Under the pieces are notes generated by a model that searched no databases, was not told the origin of the DNA, and saw only the letters and a program-made list of their open reading frames with translations. Both the position numbers and the translations under genes were made by a program. A stretch of DNA of 64,000 nucleotides from Utricularia gibba (Eukaryota > Streptophyta > Magnoliopsida > Lamiales > Lentibulariaceae), in NCBI GenBank assembly GCA_002189035.1, contig NEEC01000008.1:620001-684000 (forward strand), written 5' to 3'. Of this stretch, positions 1 through 64,000 are shown in pieces (the stretch's first letter is position 1; each line of letters opens with the position of its first letter).

Positions 1-392
1 GTCTCAAGGTTCTGCGTATGGATTGGTGCTTAAACATCTCAGACAGCTCCTTAGACAGCATACTCTTCCTCTGCAGGGAACTTGAGGTTCTCGACATCAG
101 CTGTTGCGAGGAGATAACTGATGCTGCGTTCTTTGCAGTAGGTAACGAGGGTCTCAAGCTGGGATTGAGAATCTTGAAGTTAAAAAACTGCCCGAAGATT
201 ACGGCTGATGGAATTCTCCAAGTAGTGAGGACATGCTCAGCTCTTGAATATCTTGATCTGCGCGCATGTCCACATGTTACTGAAGCAAGTTGCAATGAGG
301 CTGGTGTAAGGTTTCCAAGCCATTGCAAGGTTAACTTTACAGGAAGCATTGCAGAACCAGAAGTTTGCTGCTACTCTGAGAAATTTGAGTAA
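1..392 (+). CDS. F-box/LRR-repeat protein, C-terminal part (partial at window edge)
   Basis: The reading frame is open from the window edge (codons in phase from base 3) to a stop at 390-392, so only the C-terminal end is here. The visible ~130 residues are leucine-rich repeats of the cysteine-containing type, with motifs such as LEVLDISCCEEITDAAF, LRILKLKNCPKIT and LEYLDLRACPHVT. In plants these repeats mostly occur in F-box proteins, the substrate-recognition subunits of SCF ubiquitin ligases. No F-box is visible because the 5' part lies outside the window, so the F-box assignment is inferred from the repeat type. The next gene is convergent on the minus strand. Confidence 0.7.
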   Translation, partial: LKVLRMDWCLNISDSSLDSILFLCRELEVLDISCCEEITDAAFFAVGNEGLKLGLRILKLKNCPKITADGILQVVRTCSALEYLDLRACPHVTEASCNEAGVRFPSHCKVNFTGSIAEPEVCCYSEKFE

Positions 393-645
393 GCTGGGCT
401 TGTTTTTCCTGTCATGTTATTGCTTGTTGTAACTAAAAGGTGTGTGCTTTCCGTTTCTGCTACTCCTCGCTCACATGATTTTAGCGGTGATATTAGTACT
501 GATTATTAAGGAGGTGATTATTTCCAAGACAGCATACTCTGAAGACACAGTCACTGAGGCTGGATCACTTTTTCCCTCAGTTTATTCACTATAAGACATA
601 CACATCCCGGAGATTTCCGTCAAGATTCAATCTTTAGCTTCTTTC

Positions 646-1941
646 TCAGCCAACGAGTCCCAAATTGAGAATTCCCATAGGATTCTGAGGCCAAGATCTG
701 TCTTTGGCTTTGGTGGCAAGGACTCTTCCCCACGCCATCCACCCACCAAACGTCATTCTTTTGTCCCAAGCACTTCCCCATTCCAGCATCAGTCTCAGCC
801 CTCTCTCCGCCGCTCTCTCGGCGGCTACAAACTTCCCCTGTCCCAGATATATCTGGGCGACAACTATGTATGGCTCTCCCACGAATGGGTTCTTCTCAAT
901 GCTCTTCAAGAGCATTTCTTCAGCTTTCTCAAGGCCTAGTTCAGCGGTTTTACATAATGCTTCCCAGTACAAATCCCTTGCTACAGTTTGATCCTCTGGA
1001 TGGAGAATCCTCCTGCAGCAATCGAAAACAGGGGGAATCACTAACTCCAAATCCTCATCTCTGTCCTGAGGCACTCCTCTGCCATGCTCTCTCCCCTCAG
1101 TTTCCATGTAGATCTCTTCTTCTCTTGCTATCAATTTGTATATGGCAGCCATTCGTGACGCAGAGTTCATCCACAGTCCAGGCCTGCCGTCTCCTGGCCA
1201 CAGAGCACCTGTGACGTTGCTGCCGGAAAACTCCAGCCGTCCGTTTGAGTTCTCGAAAAGAGCGTCTTGAAAACTGAAAAGCTGGTCACTGAAATCTGCA
1301 ATGGTCATGAGAAGGAAAATCGCTACGAGTCTCCTCGAAACCAAAACCTCTTCCCCTGTTTTAATATGCTTCACCACAATTCCTTCCGGGGGGCAAATGG
1401 ACTGGATTTTCAGTCTCCAGGGTTCCACATCTTTGAGATTCTCTTCCCGGCGACTGTTCTCCGACGATCGGAGATGCTCCTCGAGCTCCGCGTCCGTGTA
1501 CTGGAAAAGAAGTAAGTCGTGAATCAGCTGCTGGCGAGGGACCACGCAGAAGAGGTGTATAAGCCGCTCGGCTGCGGGACCCACGTGCCCACGAACTATG
1601 TCTCGGCCGGCGGCAGAAGGCGGAAATATCGCGAGATTGACGTAGGAGTTTGAGTAGGCCGAGTGGAAGAGACCGCAGAGGCAGACATCATCCTGCGCCT
1701 TCCAGAACTTGAGTATCCGGTACACGTCCACCAAGTGTTCGAGGAAAGTACCGTGCTTGTGCCAGCACTCGCCAGCTCCGGCAGCTGTTAGCACGGCGAC
1801 GAGACGTGGCAGAGCGGGGTCCACTGCTTCGAGCTCTCCGCGCAGAAAGGGACGAGCAGTTTCCAGAAGCTCCTGCAGACTTCCGTCATCTGAGTTCGTT
1901 GTAGACGGTGTGATCTGCAATGAATCGGACGACGGTGCCAT
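646..1941 (-). CDS. DUF6817 domain protein with TPR-like C-terminus
   Basis: Single-exon gene of 431 aa. Residues ~55-130 carry an HD-like histidine-rich signature (HKHGTFLEHLVDVYRILKFW, then VCLCGLFHSAYS) that I associate with the plant DUF6817 family of unknown function. Residues ~330-400 look like tetratricopeptide helices (AEEMLLKSIEKNPFVGEPY, then AERAAERGLRLMLEWG). No signal peptide or membrane segment is seen. The start at 1941 gives a natural N-terminus and no upstream in-frame ATG is better. The gene is divergent from cyclin-J18, with only 275 bp between the two start codons. The family name is from memory of the motif; the biochemical role is unknown. Confidence 0.7.
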   Translation of the reverse strand: MAPSSDSLQITPSTTNSDDGSLQELLETARPFLRGELEAVDPALPRLVAVLTAAGAGECWHKHGTFLEHLVDVYRILKFWKAQDDVCLCGLFHSAYSNSYVNLAIFPPSAAGRDIVRGHVGPAAERLIHLFCVVPRQQLIHDLLLFQYTDAELEEHLRSSENSRREENLKDVEPWRLKIQSICPPEGIVVKHIKTGEEVLVSRRLVAIFLLMTIADFSDQLFSFQDALFENSNGRLEFSGSNVTGALWPGDGRPGLWMNSASRMAAIYKLIAREEEIYMETEGREHGRGVPQDRDEDLELVIPPVFDCCRRILHPEDQTVARDLYWEALCKTAELGLEKAEEMLLKSIEKNPFVGEPYIVVAQIYLGQGKFVAAERAAERGLRLMLEWGSAWDKRMTFGGWMAWGRVLATKAKDRSWPQNPMGILNLGLVG

Positions 1942-2216
1942 GAAACTAAGAATCCGATCAGGTTTCGTGGATCAATACCGGATAAGAACTCCAGAAAATC
2001 AACGTGTGAAAAAGACAACCTCCATCCATCGCCTGGTTATCATGGGGGCCTTAAAGATATTATTATTGCAATGGGCTGTCAGCTCAATCCAGTGCGTCTT
2101 TAAGCGACGTTTTGAGGCCCAGATGCATCTTGACGGAAAATTCGAGGGAAAAAACGGTTGTCCATGATTCAAATACCCGATTCTTTACACATTGCGCGCT
2201 CAATTTCCTTCACCTC
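1942..2216. promoter_or_regulatory. short shared intergenic region between divergent genes
   Basis: The start codons of the DUF6817 gene (1941, minus) and cyclin-J18 (2217, plus) are 275 bp apart, so both 5' UTRs and both core promoters must fit here. I see no clear TATA box for either gene. A bidirectional promoter is inferred from spacing alone. Confidence 0.45.
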
Positions 2217-4005
2217 ATGAAGAAAGACCACTGCTCGTGTCTGAGATTGCGAGTGATCGAGTTCCTTATTCGATCCGCTCAGGTTTCCGGAGATTACTCC
2301 ATTGCTTTGTGTTTTCTGGTAACTGGTTCTCTAGATCAGTTACAATTTCAATGCTCTCTGACATTTTATGGTTTCGGTTCTGTTTCGGATCAAGCTGTTA
2401 GGTATTGTGCCGATTGTGAAGTACTCCGCTCTTTCGCTTTTCGCCGAGCGCTTTTGCCCTGCTCTCCTAAGGTGTATTCCGTTCTGTTACTAATATCATG
2501 GATTCAAAATGTTTTGGAGATTTTTGTTATGGAGACCATCGTCATTGAGGAAGTGTTCGTTAATCTTCTAGTTGCATCACAAGGAATTTCGCAATGCAAA
2601 CTATTGGTTCATTTCTTAGAGAATAGCTAGTAGGATCACTCAGTTGATCATAACCAGTCTGCGCATGCGTCTGAGTTCTTTAGTCTAGCATTTTATGATT
2701 CCTTCATTTCAAAAAATCAGTGTTTTTTTTTTTTTTTTTTTTGAAGAATACAAAACAAAAGGCACAATGCAAACTGGCTTCTCCACCCAATTGAAGAAAG
2801 CAAATTGCAACTATTTGCTCTTGTTTCATTGTGGGTCTCGAGCAAAGTATGCCAGCCAATGTTATTATATTTATAATCCGGTGTTGAGGCCTTTGAAAAC
2901 CTAGAAGTTCATTTATCGACAGATTCATGATTCGTCTCCCCATTCTGTGCAAAGCTTCCAATTATTATCAGATAACTATATCAAGGATCAGCATTATACA
3001 AAGGGAGATATTTTGGAAGCTGTGAGTTTCCTCACTCATTAGAATTTTTAACATCTTCTTTCATTTGCCGCTTACCAGAAAGCTTAAAAATGGTCCACAG
3101 GAAATAGTCTTCTTCCAGGTAACAACTTTTAGTATCTAGATATTACGTCATCACTTTGTCTAAAGTAGTCAGTATCCTACAGGTACTGAAATTCAGGATT
3201 GGCACTCTAAATATTGCCTATGCGCTCGTTGAAGAGCTTCACTATCAATTGAAGTGAGCCTTTTACTCCTAACCAGCAGTTTGATGATTGCAGTGTATTG
3301 AATCTGCCATTTCCTATTTCTCTGAATTTAAAACAGAACAGCTGCTTGCCTTGGGGAGTATGTAAAACTTGAAGCGTGTGAAGATATCATGGATCTGCTT
3401 TATGAGAACGAAGAAACATCAGTCCTTTATGATTCTTCAAAAGCTTTAGCTGCATCAATATTGGCATGTGCTGGAATCGCTTCTTCTGTCTTGCTTCTGC
3501 CCGTTGAAAATCAGTACTCAATACACTCCCTTTTCAGGTTGCAGCATATCTTATTACAGTGCCGACACAAGAGTTGGAATTCCCCGTGCTGCCTTGGGGT
3601 AAGATCTAAATACCCTCTTCCACGTTTCATGTTTTCTTCGTGAATCAACATGCATTTGGTGGAATATTATCCCCTTCTTGCCAAAAAGCTATGAAGGCTC
3701 CCATCGCACCAGCAGATGGGAATCAAGCCTTTATGATTGCACACGTTTGACTTAGGCTTTTAGGATGAACAGGCATTAAGCTTCATTTTACCATCATCAT
3801 CATCATCCCGTATTTCAACAGTTACCTTTTCTCTTGCTGTCGGGTTGTGACTTCATACATGACGACCCCTTCCAAATCTCCTGTATGAAGCTTTGATTTT
3901 CTGATGGTGCCTGCAGCCCGGTTTGCTACTTTATGCGAGGAAGAGGAGATTCTGCATTATGTAAAGGTTATCCTGAACCATATCTTCCACCCTCAAACAC
4001 AATGA
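2217..4005 (+). CDS. CYCJ18: Cyclin-J18-like cyclin
   Basis: Nine exons give a 235-aa protein: 2217-2282, 2395-2471, 2762-2846, 2905-3021, 3101-3118, 3183-3253, 3337-3467, 3545-3598 and 3917-4005. All introns are GT-AG and the phases fit. Together the exons give the layout expected of plant cyclin J18: LRLRVIEFLIRSAQ, IVPIVKYSALSLFAERF, WLLHPIEESKLQLFALVSLW, VLKFRIGTLNIAYALVEEL, DLLYENEETSVLYDSSKALA and ELEFPVLPW. The cyclin_N fold spans most of the protein, which should bind a cyclin-dependent kinase. Exon 5 is an 18-nt microexon coding EIVFFQ. Exon 4 could also start at 2908. The reading frame is intact. The overall layout was matched from memory of the Arabidopsis protein, which has about the same length. 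Confidence 0.88.
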
Positions 4006-4828
4006 TCGTTCACTCAACTGGTATGGCTTCTTTTCCCCTACCCATCTCATCCGCTGGTTTTTATTCTTTTAATTTCTCAATCCGCATATGCTTTTCCCTC
4101 AAATGACCCATCCTTGGTATTTCTCTTCTCGTTTGATGGAATGACTAGGCATAGTTTACAATAGAGGCAATCGACAACATGGCATGTGGGTAGAAAACAA
4201 CAAATTCATAGATAAGTATAGAATGTTCAACGTTTGCTTTTTCTGTTGCTATTGCCTTGAGAAACACGTCCTCTGAACTAGTAGGAACTGGATGTGACTT
4301 GTCATGAACAGAGTTTGTTGGTTATCAAGCATAATGTACCTCGTGTGTGGATTTCTTTAGAAAGTGGAACAGAGAGAAATGAACTAGGGGACAAGAACGT
4401 AACCTACACGAGCTCGTTGAGGTCTCCTCAGAGAATGAACTACTTAAACGCCCTGAAATTCTAAATCAGCACCCTTGGTATTTGATTTGGATTGGTATTG
4501 GGATAGGTTTCAACTTGGTTTGCATGATATTAAATAAACAAGTTTATCCAATATTTTTCATTATTACCAAAACCCCTCTGACTACAATCTTGAGCCCTAA
4601 AGGCTAAATAGGATTAATTTGTTTCCAATTGTACATGTGGCTGTTAGCATGCTCAGATCAATGATTTAAATTAGCACAGTTCATTTGTTTTAAAATCATA
4701 GGTTTAAAACAATTTGGGGTACATGTGAATTAATTTAACTTCATGATAAACTTGGATAATGGATTCAATCTGTTTAAATAATGATTAATGATTATGAAAT
4801 CTGATTTAATTCAAATTTATGACTAAAT

Positions 4829-4937
4829 TGGATAATGTATTCAAATCGTTTTGTTTAAAACACTGCTGTTTTATTACAGTGGTACTTAGTCGTAGGTTTT
4901 TTCAAGTTCGTGGTCAGAAGCGAGTAATTAAAAAAAT
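4829..4937 (+). repeat. direct repeat copy A (~110 bp)
   Basis: Matches 5486-5595 in the same orientation. Shared blocks include gataatgtattcaaatcg, cagtggtacttagtc versus tagtggtacttagtc, caagttcgtggtcagaa and agcgagtaatta, interrupted by small indels. The copies enclose about 550 bp of AT-rich DNA. Confidence 0.75.
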
Positions 4938-5485
4938 TATTAGGTTTCAATGTAAATTATTGAGTTTCGTTGGCAAAATAGTACTCTGCAAAACATTTAT
5001 GTATAAAATAGTCCTATTCTGAAAATCTTTGCGTAATACTTCTATTTTAAAAAATAATAATTATTTTTATTCAATATAAATTTTAATTGATGTATAAATG
5101 CGACATTTTAATGAATATAATATTTTTATTTAATGACAATTTTATTTTTGAAATACAATTGGTTTTTAAAATTGAAATTTTAAAAGAAATATAGTTAACT
5201 TTGTTAATAATATTTTTTGTAATTAATTATTGCTGATCATTCATATTAATAGATTATAATATTATGAGTATAGTATTTCAAAAATTATATAATTACTCAC
5301 ATATATAATATTATATATATAGTTAATTTTAAGAATATTATTTTACATGTACATTGATTTACATATGTTGTTTAAGTTTATATAATATAACGATACGGGT
5401 GTGGGTTAACCGTGACCGACACCTATATGCGGTTTTATAGATGTGGATTATTGCTAACTTATATGTGGTCAACCCACTCATCCCA

Positions 5486-5595
5486 TGATAATGTATTCAA
5501 ATCGTTTTTTAAAATACTGCTGTTTTTTTTATAGTGGTACTTAGTCATAGGTTTTTGCAAGTTCGTGGTCAGAACTCAGAAGCGAGTAATTATTA
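5486..5595 (+). repeat. direct repeat copy B (~110 bp)
   Basis: Second copy of the repeat at 4829-4937. Differences are mostly in T-run length plus a short duplication (cagaactcagaagcg versus cagaagcg). The pair could be the ends of a small non-autonomous LTR-type element or a local duplication; no coding remnant lies between them. Confidence 0.75.
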
Positions 5596-6202
5596 AAACC
5601 ATTCAAAACAGTTTACTATTCCAAAAAAATATACAAAACAGAAATTATGGGTTTAAAGACACGTTTTTTGAATTTGTTGGAATGCGCGTTATGGTAAAAG
5701 GTGCTGTTGCTTCTTGCACGTCTCACGTGGAACCTGTGCCCATCCCAAACTGAAACTTCAAAGTAGCGGCGGTGTCTGGCTTGGCTTACGAGTCGGACAC
5801 GTTACCCTGTTTGTGACACCTTCACGAGAGTAGTACAATGATTGCCATTTTGCCATTAATAAAAAAGACCCCCCAAGACGCCCCTACATCACATCCCTGG
5901 CGCTTGGGTTGAGGATATTTTGAGGTTCCATTTAAAACGGGAAATTATATTTACTGGATAAAAATACATGGGGGCCCACCCAGTCCAGAATTATCGTATT
6001 CTGGGGGCCGGGGGAGGAGGAATCTGGTCCGCAGGCGGGGCGGTTCACATGGGCGGTTGGATTTTGGTAACCCGGATGAAGAATAAAATAGTAACCGAAC
6101 GGCGGGGAGAATGGTAACCGCTTTGGTCCACGGCACGTTATTCTAATTGCGTAATCCTCTCATCCAAAGGGACACAGGCTTTTCTTCGCCTCGCATGGGC
6201 AC

Positions 6203-6208
6203 TATAAA
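6203..6208 (+). promoter_or_regulatory. probable TATA box of the CIPK gene
   Basis: The sequence cactataaatgcc lies 170 bp upstream of the CIPK start codon, at the start of a pyrimidine-rich leader that contains a CTG/GCT triplet run at about 6253-6275. Position and sequence fit a plant TATA box. Confidence 0.6.
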
Positions 6209-6378
6209 TGCCTTCGCCCTGCGAGCTGTCTCATCTTCTCTCAACTCTGAGGTGTTGCTGCTGCTGCTGCTGCATTCGACGAGAGTTTTCGTGTACGTGG
6301 CGAGGGGTGCGCAGGGCGGCGGTGGTTTAACAGTGGTTTCCGGTTGTTGATTTTTATTGAATTTTTGAGGAGTCGATC

Positions 6379-9202
6379 ATGGTTCTGGCGCGGATGAAGG
6401 AACCTGGCGGCGACTACAGGACTTTACGGCTGGGGAAGTACGAATTAGGCCGAACTCTTGGGGAAGGGAACTTCGGCAAGGTCAAGTACGCTACTGACGT
6501 CGAGTCTGGGCTTGCCTTCGCAATCAAGATCCTGGACAAGCGCAAAATCCTCGATCTCAAGATCGATGATCAGGTCAGTCCGTTCTGTCTGGTTTTCCGA
6601 AATCTGTTCTGCGATTTCAGATCAACTTGCGGTTACCTGTCGCTTCTCTGAACACGCTGAGATGAATTGCTCTGCAAGCGAAATACCGAACTCGCTTTCG
6701 GTTTAATTTTGTCTAATGGCGCTCATCGAATCTTTCCGCGTTCTAATTTGCTCCGTGATCAATGCCGATCTGGTTTTCAATCTTGTGACTCGATTGAAAA
6801 TTTGTTGCAGATAAAGAGGGAGATCGGGACATTGAAACTCCTAAAGCATCCAAACGTCGTCCGTCTGCATGAGGTAATTTGACTACTCTCCGAGTTGGGT
6901 CCTCCAGGCGCTTTGTCTTTCCCAACTTTGCGTGTTGGCCTGCGCATTCGATACGTCACCATTACGTTTCAATGTGCAAGTTGTGGATCTAGACTTAGAG
7001 TCTAGACCCGAGGGGTATTCGGATAAGAACAGATAAATTAGTGCGCCTTAGTGTATAATTCTAATACACCCGAATCTCTTACTTAGGAAAAGATTTAAAT
7101 GGTTTTCACCTATATTAAGTTTGGAAGATGGGGATTAACCATGCGCCCCTGTGTGAAGTTTTTAGTTTCTGCATGCAGCTGGATGCCATGATCGGTCAAA
7201 CACCCTTGTCTTCTTGTTGCTTTCGCATTGAATGGGCCTGAAAAATCTCTTTCGAGGATGGGTGGTTGATAAAAATTTCTTTCCAGGATGCAGCTAAATT
7301 GAATCTTGCGTGGAAATGCGGTGTCGAATTCTTATACTGCTTTGTGTTTTCTACCAGGTCTTGGCAAGCAAGGTGAAGATCTACATGGTCCTTGAGTATG
7401 TGGATGGATGTGAGCTTTTTGAAGAAATAGTAAGTGCGATGCAGCTTATCTTTTGTGTGATGGATGGTATACGTGACTAAACCAATATTCAGGCGACCAG
7501 AGGAAAACTAACCGAAGAAAAAGGCAGGAGGTATTTTCAACAATTGATTAATGGTGTCAGCTATTGCCACAACAAAGGCGTTTTCCACAGAGATCTCAAA
7601 GTACGTACCACCTATTCTCAGAACATGACGTCTGCCTTTACTTAGTATTATTATTTAACCGTTCTGATACAAAATGTTTGTTTTGTTGTTAAGCGCAGCT
7701 GGAAAATGTACTGATCGACGCAAGAGGCACCCTCAAAATTACCGATTTCGGGCTAAGTGCACTGCCTCAGCACTTGCGGGTATACCTGCTGCTTCTCCAA
7801 AGCTATCAGAACTTTCTTCTTCTTGCGAGTGTGCTCATACTTCTTTTGTTCACATGTGTAGGTCGATGGATTGCTGCATACAACATGTGGAAGCCCAAAC
7901 TATGTCGCCCCAGAAGTTCTTTCTAACAGAGGGTACGACGGTGCCGCCTCGGACACATGGTCTTGTGGTGTTATCTTGTACGTCATTCTCATGGGGTACC
8001 TTCCATTTGATGACCGGAATCTCGTCGTACTTTATCAAAAGGTATTGCCGTCATCCGCGCATTTGAATTTCTGGACGGGAGTGTACCTTAACAGTTCTGT
8101 TGATCTTCACCAAACCCACTCAGATTTTCAAGGGAGATGCCAAGATACCGAAATGGATATCTCCAGGAGCAAAGAACCTGATAGCGAGGATTCTGGATCC
8201 GAACCCCAAAACTCGAATCACCATTGATCAGATAAAAGAAGACGAATGGTTCAAACAAGGCTATGCTCCAATTTACCCTGATGAGGAAGACGAAAATGCG
8301 GATTGCGAATTATCATCCATACCTGAGGTGGTCAGTATATTTTCGAAAGCTTTGCTTAATCCTCACCAGCTAAATTTCATGAAAAACACCTGAAACTGAC
8401 ACCTTCCAAAGCCTTCGGATGCAGAGCAACATTCCGAGTCGCCCCCTGTTATCAACGCTTTTCAGCTTATTGGAATGGCATCGAGTTTAGATCTCTCAGG
8501 CTTCTTTGAGAAGGAGGTAAACATGAATAATATATGTCAGAACCTGCTGCTATACTTGCTATAGTCATGTCTCAGTTCTTAATCTTGCAACAAGTTGTGA
8601 GATAATAAAACCTGCTCAACATGATCATCATCAGGATGTCTCTGAGAGAAGGATACGGTTCACCTCCAACTACTCCCTAGAGAGCTACTGGAGAGGATTA
8701 AGAACACAGCTGTTCTGATGGGTTATCATGTCCACAAGAAGAACGGAAAGGTCAGTTCAGACAGAATAAAACACTTGTTCAAGAAAAAAAAAAAAAAAAA
8801 AAACCTTTCCCTTGGTTGGAGTTACCAAAATCTAAAACATTTGCAGTTGAAGCTGATCCGAGGGTGCAAAGGTCAGAAAACTCCTGGATGCGTTTCAGTC
8901 ATCGCGGAAGTAAGTGACAAAATAGACTTTTAAGTAGTTACATGCGCACATCATAACTCTAACAAGTTATAACTGGACCAGGTTTTTGAGATAAGCCCCT
9001 CATTGCGAGTAGTGGATTTGCAAAAGGCGGAGGGTGATCCTATTGAGTACAGACAGGTGCTTATTCCACGCCGTTGCACACACCTCTCATGTGCGTGCAT
9101 ACACCTTTTCTGACCTGATAATTTTAATTGCTGCAGTTCTGCACACAATTGTCAAACGAATTGGGTGTCTCTAGTATCCGAGAGGAGCCTAACTCACAAT
9201 GA
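6379..9202 (+). CDS. CBL-interacting protein kinase, CIPK1-like, frameshifted in the C-terminal domain
   Basis: Twelve exons: 6379-6573, 6811-6873, 7358-7429, 7493-7600, 7699-7779, 7862-8041, 8124-8330, 8412-8516, 8635-8750, 8847-8909, 8982-9056, 9137-9202. The kinase domain has the glycine loop [10 protein letters not shown], the Lys in [30 protein letters not shown] and [19 protein letters not shown] motif ([19 protein letters not shown]) follows, which binds CBL calcium sensors. The intron-rich structure and sequence resemble CIPK1/17/21. Exon 9 is 116 nt, one short of a codon multiple; read as given, translation stops at 8716-8718 (364 aa) and the PPI domain is lost. One extra C in the run 8675-8677 restores the frame through the conserved last exons to TGA at 9200-9202 (443 aa). 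Confidence 0.9.
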
Positions 9203-9590
9203 TTTTGGAAGCATAAGCTCTTTGGCTACTGATGGCGCAACAAGGCCACATTCAAATTTAAACCCCGGGGGAGAGTATATTTGTCTCATTGGTATTTTTT
9301 TATAGCTTGCGACATGTAAAAAGGGTGGGTTTTTTTTTTTTTTTTTTTTGTTCCTATTGGAGAGGAAGAGTACCAGTTTTACTGTGTAACTTGATTCATG
9401 CACATACCTGTACAGAACATAATTCATGGAAGGCCTTTGGGATGTTCTCAGGCCGGAGGTCTCTCTTCCATTTGAAACTTTTCATTCAACACTGTCTTGT
9501 ATTGACCGTCTCTATACTCCAAGTTCCTCATTAGCTCAACCTGCAACAAGAACCGAACATAACAAAAGGCTGGTTGTGCATCGAAAAAAA

Positions 9591-11448
9591 TCATGCTGCT
9601 TCGGCCATAGTCACCTGTTTCTGGAACATATCAAATTCTTCTGAGCTCAGAGAGCCATCGTTGTTGGAATCGAGAAGCTGCATCATCTCCCGGGCATCCT
9701 CTCCTTCCGCTCCGAGTTCTTCCATTACATCCATGAGCTCCTGAATGCTGATGATACCATCTCCATTTTTGTCCAGCAGGCGGAAGACTCGGCTTCTATT
9801 ATCAACTTCAGGGTCCTTGTGATCGTTGGATGGAAAATCTCTGAGTCGAAGAGCTGCTAGTTCTGCAGCAGCCATCATGATGGCCTTCAGCCGCCTCACC
9901 TGAGAGGATTAGCAACATCATGCTGGAGGGTTAGCGGTGTCAATTCATGGGGCAACAATTCATTCTTCCATCACCTCTTCTGGATCAGTGAGGCCTCCTT
10001 TGTATAGTGCATGAGATGCAGTGCCACCAGCCGCCAAAAGATCCATCTCTGAGGTACGAATCTGTATCTCCATCGATGGTCTTTTCTTGCTTTCCTCACT
10101 AACATCAACCGCCAAGTGCAAACTTCTGTAACCGTTAACCTTGGGGTTCATGATATAGTCCTTGGACCTGCCGGGTATCTCTCTCCACAACGATTGGACT
10201 ATCTCACGTGCTCGGTAACAGGCCTTTTCTCCAACTGCAGAAGACTCAGGTCCGGATGCACATCTCAGAATTACTCTTAGACCCAAGATATCGTTCACTT
10301 GGTCAGGTTTCCTCCCATCTCTGAGCAGTTTCTTCATAGTGCTGTAACGACTCTTAAACCGGCCTTCAATGGAGATGCCTTCCACGAGTTCCATCAGACA
10401 GGGGTCCGATTTCAGGGACTGGAGCAGCTTTTCCTTGTAGATGTCGATAAGAGGGTTGCTTCCATTCTCATGGCTCCTCAACCAGGAATCCACATAAAGG
10501 TATGAGTATGGAAACAAGTACTGAAAAGACCGATCCTCAAGCTCATGGGATAAAGCGTTCATCCCAACAGCATGTGCCAGTGGAGCATGTATCTTTATAA
10601 CCTCCAGAGCCATGCTCTGCTGCTTGTAGCGAGGGAGGTGGTTAAGGTGCCTCATCATGTCCAGCTTCAGAACCAAGTCCAGAATTATTGCCCTGGAATC
10701 GTAGAATGTGAAGCAGAATCTCCTCAGTTCTGAGGCACTCTCATCATCTAACTCTCCCATCTTCAGAGAAAGGTTCCTCAAGCGCGAGCTTTCATGAAGT
10801 AGATGAGCAGTAGCTGTTCCAATCCTACCCCTAACTTCAGACATCGGTATTCCACGTCCATCTACAGCTTCCCTTAGAAATCCAGCAGAGATAACCTCAG
10901 CATCCATCTGCAGCCAGTTTTATAATCAGAACAGGCATGGCCGGAGGAAGGGAGGAGGCATAGTTAGTTGACCTGAAGATCAGCCAGCATAGTAGCGATA
11001 GACAGGGCTTTGGACAGCGGAGCCCGGCCATCTGGAAGCAGCGGCAGTGATTGGAGAACGGGAATCGAGACCTTGAGTGCCTTGAAAAGCAAGCGTGAGG
11101 AGCTACTGGACAGCGCCGCCGTGTGACTCATTCTCTCCGTGAGTTCATTAAAAGCCCCAATCAACTCCACCACCATCTTCCCCCCGGCTGCTCCAGCGTC
11201 ATAACCGCTTCGTTCGAAGCTGCTCGCACCATCAACAGCTGATGCACGATCCTCTTGCTACTGCGCCCTAGATTTGCCGAGGAACAATAAACGAAGCGTG
11301 ATTCGACGAATTCTCGTTGGGGTAAAAAAGCCCTAGCGTCCGCATATCTGAAATCAACCGCCATCACGGCACGAGAGTTGAGTTGAGGCGCGCCTTTCCC
11401 CGGCCACCGTCGTCTGCAGCTGGTGCCTGGATGTCCCTGAGAGGCCAC
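9591..11448 (-). CDS. CRSH: Calcium-activated RelA/SpoT homologue (CRSH), chloroplast (p)ppGpp synthetase
   Basis: Three exons: 10973-11448, 10908 side starting at 10907 down to 9975, and 9899-9591. The N-terminus looks like a transit peptide. A degenerate HD-type domain follows (DAEVISAGFLREAVDGRGI). The RelA/SpoT synthetase domain carries GRFKSRYSTMKKLLRDGRK, NDILGLRVILR, NGYRSLHLAVDV and MEIQIRTSEMD. Two C-terminal EF-hands are clear: DKNGDGIISIQE and DSNNDGSLSSEE. This order is specific to plant CRSH, which makes (p)ppGpp in chloroplasts in response to Ca2+. The first exon is frameshifted at the C run 11180-11185: one more C joins the transit-peptide frame to MVVELIGAFNELTERM. The start is 11448, or the in-frame ATG at 11364. 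The CIPK gene is convergent, 389 bp away. Confidence 0.92.
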
Positions 11449-11627
11449 GTCAACAACCGCAATTTGTAGTTACAGGAAAGTTAGATGATGTTCAGCACGA
11501 TTTTTTTAATTTAATTTTACTTGTGCAAAAATATTGTTATTAGAACAATAAATATTTTTTCTAATTCTTCATCCATTCTTTCTCCTTTCAAATAGATAGA
11601 TACTTAGAATATGTTCTAATCTATTTC

Positions 11628-12745
11628 TTATTTTAATTTTCCTTCTCGTTAGAATGAGAATTAATAGAGATTTCATTCTCTATCTCATTTAAGAAGTAAA
11701 ATGCACATATAGCATGTTTTATTTGAGAGGGATAATGCAAATTTAATAACAATGTAAATAAAATTTATGTTAATAAAAATATATTTTTCAAGCATTTATA
11801 ACGACTTATATAGACGTTTGTAAAATATACAATATTTTTGGAAAAATATTTATAAACATTCAAATGATACATTATATATGTTTAGAAAATATATATTTTT
11901 TAAATATTTTTTATAAACACCTATAAGAGTCATTATAAATGTTTCAAGAATATATAACATTTTTAAAAATACGTTTCCAATCACTCATATGATCCGTTAT
12001 TGGTGACGGTAAAAAATGTTTAAAAAATAATGTATTTTTTGCAATAGGGTTTTGATGTTTTTTAGTGAATTGAAAAAATTATGGACAGAAAAGTAAATTC
12101 ATTTACTATTTTTAGAAAAAAGTCAAAATGAGAATGTAAAAGTGGCGTCTATATCATTTTAAAGGAGGAATAAATTAAAAAGGAGAAAAAAAAAAGTCAT
12201 GTAGAACATCATCCTAATTTTACATTTTCATTTTGATTTCTCTCATAAAAATATTAGATGAATTAAAATTTTTATCCATAATTTTCTCAATTTATTAAAA
12301 AATATTAAATCCATATTACAAGAAATATACTATTTTTTAAACATTTTTGTCTAAGCATCTATAATGATTCATGGAGTTGTTGAAAACGTATTTTTAAGAA
12401 TATTATATATTTTCCAAACAATTATAGCAACTTTTGTAGATATTAAAAACATTTAAAATAATATATTTTTCTAGTGTAAATAACATATCATGTGGATGCC
12501 TAGATATTCATTTCAAAAAATGATATATATTTTACACTCATATATACGAATCATTGTAAGTGTTTAAAAAATATATTTTGTTACTAGGATAAAAATATCA
12601 TTTACATTATTATTAATTTTGCATTCTCATTGTTGAACAGAGGATGTTATATGTACATTTTACTTTTTAAAATGAAAACAAAATGAAATCTCCATTAATT
12701 CTCATTCTAAAAAGAATTAAAATGAAAAATGAAAAATGAAAAATG
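11628..12745. mobile_element. AT-rich element with long diverged terminal inverted repeats
   Basis: The left arm (about 11628-11800) and the reverse complement of the right arm (about 12570-12745) align along ~170 bases. Shared blocks include tagaatgagaattaat, gagatttcatt, gtaaaatg, cacatata/tacatata and aatgtaaat. The interior holds several loose ~60-75-bp direct repeats of the type ataaacacctataagagtc and its relatives. No transposase reading frame is present, so it looks like a non-autonomous DNA transposon. The exact ends and target-site duplication could not be fixed; the element may extend to about 11475 and 12775. Confidence 0.65.
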
Positions 12746-12949
12746 AGAATTACATCACAACATTCTATTACTTTCCTTTTTTTTTTTTCTCTCTCTCTCT
12801 CGCTCGATCCAGAGCATTTTATCGAGTCCGAGAATCTTAGAGGCCCAGCCCAGAAGGACACCATTGCTACTACTTTGCAATGACCAAATTCCTTTAAGCC
12901 TGTGAATTTCTTCAAGAATATGGAGACGAAAAGGGGCAGAACACACGCA

Positions 12950-13360
12950 TTAGATTTGCTTATCAGAATTCAACCGCTGCAGCCACTCCGTTGGGCTACG
13001 GCCGATGAGGGATGGACGCCCCGACGATGAATGTATCAGGGGTGTCCCTTCATCCACACCCAGATTTGTATCAGAAGAAGTGCCGTTCCCTTCTTCGCCG
13101 CTGCCTCCGTCTGGCTGATGATGTACATCCCATGTCTTCTTCTCCTGCGCGATGGTTCATGTAACATGGTAAGTATCACAATGAGAATGATCCCAGCAAG
13201 CACGATCCGGCGTTCCTACCTTGCTGATCCTATCAGGGATGGCTTCCGAGATGTGTGATGATGTCCCAGCTTCCCTGACCTTGAGATAATTGTACAGCAG
13301 CACGCCACACAGAGCTGCGGAGGGTGACCACGAGTGGAGTAGTAAGTGGCAGGAAAGTAT

Positions 13361-13392
<32 letters not shown>

Positions 13393-15450
13393 GGTATTGC
13401 GGCGCCAAGGCCGAAGAAGGGTCGACACTCTACCGATGGCGTATCCGATGATGTTCAGCCCCGTAATCTTGGATTCTGGGAAGACCACGGTTGAGAGGGC
13501 TATCAGGATCCAGTCTTTCAAAACCCCAGCCACTCTAACAGTCACAGCTCCAGTTCTACCAATCACCAGGAATATAGAGAAGTTCAACATCAGAGCACAG
13601 ATGGCATTGGAGAAAAAGATCCAGAAGTTGAACTGAATTTGAGAGATGTCCATCCCCGGCTTCTCGAGAAAGTACCAAGGAACAAAAAGAAACACAAAGC
13701 TGCATTTCAGATACAATGATGACATGTATTAGTAGATTCCTGAATATCATTGCCATTTGTCTATCTAAAGGCAGCTAGACAGTGGAGAGGCCCATGTCAG
13801 AACCCTCTTTTGTTCTTTCTTTAAAGCAAGAAGTTCCCCTTTCATCGCTTACCAGAGACTGAGAAAATGTACCCCAAAACAGACACATGTCTAAAGCAGC
13901 ACAATTCAAATGAACAATTTAACTCTATTCCTAAATCCAGTGGGCGTGCTGAGGAAAAAGGAAGGTCACAGATAGTTCTAATACCTGCAAGGAGCAATAT
14001 AGTATAAGCTCGTGAATGGATTCAAGACTAAACCCTTCTTCTGTAAAAGAACTTGGGTCAAGACCAATCTCAGAGCTTCTGCAACTATACCTGTAACTTG
14101 GTAAACCGTCCCGATCACATTAAAATGAATTTCCCCGTAGGATGAAATGAGGACCCCAACACTGACCAGCACCATATTCAAGAAAACATCCCATCTCAGT
14201 TTATCAGTACCACACAGAACAGCCACTACAAACGTTGCCACCGGCACTGCCCAGTCAGTATTAAGGATGTAAGTGACATTCAAAAACCATTTCATTGGGA
14301 ATTAAAGCGATGGATAAAATACAGTTACATACTAAGTGCTTTCAGCATCTGAATAAATGCCACAGATATATGTAGATAAGCCGTGTTACCGAACCTGCCA
14401 TATAATTTAGACATAGTTTAAGCTCATAGTCCCAAAAAATATCAACCAAGACACCTAGGCCTACTAGCCTCTGCCAAAGAACAAAAACTCAGATAAATTA
14501 TTTGACATCAGAGACCATAACAGTTATCATTTTTGCCAATACGATTTCCTTCATCATATTTTGTGTGCTTTGGATGATCATGAAATAGCCATAGATGCAG
14601 GATAACTATTCTCTAGACATTCTGCCGGACCACACAAATTGTACAAGTATTGCATCATTCACAACACTTCATCAGCAAGATATCCAGTTTAATGGCGTCA
14701 AAGGCACAATTTGCATGGTGGGATTGGAACATACCAGAGACTAGATGCGAAAAAAGCACTTATTGGTACCACGCAAGTGGCATATCTGTCACCAATCACC
14801 AAAAATAAGAAAAAAAAAAGATATGGAAAAGAAACCATCAATGACAATACTAAAGAGCTCCCTTACATTCGAAATGTCATTTTAACGGGCGATACGACCT
14901 GCAGATAAATTAGCTGTCAGCTGTCAAAAAATATATTTCCTGAAGGGAAAATCTTATGACAAATCAAATCGTCTACCTACTCATGATAGAGACCAGGATC
15001 ATACCCATAGCCTAACACCTACCCGGCTTCGGGCCTTTTCAACCATGTATCAATAGTATGAACCACAAAAGAATACTTATCCCACCCACTTAACCGAAAC
15101 CAAATTTTCAGATGGCATCAAACAGCGGCGATACAATGTAGTAGAAATGAATCATCTGAGGCATGATATTTACCTTGAAGACACGAATGACCAAAAATGC
15201 TACTGACCCAGAGAATGCCATATGTATCATTGTCAGCGTTATAGGAAATGGAAAATTGAAATACTTTGGAGAGAGCACCCACTGCAAACGGAAAGCAAAT
15301 GTCATGTGAAATTAATCTGCAGTAGAAGAAAACAGTACAGAGTGAAAGGAAGTCAAGAAGTGTGACCTTGTTATACAAGATAACCCCAGATGATAGCGTA
15401 ATGTAGATTAGAAGGTAGAAATACGTCAAGATTTGTGCCCGAGTGACCAT
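12950..15450 (-). CDS. Probable sugar phosphate/phosphate translocator (At3g17430/At1g48230 type)
   Basis: Nine exons give 384 aa: 15367-15450, 15174-15281, 14867-14898, 14735-14785, 14333-14394, 13985-14246, 13434-13699, 13220-13314 and 12950-13144. All are GT-AG with consistent phase. The product is a multi-pass membrane protein of the drug/metabolite transporter superfamily, triose-phosphate translocator family. Motifs include YFNFPFPITLTMIHMAF, YATCVVPISAFFASSLW, YGEIHFNVIGTVYQVTGI, NPFTSLYYIAPC and AVTVRVAGVLKDWILIA. Relatives exchange phosphorylated sugars or similar anions across Golgi, ER or plastid membranes; the substrate of this subgroup is not known to me. The C-terminal tail is hydrophilic. 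The frame is intact. An intron at about 13364-13392 contains a GACA microsatellite. Confidence 0.9.
13364..13392 (+). repeat. (GACA)n microsatellite
   Basis: Seven consecutive tetranucleotide units lie inside an intron of the translocator gene. Confidence 0.9.
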
Positions 15451-18400
15451 TTTCACCCGTCTTCTCCCCAAGGCTGTTGAGCTTTGTCGCCAGAAGCCTT
15501 GTAGAAGAACAAACAGATCAATGCCTGCGCAGGGAGTTGGCCGATGCAAATATGAGGGCAGCAGGGACTATATCAGCTTCGTATCCAAGTCCCAGAATGA
15601 AGCACATGTGTAAGCTAAGTTCTGATCATGAAAAAAAAGAACTCGTTTTCAAGAAAACAATCGCCGAAGAACTGAGGCGGCACAACGGGGAACGACATTA
15701 CACGAATTCGGTTGACAACGAAGTTACAAACTGAAAATGAAACCGCGGCATAGATTCTCAACGAGTAGGACCGCAAAACGACATCAAGATGATGAAGTGA
15801 TCCGAAACCAGCAACATGCGAATGAATCTTGAACACTGTATAGCACCAAACCTAGGAAAGACAGCCAAGGGAATGCGCGAACCGAGGCGTACTGAGATAC
15901 CGATCGAGCTCCTCAAACCGCCGACGGCGGAAGTTCGGAATCGAAGGAAAGCGGCAAAATGAGTTTGGGAAATGGGATTCATAACAATACCAAAAGCAAA
16001 AAAAAAAAAAAAAAAAAAAAGAAAAACCCGCCGCTTACTCCAAATCCAATAGAATTGGTATTCAATTCACTGCATTAAAGACTGATAATAACAAGAAATG
16101 GAGTAGGCGGAGTTGGATTGCATTAGATTCCATGGAAACACGAAATCAATGTGCCATTAAGCAACCAGTATCAAATCCCATCCCATCCCATCCCATCCCC
16201 TCCTGGTTGCAATGTCAATAATCACTCATCAGTTAGTGGGCCTTTTTCCTTTTGCATACACAGCAGCGCCGTCCAGTGACGGGGCTTGGGACTCTGTCAT
16301 CTCCTACCCGCAACGTCAACGTGCACCCCTCCTGCAAACTGCATCAGATTCAGGTCCCAGTCCCACCCACCCCTCCAAAGTCCGGGTACTGGTAATTTTC
16401 AGACGAATTGTGGTGTTCATAAGAGAATTCTGGGAAGAGCTTTCTTTCTATCGACATCGCACACTAGTGGAAGGAAGGGCGGCAATGATGATGTAAGTGA
16501 ATGAATGCATGCACACACGCAAGGGGTGGGCGCCATTTGCCAACTCCAGGGCACCCAGTCACGTATTCAGGCGTGTAGGCCAGTTGGTGTATTGAAATCG
16601 TAGCGGCAAGCAAGCGCAAGCGCAAGCGGAAGGGCATTTGGCGATTAATGCCGTCTGCCTCACGGGAGTCATTCTCACATCCCAATCCTGCAACAAACTC
16701 CCCCTCTACACTCGTATTGCGTACGACACCCATCGATATTCGCTGCCAGACCCCTCAACTTCTGCGTTTTCCGATTCACCCCCTGAAAATTTACAATATT
16801 ATTGAATTTATCCGTCGGTGGGGGTTATTCACAAAAAGCGAGGGACCGCCCCGCCAATATTGATTCGGTTGGGGGCTACCAGTGCAATAGCCCAAAAGTG
16901 TATCTAATTTTTTATTCCATGTATTATTTAATGACAAACTTATTTTTAAACAATATTGTCTCTCCTACTTTCATTTTTTTCCCATCATAATTTTTATCAT
17001 TTGATTGTTGGGCTGACCAGTATTTTGAATTTGTGATTCAAATTATATAAAAATAGAATTAATTTATAAAATTTTTTTATAAAATAATATTATAACACTG
17101 AATAAAATAAATTATATACTATAAACTTAATATATTAAATTGTTATATAGTTTCATTTTATAAAGTAAATTAAAATTAAATAATATAATATTTCTAATTT
17201 TTCAATTAATAAAATAAAATTTAATAAATTCAATAATTTTTGAAATTAATCATAAAAACTAAATTTTTTATCTTAATACAAAACGGTTAGAATTTAAAAA
17301 TTAAATAGAATCACTTTATTTATTAAAGGTTGTGTCTATTTCATAAAAAATTAATTTTTAAAGATATTTGATAGTATTTTTACATAATAATGTGTATATA
17401 TGTGTAATTATTAATTTTTTTCAAAGAACATACCCTATAAAATAAAATTAACCTAGTTATATGAAACTAAGGCCTTAATTTTGAGTTGTATTTGATTAAA
17501 TCCGAAATTGAAAGTGTGCGTGGAAATTTGAGGATGGGACCTTAATGAATGTGTTGGAGGAGGCTCCGGGTGGTGGGCGTCCGTCCAGCTCGCGGCTGAC
17601 CGACGACCCCTCAATGTGTCAACAAAAGGCATTGATGACGATTAGATTCCCTCTCAGCGCTGTCATTAGCATTGATTATTGTATCGAAAGCTCTAATTAC
17701 CTAAATCCATTTGACCAACCTTTCTCTTTCTCCCTCTCTCTCCCAGTCCCAGCGCAGGCCAATGAAATGGCGTCCTGATCTGAGCCCCGTGTGCCCGCTC
17801 ATGCACAGTGCAGTCCCCCCGATACAAAAGAAATAAAGTATATCGTGTGTGTGTGTGTATTTGCCGAGTAGAGTAGAGGGGTAGGTACGATGCAGTAGGG
17901 AGTATGGGACTGCAATGTGGAAATTCGGATGAGCAATCAACTTCAGAAGGTCGTGTATGAAAGGGCCATTAAAACTGACTTCTCCGAGCTCATGTTGATT
18001 ACTTTACTTGATTGCATGTGTGATTAGTCCCGCCCTTGGGATTAGCTTCGTGTTTGTGGTGGATTCCCTGGGGAAGAAGGCGTGTTTAGAATAGATTGCT
18101 ACCCTTTTTGAGATACCAGCGACCGCTGATAACTCCTCCTCCTTCTGCTGCTTATTATTCCAATTCCCCTCTGTGTCTGATTCCAATTCCATGTGCTTGA
18201 TGCATTTCGCTTTGAGTTGAGTGCAAGTATCGTGTCAGAGAAAGAAAGGGAGGTAATACTTCTCAAAGCAACGTGCTTATTGTTTGAGACTCAAGTATCC
18301 CATCTCCGGTTCACACCACAAAAGCAGAAACGAAGAAAAAGGAAAGTGGAGCCTGCCGGGGATGCGGCTGGTTTTTTCGTGTTTTCAGAGTATTCATTTT

Positions 18401-18737
18401 GTCTGCCGGGATTAGGCCCGCCCTCTGGGATTTTGACATTCACGACGCTTTAGCCTGGCAAACTCCCACAGTTCTTCCTTTCACACGGGTAAAGTTTGAA
18501 TCTTGGAACAAATGATTGCACAACCGCCTCTTCTTCTTCTTCTTCTCCTTCTTGTTATTTTTTTTCCACTTGTACTCCTTTTTTTCAAAAGAGTTGTTCA
18601 GTCAACCTCTGTACGGCGTAAATGGAAATGGGTTGCAGTTTTGCCTTTGAGATCGTTCTCGTTTCTCTTGGGTGTCCCTTCTTTTACTGATTTGGGCAAG
18701 TGTTGTATGTGTATGGCAGCCATCGTGATTCCGGCAA
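15451..18737. other. Intergenic region between translocator and receptor-like kinase
   Basis: 15451-16000 is probably the 5' UTR and promoter of the minus-strand translocator, with a 20+ base A-run near 15998-16020. A (TCCCA)n microsatellite lies near 16179-16199. 16880-17520 is strongly AT-rich with no recognisable gene. A GT-repeat lies near 17845-17858 and TTC triplets near 18531-18548. 18190-18737 is probably the receptor-kinase promoter and leader. The short reading frames here do not resemble known proteins. Confidence 0.55.
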
Positions 18738-20507
18738 ATGGGCGGTTCCGATTACAGCGCTGGAGCTCACCAGAATTCTCACGCACTTCACATCGCGGCT
18801 TGGGTCTCAGGAGGCATTTCTATTGGCTTCATAATTGTACTCGTTCTTGTGCTGCTGTTCTGCTATTCCCTTAGGAAATCCAAGAAGGGGGGACGTTACC
18901 CACAATCCGGACCCCAGATTTATCTACAGAAATCAAGGAGATCACTGTGGACCAGAACTCGGCAAGCCATGTTGATTATAAGCGGTGCGTCTTTGATGTC
19001 CCTGAGAACTTCACCGACAAGAGCGCCGGAAAAGGGTGGGCTTTTTCCAGACTGACAAGGCGAATAAAAAAAACGCAAATGGTTGTAGCAAATCAGGATC
19101 TTCTAATATCTCGTCCGTTGAATCTGGGGAAAAGAAAATGATGGTTTGTTCATCCCCTGGTGATGGCCTTCCGGAGTTCTCTCATTTGGGTTGGGGTCAT
19201 TGGTTTACATTACGGGATCTTGAGATAGCAACCGACAAATTTTCAAGGGAAAATGTGATCGGAGAAGGTGGATATGGAGTGGTTTACCGGGGCACGCTGA
19301 TCAATGGAACAGCAGTCGCCGTGAAAAGGATTCTGAACAACCTGTAAGTTCCCGGAGAGATAAAAAAAAAAAGACTTTCATCCAACTGTTTCACATGGTA
19401 TTATCATGGGCTGCTTTTTACTGCAGGGGACAAGCCGAGAAGGAATTTAGAGTTGAAGTAGAAGCTATTGGCCATGTGAGGCACAAAAACTTGGTTCGGC
19501 TTCTTGGTTACTGCGTAGAAGGCACTCACAGGTAGGTCTTAAGATTCACGATTCCCCCTCACCTGTGTCTTGATGGCTACTTCAAATTTCAGGCTGCTGG
19601 TTTATGAGTATGTTAACAATGGAAATCTCGAGCAATGGCTCCATGGAGCCATGGCACCAGGGCGCCTCACCTGGGTGGCTCGAATGAAGATCCTGCTCGG
19701 CACTGCTAAAGCGTGAGTAGATGAATCACAATGCTTTTCATCATTTTCTTCTGCGCATCATCCCTTGGCTGTTTCATGTGATGAATGGTTGCGCTGGCAG
19801 TCTAGCTTACCTGCACGATGCGATCGAGCCGAAGGTTGTGCATCGCGATATCAAGTCGAGCAACATACTGATCGATGATGATTTCAATGCTAAAATATCT
19901 GATTTTGGACTGGCCAAGCTGCTGGGAGCTGGGAAGAGCCACATTATCACCAGAGTCATGGGGACCTTCGGGTGAGGGAGCAACATACTGATCAATGGAA
20001 CTGTTCTTTCTTCTTGGGAATGTGCAACTTAACATTACGGCCTCATCTGAGCAGATATGTAGCTCCAGAGTACGCAAGCAGCGGTTTCTTGAACGAGAAA
20101 AGCGATGTTTTCAGCTTCGGTGTTGTCCTCTTGGAGGCTATCACAGGACGAGAACCAGTAGACGACACACGCCCTGTCCACGAGGTGCATCCTCGTCTTC
20201 ATAACTAACCAAAAAAAGCTTACAGTTGTTGAACCTGTGGGTGATGATGATGCAGAAGAACCTTGTGGACTGGCTGAAGATGATGGTTGCAACCAAGCGG
20301 TCGGACGAGGTGATCGACCCGTGTCTTGAGCCCAAGCCATCGACTTCCGCCCTCAAACGAGCCCTTCTGACAGCACTCCGGTGCGTGGATCCCAACGTCG
20401 AGAAACGGCCGACCATGAGCCAAGTGGTCCAGATGCTGGAGTCCAAAGTGTACCCGGTTTCAATAGAGGTTCAGACCACTTCATTCAAGATGCCTCTGTT
20501 TCATTAG
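18738..20507 (+). CDS. Receptor-like serine/threonine kinase, At2g42960/At5g18500 type, with two frameshifts in exon 1
   Basis: Six exons: 18738-19343, 19427-19531, 19593-19712, 19801-19971, 20055-20184, 20256-20507. The protein has a short extracellular tail, one membrane helix ([19 protein letters not shown]), a Ser-rich juxtamembrane region, the family signature [19 protein letters not shown] and a full kinase domain: [11 protein letters not shown], Lys in [27 protein letters not shown] and GYVAPEYA. This clade lacks a large ectodomain. Exon 1 is in three frames: one G seems missing from the G run 18887-18892 and one near 19034-19040. With both restored the exons sum to 1386 bases (461 aa). 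As given, the first frame stops at 19055 and no single frame links the membrane helix to the kinase. Confidence 0.87.
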
Positions 20508-21576
20508 TGCTCCCTTCTCACCAACCCACATTCTTGATTCTGTAATTGATCCAGGGCCGTGGAAGGAGAAGGGACAGGGAAGAAGGCAGCATCTGATGCT
20601 TCGCAGCAGCAAGCAAACCCCACAGCAGTACCGCATCCCATACTCTCAGCACAGAGACGGTAGAGAGGCTTCACCCGAGACGATATGAAAAACACAGACA
20701 TAGTGATTGATAATAACCAGTGAGCGCGAGCGCGAGCGTGAGCTGCACCACAAGTTCGTGTACGGAAGGAGATTGTGTGTGTGGAGTGGAAGGCATCACG
20801 GCGTGCGTGCTTTGTACAGTGTGTGCTTGGGGACATGTGCAGATACTCTGAGTTTTGATTCTGAAGCAACTTTGGTAGGAGACGAAGAAGACGCTTGGCT
20901 GCTCAATTATTACCATTTTAATTATTAATTAATTAATTAATTATCTGGAATGGATGAGCTGGGAATTAAATTAATATTTCTTTTTCTTTTTTTGACTTGG
21001 AATTTCATTTTCTTTTTTTTTTTTCCAACTGCCCCGCGGTTTTACTCAGGACTCCCAGTCACCACTTTTGTTGGTTTTACCCGTTTTCCGGGGGCGTTCG
21101 CTTAAGCTCTCCATCAAGCTTCCAGCTATTCGACTTTTTGATTGATTTACCGCCCCCAAAGTTGATTGATTGATCCATCCGCTGCTCGGAAGGTTAACAC
21201 AGATCAATCTCAGCTTCTACTTTTTGTGTCGGCAGTTCGTGCAGGGGATGCGAGTTGAGAGACTCGAACCCGTAACTTCGAGATATTTAGTCTGACTCTG
21301 GTCTCTCGGTTTTCGTTTCCCGGATCGAGGGGAGGAGGGTCTTCCGAGTTTGTGGCATGCGGCACTGTATTTGTAGTACTAAGGAACTAGAGCTGTTCTG
21401 GCGTGCGGGATGCCTCTTTTAGATTTTTGGGGTTGTAGCGAGGCTGATTGATTGCGACAAGTTCACAATGTTGAGGAAGTTACTCGCTGTCCGTTAGTTG
21501 TGCCCCTGCTCTGCAAATTCCATTTCTTTTCTTCTTTTCCTGATTGATGACCTGTGGAAATACTGGATTTTCGCAA
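20508..21576. other. Intergenic region upstream of the SPL gene
   Basis: Contains the receptor-kinase 3' UTR, an AATT-repeat near 20921-20943, a T-rich stretch at 20979-21024 and then a more GC-balanced region that is probably the promoter and long 5' leader of the SPL gene. No other coding sequence is recognised. Confidence 0.55.
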
Positions 21577-24500
21577 ATGGAGGCCAAGTTCGGTAGAAAC
21601 TTGCACCGTTTATGTGAGCCTGTTGTGTCAGATTTGAATGGAGTCGGAAAAAGGAGTATTGAGTGGGATTTGAACGAATGGAGATGGGACGGAGATTTCC
21701 TAAGAGCTTCTCCGCTGAACCCAGTGCCATCAGACTGCAGCAGTCGACACCCTTTTGGCCCCGATATTCCAGTAAAGAATGCTTCTCTAAATTTTTTGGC
21801 GTCATCGTCTGTGGAAGCCATACTGGAAGATGGGAGGGAGAAGAGAGACTCAGAGAAAAGGAGGCGATATATTGACGTGAATGAGGAGCATGAGAATGGT
21901 GAAGCTGGATCACTTGATTTGATGTTGGGTGACCAAGTCTTCCCGATCGTGGATAAGGACGCTGATAAATCGGAAAAGAGTGGGAAAAAGTCCAACTTAT
22001 GTGGTGAACAATCTAGTCGAGCAGTTTGTCAAGTTGAAGGTTGTAGAGCTGATCTGAGTAGTGCCAAGGATTACCACAGACGGCATAAAGTGTGTGATGT
22101 GCATTCCAAGGCCAGCACAGCTTTAGTCGGAAGTATTATGCAAAGATTTTGTCAGCAGTGCAGCAGGTCACTTCTTAGTTCTGTTTCTTTTCGCTACTGC
22201 TTCGCCTTAACTTTGTCATCCGTGATATGCCCCACCATATCCAATTCTGTGATGCTTGTTTTATTTTCGTGCATAAGTTTGTTGACAGTGGCACTCATTT
22301 GCATTTGTGTTGATTCATTATTTTGACTCCTCATCCGTAGGTTTCATGTTCTTGAAGAATTTGATGAAGGGAAAAGAAGTTGTCGCAGGCGGCTGGCTGG
22401 ACATAATAAACGGAGGAGGAAAGCACATCCAGAGAATGCAGTTGGTTCTACTGCAGTTAATGATGAGCAGCGCACTAAATATCTGTTGATCAGTCTGCTG
22501 AGGATACTATCGAATATACAATGTAGGTTGTTACATTTACTAACTCATCTGAATGTGCTGAGAGTTCCAAATTTTACCGTGTGACTGGTAATTGATGTAG
22601 CTTGATGATGTGAAGGAGTGACTTGACCAATCTGTATGAATTCTGACATGCTGCAATTGGTTGTTTCTGTGATATGAACGCTTTATCTTATGTTTTTCGC
22701 AAATATGATTTTTTTTCATGAGACTTTTCGACTTTCCGTGTGTTGTCTTCTCTTTTTAGTCGTTGTTCACCCTGCAGTTAATTTCAACTCTCCGCATTTT
22801 GTAATTGCAGCCAGCAGCTCAGATCAAACAAAGGATCAGGATTTGCTTGCCCATCTTCTAAGAAATCTTGCGACGGTCTCTGGGTCTACTAATATTTCAA
22901 ATCCTAATGGACTGTTACCTGTATCTCCGGATTTACAGAATGCCGGAACGTCATGTGGAAAAACTATCAGGGTACTAGACTAAATTCAGGCTCAAATACG
23001 CTTCAAGAATGATCTAATCTGCCTGAGTGCATCTTCCTGCAGGAAAATGGAAGTTCTGATGAAAGACCCTTGCCTCTGCCCCAAACTGGTTTGGTGTCCA
23101 AGGATACTCTGACTGATAGTGCTCAAGTTGGAGCAGCACGTGTATCAACTGCTCTTTGCAATGCTATGCCTTCAGCGAAGTCCATTGGCTGTGAAGGAAG
23201 GGTAAAAATGAGCAATATTGACCTGAACAATGTGTATGATGATTCTGAAGATTGCACGGAAGATTTGGTGGATAATATCCCCTGGAAAATGTATCACCAT
23301 ATGTCTCACCTTGGTCTTTTAAGGATTCTCAGAGGTCTAGTCCACCTCAGAGTCAATCACCATCAACATCAAGTGGAGAGGCACAGGTGCATTTGATTTT
23401 TAAGTCACCTCGTTCTTAAGAGCTTGTAAGAATTAATTCGAAAGTATTATGTGTCTTTGTTGAACACTTTGTCTTTTGCGCTTGCAGAGTCGTACAGATC
23501 GGATTGTTTTTAAGCTTTTTGGGAAAGATCCAAGTGATTTTCCTCTTGAACTGAGAAAGCAGGTCATTTCCTGGTTTTACACTTAAGATATTTTTTTTTT
23601 CTATCGAGTGATTCACAATATCAAAGTCTTACCTTGTTGAATCCAATGCCAGATGATTGATTGGCTATCCAGTAGTCCTTCTGATATTGAGAGTTATATC
23701 AGACCTGGTTGCATCATATTAACGATTTATGCATGCATGGATAAATCAAGCTGGGACGAGGTAGTTTTCTCATCTCTCAGGCACTCATATCTAATTGGCC
23801 TGAAAAAGGGACACTGTTGACACATGTGATCACTTCCATTGCAGCTAAACTGCAATCTTCATTCCAGTTTGAAGAGGCTTCTTGATGCATCTTCCAATCC
23901 CTTTTGGACAACTGATTGGATCTACACTAGAGTACAGCATCGTGCCTCTTTTGTATACAATGGTAGCATCAAGCTTTATACCCTTTACACACCTCTTCAT
24001 GTTGCACTTCTGATGATGTCAAAAATTGTTTTTTGAGAGCGAAAAAATAAAAATACACGTTGTTTCACTGCAGGCCAAGTTGTTTTGGATATGCCTGTAC
24101 ATCTCAGAGCCCTTGAGAGTTGTAGGATATCCATGATCTCACCAATTGCTGTTTCTTTCTCCGAAACAGTTCATTTTTCTGTTAAGGGTTATAACTTGTC
24201 TGGCTCAACTTCAAGGTATCATTTTTTTCCATAATCAAGATTTTGTTTTATTATAATATTCATTTCAATCCTGCAAGCTTCATTCTAACTGGCAGTATCT
24301 TATCTTAGAGTGGTTGTTACACTTGTATTAGGTTACTTTGTGCTCTCGAAGGGAGGTATATTCTCCAACAAAGTTGTGCTGATGTGGTTGGAGCTGATTC
24401 TTATGCTGATAATGGAGGGATCCAGTGCCTTCAATTTTCCTGTGCGGTGCCGCATGTTGTTGGGAGAGGATTTATTGAGGTGATGTTGTTAACCTTGTTA

Positions 24501-25725
24501 CTCTTGTTTTCTTTATCTCGGTTTCATTTTTATTTTTCCCTATTCCTTTTCCTGGGTGGTGAGTGACATTTGCGCCTGTGCAGGTTGAAGACTACTGCCT
24601 GAACAGCAGCTTTTTTCCCTTTATTGTTGCAGAGAAGGATGTCTGTGCAGCAATCTGTGATCTGGAGAAGATTATTGATGTCGACTCAGAAAATTTAGAT
24701 CCTGATAAAACTGAAGCTAGAAATCAAGCTTTGAACTTTGTGCATGAGATGGGATGGCTTCTGCACAAAAATAGCTTGATTTTGAGAGTGGGTGCAATGA
24801 GAGATGACGTGGATCTCTTTTCCTTCAGACGCTTCAAGTACCTAATTGAATTCGCCATAGATCATGGTTGGCCTGCGGTGGTGAGGAAGCTTTTGAATGT
24901 TGTCTTTGATGGAACTGTGGATATGGGGAAAGGCACTTCTGCTGTCGCTGCACTATTAGACCTTGGCCTTCTCCACCGTGCAGCTCGAACAAACAGCATA
25001 CCGGTGGTCAAACTTCTGTTAGAGTATCGATCAACTAGAAGAATTGCAGATGCCCATAAACAAACTGATTGTAGCAGTTTTTTGTTCATGCCGGATTCCA
25101 CTGGCCCTGTGGGCTGACTCCTCTTCACATTGCGGCTGGTTTAGATGACGCTCATGATCTAATCGATGCACTAACTGAAGACCCCCAGTCGGTATACCTC
25201 TATTTCCTGCTGTTGCTTTTGCTGTCTCCTTAAATACTTGATGCACAGAGTGCTCATGAGGGCTCATTTTGGCAGGTTGGAATTGGAGCATGGAACAGTG
25301 TTCGAGACCACTCGGGGTTAACTCCGCATGACTACGCCTGTCTGCGTGGTCACTACTCCTACACCCATCTGGTTCAAAAGAAACAACTTTCGAAGAAACA
25401 TGGTGGCCATGTAGTGATAGATGTTCCAGGTACCCAACTAGATGTTGCCATAACCAAACAGAAAATGGCAGGCGTAAGCAGCAAGATGGCGGTATTCCGT
25501 ACAGAGAAGACTATGGGCGAGATGATGAGTTGCAGCAAGTGTGAGCAGATGATGTCGTATGGAAGCCCGAAACCATCTGTAGCTCTATACAGACCCGCCA
25601 TGTTGTCGATGGTTTTGATTGCCGCTGTGTGCGTGTGTGCTGCGTTGCTTTTCAAGTCCTCCCCAGAAGTTGTGTACTTGTTCCGGCCGTTCCGGTGGGA
25701 GCTGCTCAAGTACGGGGCTGAATAA
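21577..25725 (+). CDS. Large SQUAMOSA promoter-binding-like transcription factor (SPL1/12/14 clade), with two frameshifts
   Basis: Eleven exons: 21577-22166, 22341-22522, 22811-22971, 23043-23386, 23488-23562, 23653-23760, 23845-23962, 24074-24215, 24332-24479, 24584-25191, 25276-25725. The SBP domain spans exons 1-2: two zinc sites ([20 protein letters not shown], then [16 protein letters not shown]) and the basic NLS ending AGHNKRRRK. It binds GTAC-core DNA. The long C-terminal part has ankyrin-like repeats ([31 protein letters not shown]) and a C-terminal hydrophobic helix ([18 protein letters not shown]). Exons 4 and 10 are each one base short: a C appears missing at 23279-23282 and a G at 25111-25113. 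With both, the protein is 975 aa. No miR156-like site was noticed, as expected for large SPLs. The start at 21577 matches the usual MEAKF-type N-terminus; an upstream ATG at 21544 is in frame. Confidence 0.92.
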
Positions 25726-26299
25726 TGGAGGAGGCCACTGTAAGTGTTGTGTGATGCCGATTACAGAAAACCCATAAACGTGGAACTGTATGTCCACTTC
25801 TCCTCCACATGTTCCCTTTACAGGAATAGACTCGCTTCCATGGACAAGCCACTGATTTGTATCGCGCGAGAAGAAATGTATCGAGAGCAGAGCAGGCTCC
25901 GGCGCTACAGCCAGAGATAGAACAAGATCGCCACGGCGACGTTCCACGTAATAATCAGTAATTACAAGAATCTATTTCTTAAGTGGTTTTTTTGCTGAAT
26001 TAATAGTATTTTTTGGATTAATTACTAGTTCAAAATATCTTTTAATGACAAAACTATGTTGGGCCTTCTTCCATGGATCAAGCTACTAATTTCATCTGGG
26101 CCTTCTGAGAACGTCGGTTCAGCTCCTCCCTTCCCTCCTCTAGTCCTCTTGTTGCTGCACTCATCCATCATGGGCTTTCTGTAATTGCTGGGGATAAGAG
26201 GAATCTGACGACGTGCACTTGGGCTCCTCCCCTCCCTCCCTCCCTCCCTCCGTTCGTTGCCGTCTTCCGGTGAATCATTCCTTATTTTTCGTTACGCAA
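25726..26299. other. Intergenic region between SPL and PPR genes
   Basis: Short spacer containing the SPL 3' UTR and the PPR promoter. A CCCT-rich run lies just before the PPR start. Nothing else is recognised. Confidence 0.5.
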
Positions 26300-28093
26300 A
26301 TGGAGTCCATGGTCTCCGGGAAGCAATTCCAGTGTAATGTTTTCTCGTTTCGTCATGATACGAGTAGGAGAGTCTCCGGAGGACGGAGGGATGGAATTTC
26401 ATGCTGTTCAAAATCATCGGCTGCGGATAGACTGACGGTGAAGAAGCAGTTAGTAAGGAGGAGGAGAAACCGTTGTGGGGCTGAGGTGTGGGCTACTTCA
26501 CGTGTGGAGGCGTTTGGTTCTAATAACGGGATGACGCTTTTGAATGTCGACGGAAGTGCGCGTGACAAAATCCAAGGAAATTCATCTCGTAGTTTCGAGG
26601 AATTCGAGAGTAACCAGAACCTCCGCCGTTTGGTTAGGAATGGGGAGTTGGATGAAGGGTTTAAGCATCTTGAAAACATGGTTTCCCGTGGTGGAGTTCC
26701 TGATATTATCCCCTGTACGAGTTTGATTCGTGGGTTTTGCAGACTAAGAAAAACGAGGAAGGCTGCTAGAGTTATGGAGATTCTTGAGAACTCTGGGGCT
26801 GCTCCTGATGTCATAACATACAATGTGTTGATCGGTGGGTATTGCAAATCAGGGGAGACACGGAATGCAATAGAACTCCTGAACAGGATGAACGTTGACC
26901 CTGATGTGGTAACCTATAATACTGTTCTTCGTGCATTGTGTAGTAGAGGGAATCTGGATCAAGCCATGGAGGTTGTTGACCGAATGCTGATGAAAGAATG
27001 TTATCCTGATGTGATAACTTATACAATTTTAATCGAAGCCACCTGCAAGGAATGTGGTGTGGAACAGGCTATGAAGCTCTTGGATGAAATGAGTAGCAGA
27101 GGCTGTAAGCCAGATGTAGTGACTTACAACGTCCTCATAAATGGAATATGCAAGGAAGGGAAATTGGATGATGCGCTCAAGTTCTTGAGTAACATGGCAT
27201 CATATGGCTGCCAACCTAATGTTATCACCCACAATATTGTCCTGCGAAGTATGTGCAGTACAGGGAGGTGGATGGATGCTGAGAAACTGCTGGCGGATAT
27301 GCTTCGTAAAGGTTGCTCTCCCAGCGTAGTTACATTCAACATTTTGATCAACTTCTTGTGCAGGAAAGGTTTAATGGAGCGAGCTATTGATATCTTAGAG
27401 AAAATGCCTGAACATGGGTGCAACCCCAACTCCCTGAGCTATAACCCACTGCTACACGGTTTCTGCAAAGAGAAGAACATGGATAGGGCCATTGAGTATT
27501 TAGAGTTGATGGTTTCTCGTGGGTGTTACCCTGATATTGTGACTTATAACACAATGCTTACTGCGTTATGCAAAGATGGGAAGGTTGATCTAGCAGTCAT
27601 GATTCTCAGTCAGCTGAGCAGCAAGGGTTGTTCACCAGTTCTCATCACCTACAATACGGTGATAGATGGGCTATCCAAAATGGGGAAAACAGAACAAGCT
27701 ATGGAACTGCTACATGAAATGCGGGAAAGAGGTCTGAAACCAGACGTGATCACCTACTCATCACTTGTTTCGGGGCTCAGTAGGGAGGGAAAAGTAGAAG
27801 AATCCATCATGTTGCTTAAGGAGGTTGAAGCTATGGGTATTCGACCAAATGTAAACATCTACAATTCCATCATGCTAGGCCTGTGTAAGGTTCGAGAGAC
27901 ACATCGAGCCATTGATTTCTTGGAGTACCTGGTGGCCCAAGGATGCAAACCTACTGAATCTACTTACACAATTCTTATAGAAGGTCTTGTCTACGAAGGC
28001 TTCTCCAAGGAAGCTTTGGAGTTGTTAGATGAGCTGTGCGCTATAGGAGTTGTCAAGAAAACTACCCTTGACCAGGTGGCTGTTAAACTGTAG
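26300..28093 (+). CDS. P-class pentatricopeptide repeat protein (At1g09900-like), organelle RNA-binding
   Basis: Intronless gene. From the ATG at 26300 the protein is 597 aa; an in-frame ATG at 26213 would add 29 residues, but MESMVSGKQ at 26300 gives the more typical start. The N-terminal ~100 residues are basic and Ser/Arg-rich, fitting a plastid or mitochondrial transit peptide. About thirteen 35-aa PPR motifs follow in tandem, with the recurring core PDVVTYNVLINGICKEGKLD and variants. There is no E/DYW extension, so it is P-class: such proteins bind and protect organelle RNAs in a sequence-specific way. The reading frame is intact. The galactinol synthase gene converges 208 bp downstream. 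Confidence 0.93.
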   Translation: MESMVSGKQFQCNVFSFRHDTSRRVSGGRRDGISCCSKSSAADRLTVKKQLVRRRRNRCGAEVWATSRVEAFGSNNGMTLLNVDGSARDKIQGNSSRSFEEFESNQNLRRLVRNGELDEGFKHLENMVSRGGVPDIIPCTSLIRGFCRLRKTRKAARVMEILENSGAAPDVITYNVLIGGYCKSGETRNAIELLNRMNVDPDVVTYNTVLRALCSRGNLDQAMEVVDRMLMKECYPDVITYTILIEATCKECGVEQAMKLLDEMSSRGCKPDVVTYNVLINGICKEGKLDDALKFLSNMASYGCQPNVITHNIVLRSMCSTGRWMDAEKLLADMLRKGCSPSVVTFNILINFLCRKGLMERAIDILEKMPEHGCNPNSLSYNPLLHGFCKEKNMDRAIEYLELMVSRGCYPDIVTYNTMLTALCKDGKVDLAVMILSQLSSKGCSPVLITYNTVIDGLSKMGKTEQAMELLHEMRERGLKPDVITYSSLVSGLSREGKVEESIMLLKEVEAMGIRPNVNIYNSIMLGLCKVRETHRAIDFLEYLVAQGCKPTESTYTILIEGLVYEGFSKEALELLDELCAIGVVKKTTLDQVAVKL

Positions 28094-28301
28094 ACTCAAT
28101 GACTTCTGTGTTGGCTTTGCTTATTTTAGCCGTTTGTTAGAAAAAACAAAGAACATGAGTGCAGTGTATGAACACCAAATGCGTTTTTAATAGCTCACAT
28201 CAAATATGTATATTTATTCTATAATGATGATTACTCTCATGCTCTTCTAGTGTATGAACCACAAGGATTCTATGCTTGAGCTCCCCAGAAGCACCTACTC
28301 T

Positions 28302-29506
28302 TTAAGCAGCTGGTGCTGCGGTAACAAAATTAACATATCTGGCTTCTTGCCTCGATTCCTTCTCTGCCTGAAGGTCCAAAGACACGTCCGTGTACACATC
28401 CCACCATCTTTTCACCAGCATTCTGATGTCTTGTCTTCGCATGTTCTCTTCCCTCCCAGTGAATCTCCATGGCCTTGATCCCTGCAAACCCAAACCAGAG
28501 GAAGGAGTTCAGCACTGCAATGACTGTTAACATCACTTGTTCTGATTGGAGACCAGACTTAACTGTTGCGCAGTAGTGAACGACCTTCACATTGTCCAGA
28601 TGGATGTTTTCAGGGTGTCGCCAGAGCATCGGCAAAACGAGGTTGTACATTGAAGGGATGGGCCTGTACACATCCTTGAAGAACATGTTCAGAAGATCCT
28701 GCACGGCAGAGCAACAGTGATGTCAATCAGTGCTACAACATAAAGAAAGTTGCCTGATTTACCTGCTCTGCAAAGGGGGTAGGAGGAGTGGCCTTGAGAG
28801 TGTGTAGAAGATCGTTGTAAGTGGAAATACTTGGCTCAAAGACAAACATCCCCGCGTTGAAGTAAAGAGATGGTGGAGATCCCAACTCAGACCACCAGGG
28901 AACCTTCTTTGGGCACTGCTGGCAGTAACCAATCTTGTATTGAGGGGTGCAGCTCCACGTTTTCTCGCAGAAGCAGTCCATGACAGCATAGAAGTAGCCA
29001 TTCTCTGTGTCGAAGAGGTGGTCGATGTTGCTGAAGACTTGGATATCCCCATCCAGGTATATCATCTTGGTGTACTCCACAAACTGGTAGCAGACCCCCA
29101 AGTGATCAGATGTTGATGAAAGTCAGAAAAACAAGCAGCAGCAGCAGCAATTGGTTACCTCCCAGATTCGAAGTTTGGAATAGTTGATGACATAGTATGC
29201 CATGGCAAATCGCGTGCTGTTCTCGGGAGGATAAACAGGTTGGATCTCAGTGACGATGCATCCCTGAGAGGCTAAGATTTTCCGGTGGCTTTGTGGAACA
29301 TCCGGTAGAACAGCGACGACGAGAGGGTACTTGGACTTCACCTTCCTCAGGCCCTTTGCCAAGCCGACAACTCCTTTAACATAGTCTCCGTTCCCGGCCA
29401 AGAACGTGACATAAGCCCTTTTGTCATTCAGCAACTCAGAACTCTCTCCAGCCTCGATTCCTGTCATGGCAAGTGGTATCAGACACGAGCCGACGAGTAC
29501 GGACAA
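28302..29506 (-). CDS. GolS: Galactinol synthase (GT8 family)
   Basis: Four exons: 29159-29506, 28763-29083, 28564-28698 and 28302-28481; 327 aa from 29506, or 314 aa from the ATG at 29467. The enzyme makes galactinol from UDP-galactose and myo-inositol, the first committed step of raffinose-family oligosaccharides. Family motifs are AYVTFLAGNGDYVKGVVGLA, VAVLPDVP, the metal-binding DxD in MIYLDGDIQVF, FNAGMFVFEP and the conserved exon-4 stretch GSRPWRFTGREEN. The end VTAAPAA resembles the hydrophobic C-terminal pentapeptide typical of the family. A TATA box at 29556-29561 lies so close that the 29467 start may be the real one. It is head to head with a PCC13-62 gene. Confidence 0.95.
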
Positions 29507-30518
29507 CGAAATATACTATTCAGTTGCAGCCTGGTTTGAGGAGAAAGCTGCTCCCTATATAGTTGAAATACAGAGATAAGGCGTGCACGTAGAAAATGCG
29601 TACAGAAAACATGATGCGAAAGAAGGAGATGCATCAGGATCGAATATGCTTCAAAAAGAAGATAGCATTCTTTTATGGGTCTCATCCCTTTGAACTTTGC
29701 ATCTTTATTCCTTGTCCAGTCCCCTCTTCTTCTTCACCCTCAAAACAAAAACAAAAAAAAAAGGCGTTAGGATTTTTTTAGTTGGTAATGCTAAGCCTCC
29801 ACCTCCCTCCGTCAACTTCATCCTCAGTTAAAACGGGTGCGTCCATCTTGGAATCTCAGGGGAACTTGTCTCGACCTCCATGGACCTCATAAAATGATGC
29901 TTCAGCGCTCAAAATGAGTGATTGATTGATTACACGACATTCAGCTATGCTAATCAACGCTTCAAAATAAGTACAGAATAATGCAAATTCAAGAATCTGT
30001 GCTCCAGTCCAATAGTGTGGGCTCAACTTCAACCAGTCAGACGGTGATGCTCGTGTGTTTTTAGTATTAATGTGCAGGCACGCCAGGAGGTGAAATCAGT
30101 TGATTCCCCTGAAGTCCCACATCAAATTTGGATGGAGTAGGATGCATTCCAAGCCTCCTGAGCCACCTGCAATCCTCACTGGTTTTATTCTATAATCTGC
30201 ATAACCCATTACTCAAGTTTAAGTTGCGTTTAAGGTTTGAGAATTGTGGGAAAGAATGAAAACGGAGGTTCAAAGAGGTACACGGAAGCAGATAAAGACC
30301 ACAACATAAGGTTTCTTTTTTTTTTTTTTTTCTTTTTGGTTTCCTCGTTGGTTGAGATCGGACAACCGTCGTGAGTTCATGCAGACAGGTGTGTGCACAT
30401 AACAGGTGCGTGTGTTTGTCATCACATTACGGTTGATGGGGCTTGGCCTATAAAACCCCGCATTGCGTTGCATGTTGGCATCGCAGTGCCTGCCTGAGAT
30501 CGTGTTGTCATCTGCAGA
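29507..30518. promoter_or_regulatory. Shared intergenic promoter region of the galactinol synthase / PCC13-62 pair
   Basis: About 1 kb separates the two divergent start codons. On the minus side, ctatatag at 29555-29562 is a good TATA box, with an ABRE-like core (tacgtgca on the minus strand, near 29584-29592) about 30 bp upstream of it. On the plus side, TATAAAA lies at 30449-30455. Poly-T and AT-rich spacers sit between. Regulation by ABA or drought is inferred from gene families and this one ABRE-like site, not shown. Confidence 0.5.
30449..30455 (+). promoter_or_regulatory. TATA box of the PCC13-62 gene
   Basis: The sequence cctataaaacccc lies about 65 bp upstream of the start codon, leaving a leader of roughly 35-40 bases. 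Confidence 0.7.
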
Positions 30519-31595
30519 ATGACTCATCACCGATCGCTCCTCATGCTCCTTCTGGTTCTTGGCTGCAGTGGGAGACAATATCCTTCTCTTCCCACGTCCG
30601 ACGTTGAGAATCTCGAATTCCCACTCAATTTGGAGTATCTGGAGGCGGAGTTCTTTTCCTATGCCTCTTTCGGCGTCGGGCTCGACCACCTCGCCCCGGA
30701 ACTCACCAACGGCGGCCCTCCGCCTCTGGGGCCGGAGAAGGCTCGACTCACCCCTTTCGTAAACGACATCATCCAACAATTTGCACTCCAAGAATTCGGC
30801 CATTTGAGGTAGGTGCCCCTGTCTCCTCGCCCCCCACAGATCGGTTTCAGAGCATGCGTGTCGTCTGGCTTAGCTTTCCTGTTCGATCGATTGAAGGGCG
30901 ATTCTGAGCACTGTTCCCGGATTCCCTCGTCCGCTGATGAATCTCAGTGCCACGTCGTTCGCCACCGTCATCAACAACGCCTTCGAGAAGCCGCTGCATC
31001 CACCCTTCGATCCCTACGCCAACGATATCAACTACCTGATCGCCTCCTACATCATCCCCTACGTCGGACTCACCGGATACGTCGGAGCAAATCCCAATCT
31101 CCAAACTAAACTCTCCCGACGGGTTGGAATTTCCTGCTGACATCTGTTAGTTACTGGTTTCCGTTCTTCAAATTTGCAATGAATCATCTTTTCCGTTCCC
31201 TGTCCAAGCTTCAGGTGGTGGCGGGGCTCCTGGGCATGGAGTCAGGGCAGGATGCTGTCATTAGGACGCTGTTGTACGAGAAGGCCCTCCTGAAGGTGCA
31301 CCCTTATAACATCACCGTCGCCGAGTTCACTAACCGGATTTCCGACCTCAGAGACAGACTGGGGCGAAAGGGATTGAAGGACGAGGGTCTGATAGTGCCG
31401 CCGGAGCTTGGCGCCGAGGGCAAAATCTGTGGCAACGTCCTCGCCGGCAACAACTATTCTCTATCCTATGCACGGACACCTGCAGAAATTCTAAGGATTG
31501 TCTATGGCACTGGTGATGAGCGTAAGCCTGGGGGATTCTATCCCAAGGGGGCCGATGGCCACATCGCCAGGTCCTACTTGGGGGCGATGGAGTGA
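30519..31595 (+). CDS. Desiccation-related protein PCC13-62-like (ferritin-like fold)
   Basis: Three exons: 30519-30808, 30897-31122 and 31215-31595, giving 298 aa. A signal peptide is visible (MTHHRSLLMLLLVLGCSG), so the protein is probably secreted to the cell wall. The body is the ferritin_2-like domain of the PCC13-62 family first described from resurrection plants: LEFPLNLEYLEAEFFSYASF, FALQEFGHLR, INYLIASYIIPYVGLTGYVG, VVAGLLGMESGQDAVIRTLL and, near the C-terminus, GGFYPKGADGHIARSYL. Family members accumulate during drying; the molecular role is not settled. The frame is intact. The gene is divergent from galactinol synthase, another desiccation-linked gene. Confidence 0.93.
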
Positions 31596-31951
31596 AGCCC
31601 AAGGCACGTCGACTGTCTCAAGAGTCGTTCAACTGAGAAAAGACTCAATCTTGGAGCATGCAATGGAATCCATATACTTACTTCACTACCGATGGAATGA
31701 GTAAATAAGTGCTTTTTGGATTTGTGGAAATGAGGAGTCAGTGGGTTGAAAAAAGAAAAAAGCAATGCACTGAAGACAAGTCCCGCTGAGGGTACAGAAT
31801 GCTAAAACCCTGCCTAAACAAACCAAGGCGTCGAAAACTATAATTTAACAGCTTCCATTCCCAAGGCAAAGTGATGGATCTGATCTACGCAGAGTCAAAA
31901 GTAGAAGGATTTAGGGAGGAGGAGGCTAACTTGGGTGTGGATGATGATCTA

Positions 31952-33151
31952 CTAGCGTTTGGGAGGTCTCTCGTCATCTTCACCATCACCATCATCATCA
32001 TCATCTGAATCAGCTTTGCCACTGGGTCTCTTCCTCTTTGGCGGTGCCTCGACCTTCCCTTCATCGTCATCGCTATCATCCTCTTCGTCGTTTTCGTAAT
32101 CTTCTCCACCATTCTCTCGTGGTTCAAAATCACTCAAGTCTTCCTCGTCTTCAGCACGGCCGACGGGTCTGACCAGGTACTCTGTCCCTAGATCCTCCTG
32201 TGGATTAAACCACGAAGGTGAAATAAAGTAACCCCTAAGTGGGACGGATGGTTATACGATAGGGGATTTGAGGGTTACCTCTTCTTGGCTTTCCAAATCG
32301 TCATCATCTTCATCGCCATCATCCGCTTCTCCATCTTCGTTCTCATCATCATCATCTACCAACATAATGGGCTGTTGTCTGCTGCTCCCACCAGCACCAT
32401 TCTTCAGCACATCTTGCTCCTCACCCTCGTCATCAACCTCGCCTCCTTCTATTTCTTCTCGGTCATCATCAACGCCAATATCCTACCAAAAAAATTTACC
32501 ACTCCATGGAATTGGTCATTTCGTTCTGGTCGCAAAATCATTCGCATGAAAGTGGTTAACAGAAAAAAAAAAAAAACCAAATTTGGAACTTCAAGAAAAA
32601 AATGGTGCTTCCTCGAACTGTAAAAAGGTGAGACTCATAGTGGCGAACTTCTCAAATATTTTACACTGGAAAAAAAAAAAAGATGTATCCCCAAAGGTAC
32701 TGACAACCGATAGACCCTGGAAACCCTAGAGAAAGAAAAAAAAAATTGCGCAAAATAGGAAGCAAGCAAGAACATCAGATCTGAAGGAATTCACCTAGGG
32801 CTTAACTTCAATAACAAGTAGGGGCACCAAAAACCGAAACTTGGACATCACTCTACCAAAAAAGCGCGATTCGAGAATAATAGCAGCATACCTCTTCCTC
32901 ATCTTCCTCATCGTCGTCGTCGTCGTCGTCGTCATCATCGTCGTCGTCGTCGTCACCGTCCCATCTTCATTTTCTCCGTCTCCATCCTCTTCATCGTCAT
33001 CAACGGATGTGATAGCCGGCTCTCTGGCGCCGCCGGTGCCGTTAAAAACTTCCTCCTCTTCCTCGTCGTCCACCTCATCCTCTACATCATCGGCGTCATC
33101 TTCACCATCGCTATCACGCTCAACTAGTTTATCTTCCTCAAGAACAGCCAT
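31952..33151 (-). CDS. Highly acidic Asp/Glu-rich nuclear-type protein, frameshifted in exon 1
   Basis: Three exons: 32892-33151, 32279-32482 and 31952-32197. The product (236 aa after frame repair) is dominated by Asp/Glu runs, with conserved islands MAVLEEDKLVE, QQPIMLVDDDDENEDGE and EDLGTEYLVRPVGRAEDEED and a basic patch APPKRKRP near the C-terminus. Plant databases often label such proteins VHS3-like or spermine-binding-like by composition alone; the true role is unknown to me, possibly a histone or ribosome-assembly chaperone. Exon 1 shifts from Glu/Asp codons into Thr codons after GENEDG; one extra G in the run opposite 32960-32962 restores the Asp run up to the splice site. The opposite strand gives meaningless Ser/Val-rich frames. 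Confidence 0.75.
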
Positions 33152-33387
33152 ACTTTCGATCAACTTTGGATTTTCAAAATTCAGCGAATTCTGATTCTGA
33201 GGATGAAGGGAAAGAGGAAGCACAGAGAGAGTTGCTTGGTTGAAGCAAGGTGATCTCCACCGTTGAATCGAGAATCCACATGAATCGATGACGTGTCACA
33301 TAATCCAACGGTGGAAAGGCCACGGGGGTGTATTTTCTCACGGCGGGCATATTCGTTGGCTAGTCACGTGGTTCCCGCGTGGACGCC

Positions 33388-33450
33388 TCTAGGGTTTGCA
33401 AACCGTGTGGGCCCATCAGAAGGCCCATTTATATTGGGCCTATATGGGCC
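33388..33450 (-). promoter_or_regulatory. Telo-box and site II (TGGGCC) promoter elements
   Basis: TAGGGTTT at 33390-33397 is followed by four TGGGCC/GGCCCA motifs near 33408, 33422, 33435 and 33445. This pair of motifs is typical of promoters of plant ribosomal-protein and other growth-linked housekeeping genes. It lies about 240-300 bp upstream of the acidic-protein start. Confidence 0.65.
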
Positions 33451-33663
33451 CACAAAAAAGGTCTCCCCGCTTCTACGGCGATTTGTTCAGACATCCCTCC
33501 CTCCCTGCCTGAGTGCCATTGTTGTTGGTTGAGTTTTCTCGTTGACAAAAGCGTGTACAAACTTAAAGTTACAGACGCAACATGCCCACATATTTCCATC
33601 ATCCAGAGAGAAAAAGGGAGCGGGAGATACGGCGGTCGAAGCTCCTGGAGGATTCCAATGGGG

Positions 33664-33706
33664 CACTCTTTGGAACTTACCGGCGGTTGGTAAGTTCCAA
33701 AGAGTG
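33664..33706. repeat. Perfect 18-bp inverted repeat with 7-base loop
   Basis: cactctttggaacttacc is followed by a 7-base loop (ggcggtt) and then the exact reverse complement ggtaagttccaaagagtg. It lies in the 3' flank of the minus-strand gene ending at 33870. The stem is too short for a plant miRNA precursor. Confidence 0.95.
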
Positions 33707-33869
33707 ACGCTCGAGGATGGCACCCTGACATGAACATCCACGGTTAACAGAAGATTCAAAAAGTGTATAAAAGACAAAAATGCATGGCTGTGCTTCTATG
33801 AAGTTGTGGACTACCAGAAAATCAGTGAACTAGCACACTCCTCTTGTGTTTGGATGTCGCCCCAAAGAT

Positions 33870-34358
33870 TTAACGATGAGCTTCGGATGCAACTTGAAAA
33901 AAGATCACGGCGCAAAAGAGAATGGTGAAGAGCGTGGCCATCAAGTTGCCTGCAGATGCGGTTGATGAAGAAGATGCTTTTGCTGCCTTCATTTTCTCCA
34001 GAGCATATTTTCTCCTCTCAATTCGGGCGCGCTTGATTTTGGTGATCTCGGAGATCTCCCTTATAAGCTTTTCATCAGCTGCATCCAGAGACAGTAAGCC
34101 TCTAGGAGGACGAGGAGGTTTGGGAGGCTTCTTGGTATTGTGAGGCATGCACTTTCCCTTATTTGGTTTCTCATCCGCGCCCATGGGACATCCGCTGGCG
34201 CTCTTCAGGTCAACGGAAAGGATCAGTTCATCCGCCTTCTTAGGTGCACCACAGGCATTAAGGTCAGAAACATCATAGCTTTGAGCTCCTTTGGTTATAC
34301 ACAGAGAGCTATCGATGTAGATAACAACTTCCCCTGGTTCGAGTTGCGTATCATCCAT
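33870..34358 (-). CDS. Plant protein of unknown function with C-terminal membrane anchor
   Basis: Intronless frame of 162 aa. The N-terminal half is acidic and Cys-containing (MDDTQLEPGEVVIYIDSSLC, then YDVSDLNACGAPKKADELIL). A Pro/Lys stretch (TKKPPKPPRPPRGLLSLD) precedes a basic helical segment (ITKIKRARIERRKYALEKMK). A single hydrophobic helix follows near the C-terminus (MATLFTILFCAVIFFQVA), so the protein is likely tail-anchored with a cytosolic N-terminus. I recognise the pattern from uncharacterised plant proteins but not a named family. Confidence 0.75.
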   Translation of the reverse strand: MDDTQLEPGEVVIYIDSSLCITKGAQSYDVSDLNACGAPKKADELILSVDLKSASGCPMGADEKPNKGKCMPHNTKKPPKPPRPPRGLLSLDAADEKLIREISEITKIKRARIERRKYALEKMKAAKASSSSTASAGNLMATLFTILFCAVIFFQVASEAHR

Positions 34359-36791
34359 TACCTTCTCGTCTTCCCCAGTTCACAACAACCTTGACTCCTA
34401 AAACTAGAACATAATACCAGGCTCGCATGAAAGCTCAGAAAAGTAGAGAACAGAACCGGAAGAAACAAGGACATTAAACGAAGCAATGGAATATAGCTAC
34501 AGAATCCACCAGAAGTTGCGATTTTTAGAACTAGGCACAGAACAAATCCCCAAAAGTTGCGATTTTAAACCAGAAATGAGTTGAGCCCCAAGGAAAGAAG
34601 GAAAACCCAGATCTCCAACGGCTAATTAAGTAAGCAAAATCCCAATTGGAGCCTACAAATGTGTAACAGAAGTATGACTGACAAACCTACCTCAGGAACT
34701 TCTCTTAATCTCGATTTTCAGAGTCCGTGGACAGCATTGACTTAGAACAGATGCTAGAGAAGAACAACATCTGGAGTCATCTGCAGCGGGAGTGATGGAG
34801 AAAGAGACCTGCTCGGTGCTACTATTTCAAATTATCCGTTTGCTCTTCAGTTCTTCTTCTTCTTCTCTCCACCGACACACCTCCTGGAGGACATTGCGCC
34901 CAAATATCAGAAGAAACCACCCTTCCACAATCATTTTTTATTACTAGGACGTAGTTTAAAAATAATAATAATAATAATTTAGAATTAATTCTTACTTTTA
35001 TTACCCAAAATGATTTTAAAAAATAAATTAAATAAACCTTCATTTTTATTAGAGTGTGATTAGATGATTTCATTAATAGCATATTTAAATTATTTATATT
35101 TTAATAAACATATATTATATAATTATCATTAAGCTTATTTTTAAATTTTATTATGTTAAATAGATATAGCTATAAGAAAATAGTAAATATCTCAATTACT
35201 GTTTAAAAAATCAAGATTGACTTTATAATTAGATTTAATAAGTGTTCTGAAAACTTTTTGAATGTTATTTTTACTTTTGAAAGAATAAAAAGTAAAAATA
35301 TAAAATTTTTAAATAAGTAGAAATGGAAATGATTTATTATGAAAAAATTGATTAATGAAGATCGGGAGCTTAAGAGTGAAAAACATTTTCGGAAATTTGA
35401 GGATAAAAATAGAAATAAAAAATAAAAGTAGCTATTTTCTTATTTTTAATTCTATCTCATTTTTCATTATATCCAAAAATATTTTGTCAAAAGCAGAAAT
35501 AAAAATAAAACTTATACTGCACCAAATTATTTTTGATAAACACAGAAGTAATGATCGTACTCAAAATTTTTCAGAACAAAATTTTAGTTCAATTTAATTC
35601 CATTGTACAAAAATTCGATCCAAAATTGTGAGTAAATATATATATATGTATATTTGTGAAATTTATTTTCAAAACATTGATCCTGATTCCCAACTAGTGT
35701 ATCTGATACGTGGTATTAGATTATAAATATTAATAAGTACATCAAAATTTCATATTTCCTATATACAATAAAATTTATGAAGAATTAGAATTTAAATTTG
35801 ATATCCATATCTCACTTTTCATTTGATATTTTAATCGTTCATTTATTTTTTATTTATATAAAAAATTATAAGAGCATAATTTGTTTTCGTATAAATAAAA
35901 TATTTTTTTCATGATACGTACAATTTATCGATCAAACATATTTCATTTCATTGAAAAAAAAAATACATTCTTTGTAAGCATCATTTGGGCGGACGGCTGA
36001 CCACTGAACCAGGAAATGCATCTGGGCCCGAGCCCAAAGGTTCCAGACGTGGAGTGCTGATCGATGGATCAAATGGGTCACAGCGTCACCAGCCCGGGCC
36101 GTGAAGAAGGAGGGCTGAACTGAACTGTTTCGAGTGTCCATGGGAATTAGGGCTGGTAAACATTTCCGCAGGGATGGAGTAGCATAGAAAATTTATAGAT
36201 TAACCATGGCGAATCTGCAGGATTCTAACCCAAGCTGGGTTATAGTAAACTGACTTGGTCTCAAGCCTTTTAGCATCATGCCCAGATTGTGTTGTGTCGT
36301 AATCCCTTGGTCCACCACCGAACTCGGACTTCAAGATGCATTCTGCAACATGCCATGCTCTCCCATGAACACCCAAGAACGGGAAATGTAGAAGAACACC
36401 CCATGAGATGGGATTAAAACATGGTTTTTTTGGATTGGTATGCAGCTATATCTTGTGGTTGAGGAGGGATTATGCTGCAAAGGGAAGATGTCAGTTTGAT
36501 TCCTTTGATATTCAAACTTGTCGTTCCATCAGACTGGTTGGAATCTGAAATAGTGCAGGGAGTCTGAGAAACCCTAACCCTAAAGTCATGTAGACTGAAC
36601 ACATTCCGCCTGAAAGTCAGGGAGTTGTTAATATGGGGCTTCCAGGTCATGCTGGATGAACATTTTAGGTAAGAGTTCTAGGAATTTCTGAAGTGGGTTC
36701 ACATACAAGAACACCAATCTCCAAAAGTAGTCAAGATTTTGACGTGCCAACGAACAAAAACAAAAAAGAGAGATGAATTACTGCTTGCTGA
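34359..36791. other. Intergenic region, AT-rich in the middle
   Basis: 34359-34830 is probably the leader and promoter of the tail-anchored protein gene. 34930-35930 is strongly AT-rich with no recognisable gene or clear terminal repeats. 35960-36790 has a more even composition and probably includes the WRKY 3' UTR. No coding sequence is supported. Confidence 0.5.
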
Positions 36792-37954
36792 TCATACTAA
36801 TTCCAGTTTGTCCTTGGAATCATCCTGTAGTAGCAGTATCTGAGGTGGAAGCATGTCTTGAAGAAGCCCATGGTCTCTGAATGAAGACGACGGAGAGGAG
36901 CAGAAAAATGGTTTTTTGTCTCTAGTTAACGGGAAAGAAGGTAGCACAGGACAAGTACTAGTAGTATTAGTCGCACAAGAGCTCAAAGGTGGTGGCACAG
37001 GTACCACGTTAGTGCTAAAAACTGGGCGGTGGTGCAGGGGATCTGGAGAGGAGTGAAATAGGAGATCGAATGGAAGGATGTCGCCAACAGCAACAGGGAT
37101 GTCAGAGGGAATTCCGAAGGTGGTAGAGAGAGTGACGGGGCAGGGATGCTTGTGTGTGCCTTCATAGGTGGTGACTACAATGGATGGATCAGCGGATGCT
37201 CTTTCAACTCTCTTCTTCACCCCACAGGCTGTGCTTGTGCACCGGTAGTAGCTCCTGCAGCACCGGTGAGAATGAGGAGAAGGAGGAGAGCATGAATGAC
37301 GTATAGGGAGGGAGAGGGGTGGGACCTGGGGAACGGGCTGTTCTTGACTGCTTTCTGGCCGTACTTTCTCCACCTATATCCATCGTCCAGATGATCGATC
37401 TCAGTCTTGTCATGAATGCAAACCGGGGTTCTCTTTCCCTTTTCCTCTTCTTCGTCTTCTTCATATCTGCTGCATTCTCCCCCATCTTCAACTCCCCACT
37501 GCAAAAGCCAAAGCAAGGCCGAACAAGACACCACCGCGTATATAAATGATATCCAGAGCAACGCAGACGAAAAACAAAATGGAAGAGTAAAACTAAGTAT
37601 TAGCCAGCCCACAACTTACTGCCTAGCAGGTTGATCTCCCCGGTTGTATGCAGTGGAGGGGAGCGGTGGTGGTGCCTCGGTGGAAATGGAAGAAGAATTT
37701 GGGGTGGGTGGGGAATTTCTTGCGTTCACCAGCTCAGATTTGTCCGCCGGCGCCACAGCTGTTGCGGGAGGAAGCAAAGGCAAATCCTCATCATCGTCAA
37801 ATATTCTGAAACTAAAACCACTATGGCTACGCCTATGCCTACTCAACAGCATATCCACGAAACCTAACGAGCTGGTGCACTCTTCTCCGACGAACCCACC
37901 ATCCCCCCCTCCTCCCTTCTCCCAGCAATACGATTTTCTGCTGTTTTCCTCCAT
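36792..37954 (-). CDS. WRKY transcription factor, group IIc, with a frameshift at exon 2
   Basis: Three exons: 37620-37954, 37326-37498 and 36792-37254; 323 aa after frame repair. The DNA-binding domain carries [20 protein letters not shown] with the WRKYGQK heptad, then a C-X4-C-X23-H-X-H zinc finger ([15 protein letters not shown] to TYEGTHKH). The intron at the conserved Arg codon and the C2H2 spacing place it in group IIc, near WRKY23/48/57-type proteins. It should bind W-box TTGAC sites. Exon 1 ends in phase 2 at a clear gtaagt donor, but exon 2 must be read one base out of phase; one extra G in the run opposite 37494-37497 reconciles both splice junctions. No C-terminal HARF-type motif is seen. 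Confidence 0.9.
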
Positions 37955-40204
37955 CCTTGAAGATCAGAGACGTACATACATGGATGGAATCTTCCCTGTT
38001 TGTGTTCACACGCAAGCACAAGAAGGTCCAAGAAAGAGAGAAGAGACAGAAGACACCAACGGCTCCTCCTCCTCCCGCTCCGCCTTTTTTGCCCTTGGCT
38101 TTCACATCACTCCTCTAATGTTACATACATATTACGGGGTCGGTCTCTGTAAAATTCTAGTTCCCGATGGCCCCCCCTCTTCCGCGCATTTATTTATTTA
38201 TTTGCCTGTCTTTTACAGGGATGTGTTCGGTGTCCTCGGGATCGGTGTGCTACTCTTCCCCCTTAATCTTCCTTCATACGGATGAGAACAACAAGAACAA
38301 GCTCATGCGGTGGCTGAACAAAGAACACAGAGAGATAGATAGATAGATAGATAAATAGATAGGTAGGCTGTTTTCCTTTCCTTGTAACAAGAGAAGAATC
38401 CAACGGGGTTGGTTCTTCTGGTCTGGAACTGTAATTAAATGTAAGGGGGGCGGGGTATGTGAATTAAATGAGGTGGGTCCCGGGGGCTAGTATTTAATTT
38501 CGGATATAGGTAGGGCCGGCCCCCGTCAACACCCCCTACCCTGACTGTGCCACCTTCTTTAAAAAAAAAAAAAGAAAAGCATGCGACGGCATCTTTCAAA
38601 GCATCATCGGGTTCGTGGATTTAGACCTGTTCCCACACAAGTATGCTATCAAATGTGTTTAAATTAAGGAGTAGATAGATCTGATGAGTAAATATGATAT
38701 ACATAATTAAAAAAATTAGAATCAATTAATTACTATTGATTTATAATTTATTATATATTTATTTATGTTAGTTTTAATTGTCAATATGATATTATTTGTT
38801 TTAAGAAAATGAAAATAGAGTTGTTAGGGCAACTCCATCTGTGTTTTCCCAGACTGATGGAGAAATTGGTGAAAATCTCCATATCACCTCCATCTCAATA
38901 ATGAACTCTTCACCCCTTTAAATAGAGAGGTTACAACCAAAATGACTTGGAATTTCCTGATAAAGTTTTCTCTATGAAGAAAATCTGGATGAAAGAAATC
39001 GTGATACCTTGTGCAATGCATTTTTATTTGGTAAAAAAATGATGATTGTTGGAGATAAAATGAGAAAATGTTCAATGTATAAAAAATGAAATAGAAATAT
39101 GATATGGAAAAAAATAAATATGATGTGAAGTTAATATAAATGATGAAATACTGTATACTAATGTAAATATGAAATTCAATTAAATAATAAATATTTATTA
39201 TATTAAAAAATATTATTATCAATCGATTAATATTGATTTATAATTTTTTATATATTTAATATGAAACTTAGGTAAATAATAAATATAGATTATATTATAA
39301 AAAGTTAGCACCAATCTATTACTATTAATGTATAATTTCTTATATATTTGATTATTTAAATCAAACTTAACAAACACATAAAAGATAGGTGTTATGCGCA
39401 GCAGGGGCGACGAAATGAAAGTGGCAGGAGGCGTGGGCGCAAAGGCAAAGTGCATATGTAAAATGTTTTCCCTTCTGAGTTTGGACATGTGCATTGGTAA
39501 AGATGCGGAGGCAGCATGTTATGTTTGGGTGAATGATGATGCGATCACGAAGCCCTCCTCCCCGAAACATGTAGGTTATGATGATTGTAGCAGCAGCCCG
39601 TTGGGACCATCTCCTCTTAAATCCCCCTCCTGCCCAATCCCATTGGGCGCCAGGCCCCCGCGGCGGGGACTGGGAGGGAGGAGCTACCGCCATCCGCCAT
39701 GCCTGAAGCAGCCGCAAGGACGCCGGAGGCAGCAGCAGCCGCCCCTCCAGTCCAGTCCAGTCCAGTCCATTGAAACTGGAACCCCCCCACCCCGGGCTTC
39801 AAGGGAGAGCGCGATCACCGGAGCCGGCCTGAAAACAAAACAAATCAGAAAAGAAAGGAGACAGGGTAACGTGTGCGTCGGATGAGTTGGCACATGTGGT
39901 GCTGGGAACAAGGATGCCGTGTGAAACATGAGTTGATTTGTCAACACGGTTTCAGAACAGACGCAGGTCAAAGATTCTCAACACCATCATCATTTCACCA
40001 CAACTGCATGCATCATGCTTCCGCTTCCCACTTAAATATTCTTTTTTGAAAGAAAAAGTAATACTCTAATATTATTTACTAAATTTATCTAATAAAAACT
40101 AGTTTTATATTTAATGAATAATACTAAATATTAATTTTTATTAGGAATAATATGTGTTGTTTAATATAAAATAAAATTTTATATCTTTCTGTACGGTCAA
40201 AGTA
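37955..40204. other. Intergenic region between WRKY and HYPK genes
   Basis: 37955-38560 is the WRKY promoter and leader, with a GATA microsatellite at about 38332-38363. 38680-39360 is very AT-rich and contains the repeats listed separately. 39400-40000 is GC-richer with a (CAGTC)n run near 39748-39770; the reading frames there resemble nothing known. 40030-40200 is AT-rich again. Confidence 0.5.
39168..39345 (+). repeat. Two ~88-bp diverged tandem repeats, with a third partial copy at about 38695-38765
   Basis: Each unit has the order attcaattaaataataaata (or its variant with acttagg), then a TTATATTA-rich core, then tattgatttataattt (or tattaatgtataattt) and ttatatatt. The third copy near 38695 shares attactattgatttataat and the following AT-rich block. 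Confidence 0.6.
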
Positions 40205-40275
40205 AATGGGCTTAGTGCCAAACACATTTTCTCCAGTTATGGGCTTAGGGTTTGAAATGGGCCGTATTAGAGGCT
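40205..40275 (+). promoter_or_regulatory. Telo-box and TGGGCT/TGGGCC promoter elements of HYPK
   Basis: A telo-box (cttagggttt, about 40244-40253) is surrounded by several ATGGGC[TC] motifs between 40206 and 40290. It lies ~200 bp upstream of the HYPK start codon. Confidence 0.65.
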
Positions 40276-40440
40276 GGGCTAAGGAAATGGGCTCATTATA
40301 GGGTCCACGATACTGCCGTTGCAGTTGATGGGAGAAGACGGAGGTCGTTGCACTTTCCCGTGAAGAATAAAGAGGAGGAAGAGGAAAGGAGAGCCGGATC
40401 GGAGCAAATTGTTCGTGCGGCGGAAGGGAGAAGCATAAAG

Positions 40441-41038
40441 ATGGAGGCTGGAGAAGAAGGCGTTGACAACATCGTGGACTCTAAGGACCTTCAGAAGCAG
40501 ACCAAAGCTTTCGATAAACTGACGGACCGGGTGGAGGATCGTCAGCTGGACTCCACTCGAGTCCAGGAGGTTCCGTTCTCTCCCTCGCTTGTCCTCTTTT
40601 GTGCTTTCTCGGTGACGTTTTTTTTTTTTTTCAATGGCCGGTTTCAGGCCATGGCTTCAATTGCTGCTTCTAAAGAAGCTGACATTCATGCCGCGCGATT
40701 GAGGTAGCATTTAGGGATTTCATTTTCTATCAACGTTGCTGATTGTTCATCTATTCGCGCTTGTTGGAGTGGGTGACCGTAAAATTGGTTCGTTGGCCGA
40801 CAGGGAGAAAGAGCTCGCAGCCATTAAGATCAATGCTGCGGATGTTGAGGTCATTTGCAACGAACTCGAGGTGAGAGTGCCACCCACCCTGCCCCCGTTT
40901 TTTTCTCTTACCGGATGGTGGCTTTACTTCTCCGACATTGACTGAATTCCCGTGCAGTTGGACAGGAAGTTGGCTGAGAGAACACTGCGTGAGCACAAGG
41001 GAGATGCCGTCGCAGCCATCAGGTCATTGCTGCACTGA
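40441..41038 (+). CDS. HYPK: HYPK (huntingtin-interacting protein K) homologue, NatA-associated
   Basis: Four exons: 40441-40569, 40648-40703, 40804-40870 and 40958-41038, giving 110 aa. Conserved stretches are KLTDRVEDRQLDSTRVQ, AMASIAASKEADIHAARLR, EKELAAIKINAADVEVICNE and LDRKLAERTLREHKGDAVAA. The C-terminal part is the UBA-like NACA/HYPK domain. HYPK binds and regulates the NatA N-terminal acetyltransferase at the ribosome. Size and motifs match the Arabidopsis homologue At3g06610. The start at 40441 is the first ATG of the conserved N-terminus; an in-frame upstream ATG at 40252 is very unlikely. The frame is intact. Confidence 0.93.
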
Positions 41039-41368
41039 TAACAACCATCAGAAGAACATTTTGCCGTTTGCATTTCTTTTGTGATGCATGTGATGTTGGA
41101 TTCAGTAAGGCTGGGGGGAGTTTCTCTCGGTTAGCTTTCATGGATGCATGAAAAGATGCTTTTCTGTATAACCCAAACAATAATCCAGTCCGAAGAGATT
41201 CAAAACTGAGGGTCTTGAACCACAACAGGGCAGGTGGCAATGATAAAATATGTATTTGCCTTTTGGTCAGGCTTGGTGCGTCCTCCATCTACATGCCGTT
41301 GTCCAGAGAGTGGATGGTAAGACAACTGACTTGGTTCCCCTGTACAGACAGTATGATGATACCATGAT

Positions 41369-42297
41369 TCAGGGGCAGAAAGAATATGGTTGATTTGGCA
41401 GAAGCTTCTCACGGGGGATGGGGGAATCGTAGTACTTGGTGTAGAGTGCATCTTCCCAAGGATGGCGGTGGAATGGCGCCTTCAGCCTCTTCTGGTCGAA
41501 TGTGGTGTCTGGGAGGGAGGGTGGAGGTTGTTTTAGTAAACCAGACAAGCGGAGTTGGGGCGACGGGAATGGAAGAACAACACACTCACCGATGAGACTG
41601 CAGAGGCCGTAGATGTACCCGATTTCGACGATCTCATCGATTTCTTTCTTTGACAACATCCCACTCTCGGCCAAGAAGAGCGAAATTGGAACGAGCAAAT
41701 GGCCTGTCTTCGCTTGATTCTGGCAACCCAGGGATTACGCAGTAGCTGAAACAAAGATGGAGAAATGATGACGAGAATCACTGGCTTGGAGCATAACCTG
41801 GCATGAACGGCCTTCTCTTTCATGCCTTCAACATACTCGTATGGGTAGAAGCATTCCCTTCTGGGTATCCATGCAACCCAGCACTAACTCTGTCTAAGGC
41901 GTCCTTGAAATACCGAGCAGCATCATCAATGGCACCTCTGAACCGTCGAAACACCTACAGTGCAGCGAGACAGGCACAGAAACCAGAGCCATTTGATGAC
42001 AGAAGGCTCAACTTTCAGCGCTTCGCCTGAACACAAGACTGGAGACAACGTCCTTATCCAGCCCTTGCTGTGAAGATTGTATTGCGAGCACCAGCTGCAC
42101 AAGTTCCAGGATCAACGCATAGCATGATATGTTTCGCTTCTCCAGCAATAAAAATGATTAAAGAGAGTATTCTCTTCTCTATGATCACCTGGATGAAACG
42201 AGTGCAGTACTGAGGAAGGCTCCCCTTGAACCACAACAAGGAAATGAGATCACCTACGCCAAGTCTGTGCTTGACAATGGATGACACTGGGGGGCAC
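41369..42297 (-). CDS. Conserved-looking multi-exon protein, family not recognised; two likely frameshifts
   Basis: At least five exons: one ending at 42189 (upper end near 42297-42318, uncertain), then 42035-42094, 41782-41954, 41590-41719 and 41369-41508, with good GT-AG sites. The reading gives IVKHRLGVGDLISLLWFKG, VLAIQSSQQGLDKDVVSSL, FRRFRGAIDDAARYFKDALD, CFYPYEYVEGMKEKAVHARL, GHLLVPISLFLAESGMLSKK and a C-terminus near HRHPWEDALYTKYYDS. The protein is helical, with no signal peptide or membrane segment. Exon 41782-41954 is 173 nt, one short of 174; a missing G opposite 41856-41858 explains it. A G run at 42289-42294 gives a second likely shift. The 5' end was not resolved. I do not know its function. 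It is convergent with HYPK. Confidence 0.6.
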
Positions 42298-42572
42298 CTG
42301 CATATGTGGGCTTTTCACCTGCCAACAGTAAAAACCGAAGCTTGAGCAGTAAAGAAAGGCACACATGCCCATCCTTGCTTCCCATATGATTCAAAATGCT
42401 TGCTGTCGCTTTCTCTCAGTTTGTGCCTGGTAAACTAAGGTAAACTATTTTTAAGGTATTGGAAAACGAAGAAACTATATTTAGAATCATCAATGAAAGG
42501 AACAGGAGGATTTAAACTATATATAGGTTGAGGTCTTGTGGCGATCCCTATTTGTCTCCAGACCTGACTCCT

Positions 42573-42580
42573 TATATAAT
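42573..42580 (+). promoter_or_regulatory. TATA box of the PMEI-domain gene
   Basis: The sequence ccttatataatgc lies 85-90 bp upstream of the start codon. Confidence 0.65.
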
Positions 42581-42663
42581 GCTTCCTCCTGATATGTTTA
42601 CCCATATCAGGAGAACATAGAAGGAAGAGCAATAAAGGAGAAGATCGAAGGCCACCGCATAAG

Positions 42664-43272
42664 ATGGCACCCCACAGCTTCCTCAGGCTGCTCTTCATCT
42701 CCCTCTGTATGGCCGTTGCCACTGTATCAGCCCGCCCTTCACCCGGGATCCATAATCAGCAGCCCCGGATTCAAAATGGGGTGTCAGCTCATGTAACAAA
42801 CAAAATGGTGGTAAGAAATGCCCACGGGAATTCGGCATCCCTGAACAAGATCTGTGGCAATACTGATCATCCTGCACTCTGCATCGCCACCATCTCTCCC
42901 TTCCTCAAGGGAAAGCCCACCGTCGACAACGCGCTCGTAGCATCCGTCCAGGCAGCCTCCAGCTTCGGCCAGCACGCCCTTGTTGAAATGAAGAAGATGG
43001 CCCAAAAATCATCCCCGGACATGCGTTCTACCTACAAAGACTGCATTGATTTCTATCAAACTGCATTGGATAGCTTTCACAAGACTCTGGAGGCTAAGTC
43101 TGGGCATGATTTGGGCACCATGAAGACCCAACTGAGCTCGGCCATCACCTGGCTAGAGACTTGCAATGATGAATTTGCAGAATCCTCAGGAGCTCCTTCA
43201 CCGTTGCAGGCCTTGGCTACCAAGCTGCAGAGCATGACAAGCGACAGTCTTGCCATCGTTGATCAGATGTGA
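42664..43272 (+). CDS. Pectinesterase/invertase inhibitor domain protein
   Basis: Intronless, 202 aa. An N-terminal signal peptide (MAPHSFLRLLFISLCMAVAT) directs it to the cell wall. The PMEI fold is shown by four conserved cysteines: the hairpin pair in ICGNTDHPALC and the two core cysteines in DCIDFYQTALDSF and TWLETCNDEF. Such proteins inhibit pectin methylesterases or acid invertases by binding the enzyme one to one; sequence alone does not tell which. The frame is intact, and a carboxypeptidase gene converges 225 bp downstream. Confidence 0.92.
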   Translation: MAPHSFLRLLFISLCMAVATVSARPSPGIHNQQPRIQNGVSAHVTNKMVVRNAHGNSASLNKICGNTDHPALCIATISPFLKGKPTVDNALVASVQAASSFGQHALVEMKKMAQKSSPDMRSTYKDCIDFYQTALDSFHKTLEAKSGHDLGTMKTQLSSAITWLETCNDEFAESSGAPSPLQALATKLQSMTSDSLAIVDQM

Positions 43273-43497
43273 TGACTTCTTCCTACAAACATATTTATGT
43301 ATCTATTCTCCTGCCGGTGCTGCTGTACCAAATTTGGAATATGTCAGCATGGATGAATAAAATCTTAACACAGTAAAACTTCAATCTGTCTAGCATTGCA
43401 TAGTTGTTTACTACAAACCAAACATGCGAAGGATTTTATACAAATGTAGAAACGAATCCCGGATGATTCAAGGAAACATCAATAAGGCGACCAGACT

Positions 43498-44856
43498 TCA
43501 ATTCTCCGACCGGCCGGAATTGGAACCACTTATCTCTTCAATTTTGTCATCACCAGACAATTCTCTCCCCAGGACCCAGTTTTCTATCATCGCCTGTGAA
43601 TTCACAGGCTGATCTGTTGGAACGAGATGGCCTGAGTTCATCACCACAACATGACTCAAATTATCCCATTTCTGCACATAACCAGCAAGCTTCCCGTCCA
43701 CCTTCCAGATCCTCCTGTCTGCTGCCAAAAACTCATCAATTTTGTTCCATCTCATCTTCTTGATCCAGGCCAACGACGATACCACACCATCTCTTAAGTC
43801 ACACTGCCCTTGGTACAGCAAAACCTTGGTATTCTTGACCAAAAATTCCACCATGTACTTAACGCTCTTCATCACATCATCATTCAACACCTTGCCCACC
43901 GAGTCACTACATACCTCAAAAAAAATGGAATCTTTGGCTCCCAGTGCCTGTTTCACTTGCAAATTGTTCAAGAACATACCCACTCTATCATCCTGATAAG
44001 GAATCGGCCTCCTGAAATCGTACAAAGTGGCTAACCCGGTCATGTTTTGCAGTGTCTTAAGCACTCGATTCCTAGCCTTGGTAGCCTCACTCCAGTTACC
44101 ACTCCTCACGTACCCAACAGCCTTCAATTGAATCTTCTCCAAAAGGGTCCTTTGCTTATCATTTATTAAGCCCAAATTATAAGCATTCACAGCATGAGTT
44201 GTCACTTGAATCTCAGGATGTGTCAATCCATTCCCAATTGCAACTCCTGCCAAGTTCACTCTACTTTCTTCTGGTAAGGTGGGGTTCTTCTTGATAATGT
44301 AATACCCCAGAGCTGGTACATATTTCCCAGCGTAACTCTCCCCAGTAATGTAAATCGGGCGAGTCTTGAAAGACTCGTCCAAAGCCACGAACTTGTTTAT
44401 GGCTACAAAAAGATGCTTGGCCACATCATGCTGATTCCTAGGTATTTCCTCAATCGAGGCAGCAATGCTGAAGCCAACTCCTATTGGGTTATCAAGGAAA
44501 AGCAACCCAAAGATCCTGTTCCAAGAACCTGGGTTGATCTCCAGGGAAAGATCCTGGTTGACTAGCCACGGTCCAAGCTCATACATGTTGCCTATCATGG
44601 AAGAGCAGCCGGGGCCGCCTTGCAGCCAGATCAGGATTGGGGTTTGTGACCTCGATGACGGGTTGTTGTATGAACTTTGCGCTTCGTAAAAGGCGTAGAA
44701 AATAGCTGAGCCAGTTGTGGTGTTAACTGTTAAATAACCTGATTTCGTCGGATGAGCTTCCTCCGGATAGTCCACGGCACCGGAGTGGGAAAGGACGGCG
44801 GCGATGGCTAAGATCAGAAGGCCGGAGAGTGCTACGGATGACCCCATTTCCTTCAC
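43498..44856 (-). CDS. Serine carboxypeptidase-like protein (SCPL50/51 type)
   Basis: Intronless, 452 aa, with a signal peptide (VALSGLLILAIAAVLSHSGA). It is an alpha/beta hydrolase of peptidase family S10. The oxyanion region WLQGGPGCSSMIGN, the catalytic Ser in ITGESYAGKYVP, the catalytic Asp in QGQCDLRDGV and the catalytic His in NSGHLVPTDQP are all present, so it should be active. It is probably vacuolar or secreted. The intronless structure and MIGN variant fit the SCPL50/51 group. An in-frame Met two codons downstream (MGSSVALSG) could also start translation. Confidence 0.93.
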   Translation of the reverse strand: MKEMGSSVALSGLLILAIAAVLSHSGAVDYPEEAHPTKSGYLTVNTTTGSAIFYAFYEAQSSYNNPSSRSQTPILIWLQGGPGCSSMIGNMYELGPWLVNQDLSLEINPGSWNRIFGLLFLDNPIGVGFSIAASIEEIPRNQHDVAKHLFVAINKFVALDESFKTRPIYITGESYAGKYVPALGYYIIKKNPTLPEESRVNLAGVAIGNGLTHPEIQVTTHAVNAYNLGLINDKQRTLLEKIQLKAVGYVRSGNWSEATKARNRVLKTLQNMTGLATLYDFRRPIPYQDDRVGMFLNNLQVKQALGAKDSIFFEVCSDSVGKVLNDDVMKSVKYMVEFLVKNTKVLLYQGQCDLRDGVVSSLAWIKKMRWNKIDEFLAADRRIWKVDGKLAGYVQKWDNLSHVVVMNSGHLVPTDQPVNSQAMIENWVLGRELSGDDKIEEISGSNSGRSEN

Positions 44857-45273
44857 CCTTGTAGCCTTTGGCTATGATTCTGAGTATTCTTAAGGGTGCA
44901 AACTGGAGAAGGACAAATATGATACGCTCACTGTTTGCATCTCCTTCCAAATCCAGATGTTTGCTGGAGGTGAGCCTTCGCATCAGCAACAAATCTTTCG
45001 TTTTCTGTGCGCGCGTCAATCCATTCAAACAGCCTTCCAAAAGACTGTAAAAACCGTTTCATCTTACGAATTCAAATCGGAGCTACCAAAGGATTAAGCC
45101 AGCAGTCTGCAATGGGATGCTAACCTAATCGGAGCAAACCCTTAAATACGGACAAGGCACCCATGATAACGCTGGAGTTAGATAATGCAAAAGCAAAGTG
45201 AAATGCAAAACAAGTGGCGGGGTAGATAACGCAGGAGGCAAGAGAAAATGATATGTCAATTCATGAAGTGGGC

Positions 45274-46077
<804 letters not shown>

Positions 46078-46621
46078 CTAACCAGAGACAAAAAAGCAAG
46101 ACGCAAAATAAGCAGCACAACAAGATATGCAAAGACAGATCACTTCCTCAACAAATAAACTAATCAACTAATTAGAAGCATATGTCACAAGTTCGGCCAA
46201 TTCGAACAATACCCAAATAGAAACAGACCATTATTCTAACCACGAAACTTGAAGAGTATGAATTGAGGAATTAAGATGCCAAGCGGTCAATCAAAAACCG
46301 CCAAGATCCAGGAACATCGTTTCCCCAATCTTGATTGAAACAAAAACCTTACAATTTAACAGAAGCTCGCGAACCTTCTCTCAATAACCCAGATCACAAT
46401 GAAATAGCATAAACAATATAAAAACAAATCGACAAATAACATCTCAAGCAGTCGCGGGACATGTTCTAGATACGAGAAAACGGAGATCCGGATAACATTG
46501 ACAGAGGAGGAGTAGACTCAAAAGGAAGCCTCAGAAATCTCACCATAAAAGAGAAAAACGCAGTTCCGAACCCCCAGACACGGAGCGTACTTCAGAAACC
46601 TAGGGCGTAAATCTCATACCT

Positions 46622-49012
46622 CCCAAAATTTCACATATCCGAGCCGGCTCAAGAGTATACAAGCAGTACGTGTCTCTCTATTGCAACTAAGCCCCTGAGG
46701 ATCATACTAATATCATCAGCGCTCCCACTTCTTTCGGAAATTACACGCATAGCACAATTTTTTATGACGCAAAAATTACTGCAGTATTTTCAGTGGCGTA
46801 GGGCAATGGAGGTTGTATTACAAATCTAACCATTATATTTTGAATGTATGATAAAAATGATTATCGCATATGTAAAATTTTGATAATAGTGTGTTAGAAA
46901 AAAATGTTCGATGATCATTTTTCTAAATAATCCAAAGCAAAGTCGAATTCATTCCTCAAAAAATGTCATAAATAGTAAAATATCTTTCCTTCAAACCTAC
47001 AAATTTTAGAAACCGATTTTATGGATTTGATATCAGATTTAATTTATTGAATTTAGATAAAAATGACATAAATATTAATTTTTTATAATATTTACTTAGC
47101 AAATAAGAATTTCAGATTTAAATAAAATAAAAGAAAATAGAGGCTTAAAGTTACGTCCGATTTTACATAAAATATAACGTATAGATTCAAATCTTGTAAT
47201 ATGTTTTAATTATAAAAGTATTTTAAATAAATCTTAAATAAATCCTTTCATATAATAAAATAAAATACTTTTAATCTATAATTATAAATTTAATATAATT
47301 TATAAATTTCATATTAAATTTTCCTAATCTCCTCAATTGGAAAGATGTGAAATATAGTGTGTACTTGTGCTCTTATATTTCCAACAACTCGTGTTCAAAC
47401 TCAAAGATCAAATTGAAATATGTTTATCTATCTATACACAAATTTAAGTGATGATCATCATCTAAAATTCATAAGACAGATAATAATTTTTCATAAACCT
47501 ATTTAAAAGGAATGAAATATTTCAAAAAAAATGCACTAATTTGAAATTAATAATAAATTCATTACTTTTCCTATATAAAATTTCAAAATATATATGTTAG
47601 GATCACAAAAGTTGAATATAAAGTTTTTGAAATAACCAAGTAACCTTAAGAGTAATATAAAGAATTACATAATTAAATGATATATATTATACTTTGATAT
47701 AAAATTTAATAGTTATCCAAAATAAGTTTTCCAAATATTATTCTTGTCATGCTTTCTCCCGAATTTTGATTTTTGAATTATGTATACCTCACAAACTTCT
47801 TGAAATACACTCATCTAGAAGAGCGATGCAATTTCAAAATAACAAAGAAGATATCAATAACTATAAGTTATTTTTGAAACTATTTAAATTATCAATATGT
47901 TTTGAATTTTATTATTATTTATTAAAATGATTTTCAAGATTCTTTTATTTTTCTAATATAATTAAAATATCAAGTTCACTTAATACAATTTTTGTATTAT
48001 AATTTATAATTTGAGATTCTGTAATTGAATGTTGCAGCATCGAAATATTTGTTTATAGCTAGATACATCATATGTTTTATATAATTGTTTAAAAAATAAT
48101 CAAGGATTGAATATAGCTATTAAAATCCTTCTGATTCAAATATAATTAGTTTATCCCTATGAACATGTATCTTATTTCAAAAATCGAGGAAGCATAAAGA
48201 GAAAAAAAAGAAGTAATAGATAATAAATGTTGATTTTGATTTTGGACTATGAAACAATGTTCATGCGATGAACTTTTGGCTATTTCATTTATTAGGAATG
48301 ATTAATTTTTGATATTTTGGAACTCGATGATTTTATTTGAAGTAAAAATTATGTTGTATTTTTTTTTAATTGAAGAAACTTCTAGTTATTGATCTCTTCA
48401 TCTATATTTTGAAAGTGAATTATTCTTTTGAATTACATAATTTCAAAAAGAGTGTATGAAATGGATCTTTTATGCTGAAAATGAATCATTACTCTGAATT
48501 ACTATTTTTTAGAAATCTTGTGAGGTATACATGATTAAAAATCAATTGACAAAATAATACTTCAATAATTCATTTAAAATAAATATTAATGTAAAATATT
48601 TATCATTTAATTTTATAATTACCTATTACATCATGCTGACAATTGATTTGTTAATTAGAAGATTGTATATATGAGAATCCATATGTATATAACAATTAAT
48701 ACAATATTATACACTTTAAATGTAAAAATCATGAATTTCTTGTATATTTTGAAAATATCCATTTAAAATGAATACAATATTAAATAAAAATATACTGACA
48801 TGTTAATCTATTTTATGAAGTTCCCAATTCAATTGTAAAATTTGAAATAGGAAGCTCATATGAGCTGGCCAACCAGTCCTTGATGAAGAGTCAAGTTGTT
48901 AGTCTTCCATCCAAGAAACCAGATGACATGAATGATACGGTCAAAGGTATTGAGTTTTTGCTTCAGTTGGGGTACACAAGCAAAAACTTAAAATGTCATA
49001 TCTAGTTGGGAC
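46622..49012. other. Long AT-rich intergenic region
   Basis: After the presumed ZCCHC10 5' UTR exon and promoter (46622-46790), about 2.2 kb of strongly AT-rich DNA leads to the copia element. No coding sequence is recognised. An inverted-repeat element inside it is listed separately. Confidence 0.55.
47640..48625. mobile_element. AT-rich element with diverged inverted terminal arms
   Basis: The reverse complement of 47640-47803 resembles 48508-48625. The best block is tgtgaggtatacataatt (reverse complement of the left arm) against tgtgaggtatacatgatt on the right; further shared blocks are aaaaatcaa, atatcatttaatta/atttatcatttaatt and gtaatt/ataatt. The arms are ~120-160 bp and roughly 70% alike by eye. 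There is no coding content, so it is probably an old non-autonomous DNA transposon. Confidence 0.5.
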
Positions 49013-49469
49013 TATAAGATAATGTTTTGTACGGAAATGAGAAGAGTATTGTAGATGTGATATGATATACAACTTTGAAATCAAAAAAATATGCTTGTTT
49101 GATAATATGAGAGAGACAAAACGGATAGATAGTATAAAATATTGGGCAGCCCTTTTATAGATTGATAGAGAGAGTTATTGCTCAACTTACTATTGCTCGG
49201 TTTTTGTCCTATTGCGTATTCTGGTCATTCAAAGTCCAAGCTGGTGGGATGGGCTTTAGGATTTATAGAGTTTGGGCAGGCATCATCCTTGAGGTCTCGC
49301 AGTACATATTTGAGATTGAATGGATTCAGTAGGATCGGACCCAGATCTACAGCACAATGTCGAGATTTCTTTCTACGATCGTGCTCCTTGATGTGGCTCA
49401 ACTCGTTCTGTTGATTCAATTGCTCCTCTTGTTCGACTAAAATCTCACTTCCATCCTCGCACTCCAACA
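49013..49469 (-). repeat. copia 3' LTR (457 bp)
   Basis: Aligns along its length with 54031-54450, for example gagagacaaaacggataga, gctcggtttttgtcct and gatcgtgctccttgatgt. It carries extra sequence near 49285-49320 that the other LTR lacks. On the minus strand it starts TGTTGGAG; the opposite terminal dinucleotide is mutated (TA instead of TG on the plus strand). Confidence 0.88.
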
Positions 49470-49482
49470 TTCCTCTTTGAGG

Positions 49483-52400
49483 TCAAAATTGAGACTTCGG
49501 TTGAGTTTCAAGAGGATTTTTTCTTAGTTCTAGCAGTTCACAAATTTTCTTGAAATTCTTCGGAAAAAGACACTTGGTGAGAATGTCGGCTGCCTGATCT
49601 TCTGAAGGTATGTATTGCAAAGGTATTATTCCTTCTTTTATGTATTCCCGAAGTACATGATAAGTTACCTTGATCTGCTTGATTTTCCTAAACATGATGG
49701 GGTTTTGGGCTATGCTAATCACTGATTTGTTATCGATCTTTACTATCATTGGTTTTTATATCTGAATCTTCAAGTAATCACAAGTCTTAATAATCCACTG
49801 GGCATGATTTGCTGCTGCAACTCTGGTAATGTATTCGGCTTCGGTGGAAGATTGAACTATTATGTCTTGCTTGCGGTTGTTCCATGCGAATGCGCCTCAT
49901 CCTAAGTTGAACAAATACCCGGTGGTGGATTTGCACTCAAGTTCATCACTTACAAAGTCGGTATCGACAAACCTTAGAGGGCAGGATTAGTACCTTTCTT
50001 ATAATATAAGCCTAGGTTTGAGGTAGTTTTGAGATACTCTAAAATGTGTTTGCTACCTTCATGTGCTGTGTGTGAGGTGTTTGGGTAATCCTGGACAAGT
50101 AGGAGACGACAAAGATGATGTCTGGCCTAGTGGCTATTAGATATTGTAAGACATTGATCAGTTATTGAAATTCAAATTTGTCGCATGTAGAATGATCTCC
50201 TGAGCTTAGTTTGTGTGTATCATCAAGGGGGAATGCTGCTGCAGCAGGTTTAGAGTCTTCCAAATGATACCTTTTAATTATGTTTTTGGTGTACTTCTTT
50301 TGATTCACAAAAATGCAGTCATCTAGTTGATTGATTTCGAGCCCAAAAAAGTATGATTTCAGTCCCAGATCAACTAGGTCAAATCTATTCTTCAGTAGCT
50401 CCTTTTGTTTCTCAATAAGTTCAGTGCTAACGGATATCATCCACATATAGGGAGATGATCACTCTATCTTACGGTTTGTCTAGGAGTATAGGGTTGTATC
50501 ATTCTAACTTCTTGACTAACCTTGTTTAATAAAAAATGAGTATATAGTAAAGTACCATTACTTTGATGCTTGTTTGAGTCCATAGAGTGTCCTTTTTAAT
50601 TTAAGTATCTTGTTTTGCTCATTAGCTATCTCAAAACCCCGTGGAGGTTGTACGTATACATCTTCATATAATTCTCCATTAAGGAATGTGGTCTTAAGGT
50701 CCAAGTAATAGATGTTATAGCGATAGCCAACAGCCAAAGCAAGTAGTAGTTTAATAGTGTCTTGATGGGCAACAGGGGCAAAAGTTTTTAGGTAGTCAAG
50801 GCCAAATCTTTGTAGATATCCCTTCACTACTAGTCTTGATTTCTTTTTGTTCTCAATGCTATGTAGGTTTAATTTGGTTTTATGTATCCATTTGGTTTAG
50901 GGTTTAGGGTGTTTATCCACTACTTCCCAAACATTGTGGTTTTGAATAGATTGTAGTTCACCTTGCATAGATTGGCACCAGAGTGGAGAGTCCATGGCTT
51001 CTTTCAAGGTTGTCGGTTTGGTAGTTAGCATGCTTCTCGCATAGATGTTTGTAATGCTATCATATTTTCTACAGAAGGGAATGTCAACATGTGTGTAGAT
51101 CTTCATAATCGTTGGGGTTAGAGCTTTTATAATGTGGCAAGTATACATCATTGTCATCATGTTGTCCTTGTTATGGTTGTTTAAGTGTTTTGAGTGACTC
51201 TAGAATCTATTTTGCTTTGATGACAGGTGGAGGTTGAGGAGAAGTATTGCACGCCAATTGAGAGTTGTTCTCAGGTAACTCTATATTTGCATCAAGATCT
51301 GCTGGTATTCAATCACATTGTAAACCTGTTGTAGAGTGGTCAGTGTTCTCCGTTTGCTCTTTGGGTGTAAGGGGTACAAGAGAAGTATTGGAACTAATTG
51401 ATTGAGGGAAGACAGATCCAAGTAGAGGGTTTTATGCTGGAGCCTCTTTAGCAGGGTGGGCTGCTGTGATGTTCTTGAGGAGCTCCAACTGTCACAAGTT
51501 GGTTCTCTGTAGTTTTGAACCTCCCAGTAATTCTCAATGAGTCGTTGTCCCTCCTCAATATGTGCGGTACTCATGGGTCTCACCTCTCTACTCGACAAGC
51601 TGCTAGAGTTTGAGCTCTTCAAGTGTGCTATTTCAGGTTTGTCTTCAGGAAAGAGAAGTAGAATGTTTTGAGATGTGGATCCTGCAGGTATCTGGTTTTT
51701 TCCCGATTCCCAGTTCTGGGTCTTTGTCTCATCCACAATAATGTCTCGACTGATTTGGACCTAATCAATTCTCATATTCAATACTCGAAATGCCTTGCTA
51801 GTTTGACAGTACCCCAACAACATTCCTAGGTAAGACTTGTTGTTGAGTTTGGTGCATTTCTCTTTAGGTATGAGGATGTAACAGAGGGACTTGAATACCT
51901 GAAGATGGTCCATGGTAGGTGGCTTTCCAAACCATAGCTCTTATGGGGACTTTCCTTCGGATCTTTTTGATGGCAACCTGTTGAGAAGGTAAATCGCGAT
52001 ATTGACGGTCTCTCCCTAGAAGCAGAGAGGCATGTCCTTTTCTTTTAATAGACAATGAGCCATGTTCATAATAGTCTTATTCTTCTTTTCGCGGATGCCA
52101 TTTTGCTCTAGAGTGTAGGGGCTGTGAATTGATGAACAATTCCGAACGCTTCACAGATATGACACAGATCAATAGAAGAGTATTGACCTCCATTATTAGA
52201 ACGCATGGTGAGTATCTTCCATCCACTTTGGGTTTCAGCTACTGTTTTAAATGTTGAGAAGTAGTGAACTATTTCAAATTTCGCCTTCAGAATATAGTCA
52301 TGTGTACTTCGAGAATTCGTCGAAGAAGATAATATAGTATCGATTGCCAGATCATGTAGGTACCTTCATGAGGCCACAAACGTCGTTGGTGACAACATTT

Positions 52401-53850
52401 AACTTATGCATGGAATGGACATTGTTCTTGGGAAATGGGAGTTTGGTCATCTTGCACTGGTGACAGACTCCATATAGTTCACTTTAACTAGGTAACTCAA
52501 ATATATTTGTTGCTAAGTTTTTATGATGTAAGGTGGTTACAGTTGACATGTGATGATGTCCCAATCGATGATGCCATAGTTTAGACTGCTTAGTGGTTGA
52601 CAAACAGATGTCCGAGGCATCGGAGAAGTTCAAAGTGAATACCGATTTATCATCGATGTAGATAGTATAACTTTTGATTTTGCATCATTGATTGTGCACA
52701 TTTTCCCTTCTAATAGAATGCGAAAGCCCCTATCAATCAGCTGGCTTGCATTGAGGAGGTTGTGCGAAGCACTAGGTACATAGTATACATCAGGTGTTTT
52801 TACTACTTTTTGAGTGGTCTCTATGTGGAATATCCTGAGACCATTGATTGGTATCAATGTTCCATCAGCAGCTTCAATGAACTTTCCAATCAATGTCATG
52901 TAGGTAGAGAATACACTAAGATCGTTGGTGAGATGATGAGAGCAGCCACTATCTAGTAGCCAAATGCCTTTCTTCCACAGATCGGTGAGGGTGGTGATAA
53001 GAGAGTATTGGCGTAGGGTGTACAATATCAATTTTCATCTTATTAAAACCACCAAAAGACGGTTACATCATTTGATTTGTTGACTAATTTGGTAGTTGTA
53101 GCATTTTTTAATGGACACACTCTGTCAATGTAGCCCTTAAGGTTGCAATACTTGTAGGAGGAATCCGGATTCTAGAAGCAGGAGGAGGGCTGATGATTGT
53201 GCTTTTTGCAGAATAGACACACTATCGGATTGCTTGCCAATCAGTTTTTTGGGGTTGTAGAATAGAGTCTATTGAATTGGTACTCAACCTTGACTATCAT
53301 AGGATAAGTGGTGTGGAGTAGTTTTTATCATTCCTGATAAAGCTACTTTCAGATTATCCCCTTATTTAACTTCTTCTTCAAATTCCCCTAGACATTCCAA
53401 TATCTGTTTTGATGAGAGTGTATGTCGATGATGCGAAGAGTAGTGACGACTGGTTCGTAGGAACGGGGCAGGGAGCTGAGGATTTTGGACTTGACCCTTC
53501 TATCGTCCACTGTTTCACCTAGAGTCTACAATTCAATGACGACCCTAGTTAATGTGTCTTAAAATTGCAATATGCTCATACCCAGTGTGTGTTTCAAATT
53601 GTGAAAATGTTCCCATTGTTGCTGAATGTGACTTTCATGGGCTTCGGTGTCTTCCCCATAAAGTTTCTTCAATTTTCACCAAATGTCTCTAGGATCCTTT
53701 ATGTGCATGATTCTTGTGAAGACATCTTCAAATAGTGCTTGGTTCATTGCACACTTGGCTTTCTTGGTTTGTAGATTGATATACTTGTGAGAGTCAGCTG
53801 ACTCTGTGGTGGGTGTGTGCGTACACGTTGGATCTACTACTAGTTAGATA
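49483..53850 (-). pseudogene. Degenerate copia gag-pol
   Basis: Pieces in order on the minus strand: gag (about 53300-53850, weak); zinc knuckle CLFCKKHNHQPSSC (53170-53220); aspartic protease with DSGCSHHLTNDLSVF and VYYVPSASHNLLNASQLI (52630-53031); gag-pre-integrase/integrase with ESYGVCHQCKMTKLPFPKNN near 52500; reverse transcriptase with TFAPVAHQDTIKLLLALAVG, TTFLNGELYEDVYVQPPRGF and LYGLKQASK (50558-50827) and FFGLEINQLDDCIFVNQKKY (50162-50446); RNase H end with AADILTKCLFPKNF (49483-49749). Each piece is split from the next by stops or frameshifts. Confidence 0.85.
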
Positions 53851-54016
53851 TCATTCATTTGAAGGGAGCTTTCCATCCGGGCCGCCCCCTGAGGCATATC
53901 TTTGGCTGTTGAACACTGATGTAGACTGTTGTAAGGTGGTCATAGCTTTTGGTACACAGATGATTAACGGCAAACAATATACTGCAAGGAGGTGCGAGGC
54001 AAAGGGTTGCAGTTCA

Positions 54017-54030
54017 TGTTGGGTTCACCA
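54017..54030 (-). other. Candidate primer-binding site of the copia element
   Basis: Immediately inside the 5' LTR (minus strand) lies TGGTGAACCCAACA. It starts with TGG as a tRNA 3' end requires, but it is not the initiator-Met site (TGGTATCAGAGC) usual in plant copia elements. Confidence 0.5.
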
Positions 54031-54450
54031 TGTAAGATAATGCTTTGAATGGAAATGGAAAGAGTATCATAGACGTGATATGATATATAACTTTGAGATC
54101 AAAAAATATGCTTGTTATATGAGAGAGACAAAACGGATAGATAATACAAATATCGGGCAGCCATTTTATAGACTGATGGAGAGGGCCGTTGCTCTACTTA
54201 TCGTTGCTCGGTTTTTGTCCTGTTGCGTATTCTGATCATTCAACGACCAAGCTGGTGGGTTGGACTTTAGGATTTATGGAGTTTTGTCCAGTATCCAATA
54301 GGATTGGACCCAGATCTGAAGCACAATGTTTCTCCTTCAACCGAGATTTCCTTCTATGATCGTGCTCCTTGATGTCACTCAACTTGTTCTGTTGATTCAA
54401 CTGTTCCTCCTGTTCGACTGAAGTTTCACTTCCATCCTCACATTCCAACA
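54031..54450 (-). repeat. copia 5' LTR (420 bp)
   Basis: Pairs with 49013-49469. It begins TGTTGGAATG and ends CTTACA on the minus strand (TG...CA termini intact). Confidence 0.88.
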
Positions 54451-54593
54451 TGGACTACGATGATCTTATTAAAAAACAAGAAGAAATTGTAAAAAGGTTG
54501 AAATTCTTCATTCTTTGTTCACATTTTTTTCATACATTCAATTTGATACAATGAATTTAAAGCAATTTATGATGATTCTTCCAAACAAGATAT

Positions 54594-55665
54594 TTTGCTT
54601 CTCCTCTTTCTTAATCCCATTTACCATTTTTTAAGGTATAGGGTTGCTGGCTCTTCTTGCATGTCCATTACCACTAACTATAGTGCTTCAATTGGGATCA
54701 GAGACATGTTTCATTATACTATAGCTTGTAATAGTGATATGATTTATCATTCCCTCCTCAAGCTGTTGTCTCTCCAGATTTTTAAGCTCTAATTTCCTCG
54801 AGATGCCTTCAAATTGAACCATATTCATCATCCCTTCTTATACTCAACCTCCGCTGAAAACCTTGAGACTGTGAATTGCTTCTATGTCTTCCAAAATACA
54901 AATGCGAATCCATAGAAGACACAATATTGAGTGAGGTATTTTCCAGATAGAGGACAAGTAGCCCAATTTGAATTGGAATATGTCCTCAAAAGTTTTCAAT
55001 CCTGATTCCGAGTAGAAGAGTCCCTGCTGCATATTTCCTTTTAGGAATCTATAAACTTGTATTGTTGTTGCCCAATGCTCTTAGCATGGGTTTTCCATGT
55101 ATTGATTGAATAATTGTATTGAGAATGATAGGTCACGTCTAGAAAACCCTAAGTATAAGAGTTGATCAACAAGTATTCTGTAATTCTTAGGAGAATTGAG
55201 TGGCCTTCTAGGGTTATTAGTGTCCAATTGGCAAAGGTACAATTGGACACTTGTCATTAGACAAGTTTAAGTTTACTAGAATTCTTTCACATAAACACTT
55301 TGACTTAAAAGAATTCTTTTATCTTCTTTATATAAGGATGTAATCCACATAGATGAGGTGGATGGTTATATCTCATTCTAGCTTCTTTAGAAATAGGCAT
55401 GGATTGTGATTACTTTGACTAAAATGAATAGTTTCCAATTTTCAAGTAAGTTTCTTATTCCATTGTCTCGAGGCTTGCTTCAAGTCATAGAGTAATTTCA
55501 AAAATTTATAAACTTTTCCATTTGTTTCATACCCTTTCGGAAGTTACATGTAAATTTCCTCTTTCAATTTTCCATTTAGGACAGCATTGTTCATATTTAC
55601 CTAATGCAAGTGCTAGTTATGTGCAGCTGCGATTGCTAGGACAAGTCTTATAATGGTGAACCCTG
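54594..55665 (-). mobile_element. Remnant of a second copia element: reverse transcriptase to 3' part
   Basis: On the minus strand, 55430-55665 encodes RT with VNMNNAVLNGKLKEEIYM, then a stop, then LPKGYETNGKVYKFLKLLYD and LKQASRQWN. Around 54850-55220 the RT C-terminus reads DLSFSIQLFNQYMENPC and IQVYRFLKGNMQQGL. Segment 54594-54750 is similar to 62408-62570, so a second copy of the gag/protease-side sequence also lies here. All is broken by stops. It is probably the same family as 59976-62600, cut apart by the gypsy element. Confidence 0.75.
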
Positions 55666-56754
55666 GGGTTGGCGAATTGGCTTTGTTCCCTCCTCCAAAT
55701 AGATGTGGTGAGTGCATATGGAGGGGCTTATTCCTTTGATATCCGCCAATGTCCACCCAATTGCTTGTTTGTGCTTCTGGAGCACACTCCTGAGTTTTTC
55801 CTCTTGTTCCAGGGTTAGTGTACTAGAGATAATAACAGGTAAAGTCTCATTTTTGTCCAGAAATAAATATTTCAAATGTTTAGGCAGTGTTTTTAACTCT
55901 AGTAATGGGGCATGAATAACGGAAGGAATCAGCAGTTTCTCAGGCATTTCTAAACTCAGAAAAACAACGTTAGAAAATTCAGGTTTTTCAGAAAAATAAT
56001 CAAGATAATTTAAAAGTTCGGAATCAGAAAAAGAAATACGATCAGAATCAAAGTTTTCAGTAAGACATTTGAGTAAGGGATCTTGCTCATGGACCATCGC
56101 TAAGTGTTCTACATTTGCGTCAGATGTAGATATTGAGCAAATCTCGTTAATCTAGTCCGGGTACTGCATGGCTTTGTCCAGGCTGAAGTCCAACACCTGT
56201 CCATCGAACTGTAGGGAAATTGTGCCGGCTTGGACATCAATTTTGGTGCCTACAGTAGCCATAAACGGTCGTCCCAAAATGATGGACTCTGAAATCATGG
56301 GATTTTCACTCTCCATGGGAATAACGAAAAAGTCAGCAGGAAAAATCAAATCTTCAACATGCACAAACACATCATCAACTCTACCATCAGGCTTCACATG
56401 TGATCTATCAGCTAATTGACAAACAACACTAGTAGGCTCAAGTTTACCTAGCTTAGATACAAGAGAAAGATAAAGAGATCTAGGCATAATATTAACCGAT
56501 GCTCCTAAATCACACATGGCAACTGAAATTTTGGTTTCACCAATAGTAACAGGTATGGAAAACATACCTAGATCCTTACACTTTCTTGGAAGCCTTCTCT
56601 GAATAATTGCTGAAATATTTTCAGTCAAGGGAATTACCTCTTCCACTTTTTCCTTCTTCTTGGGGTCACATAAATCCTTCAACATTTTCGCATATTTCAG
56701 CACTTGATCTATCATGTCCAGCAAGGGAATATTCACGTTCACCTTCTTCATCAC
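55666..56754 (-). pseudogene. gypsy protease and truncated start of reverse transcriptase
   Basis: 56152-56754 is a retroviral-type aspartic protease of the Athila form: MCDLGASVNIMPRSLYLSL, LADRSHVKPDGRVDDVFVHV, LIFPADFFVIPM and ILGRPFMATVGTKIDV. After a stop, 55666-56097 continues with the linker and the RT N-terminus (IGWTLADIKGISPSICTHHI, then KPIRQPQ) and is cut there. Confidence 0.85.
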
Positions 56755-58573
56755 CTCATCACCTCCATGAATGCTTTCAGTCCACGTTTGTCCTTGCTCT
56801 TCCTTCGAAGTCTCATAGGAAAAGGAGGTGGAATGACTAGAGACTTGGGTTGATCAACTTCTTGTGGCTCCTTCTCCATTACTTCTTTAGGTGGCATTGG
56901 TACAGGAATGTTCTGAGCTGGAGAATCATCAGGATGCTCTAAAATAATCTCCTCATCCACGTCATCATCGTCATCCAAGACTTCTAATTCTTTTTCTTCA
57001 GATATGTCCACCTTAGTCATGAACCATGGGTAAGGTTCCGGTAGATCCTTCCCACTTCTTAAAGATATGGCGTTGATGTGTTCTGGGTTCTTCACTGGTT
57101 GGGATGGCAGTGCACCTTGTGTCTCCAGTCGGTTCATGGCTTGAACCAGTTGGGTAATCTGGGTTTGCATGCTTGTAATTCGTCCATCCATGTCTTTTTG
57201 CGCAGCATGCATTTTAGTGGTGCTTTCGGCAAGGGACTTCACCATGGACTCCAGATTATGATTCGGTTGATAAAGAACAAGAGGTTGATCTGGAACTCTA
57301 GTGATTTGCAAAGGTTGAGACGGAGTAGTGAGAGTTTTCTGAGAAACAGCAGAAGGGTTCCCTAGTGATGGGGCTTGACCAGGAGGCACTGGTTGTCTCC
57401 AGCGGAAACCAGGATGATCTCTTCGCAGCATTTGGTAGTTTCCGTAATTATAACTTCCTCCTTGGTTCTAGTAGAAGGCGTTCACCTCTTCTGTTGGCAC
57501 CTCATGTATCATAGGTCCTGTATCAGAATAATGAGAGGTTGAAGATCCTTGATACCTTCCTTGTTCTTGAGAAGTGATTGGAAGCCAAGCTTCAAAGTAT
57601 CACTCATAGTAGCAAGTTGAGCTAAAACTTCAGAATTATCCACTTCGTGCACTGATTTTATAGGCTGAGAATCTCCTCCAGGGGCTCGGTATGAGTAGTC
57701 ATAACGGCTGGAAGTAGAATAAGAGTTGGCAGCCATTTGTTCTATCAATCTTCGGGCATTAGCACTGTGGCAGTTCTCTAGTAATGACCCATTACAAGCG
57801 GCATCCATTTGTCCTCTGATCATGGGGGTCAGTCCTTCGTAGAAATGTTGTAAAATTTGACCTTCAGTAAGCCCATGCTGTGGATAAGTGTTACAGATCC
57901 GGTTAAATTTGTCATAATACTCCTGGAAATTCTCTCCTTCATTTTGTAGCATGGTAGCTAAAGCTCTTCTTCCCGCGAAGGCTCTTCCTAGGGGCGCATA
58001 TCTATCAAGAAACTTTTGAACCATTTGCTCCCAGGTAGCAATAGAGGATGGTGGTAGTCCATACAGCCACTCCAAGGCTCGCTCAGTGAGACTGAAAGGG
58101 AAGACCCGCAGCTTGACTTGGTTCTCCGTAGCACCTTTTGGGCGCATGGATGCACAAGCCGTGTGCAACTCTCTAAGATGACGATTTGGGTCGTCATTTT
58201 CTCTCCTAGCGAACTTAGGAAGTGTCTGGAACAAATATGGTTGAAGCTCAAAGTCCTCTTCCGCATCAAAGATGATACAAAGTGGTCGGTCAGCATGGCT
58301 GGCGGTGATTTCTTCTTTGATGGTCCTTAGTGTTGGGCCATGATTAGTGATCGGTAGAACTGGAAAAAATTGCGGATGCTGTTGCTCCTGTTCTCCATGC
58401 ATTGTGGGGACTCCAGTAGGTGGTTGAGCATCCATTTCTTTGTTAGGAGATAGATTTGAAGTTAGTTCCCTCTTTTTCGCCAGAAATGTGCGCTCAATCT
58501 CCGGATCTAAAGGGCACAAGATGTCTCGGTATGATCTTAAGCTTCGGTGTCCTTTTGGTGGAGTTGAATGCAT
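56751..58573 (-). pseudogene. gypsy gag, one internal stop
   Basis: The gag frame starts at 58573 (MHSTPPKGHRSL) and is open to 57509 with the Retrotrans_gag core: LRVFPFSLTERALEWLYGL, FAGRRALATMLQNEGENFQE, ICNTYPQHGLTEGQILQHFY and GLTPMIRGQMDAACNG. A second piece at 56751-57431 continues with a Pro-rich linker and a coiled-coil-like segment (MDGRITSMQTQITQLVQAMN). The long gag frame suggests the insertion is younger than the copia remnants. Confidence 0.85.
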
Positions 58574-58685
58574 AAAAACAGAGAAAAACAGCAGCAAAAC
58601 GGAAATAAAAGAAAAACAAGAAGAAAGAAAGAAAAGAAAAGAAAAAGAAAAACTATACACAACACTAAACACAAAAATACACAAC

Positions 58686-58703
58686 TCCCCGGCAATGGCG
58701 CCA
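58686..58703 (-). other. gypsy primer-binding site (tRNA-Asp type)
   Basis: TGGCGCCATTGCCGGGGA on the minus strand differs by one base from the TGGCGCCGTTGCCGGGGA site I know from Athila/Tat elements. It lies a few bases inside the LTR end. Confidence 0.85.
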
Positions 58704-58709
58704 AAAATT

Positions 58710-59975
58710 TGTTGCGTGTCGTTTCCTCAACAAATTTTAAATATTTTAAAATGTAAAACACTAGAAAGCGTAGTACGAGTATCGATCTCAGGGAGTTGTT
58801 TTTCGTGAAAAGTGTTTGCAAGCAACTTCTACAAAATGTCACGGTTTTATAAAAGGGGGTTTTTAAGATGCAGAAATGGGCCTTGACTACGGGATGCAGT
58901 TCTTGAGAATAAGACTCCATCTCCTTCCTTTTTCCGTCCTTGCCTCGATTTTCACTGATTTCTTCCGAATAGCTGGTTATAGGAGCAAGGAATAGCCTAC
59001 TCTCCCTTACACTCTGATTGACAAGGAGGCATGGGAATAGCCTCATGTGATTCCCCTTGGACGATTAGGAAGACAAGAGGATTGCCTTCAAAACCGAATT
59101 GTGTGCGTGTGTCCAACTGTTGCCAATGGCCAGTGGCAAGTCCGAGGTCACAACCTGTCCACTGTCGCGGTACCTAGGCCACAAACAATCTGCTACTTCC
59201 CTCGAACCAGCAGGGTTGGAGTTGGTGCTCTTCACCTTGATCAACCAAAATCCGCGAGAATGGCCTACTACTCATGGATCTTGACTAAGAGTCGTTTCAG
59301 AAAGACTGCAACAAGATGCGTGGAAGTATGCGGAATTCGAATTGAATTCAGTGAAGAACCGAGTGTATTGCTCAGGACTTGGAAGGAAACTTCATCTACT
59401 TCCCAGAAACTAAAGGTTTTTAGCCCGAAAGGGCCATGGAAAACAGAAACGAAAGGAAACTAAGTGTTCTTCCTCCTTGAGGGGAGAAAGAACTCAAAAG
59501 TTCTAAGTACAAGAGAAAATGTTCAAAAGTCCTAAACTAAGTGCTCCAAGTGGCTTTTATATGACTTCCCACGTGCATTAACTCCTTTGGGTCCCCTTCC
59601 CATCATTCCTTCTGTCTTGCGTGCGCCAACATAATTTCTTTGCGTGCAAGTTTGCGCCCAATAATTGCTGCAGACTCTGACATGCCGTAAGTCATGGGCC
59701 TTGACCAGTGTCAGTCTTCCACCCACAATCATTCCAACTTGCGTACAAGGCACGAAAAATCAGAGTCTGACCACCTGCAATACTCCTGCAACACTCCTGA
59801 CAGTCTCCTGACATGCCTCGGTCAAAGTGTGAGAAAAAATGCATAAAATATACACAAAATAGAAAAATAGGAATTTTCTAGTAAAAATTAAATACTTAAT
59901 AATAAGACTCATAATTGGGCGACTTAGCACTTAATTAATACATAATAATACCTAAATAATAACTAGAAAATGACA
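58710..59975 (-). repeat. gypsy 5' LTR (~1.27 kb)
   Basis: The inner end is set by the primer site and the outer end by where copia sequence resumes; on the plus strand it runs TG...CA. It has no partner LTR in the window, so the outer boundary is inferred. Confidence 0.65.
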
Positions 59976-62600
59976 CTTAACAGTAGATTCCTTTTATCCT
60001 ATTTTGATTGCATCAAGAGAGTAGATGTAATCCTGCATCCACTCAGGTTTGGTAATGTGTCTGGTGTTTTGCCTTATTGCTGGTTCATCATAGGTTTGCC
60101 TTATTGCCTTATCTCATGCTTTGTTGGTAAAATTTTAATAAAAATGGGATTATCCACTGTAGTTTCAAGTGGATATTTTGAACCAATGCTCTCCTCTAAT
60201 TGATGCTAGAAAGTTGTGTGATCCAATAGAAGTAGAATTCCATGAGATTCTCCTGCATGGCTGCATACTTTTTATAGGAAAATCTCTTCATACAATATCA
60301 TATTCATGGAAACCAACATACTTTGGGTTGTATATGTAAAAATCTTGAAACCATTCTTATCTCATACATACCCTACAAATACCCATTTTCTTCCTATTGC
60401 AGCAAATTTATCATGACTCTTCAAGGTATCAGTGTAGAAACATAGACATTCAAAGTCTTTTAGTTGAGAAAGATCATCTTGTTTATTAAATAGAATTTCA
60501 GAAATTTTTGTTTCTAAAAAATATTTTATTTTTTTATTTTATCAAAATACCTACAATTGATATTTTTCTTTTGAAAATACCTGTTATTTGAAATTATTGT
60601 TTTAATACTTATTTTCATTTTTATTAAAATATATACTATTATATATATTAAGATAAATTACTCTTAATAATAATAATAATACTAATAATAAAATAGAAAA
60701 AAATTGTAATATAAACTATAATGTCCCTCACGGTGAAATTATTTCCACTTTGAACCCTATCCACTCTCTACATAAAAAATTATTGCATATATGGTAAGAT
60801 TTATGGTCACAATGATATTTACTACAGATTTTTATTCTTAAAATGATAAATCAATAATGTTAAACAATATAATTATTTTTCATTTTTTAAAATGATAGAA
60901 AATAATATTCATTTTAAAAAATAATACTATAACACTAGATAATATTTTTAATTTAGATAAAAAAAAGATTTATTAGTGTAATTCTGATTATGTTTTTATT
61001 CATCGAGTGCCAACAAGACAAAGAATAATGATTTTTCAAAATTTTGTATTTTGAAATGATAAAACTTAATAGGTCATTAAGTATTCAAATGAAAAAACTT
61101 TTAATAAATCAAAATATTATCAAATATAATAACCAATTAATCTAATGTATCATAAATTTTCAAATGTTATAAAAATAAAAAAAATAACTCAAAAATATTA
61201 TAAAATTTTAATTATATTTTAAAATACATTTTTATTAATAAAAAACATATATAAAATATAATTACAATATTTAATAAAATTTATAATTTTTTTGATTAAA
61301 TAGAAAAATAAATTGTTTCACTGCATTTATATGATTCTAGTGACTCTCTGTTCTGTCCCCCTTCTTCCGTGCTCTCATTAAATATAGTTACAATATTTTG
61401 TGGATGAGTGGCTGTTAGTGACGTTAAAGGTGACAAATATTTAAATTTTTTTTTCAATTAAAATCATTCAATTTCTTTTAAAAAACTACATTTTTTATAA
61501 TAACAAATTTATGTAAAAAATAATAAAAATACACGTATTCTAACAAAAAAAATAAGAAAGTACAGAGATTTGAGTGATGATAAAAAATAATAAGTATTTT
61601 AATAAATTTTATTATCTTACACAAATATAATAACAAAACAATCAACATAACTTCTATTGGTGTCTTTACTTCTAATGATACCTTTGGTAACCTATTTATT
61701 ATATAGGTAGCACTCAAAAGTGACTTCGACATATTAATGCATTAGATTGATGCATTAATGCCCTTGTTACCTCGATTAAGTGTTTATGTTTTCTCTCCAT
61801 TCTTCCATTTTGATGTGGAGTGCAGTAGGTGTGATGATATATCTTTTTTTGACCAAAAAAATTCCTTCAAGCTCCAGCTAATAATTTCACCTCCATTATC
61901 GGTTTGAACAATTTTGATCTTCCTTTGAAACTGTGTATTAACCAAGTGTACAAGATCCTTAATGATAGCATCTCCTTCAAATTTGTATTGTTATCAACAA
62001 TGGTTAGGAATGAATGTGTATTTGTGAATGTAGTGATTTTGTAAGGACCCCATACATCCATATGTGCCTTTTCATAAAAGATCTAGTACTATGCCTTCAT
62101 TGCTTTCAAACTTCAATCTTGTTAGTTTTCTAGTATGACAGAATTCACAAGGTGTTAATTGCTTCTCATCTCTGGAGGAAATTAATTGAAGTTTTCTCAT
62201 TTTGCTGGTGCATGACCCAAATGCATATTCCATAAAACAAGTTTGACAATGGCTGCGTTTGCAAAAGGTGCTCAGATGAAAAGGAAATAGAGTCATTAAA
62301 GACATCAAAAGTAGAATCTCCATCAATGAATTGTTCATCTAGCCAATACAAACCTCTAACCAACTTAAGTGATGGCTCCTTGTGAGAATACTTTAAAACA
62401 AGATATTTTGCATCCTCTTTTTTTTTAATCCCATTTGCCGCCTGTTTAGGTATAGGGCTACTGGCTATTCTTGTATTTCCATTTCCACTAACTATAGTGC
62501 TTTGTCTTAGATCACAGACATGTTTAGTTTTCGTCATATTATAGTTTGCAACAATGATCTGCTTCATTACTTACCATGTTCTAGACTTGTCTGTTAGAAG
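59976..62600 (-). mobile_element. Remnant of the second copia element: gag-side to integrase, interrupted
   Basis: Minus-strand pieces in copia order: HVCDLRQSTIVSGNGNTRIA (about 62490), gag-pre-integrase with QLTPCEFCHTRKLTRLKFE (62072-62338), integrase core with DVWGPYKITTFTNTHSFLTI (61867-62061), LLSATYIINRLPKVSLEVKT (about 61650-61735), then after an AT-rich insertion LSQLKDFECLCF and LKSHDKFAAIGRKWVFVG (60230-60495), and a connector PEWMQDYIYSL near 60030. Stops are frequent. The next domain, RT, resumes beyond the gypsy element at 55665. Confidence 0.78.
60496..61640. mobile_element. AT-rich ~1.15-kb insertion inside the copia integrase
   Basis: Flanking copia coding sequence breaks between TPIEV (61640) and ILFNKQ (60495), which would be adjacent in an intact integrase. 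The DNA between is extremely AT-rich, has no reading frame of note and no clear terminal repeats by eye. Confidence 0.6.
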
Positions 62601-63555
62601 TCGGCCTGGGTCTCTATGATCAAAGACATCAGAGAAGTAGAATTCAAAGAAATGACTCTATGGTAACAAAAGTTAGAATTTCAGGACATTTTTATTCATT
62701 TCTGGAAATGCTTACATGGATGTATCTCTTTAGTAATTAAGTTTTCAAATATCAATAAAGGAAAGGTTTTCAATTTTCGAAAACTGCCCTCACATAAACC
62801 CAATTTCTGCTTGAAAACTCAATAAAATATAAGACAAGTTATTTCCTCTTTCATTTCTCTATTCGCACTAGATTCTTCTAGATCACACACACAACAGGTA
62901 AATGACTTTTAATTTATTCATATTTGGTGAATGTTATGCATTAGATGTGAACGTATTTGTTTCCAACTAGTTGCTATTTTTTTTCTTTCAATTTTTTCTG
63001 TATCTCACTCTCTTTTTGAAAACATGCATTTTGTAATTTGATGGGTGGGAATTAAGATTCTTGTTACATTTAATAAGATTGTTGAATTAGATGGAGTTTC
63101 TTTTATCTTACCCTTTCAATATGGTTCCAAATTTCTCAGGAACTTTCTTTTTCATATTCTCCTGATTTCCTTGTAACTTAAACCCATTATTTTTGTTTAT
63201 GATGTATTTCACTGATTATTAAATCATTTTATTGCTTAATATTAGTAGTTAAAATCAGAATACTGTTTTTGGAATCATTGTTTCAAATCTATGCAATAAC
63301 TTTATTCACACATGATTTTCAAATGTGATTAGAAAATAGTTACATGAATTTGATCAGTCATTTTTATGATATCTTTTGTTGATTATAAATGATTCCTAAG
63401 TATTTAAATGTGTTTTGATGATGTATTTCAATATAATTAGTTGTTTTATTATTTAGAAATCATTTATTACTTCATATTAGCATACAAAATCAAATTTTTT
63501 ACTTCTAGAGTTATTGCTTAAATTAGGAATGATGTGATTATGAATATGCTTATTA
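62601..63555. other. AT-rich spacer between copia remnants, with a repeat near its left edge
   Basis: Apart from about 62609-62680, which resembles 63555-63625, no gene or domain is seen. It may include a decayed LTR of the second copia. Confidence 0.5.
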
Positions 63556-63556
63556 A

Positions 63557-64000
63557 TTTGTATGATCAAAGACAACTAGAAAAGCAGAATTCGAAGAAAA
63601 TGATTCTACGGTAACAAAAGGGAGAGCTTCAACAACAGAGCAATATTGAAGAAATTTGAAAACCCAGTTCGAAAGGTCAAGAACCGAAGGGTGAGAAGAA
63701 AACTCTCTATTGATTTCTTAGTTCAAAACAATTGAAATATCCTATTTATATTTTGTACAGAACTCATATAATAAAGGAATTATACAAAAGAACAATCAAG
63801 GTTGTTCTGCACTCTGTGGCCTGCCGCAATTCCCTTGTTGTGATAATATCCCCCCCTCAAGCTGGATGAAGGATGACGGATGCATTCCCAGCTTGCACAC
63901 GAGACTATGGAAAGTAGCAGCAGCTAAAGACTTGGTAAAACAATCAGCTACCTGGGAAGAAGAGCGAACATGCGTGGGCACTAAGAATCCAACCTTAAAT
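63557..64000 (-). mobile_element. 3' end of a third copia element (partial at window edge)
   Basis: On the minus strand the frame is open from the window edge to a stop at 63796. It encodes the C-terminal RNase H tail of copia pol: PTHVRSSSQVADCFTKSLAA, then FHSLVCKLGMHPSSFIQLEG. A G-rich polypurine tract (TTGAGGGGGGA, opposite about 63849-63859) marks the start of a 3' LTR that continues to about 63590 or lower. The coding part visible here has no stop before its natural end, so it may be younger than its neighbours. Confidence 0.8.

Follow-up and report, generated by a model that had tools for sequence, protein, structure and literature searches.

Most of the breaks in reading frame described here very probably arose because a long-read assembly systematically under-calls G/C runs, an artefact with which real pseudogenes are mixed. 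The stretch of DNA analysed, called the window below, spans 64,000 nucleotides (C414:620001-684000) of the 100.09-Mb Utricularia gibba genome of 516 contigs. A consensus under-call is preferred because the breaks are losses only, fall at G/C runs, increase with run length, affect all kinds of genes, are accompanied by few stops and leave selection intact. The enrichment at G/C runs is genome-wide and holds against both simulated and length-matched controls, and further support comes from purifying selection past the breaks and from breaks in HSP70 genes.

A sequence-only reading of the window had attributed up to ten frame breaks in seven genes to the loss of one base, each time in a G/C run. 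Eight of the ten sites do have a -1 break at or close to them, and all are losses, but six genes are affected and the breaks lie mostly rather than always in G/C runs. Three of the proposed repair sites (37494, 41856 and 42289) are wrong, and the last two are not under-calls. Each site was translated with and without one inserted base and then set against copies in the same genome. For five of the ten, in CIPK, the receptor kinase and SPL, the other copies show that one base is missing. The features of the window are as follows.

8672..8676, + strand: CIPK-type kinase, C run lacking one C (duplicate on contig C375 aligned base by base)
11180..11185, - strand: CRSH, one base likely missing at an assembled six-base run (overlapping frame break)
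18887..18892, + strand: receptor kinase, loss of one base at an assembled GGGGGG (C375 duplicate open across it)
19022..19110, + strand: receptor kinase, second -1 break (frame offset relative to the duplicate)
23276..23281, + strand: SPL (SPL1/12-type), loss of one base at CCCC (break also present in the duplicate on contig C3)
25104..25112, + strand: SPL ankyrin region, loss of one base in CCTGTGGGCTG (three other copies open)
32956..32966, - strand: acidic protein, a base possibly lost next to a GAY repeat (continuity of the acid-rich frame alone)
37400..37414, - strand: WRKY, true -1 break (ATGACAAGACTGAG) outside a G/C run (five open paralogues, PDB WRKY alignments, splice junction)
41380..42430, - strand: ATP-citrate synthase beta chain pseudogene, including 41856 and 42289 (syntenic C3 copy, PDB matches, several multi-base deletions)

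Frame breaks in the window and their duplicates

The duplicates of the CIPK and receptor kinase genes sit together in one block on C375, while the SPL duplicate is on C3, with two more distantly related copies on C451 and C2. Window positions 6361-20545 match C375:3174860-3183790 with a dS of ~1.0-1.1, and positions 22700-42400 match C3:5291300-5343300 with a dS of ~0.41. Because the two blocks differ in divergence, they suggest two rounds of duplication.

In CIPK, the proposed loss at 8675 is borne out by the C375 duplicate, which reads CTCCCCTA against CT-CCCTA in the window. The C run is thus CCC as assembled and CCCC in the duplicate, where the frame is open. The receptor kinase exon is likewise one open frame in its duplicate, in agreement with a lost base at 18887. 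The second break in this exon, proposed at 19034, is also real, but its exact base is not fixed within 19022-19110; a frame difference of -1 separates the pieces at 18890-19021 and 19111-19344 in the window and is absent from the duplicate. At all three sites (8675, 18887 and ~19034), the exon pieces on either side are offset by -1 in the window but share one frame (offset 0) in the duplicate. In CRSH, which has no second copy in the genome for comparison, one base added at 11180 rejoins a single long coding frame, and the RelA_SpoT, HD and EF-hand domains are encoded downstream of the break. A lost base is therefore likely at this site. In the acidic protein, a lost base at 32960, within the acidic tract of the GAY repeat, is plausible from the continuity of the frame.

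The dN/dS of the broken window genes relative to their duplicates is 0.17-0.28 (0.17 over 433 codons for CIPK), a measure that is blind to a very recent real loss. Relaxed selection after the break, a mark of pseudogenes, was not observed, the downstream values being 0.165 for the receptor kinase, 0.25 for SPL and 0.32 for CIPK (80 codons). Stops, multi-base indels and gains beside the -1 shifts were not found in these main genes but do occur in the ATP-citrate synthase beta remnant.

WRKY does contain a -1 break, but it lies outside a G/C run and near 37404-37410 rather than at the proposed 37494. The splice junction that joins exon 1 (to 37620) and exon 2 (from 37498) yields, without any repair, a conserved frame of 29 residues, a lead-in common to its WRKY paralogues. 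The extra C at 37494 is unneeded and merely masks the break at ~37404-37410, where the window reads ATGACAAGACTGAG and a paralogue ATGACCAAGACTGA, and where five paralogues are open. The lost base was perhaps a C from CC or an A from AAA, no G/C run of at least three bases being present there.

The previously unrecognised gene at the end of the window proved to be of a different kind. A Pfam search with the window copy itself gave no match, and its identity was revealed by the syntenic copy at C3:5341790-5343235, which has kept the conserved core exons and matches ATP-citrate synthases in the PDB (best E 5.8e-98). Compared with the conserved exons of this duplicate, the window copy has deletions of 15, 16, 13, 98, 9 and 18 bases and is a real pseudogene. 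Because of this, 41856 and 42289 provide no evidence for under-calling. At 42289 the window holds two bases more than the C3 duplicate, and 41856 falls within the remains of an intron. The remnant adjoins a HYPK-like gene.

The SPL break common to two duplicates

The break at 23279 in SPL is real and recurs at the same CCCC in the C3 duplicate, while the copies on C451 and C2 are open. If the DNA truly lacked this base, the loss would be older than the duplication (dS ~0.41), and the downstream part would have been free to drift ever since. However, 9 of the 13 differences between the window and the C3 duplicate at 23285-23400 fall at third positions of the corrected frame, with two at each of the other codon positions. 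Because the changes after the break favour third positions and dN/dS is 0.25, the mended frame is translated. The common break thus decides between artefact and real loss in favour of an artefact. The low downstream dN/dS leads to the same conclusion about translation for the receptor kinase and CIPK. The second SPL break, proposed in the GGG at 25111, is confirmed by the open C3, C451 and C2 copies, but the lost G was likely between TG and GT instead, a placement suggested by the conserved GPGG[LV]TPLH (GPGGLTPLH).

Frame breaks in other gene families

GRAS genes were chosen as a mostly intronless family, and 45 GRAS loci were subjected to frameshift-aware alignment with a profile made from copies in the same genome. 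Twenty-four loci are open and 17 broken; two contain introns and two are unresolved. The broken loci hold 23 break events, all of them losses (20 of a single base, three of two bases), and two in-frame stops. The events in EXO70, KCS and HSP70 are also losses and never gains. Apparent gains at three GRAS loci were rejected, L033 and L040 being introns and L046 an unresolved divergent locus. At five others (L028, L029, L030, L031 and L034) the breaks cluster at one place near the conserved PGGPP, whose codons allow long G/C runs.

Run statistics were based on 24 single-base breaks from the intron-poor GRAS, EXO70 and KCS families, the interval of each break comprising all placements at most 2 nats from the best one. 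Most single breaks are unplaceable to the exact base, and protein scores often cannot choose the missing base. For this reason, the attribution to G/C is drawn from run statistics and not from single sites. The intervals touch G/C runs of at least 3, 4, 5 and 6 bases in 21, 12, 6 and 5 of the 24 breaks, respectively. Among 215 random deletions simulated in open members of these families, the corresponding proportions were 27%, 5.6%, 0.9% and 0 (Fisher p between 1e-8 and 1e-5 across thresholds; for runs of at least four bases, 12/24 against 12/215, p 7e-8). Since the real intervals are somewhat longer than the simulated ones, length-matched random intervals were added as a second control. These gave expectations of 8.0, 2.1, 0.41 and 0.03 of 24, and none of 3000 sets attained the observed count at any threshold. 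The errors thus occur at homopolymers and rise with run length across G/C runs of 3 to 6 bases.

Enrichment at A/T runs was not found, runs of at least four bases being touched by 2 of the 24 breaks against 3.3 expected, a weak test because long A/T runs are scarce in exons. The 51 kb of open exons contain no G/C runs of seven or more bases and only three of six, while five breaks fall at assembled six-base runs. It is as if all true seven-base G/C runs in these exons had been shortened. Breaks away from runs of at least three bases are those of WRKY, L039 and L044. In BAHD and UDPGT (UGT) genes, which were read by eye without a profile and excluded from the statistics, further losses are found at G/C runs, including C4, C5 and G5. 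One candidate from this set, L090, was rejected as an intron. L086, from the same set, and L045 are probably real pseudogenes, with stops or larger deletions.

Three intron-poor HSP70 genes are each broken by the loss of one base, at a C3, G3 or G5 run. As HSP70 is an almost invariant protein, these are the cleanest cases.

C496:433,330-433,450: HSP70 break
C451:3,343,830-3,343,940: HSP70 break
C304:2,236,220-2,236,320: HSP70 break

The C3 break lies between IPR and TKKEQVFSTYSDNQPG (at ATCCCACG), the G3 break between PPAPR and GVPQITV (at AAGGGAGTC) and the G5 break ahead of HEVKAVAGDTHLGGE (at GGAGGGGGCACC). The G5 break recurs identically on a second, redundant contig, C241. Genes are therefore struck irrespective of function, namely six genes of the window and members of the GRAS, KCS, EXO70, BAHD, UGT and HSP70 families.

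Two other features of the assembly were observed. Small contigs are in part redundant with large ones, repeating sections of them with identical match scores, as do C241:12834-18511 and C304:2235549-2238296, and likewise C316:31414 and C412:853787. Moreover, the sizes of C1, C2, C505 and C507 (8,500,000, 6,192,500, 3,452,500 and 642,500) can all be divided by 500 without remainder. Four of the ~26 contigs seen is far above chance, as if cuts had been made at round positions.

Origin of the breaks and precedent

Under the preferred explanation, the assembly consensus would systematically shorten G or C homopolymer runs by one base, with a risk that grows with run length. Exons bearing such runs would lose a base and break in frame whatever the function of the gene, while the plant's own genes would be intact. 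This process would account for the breaks in CIPK, CRSH, the receptor kinase and SPL, and probably for that in the acidic protein; the WRKY break is likewise a loss, but not at a run. The source of the error is probably the PacBio consensus of the HGAP/Quiver era, U. gibba being listed with 88x PacBio, HGAP and a contig N50 of 3.4 Mb (PMC5793159). A literature search found no stated frameshift problem in this assembly. According to one review, homopolymers bias the raw errors of PacBio only a little (PMC4719071). This counts against the explanation, although error in raw reads is not the same as the error that remains in a consensus. Also against it are the breaks away from runs (WRKY, L039 and L044) and the lack of enrichment at A/T runs, which are affected in the published precedent.

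Real decay after whole-genome duplication, in a plant with a strong deletion bias, is very unlikely to explain the broken genes in general. Real pseudogenes do exist in this genome, namely the remnant of ATP-citrate synthase beta and, probably, L045 and L086, and a frame broken in one of two duplicates, as in that remnant, is what such decay would leave. But decay also brings stops, multi-base indels and gains, and the 23 GRAS events are accompanied by only two stops and no gains. The other window genes, unlike post-duplication pseudogenes, have no stops, gains or larger deletions, and purifying selection persists downstream of their breaks. Neither the bias toward G/C runs alone nor the breaks in the nearly invariant HSP70 is expected from decay. 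Losses at G/C runs through real replication slippage in the sequenced clone, whether somatic or germline and due for example to weak mismatch repair, would share the homopolymer-linked single-base signature, and the breaks do fall at runs; the chance of this is nevertheless slight. Slippage should also produce gains and strike A/T runs, the longer and more frequent kind in the window, and neither was observed. It also fails to explain an identical SPL break in two duplicates whose downstream frame is under selection. That last observation would fit DNA truly without these bases, with the frame restored through programmed ribosomal frameshifting or insertion editing of the mRNA, which would keep the downstream frame selected despite the assembled break. 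This would have to operate in dozens of unrelated nuclear genes that have no common slippery motif beyond the G/C runs and whose paralogues are open at the same places. We know of no such case in plant nuclear genes, and we regard this explanation as extremely improbable.

Under-calling of G/C runs matters because false frame breaks make working genes look dead. With 17 of 45 GRAS loci and three HSP70 genes seemingly broken, gene counts, claims of gene loss and automatic annotation are unsafe on the unpolished assembly. True and false pseudogenes can be separated by the sign and place of indels, by stops and by codon-position bias relative to a duplicate.

The closest precedent is the PacBio RS II genome of Clostridium autoethanogenum, in which all but one of 243 discrepancies were missing single bases, most of them in homopolymers, and 142 CDS were affected (PMC4687164). 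The losses in that genome were confirmed by Illumina and Sanger sequencing, whereas those in U. gibba were deduced from comparisons within the assembly. In both, single-base homopolymer losses scattered across the genome give rise to many false frameshifts. They differ in that C. autoethanogenum was affected at both A/T and G/C runs (11 of the 24 sites in an example table were G or C, in a genome of 31% GC; PMC4687164), while the exons of U. gibba are enriched for breaks at G/C runs alone, down to runs of three bases.
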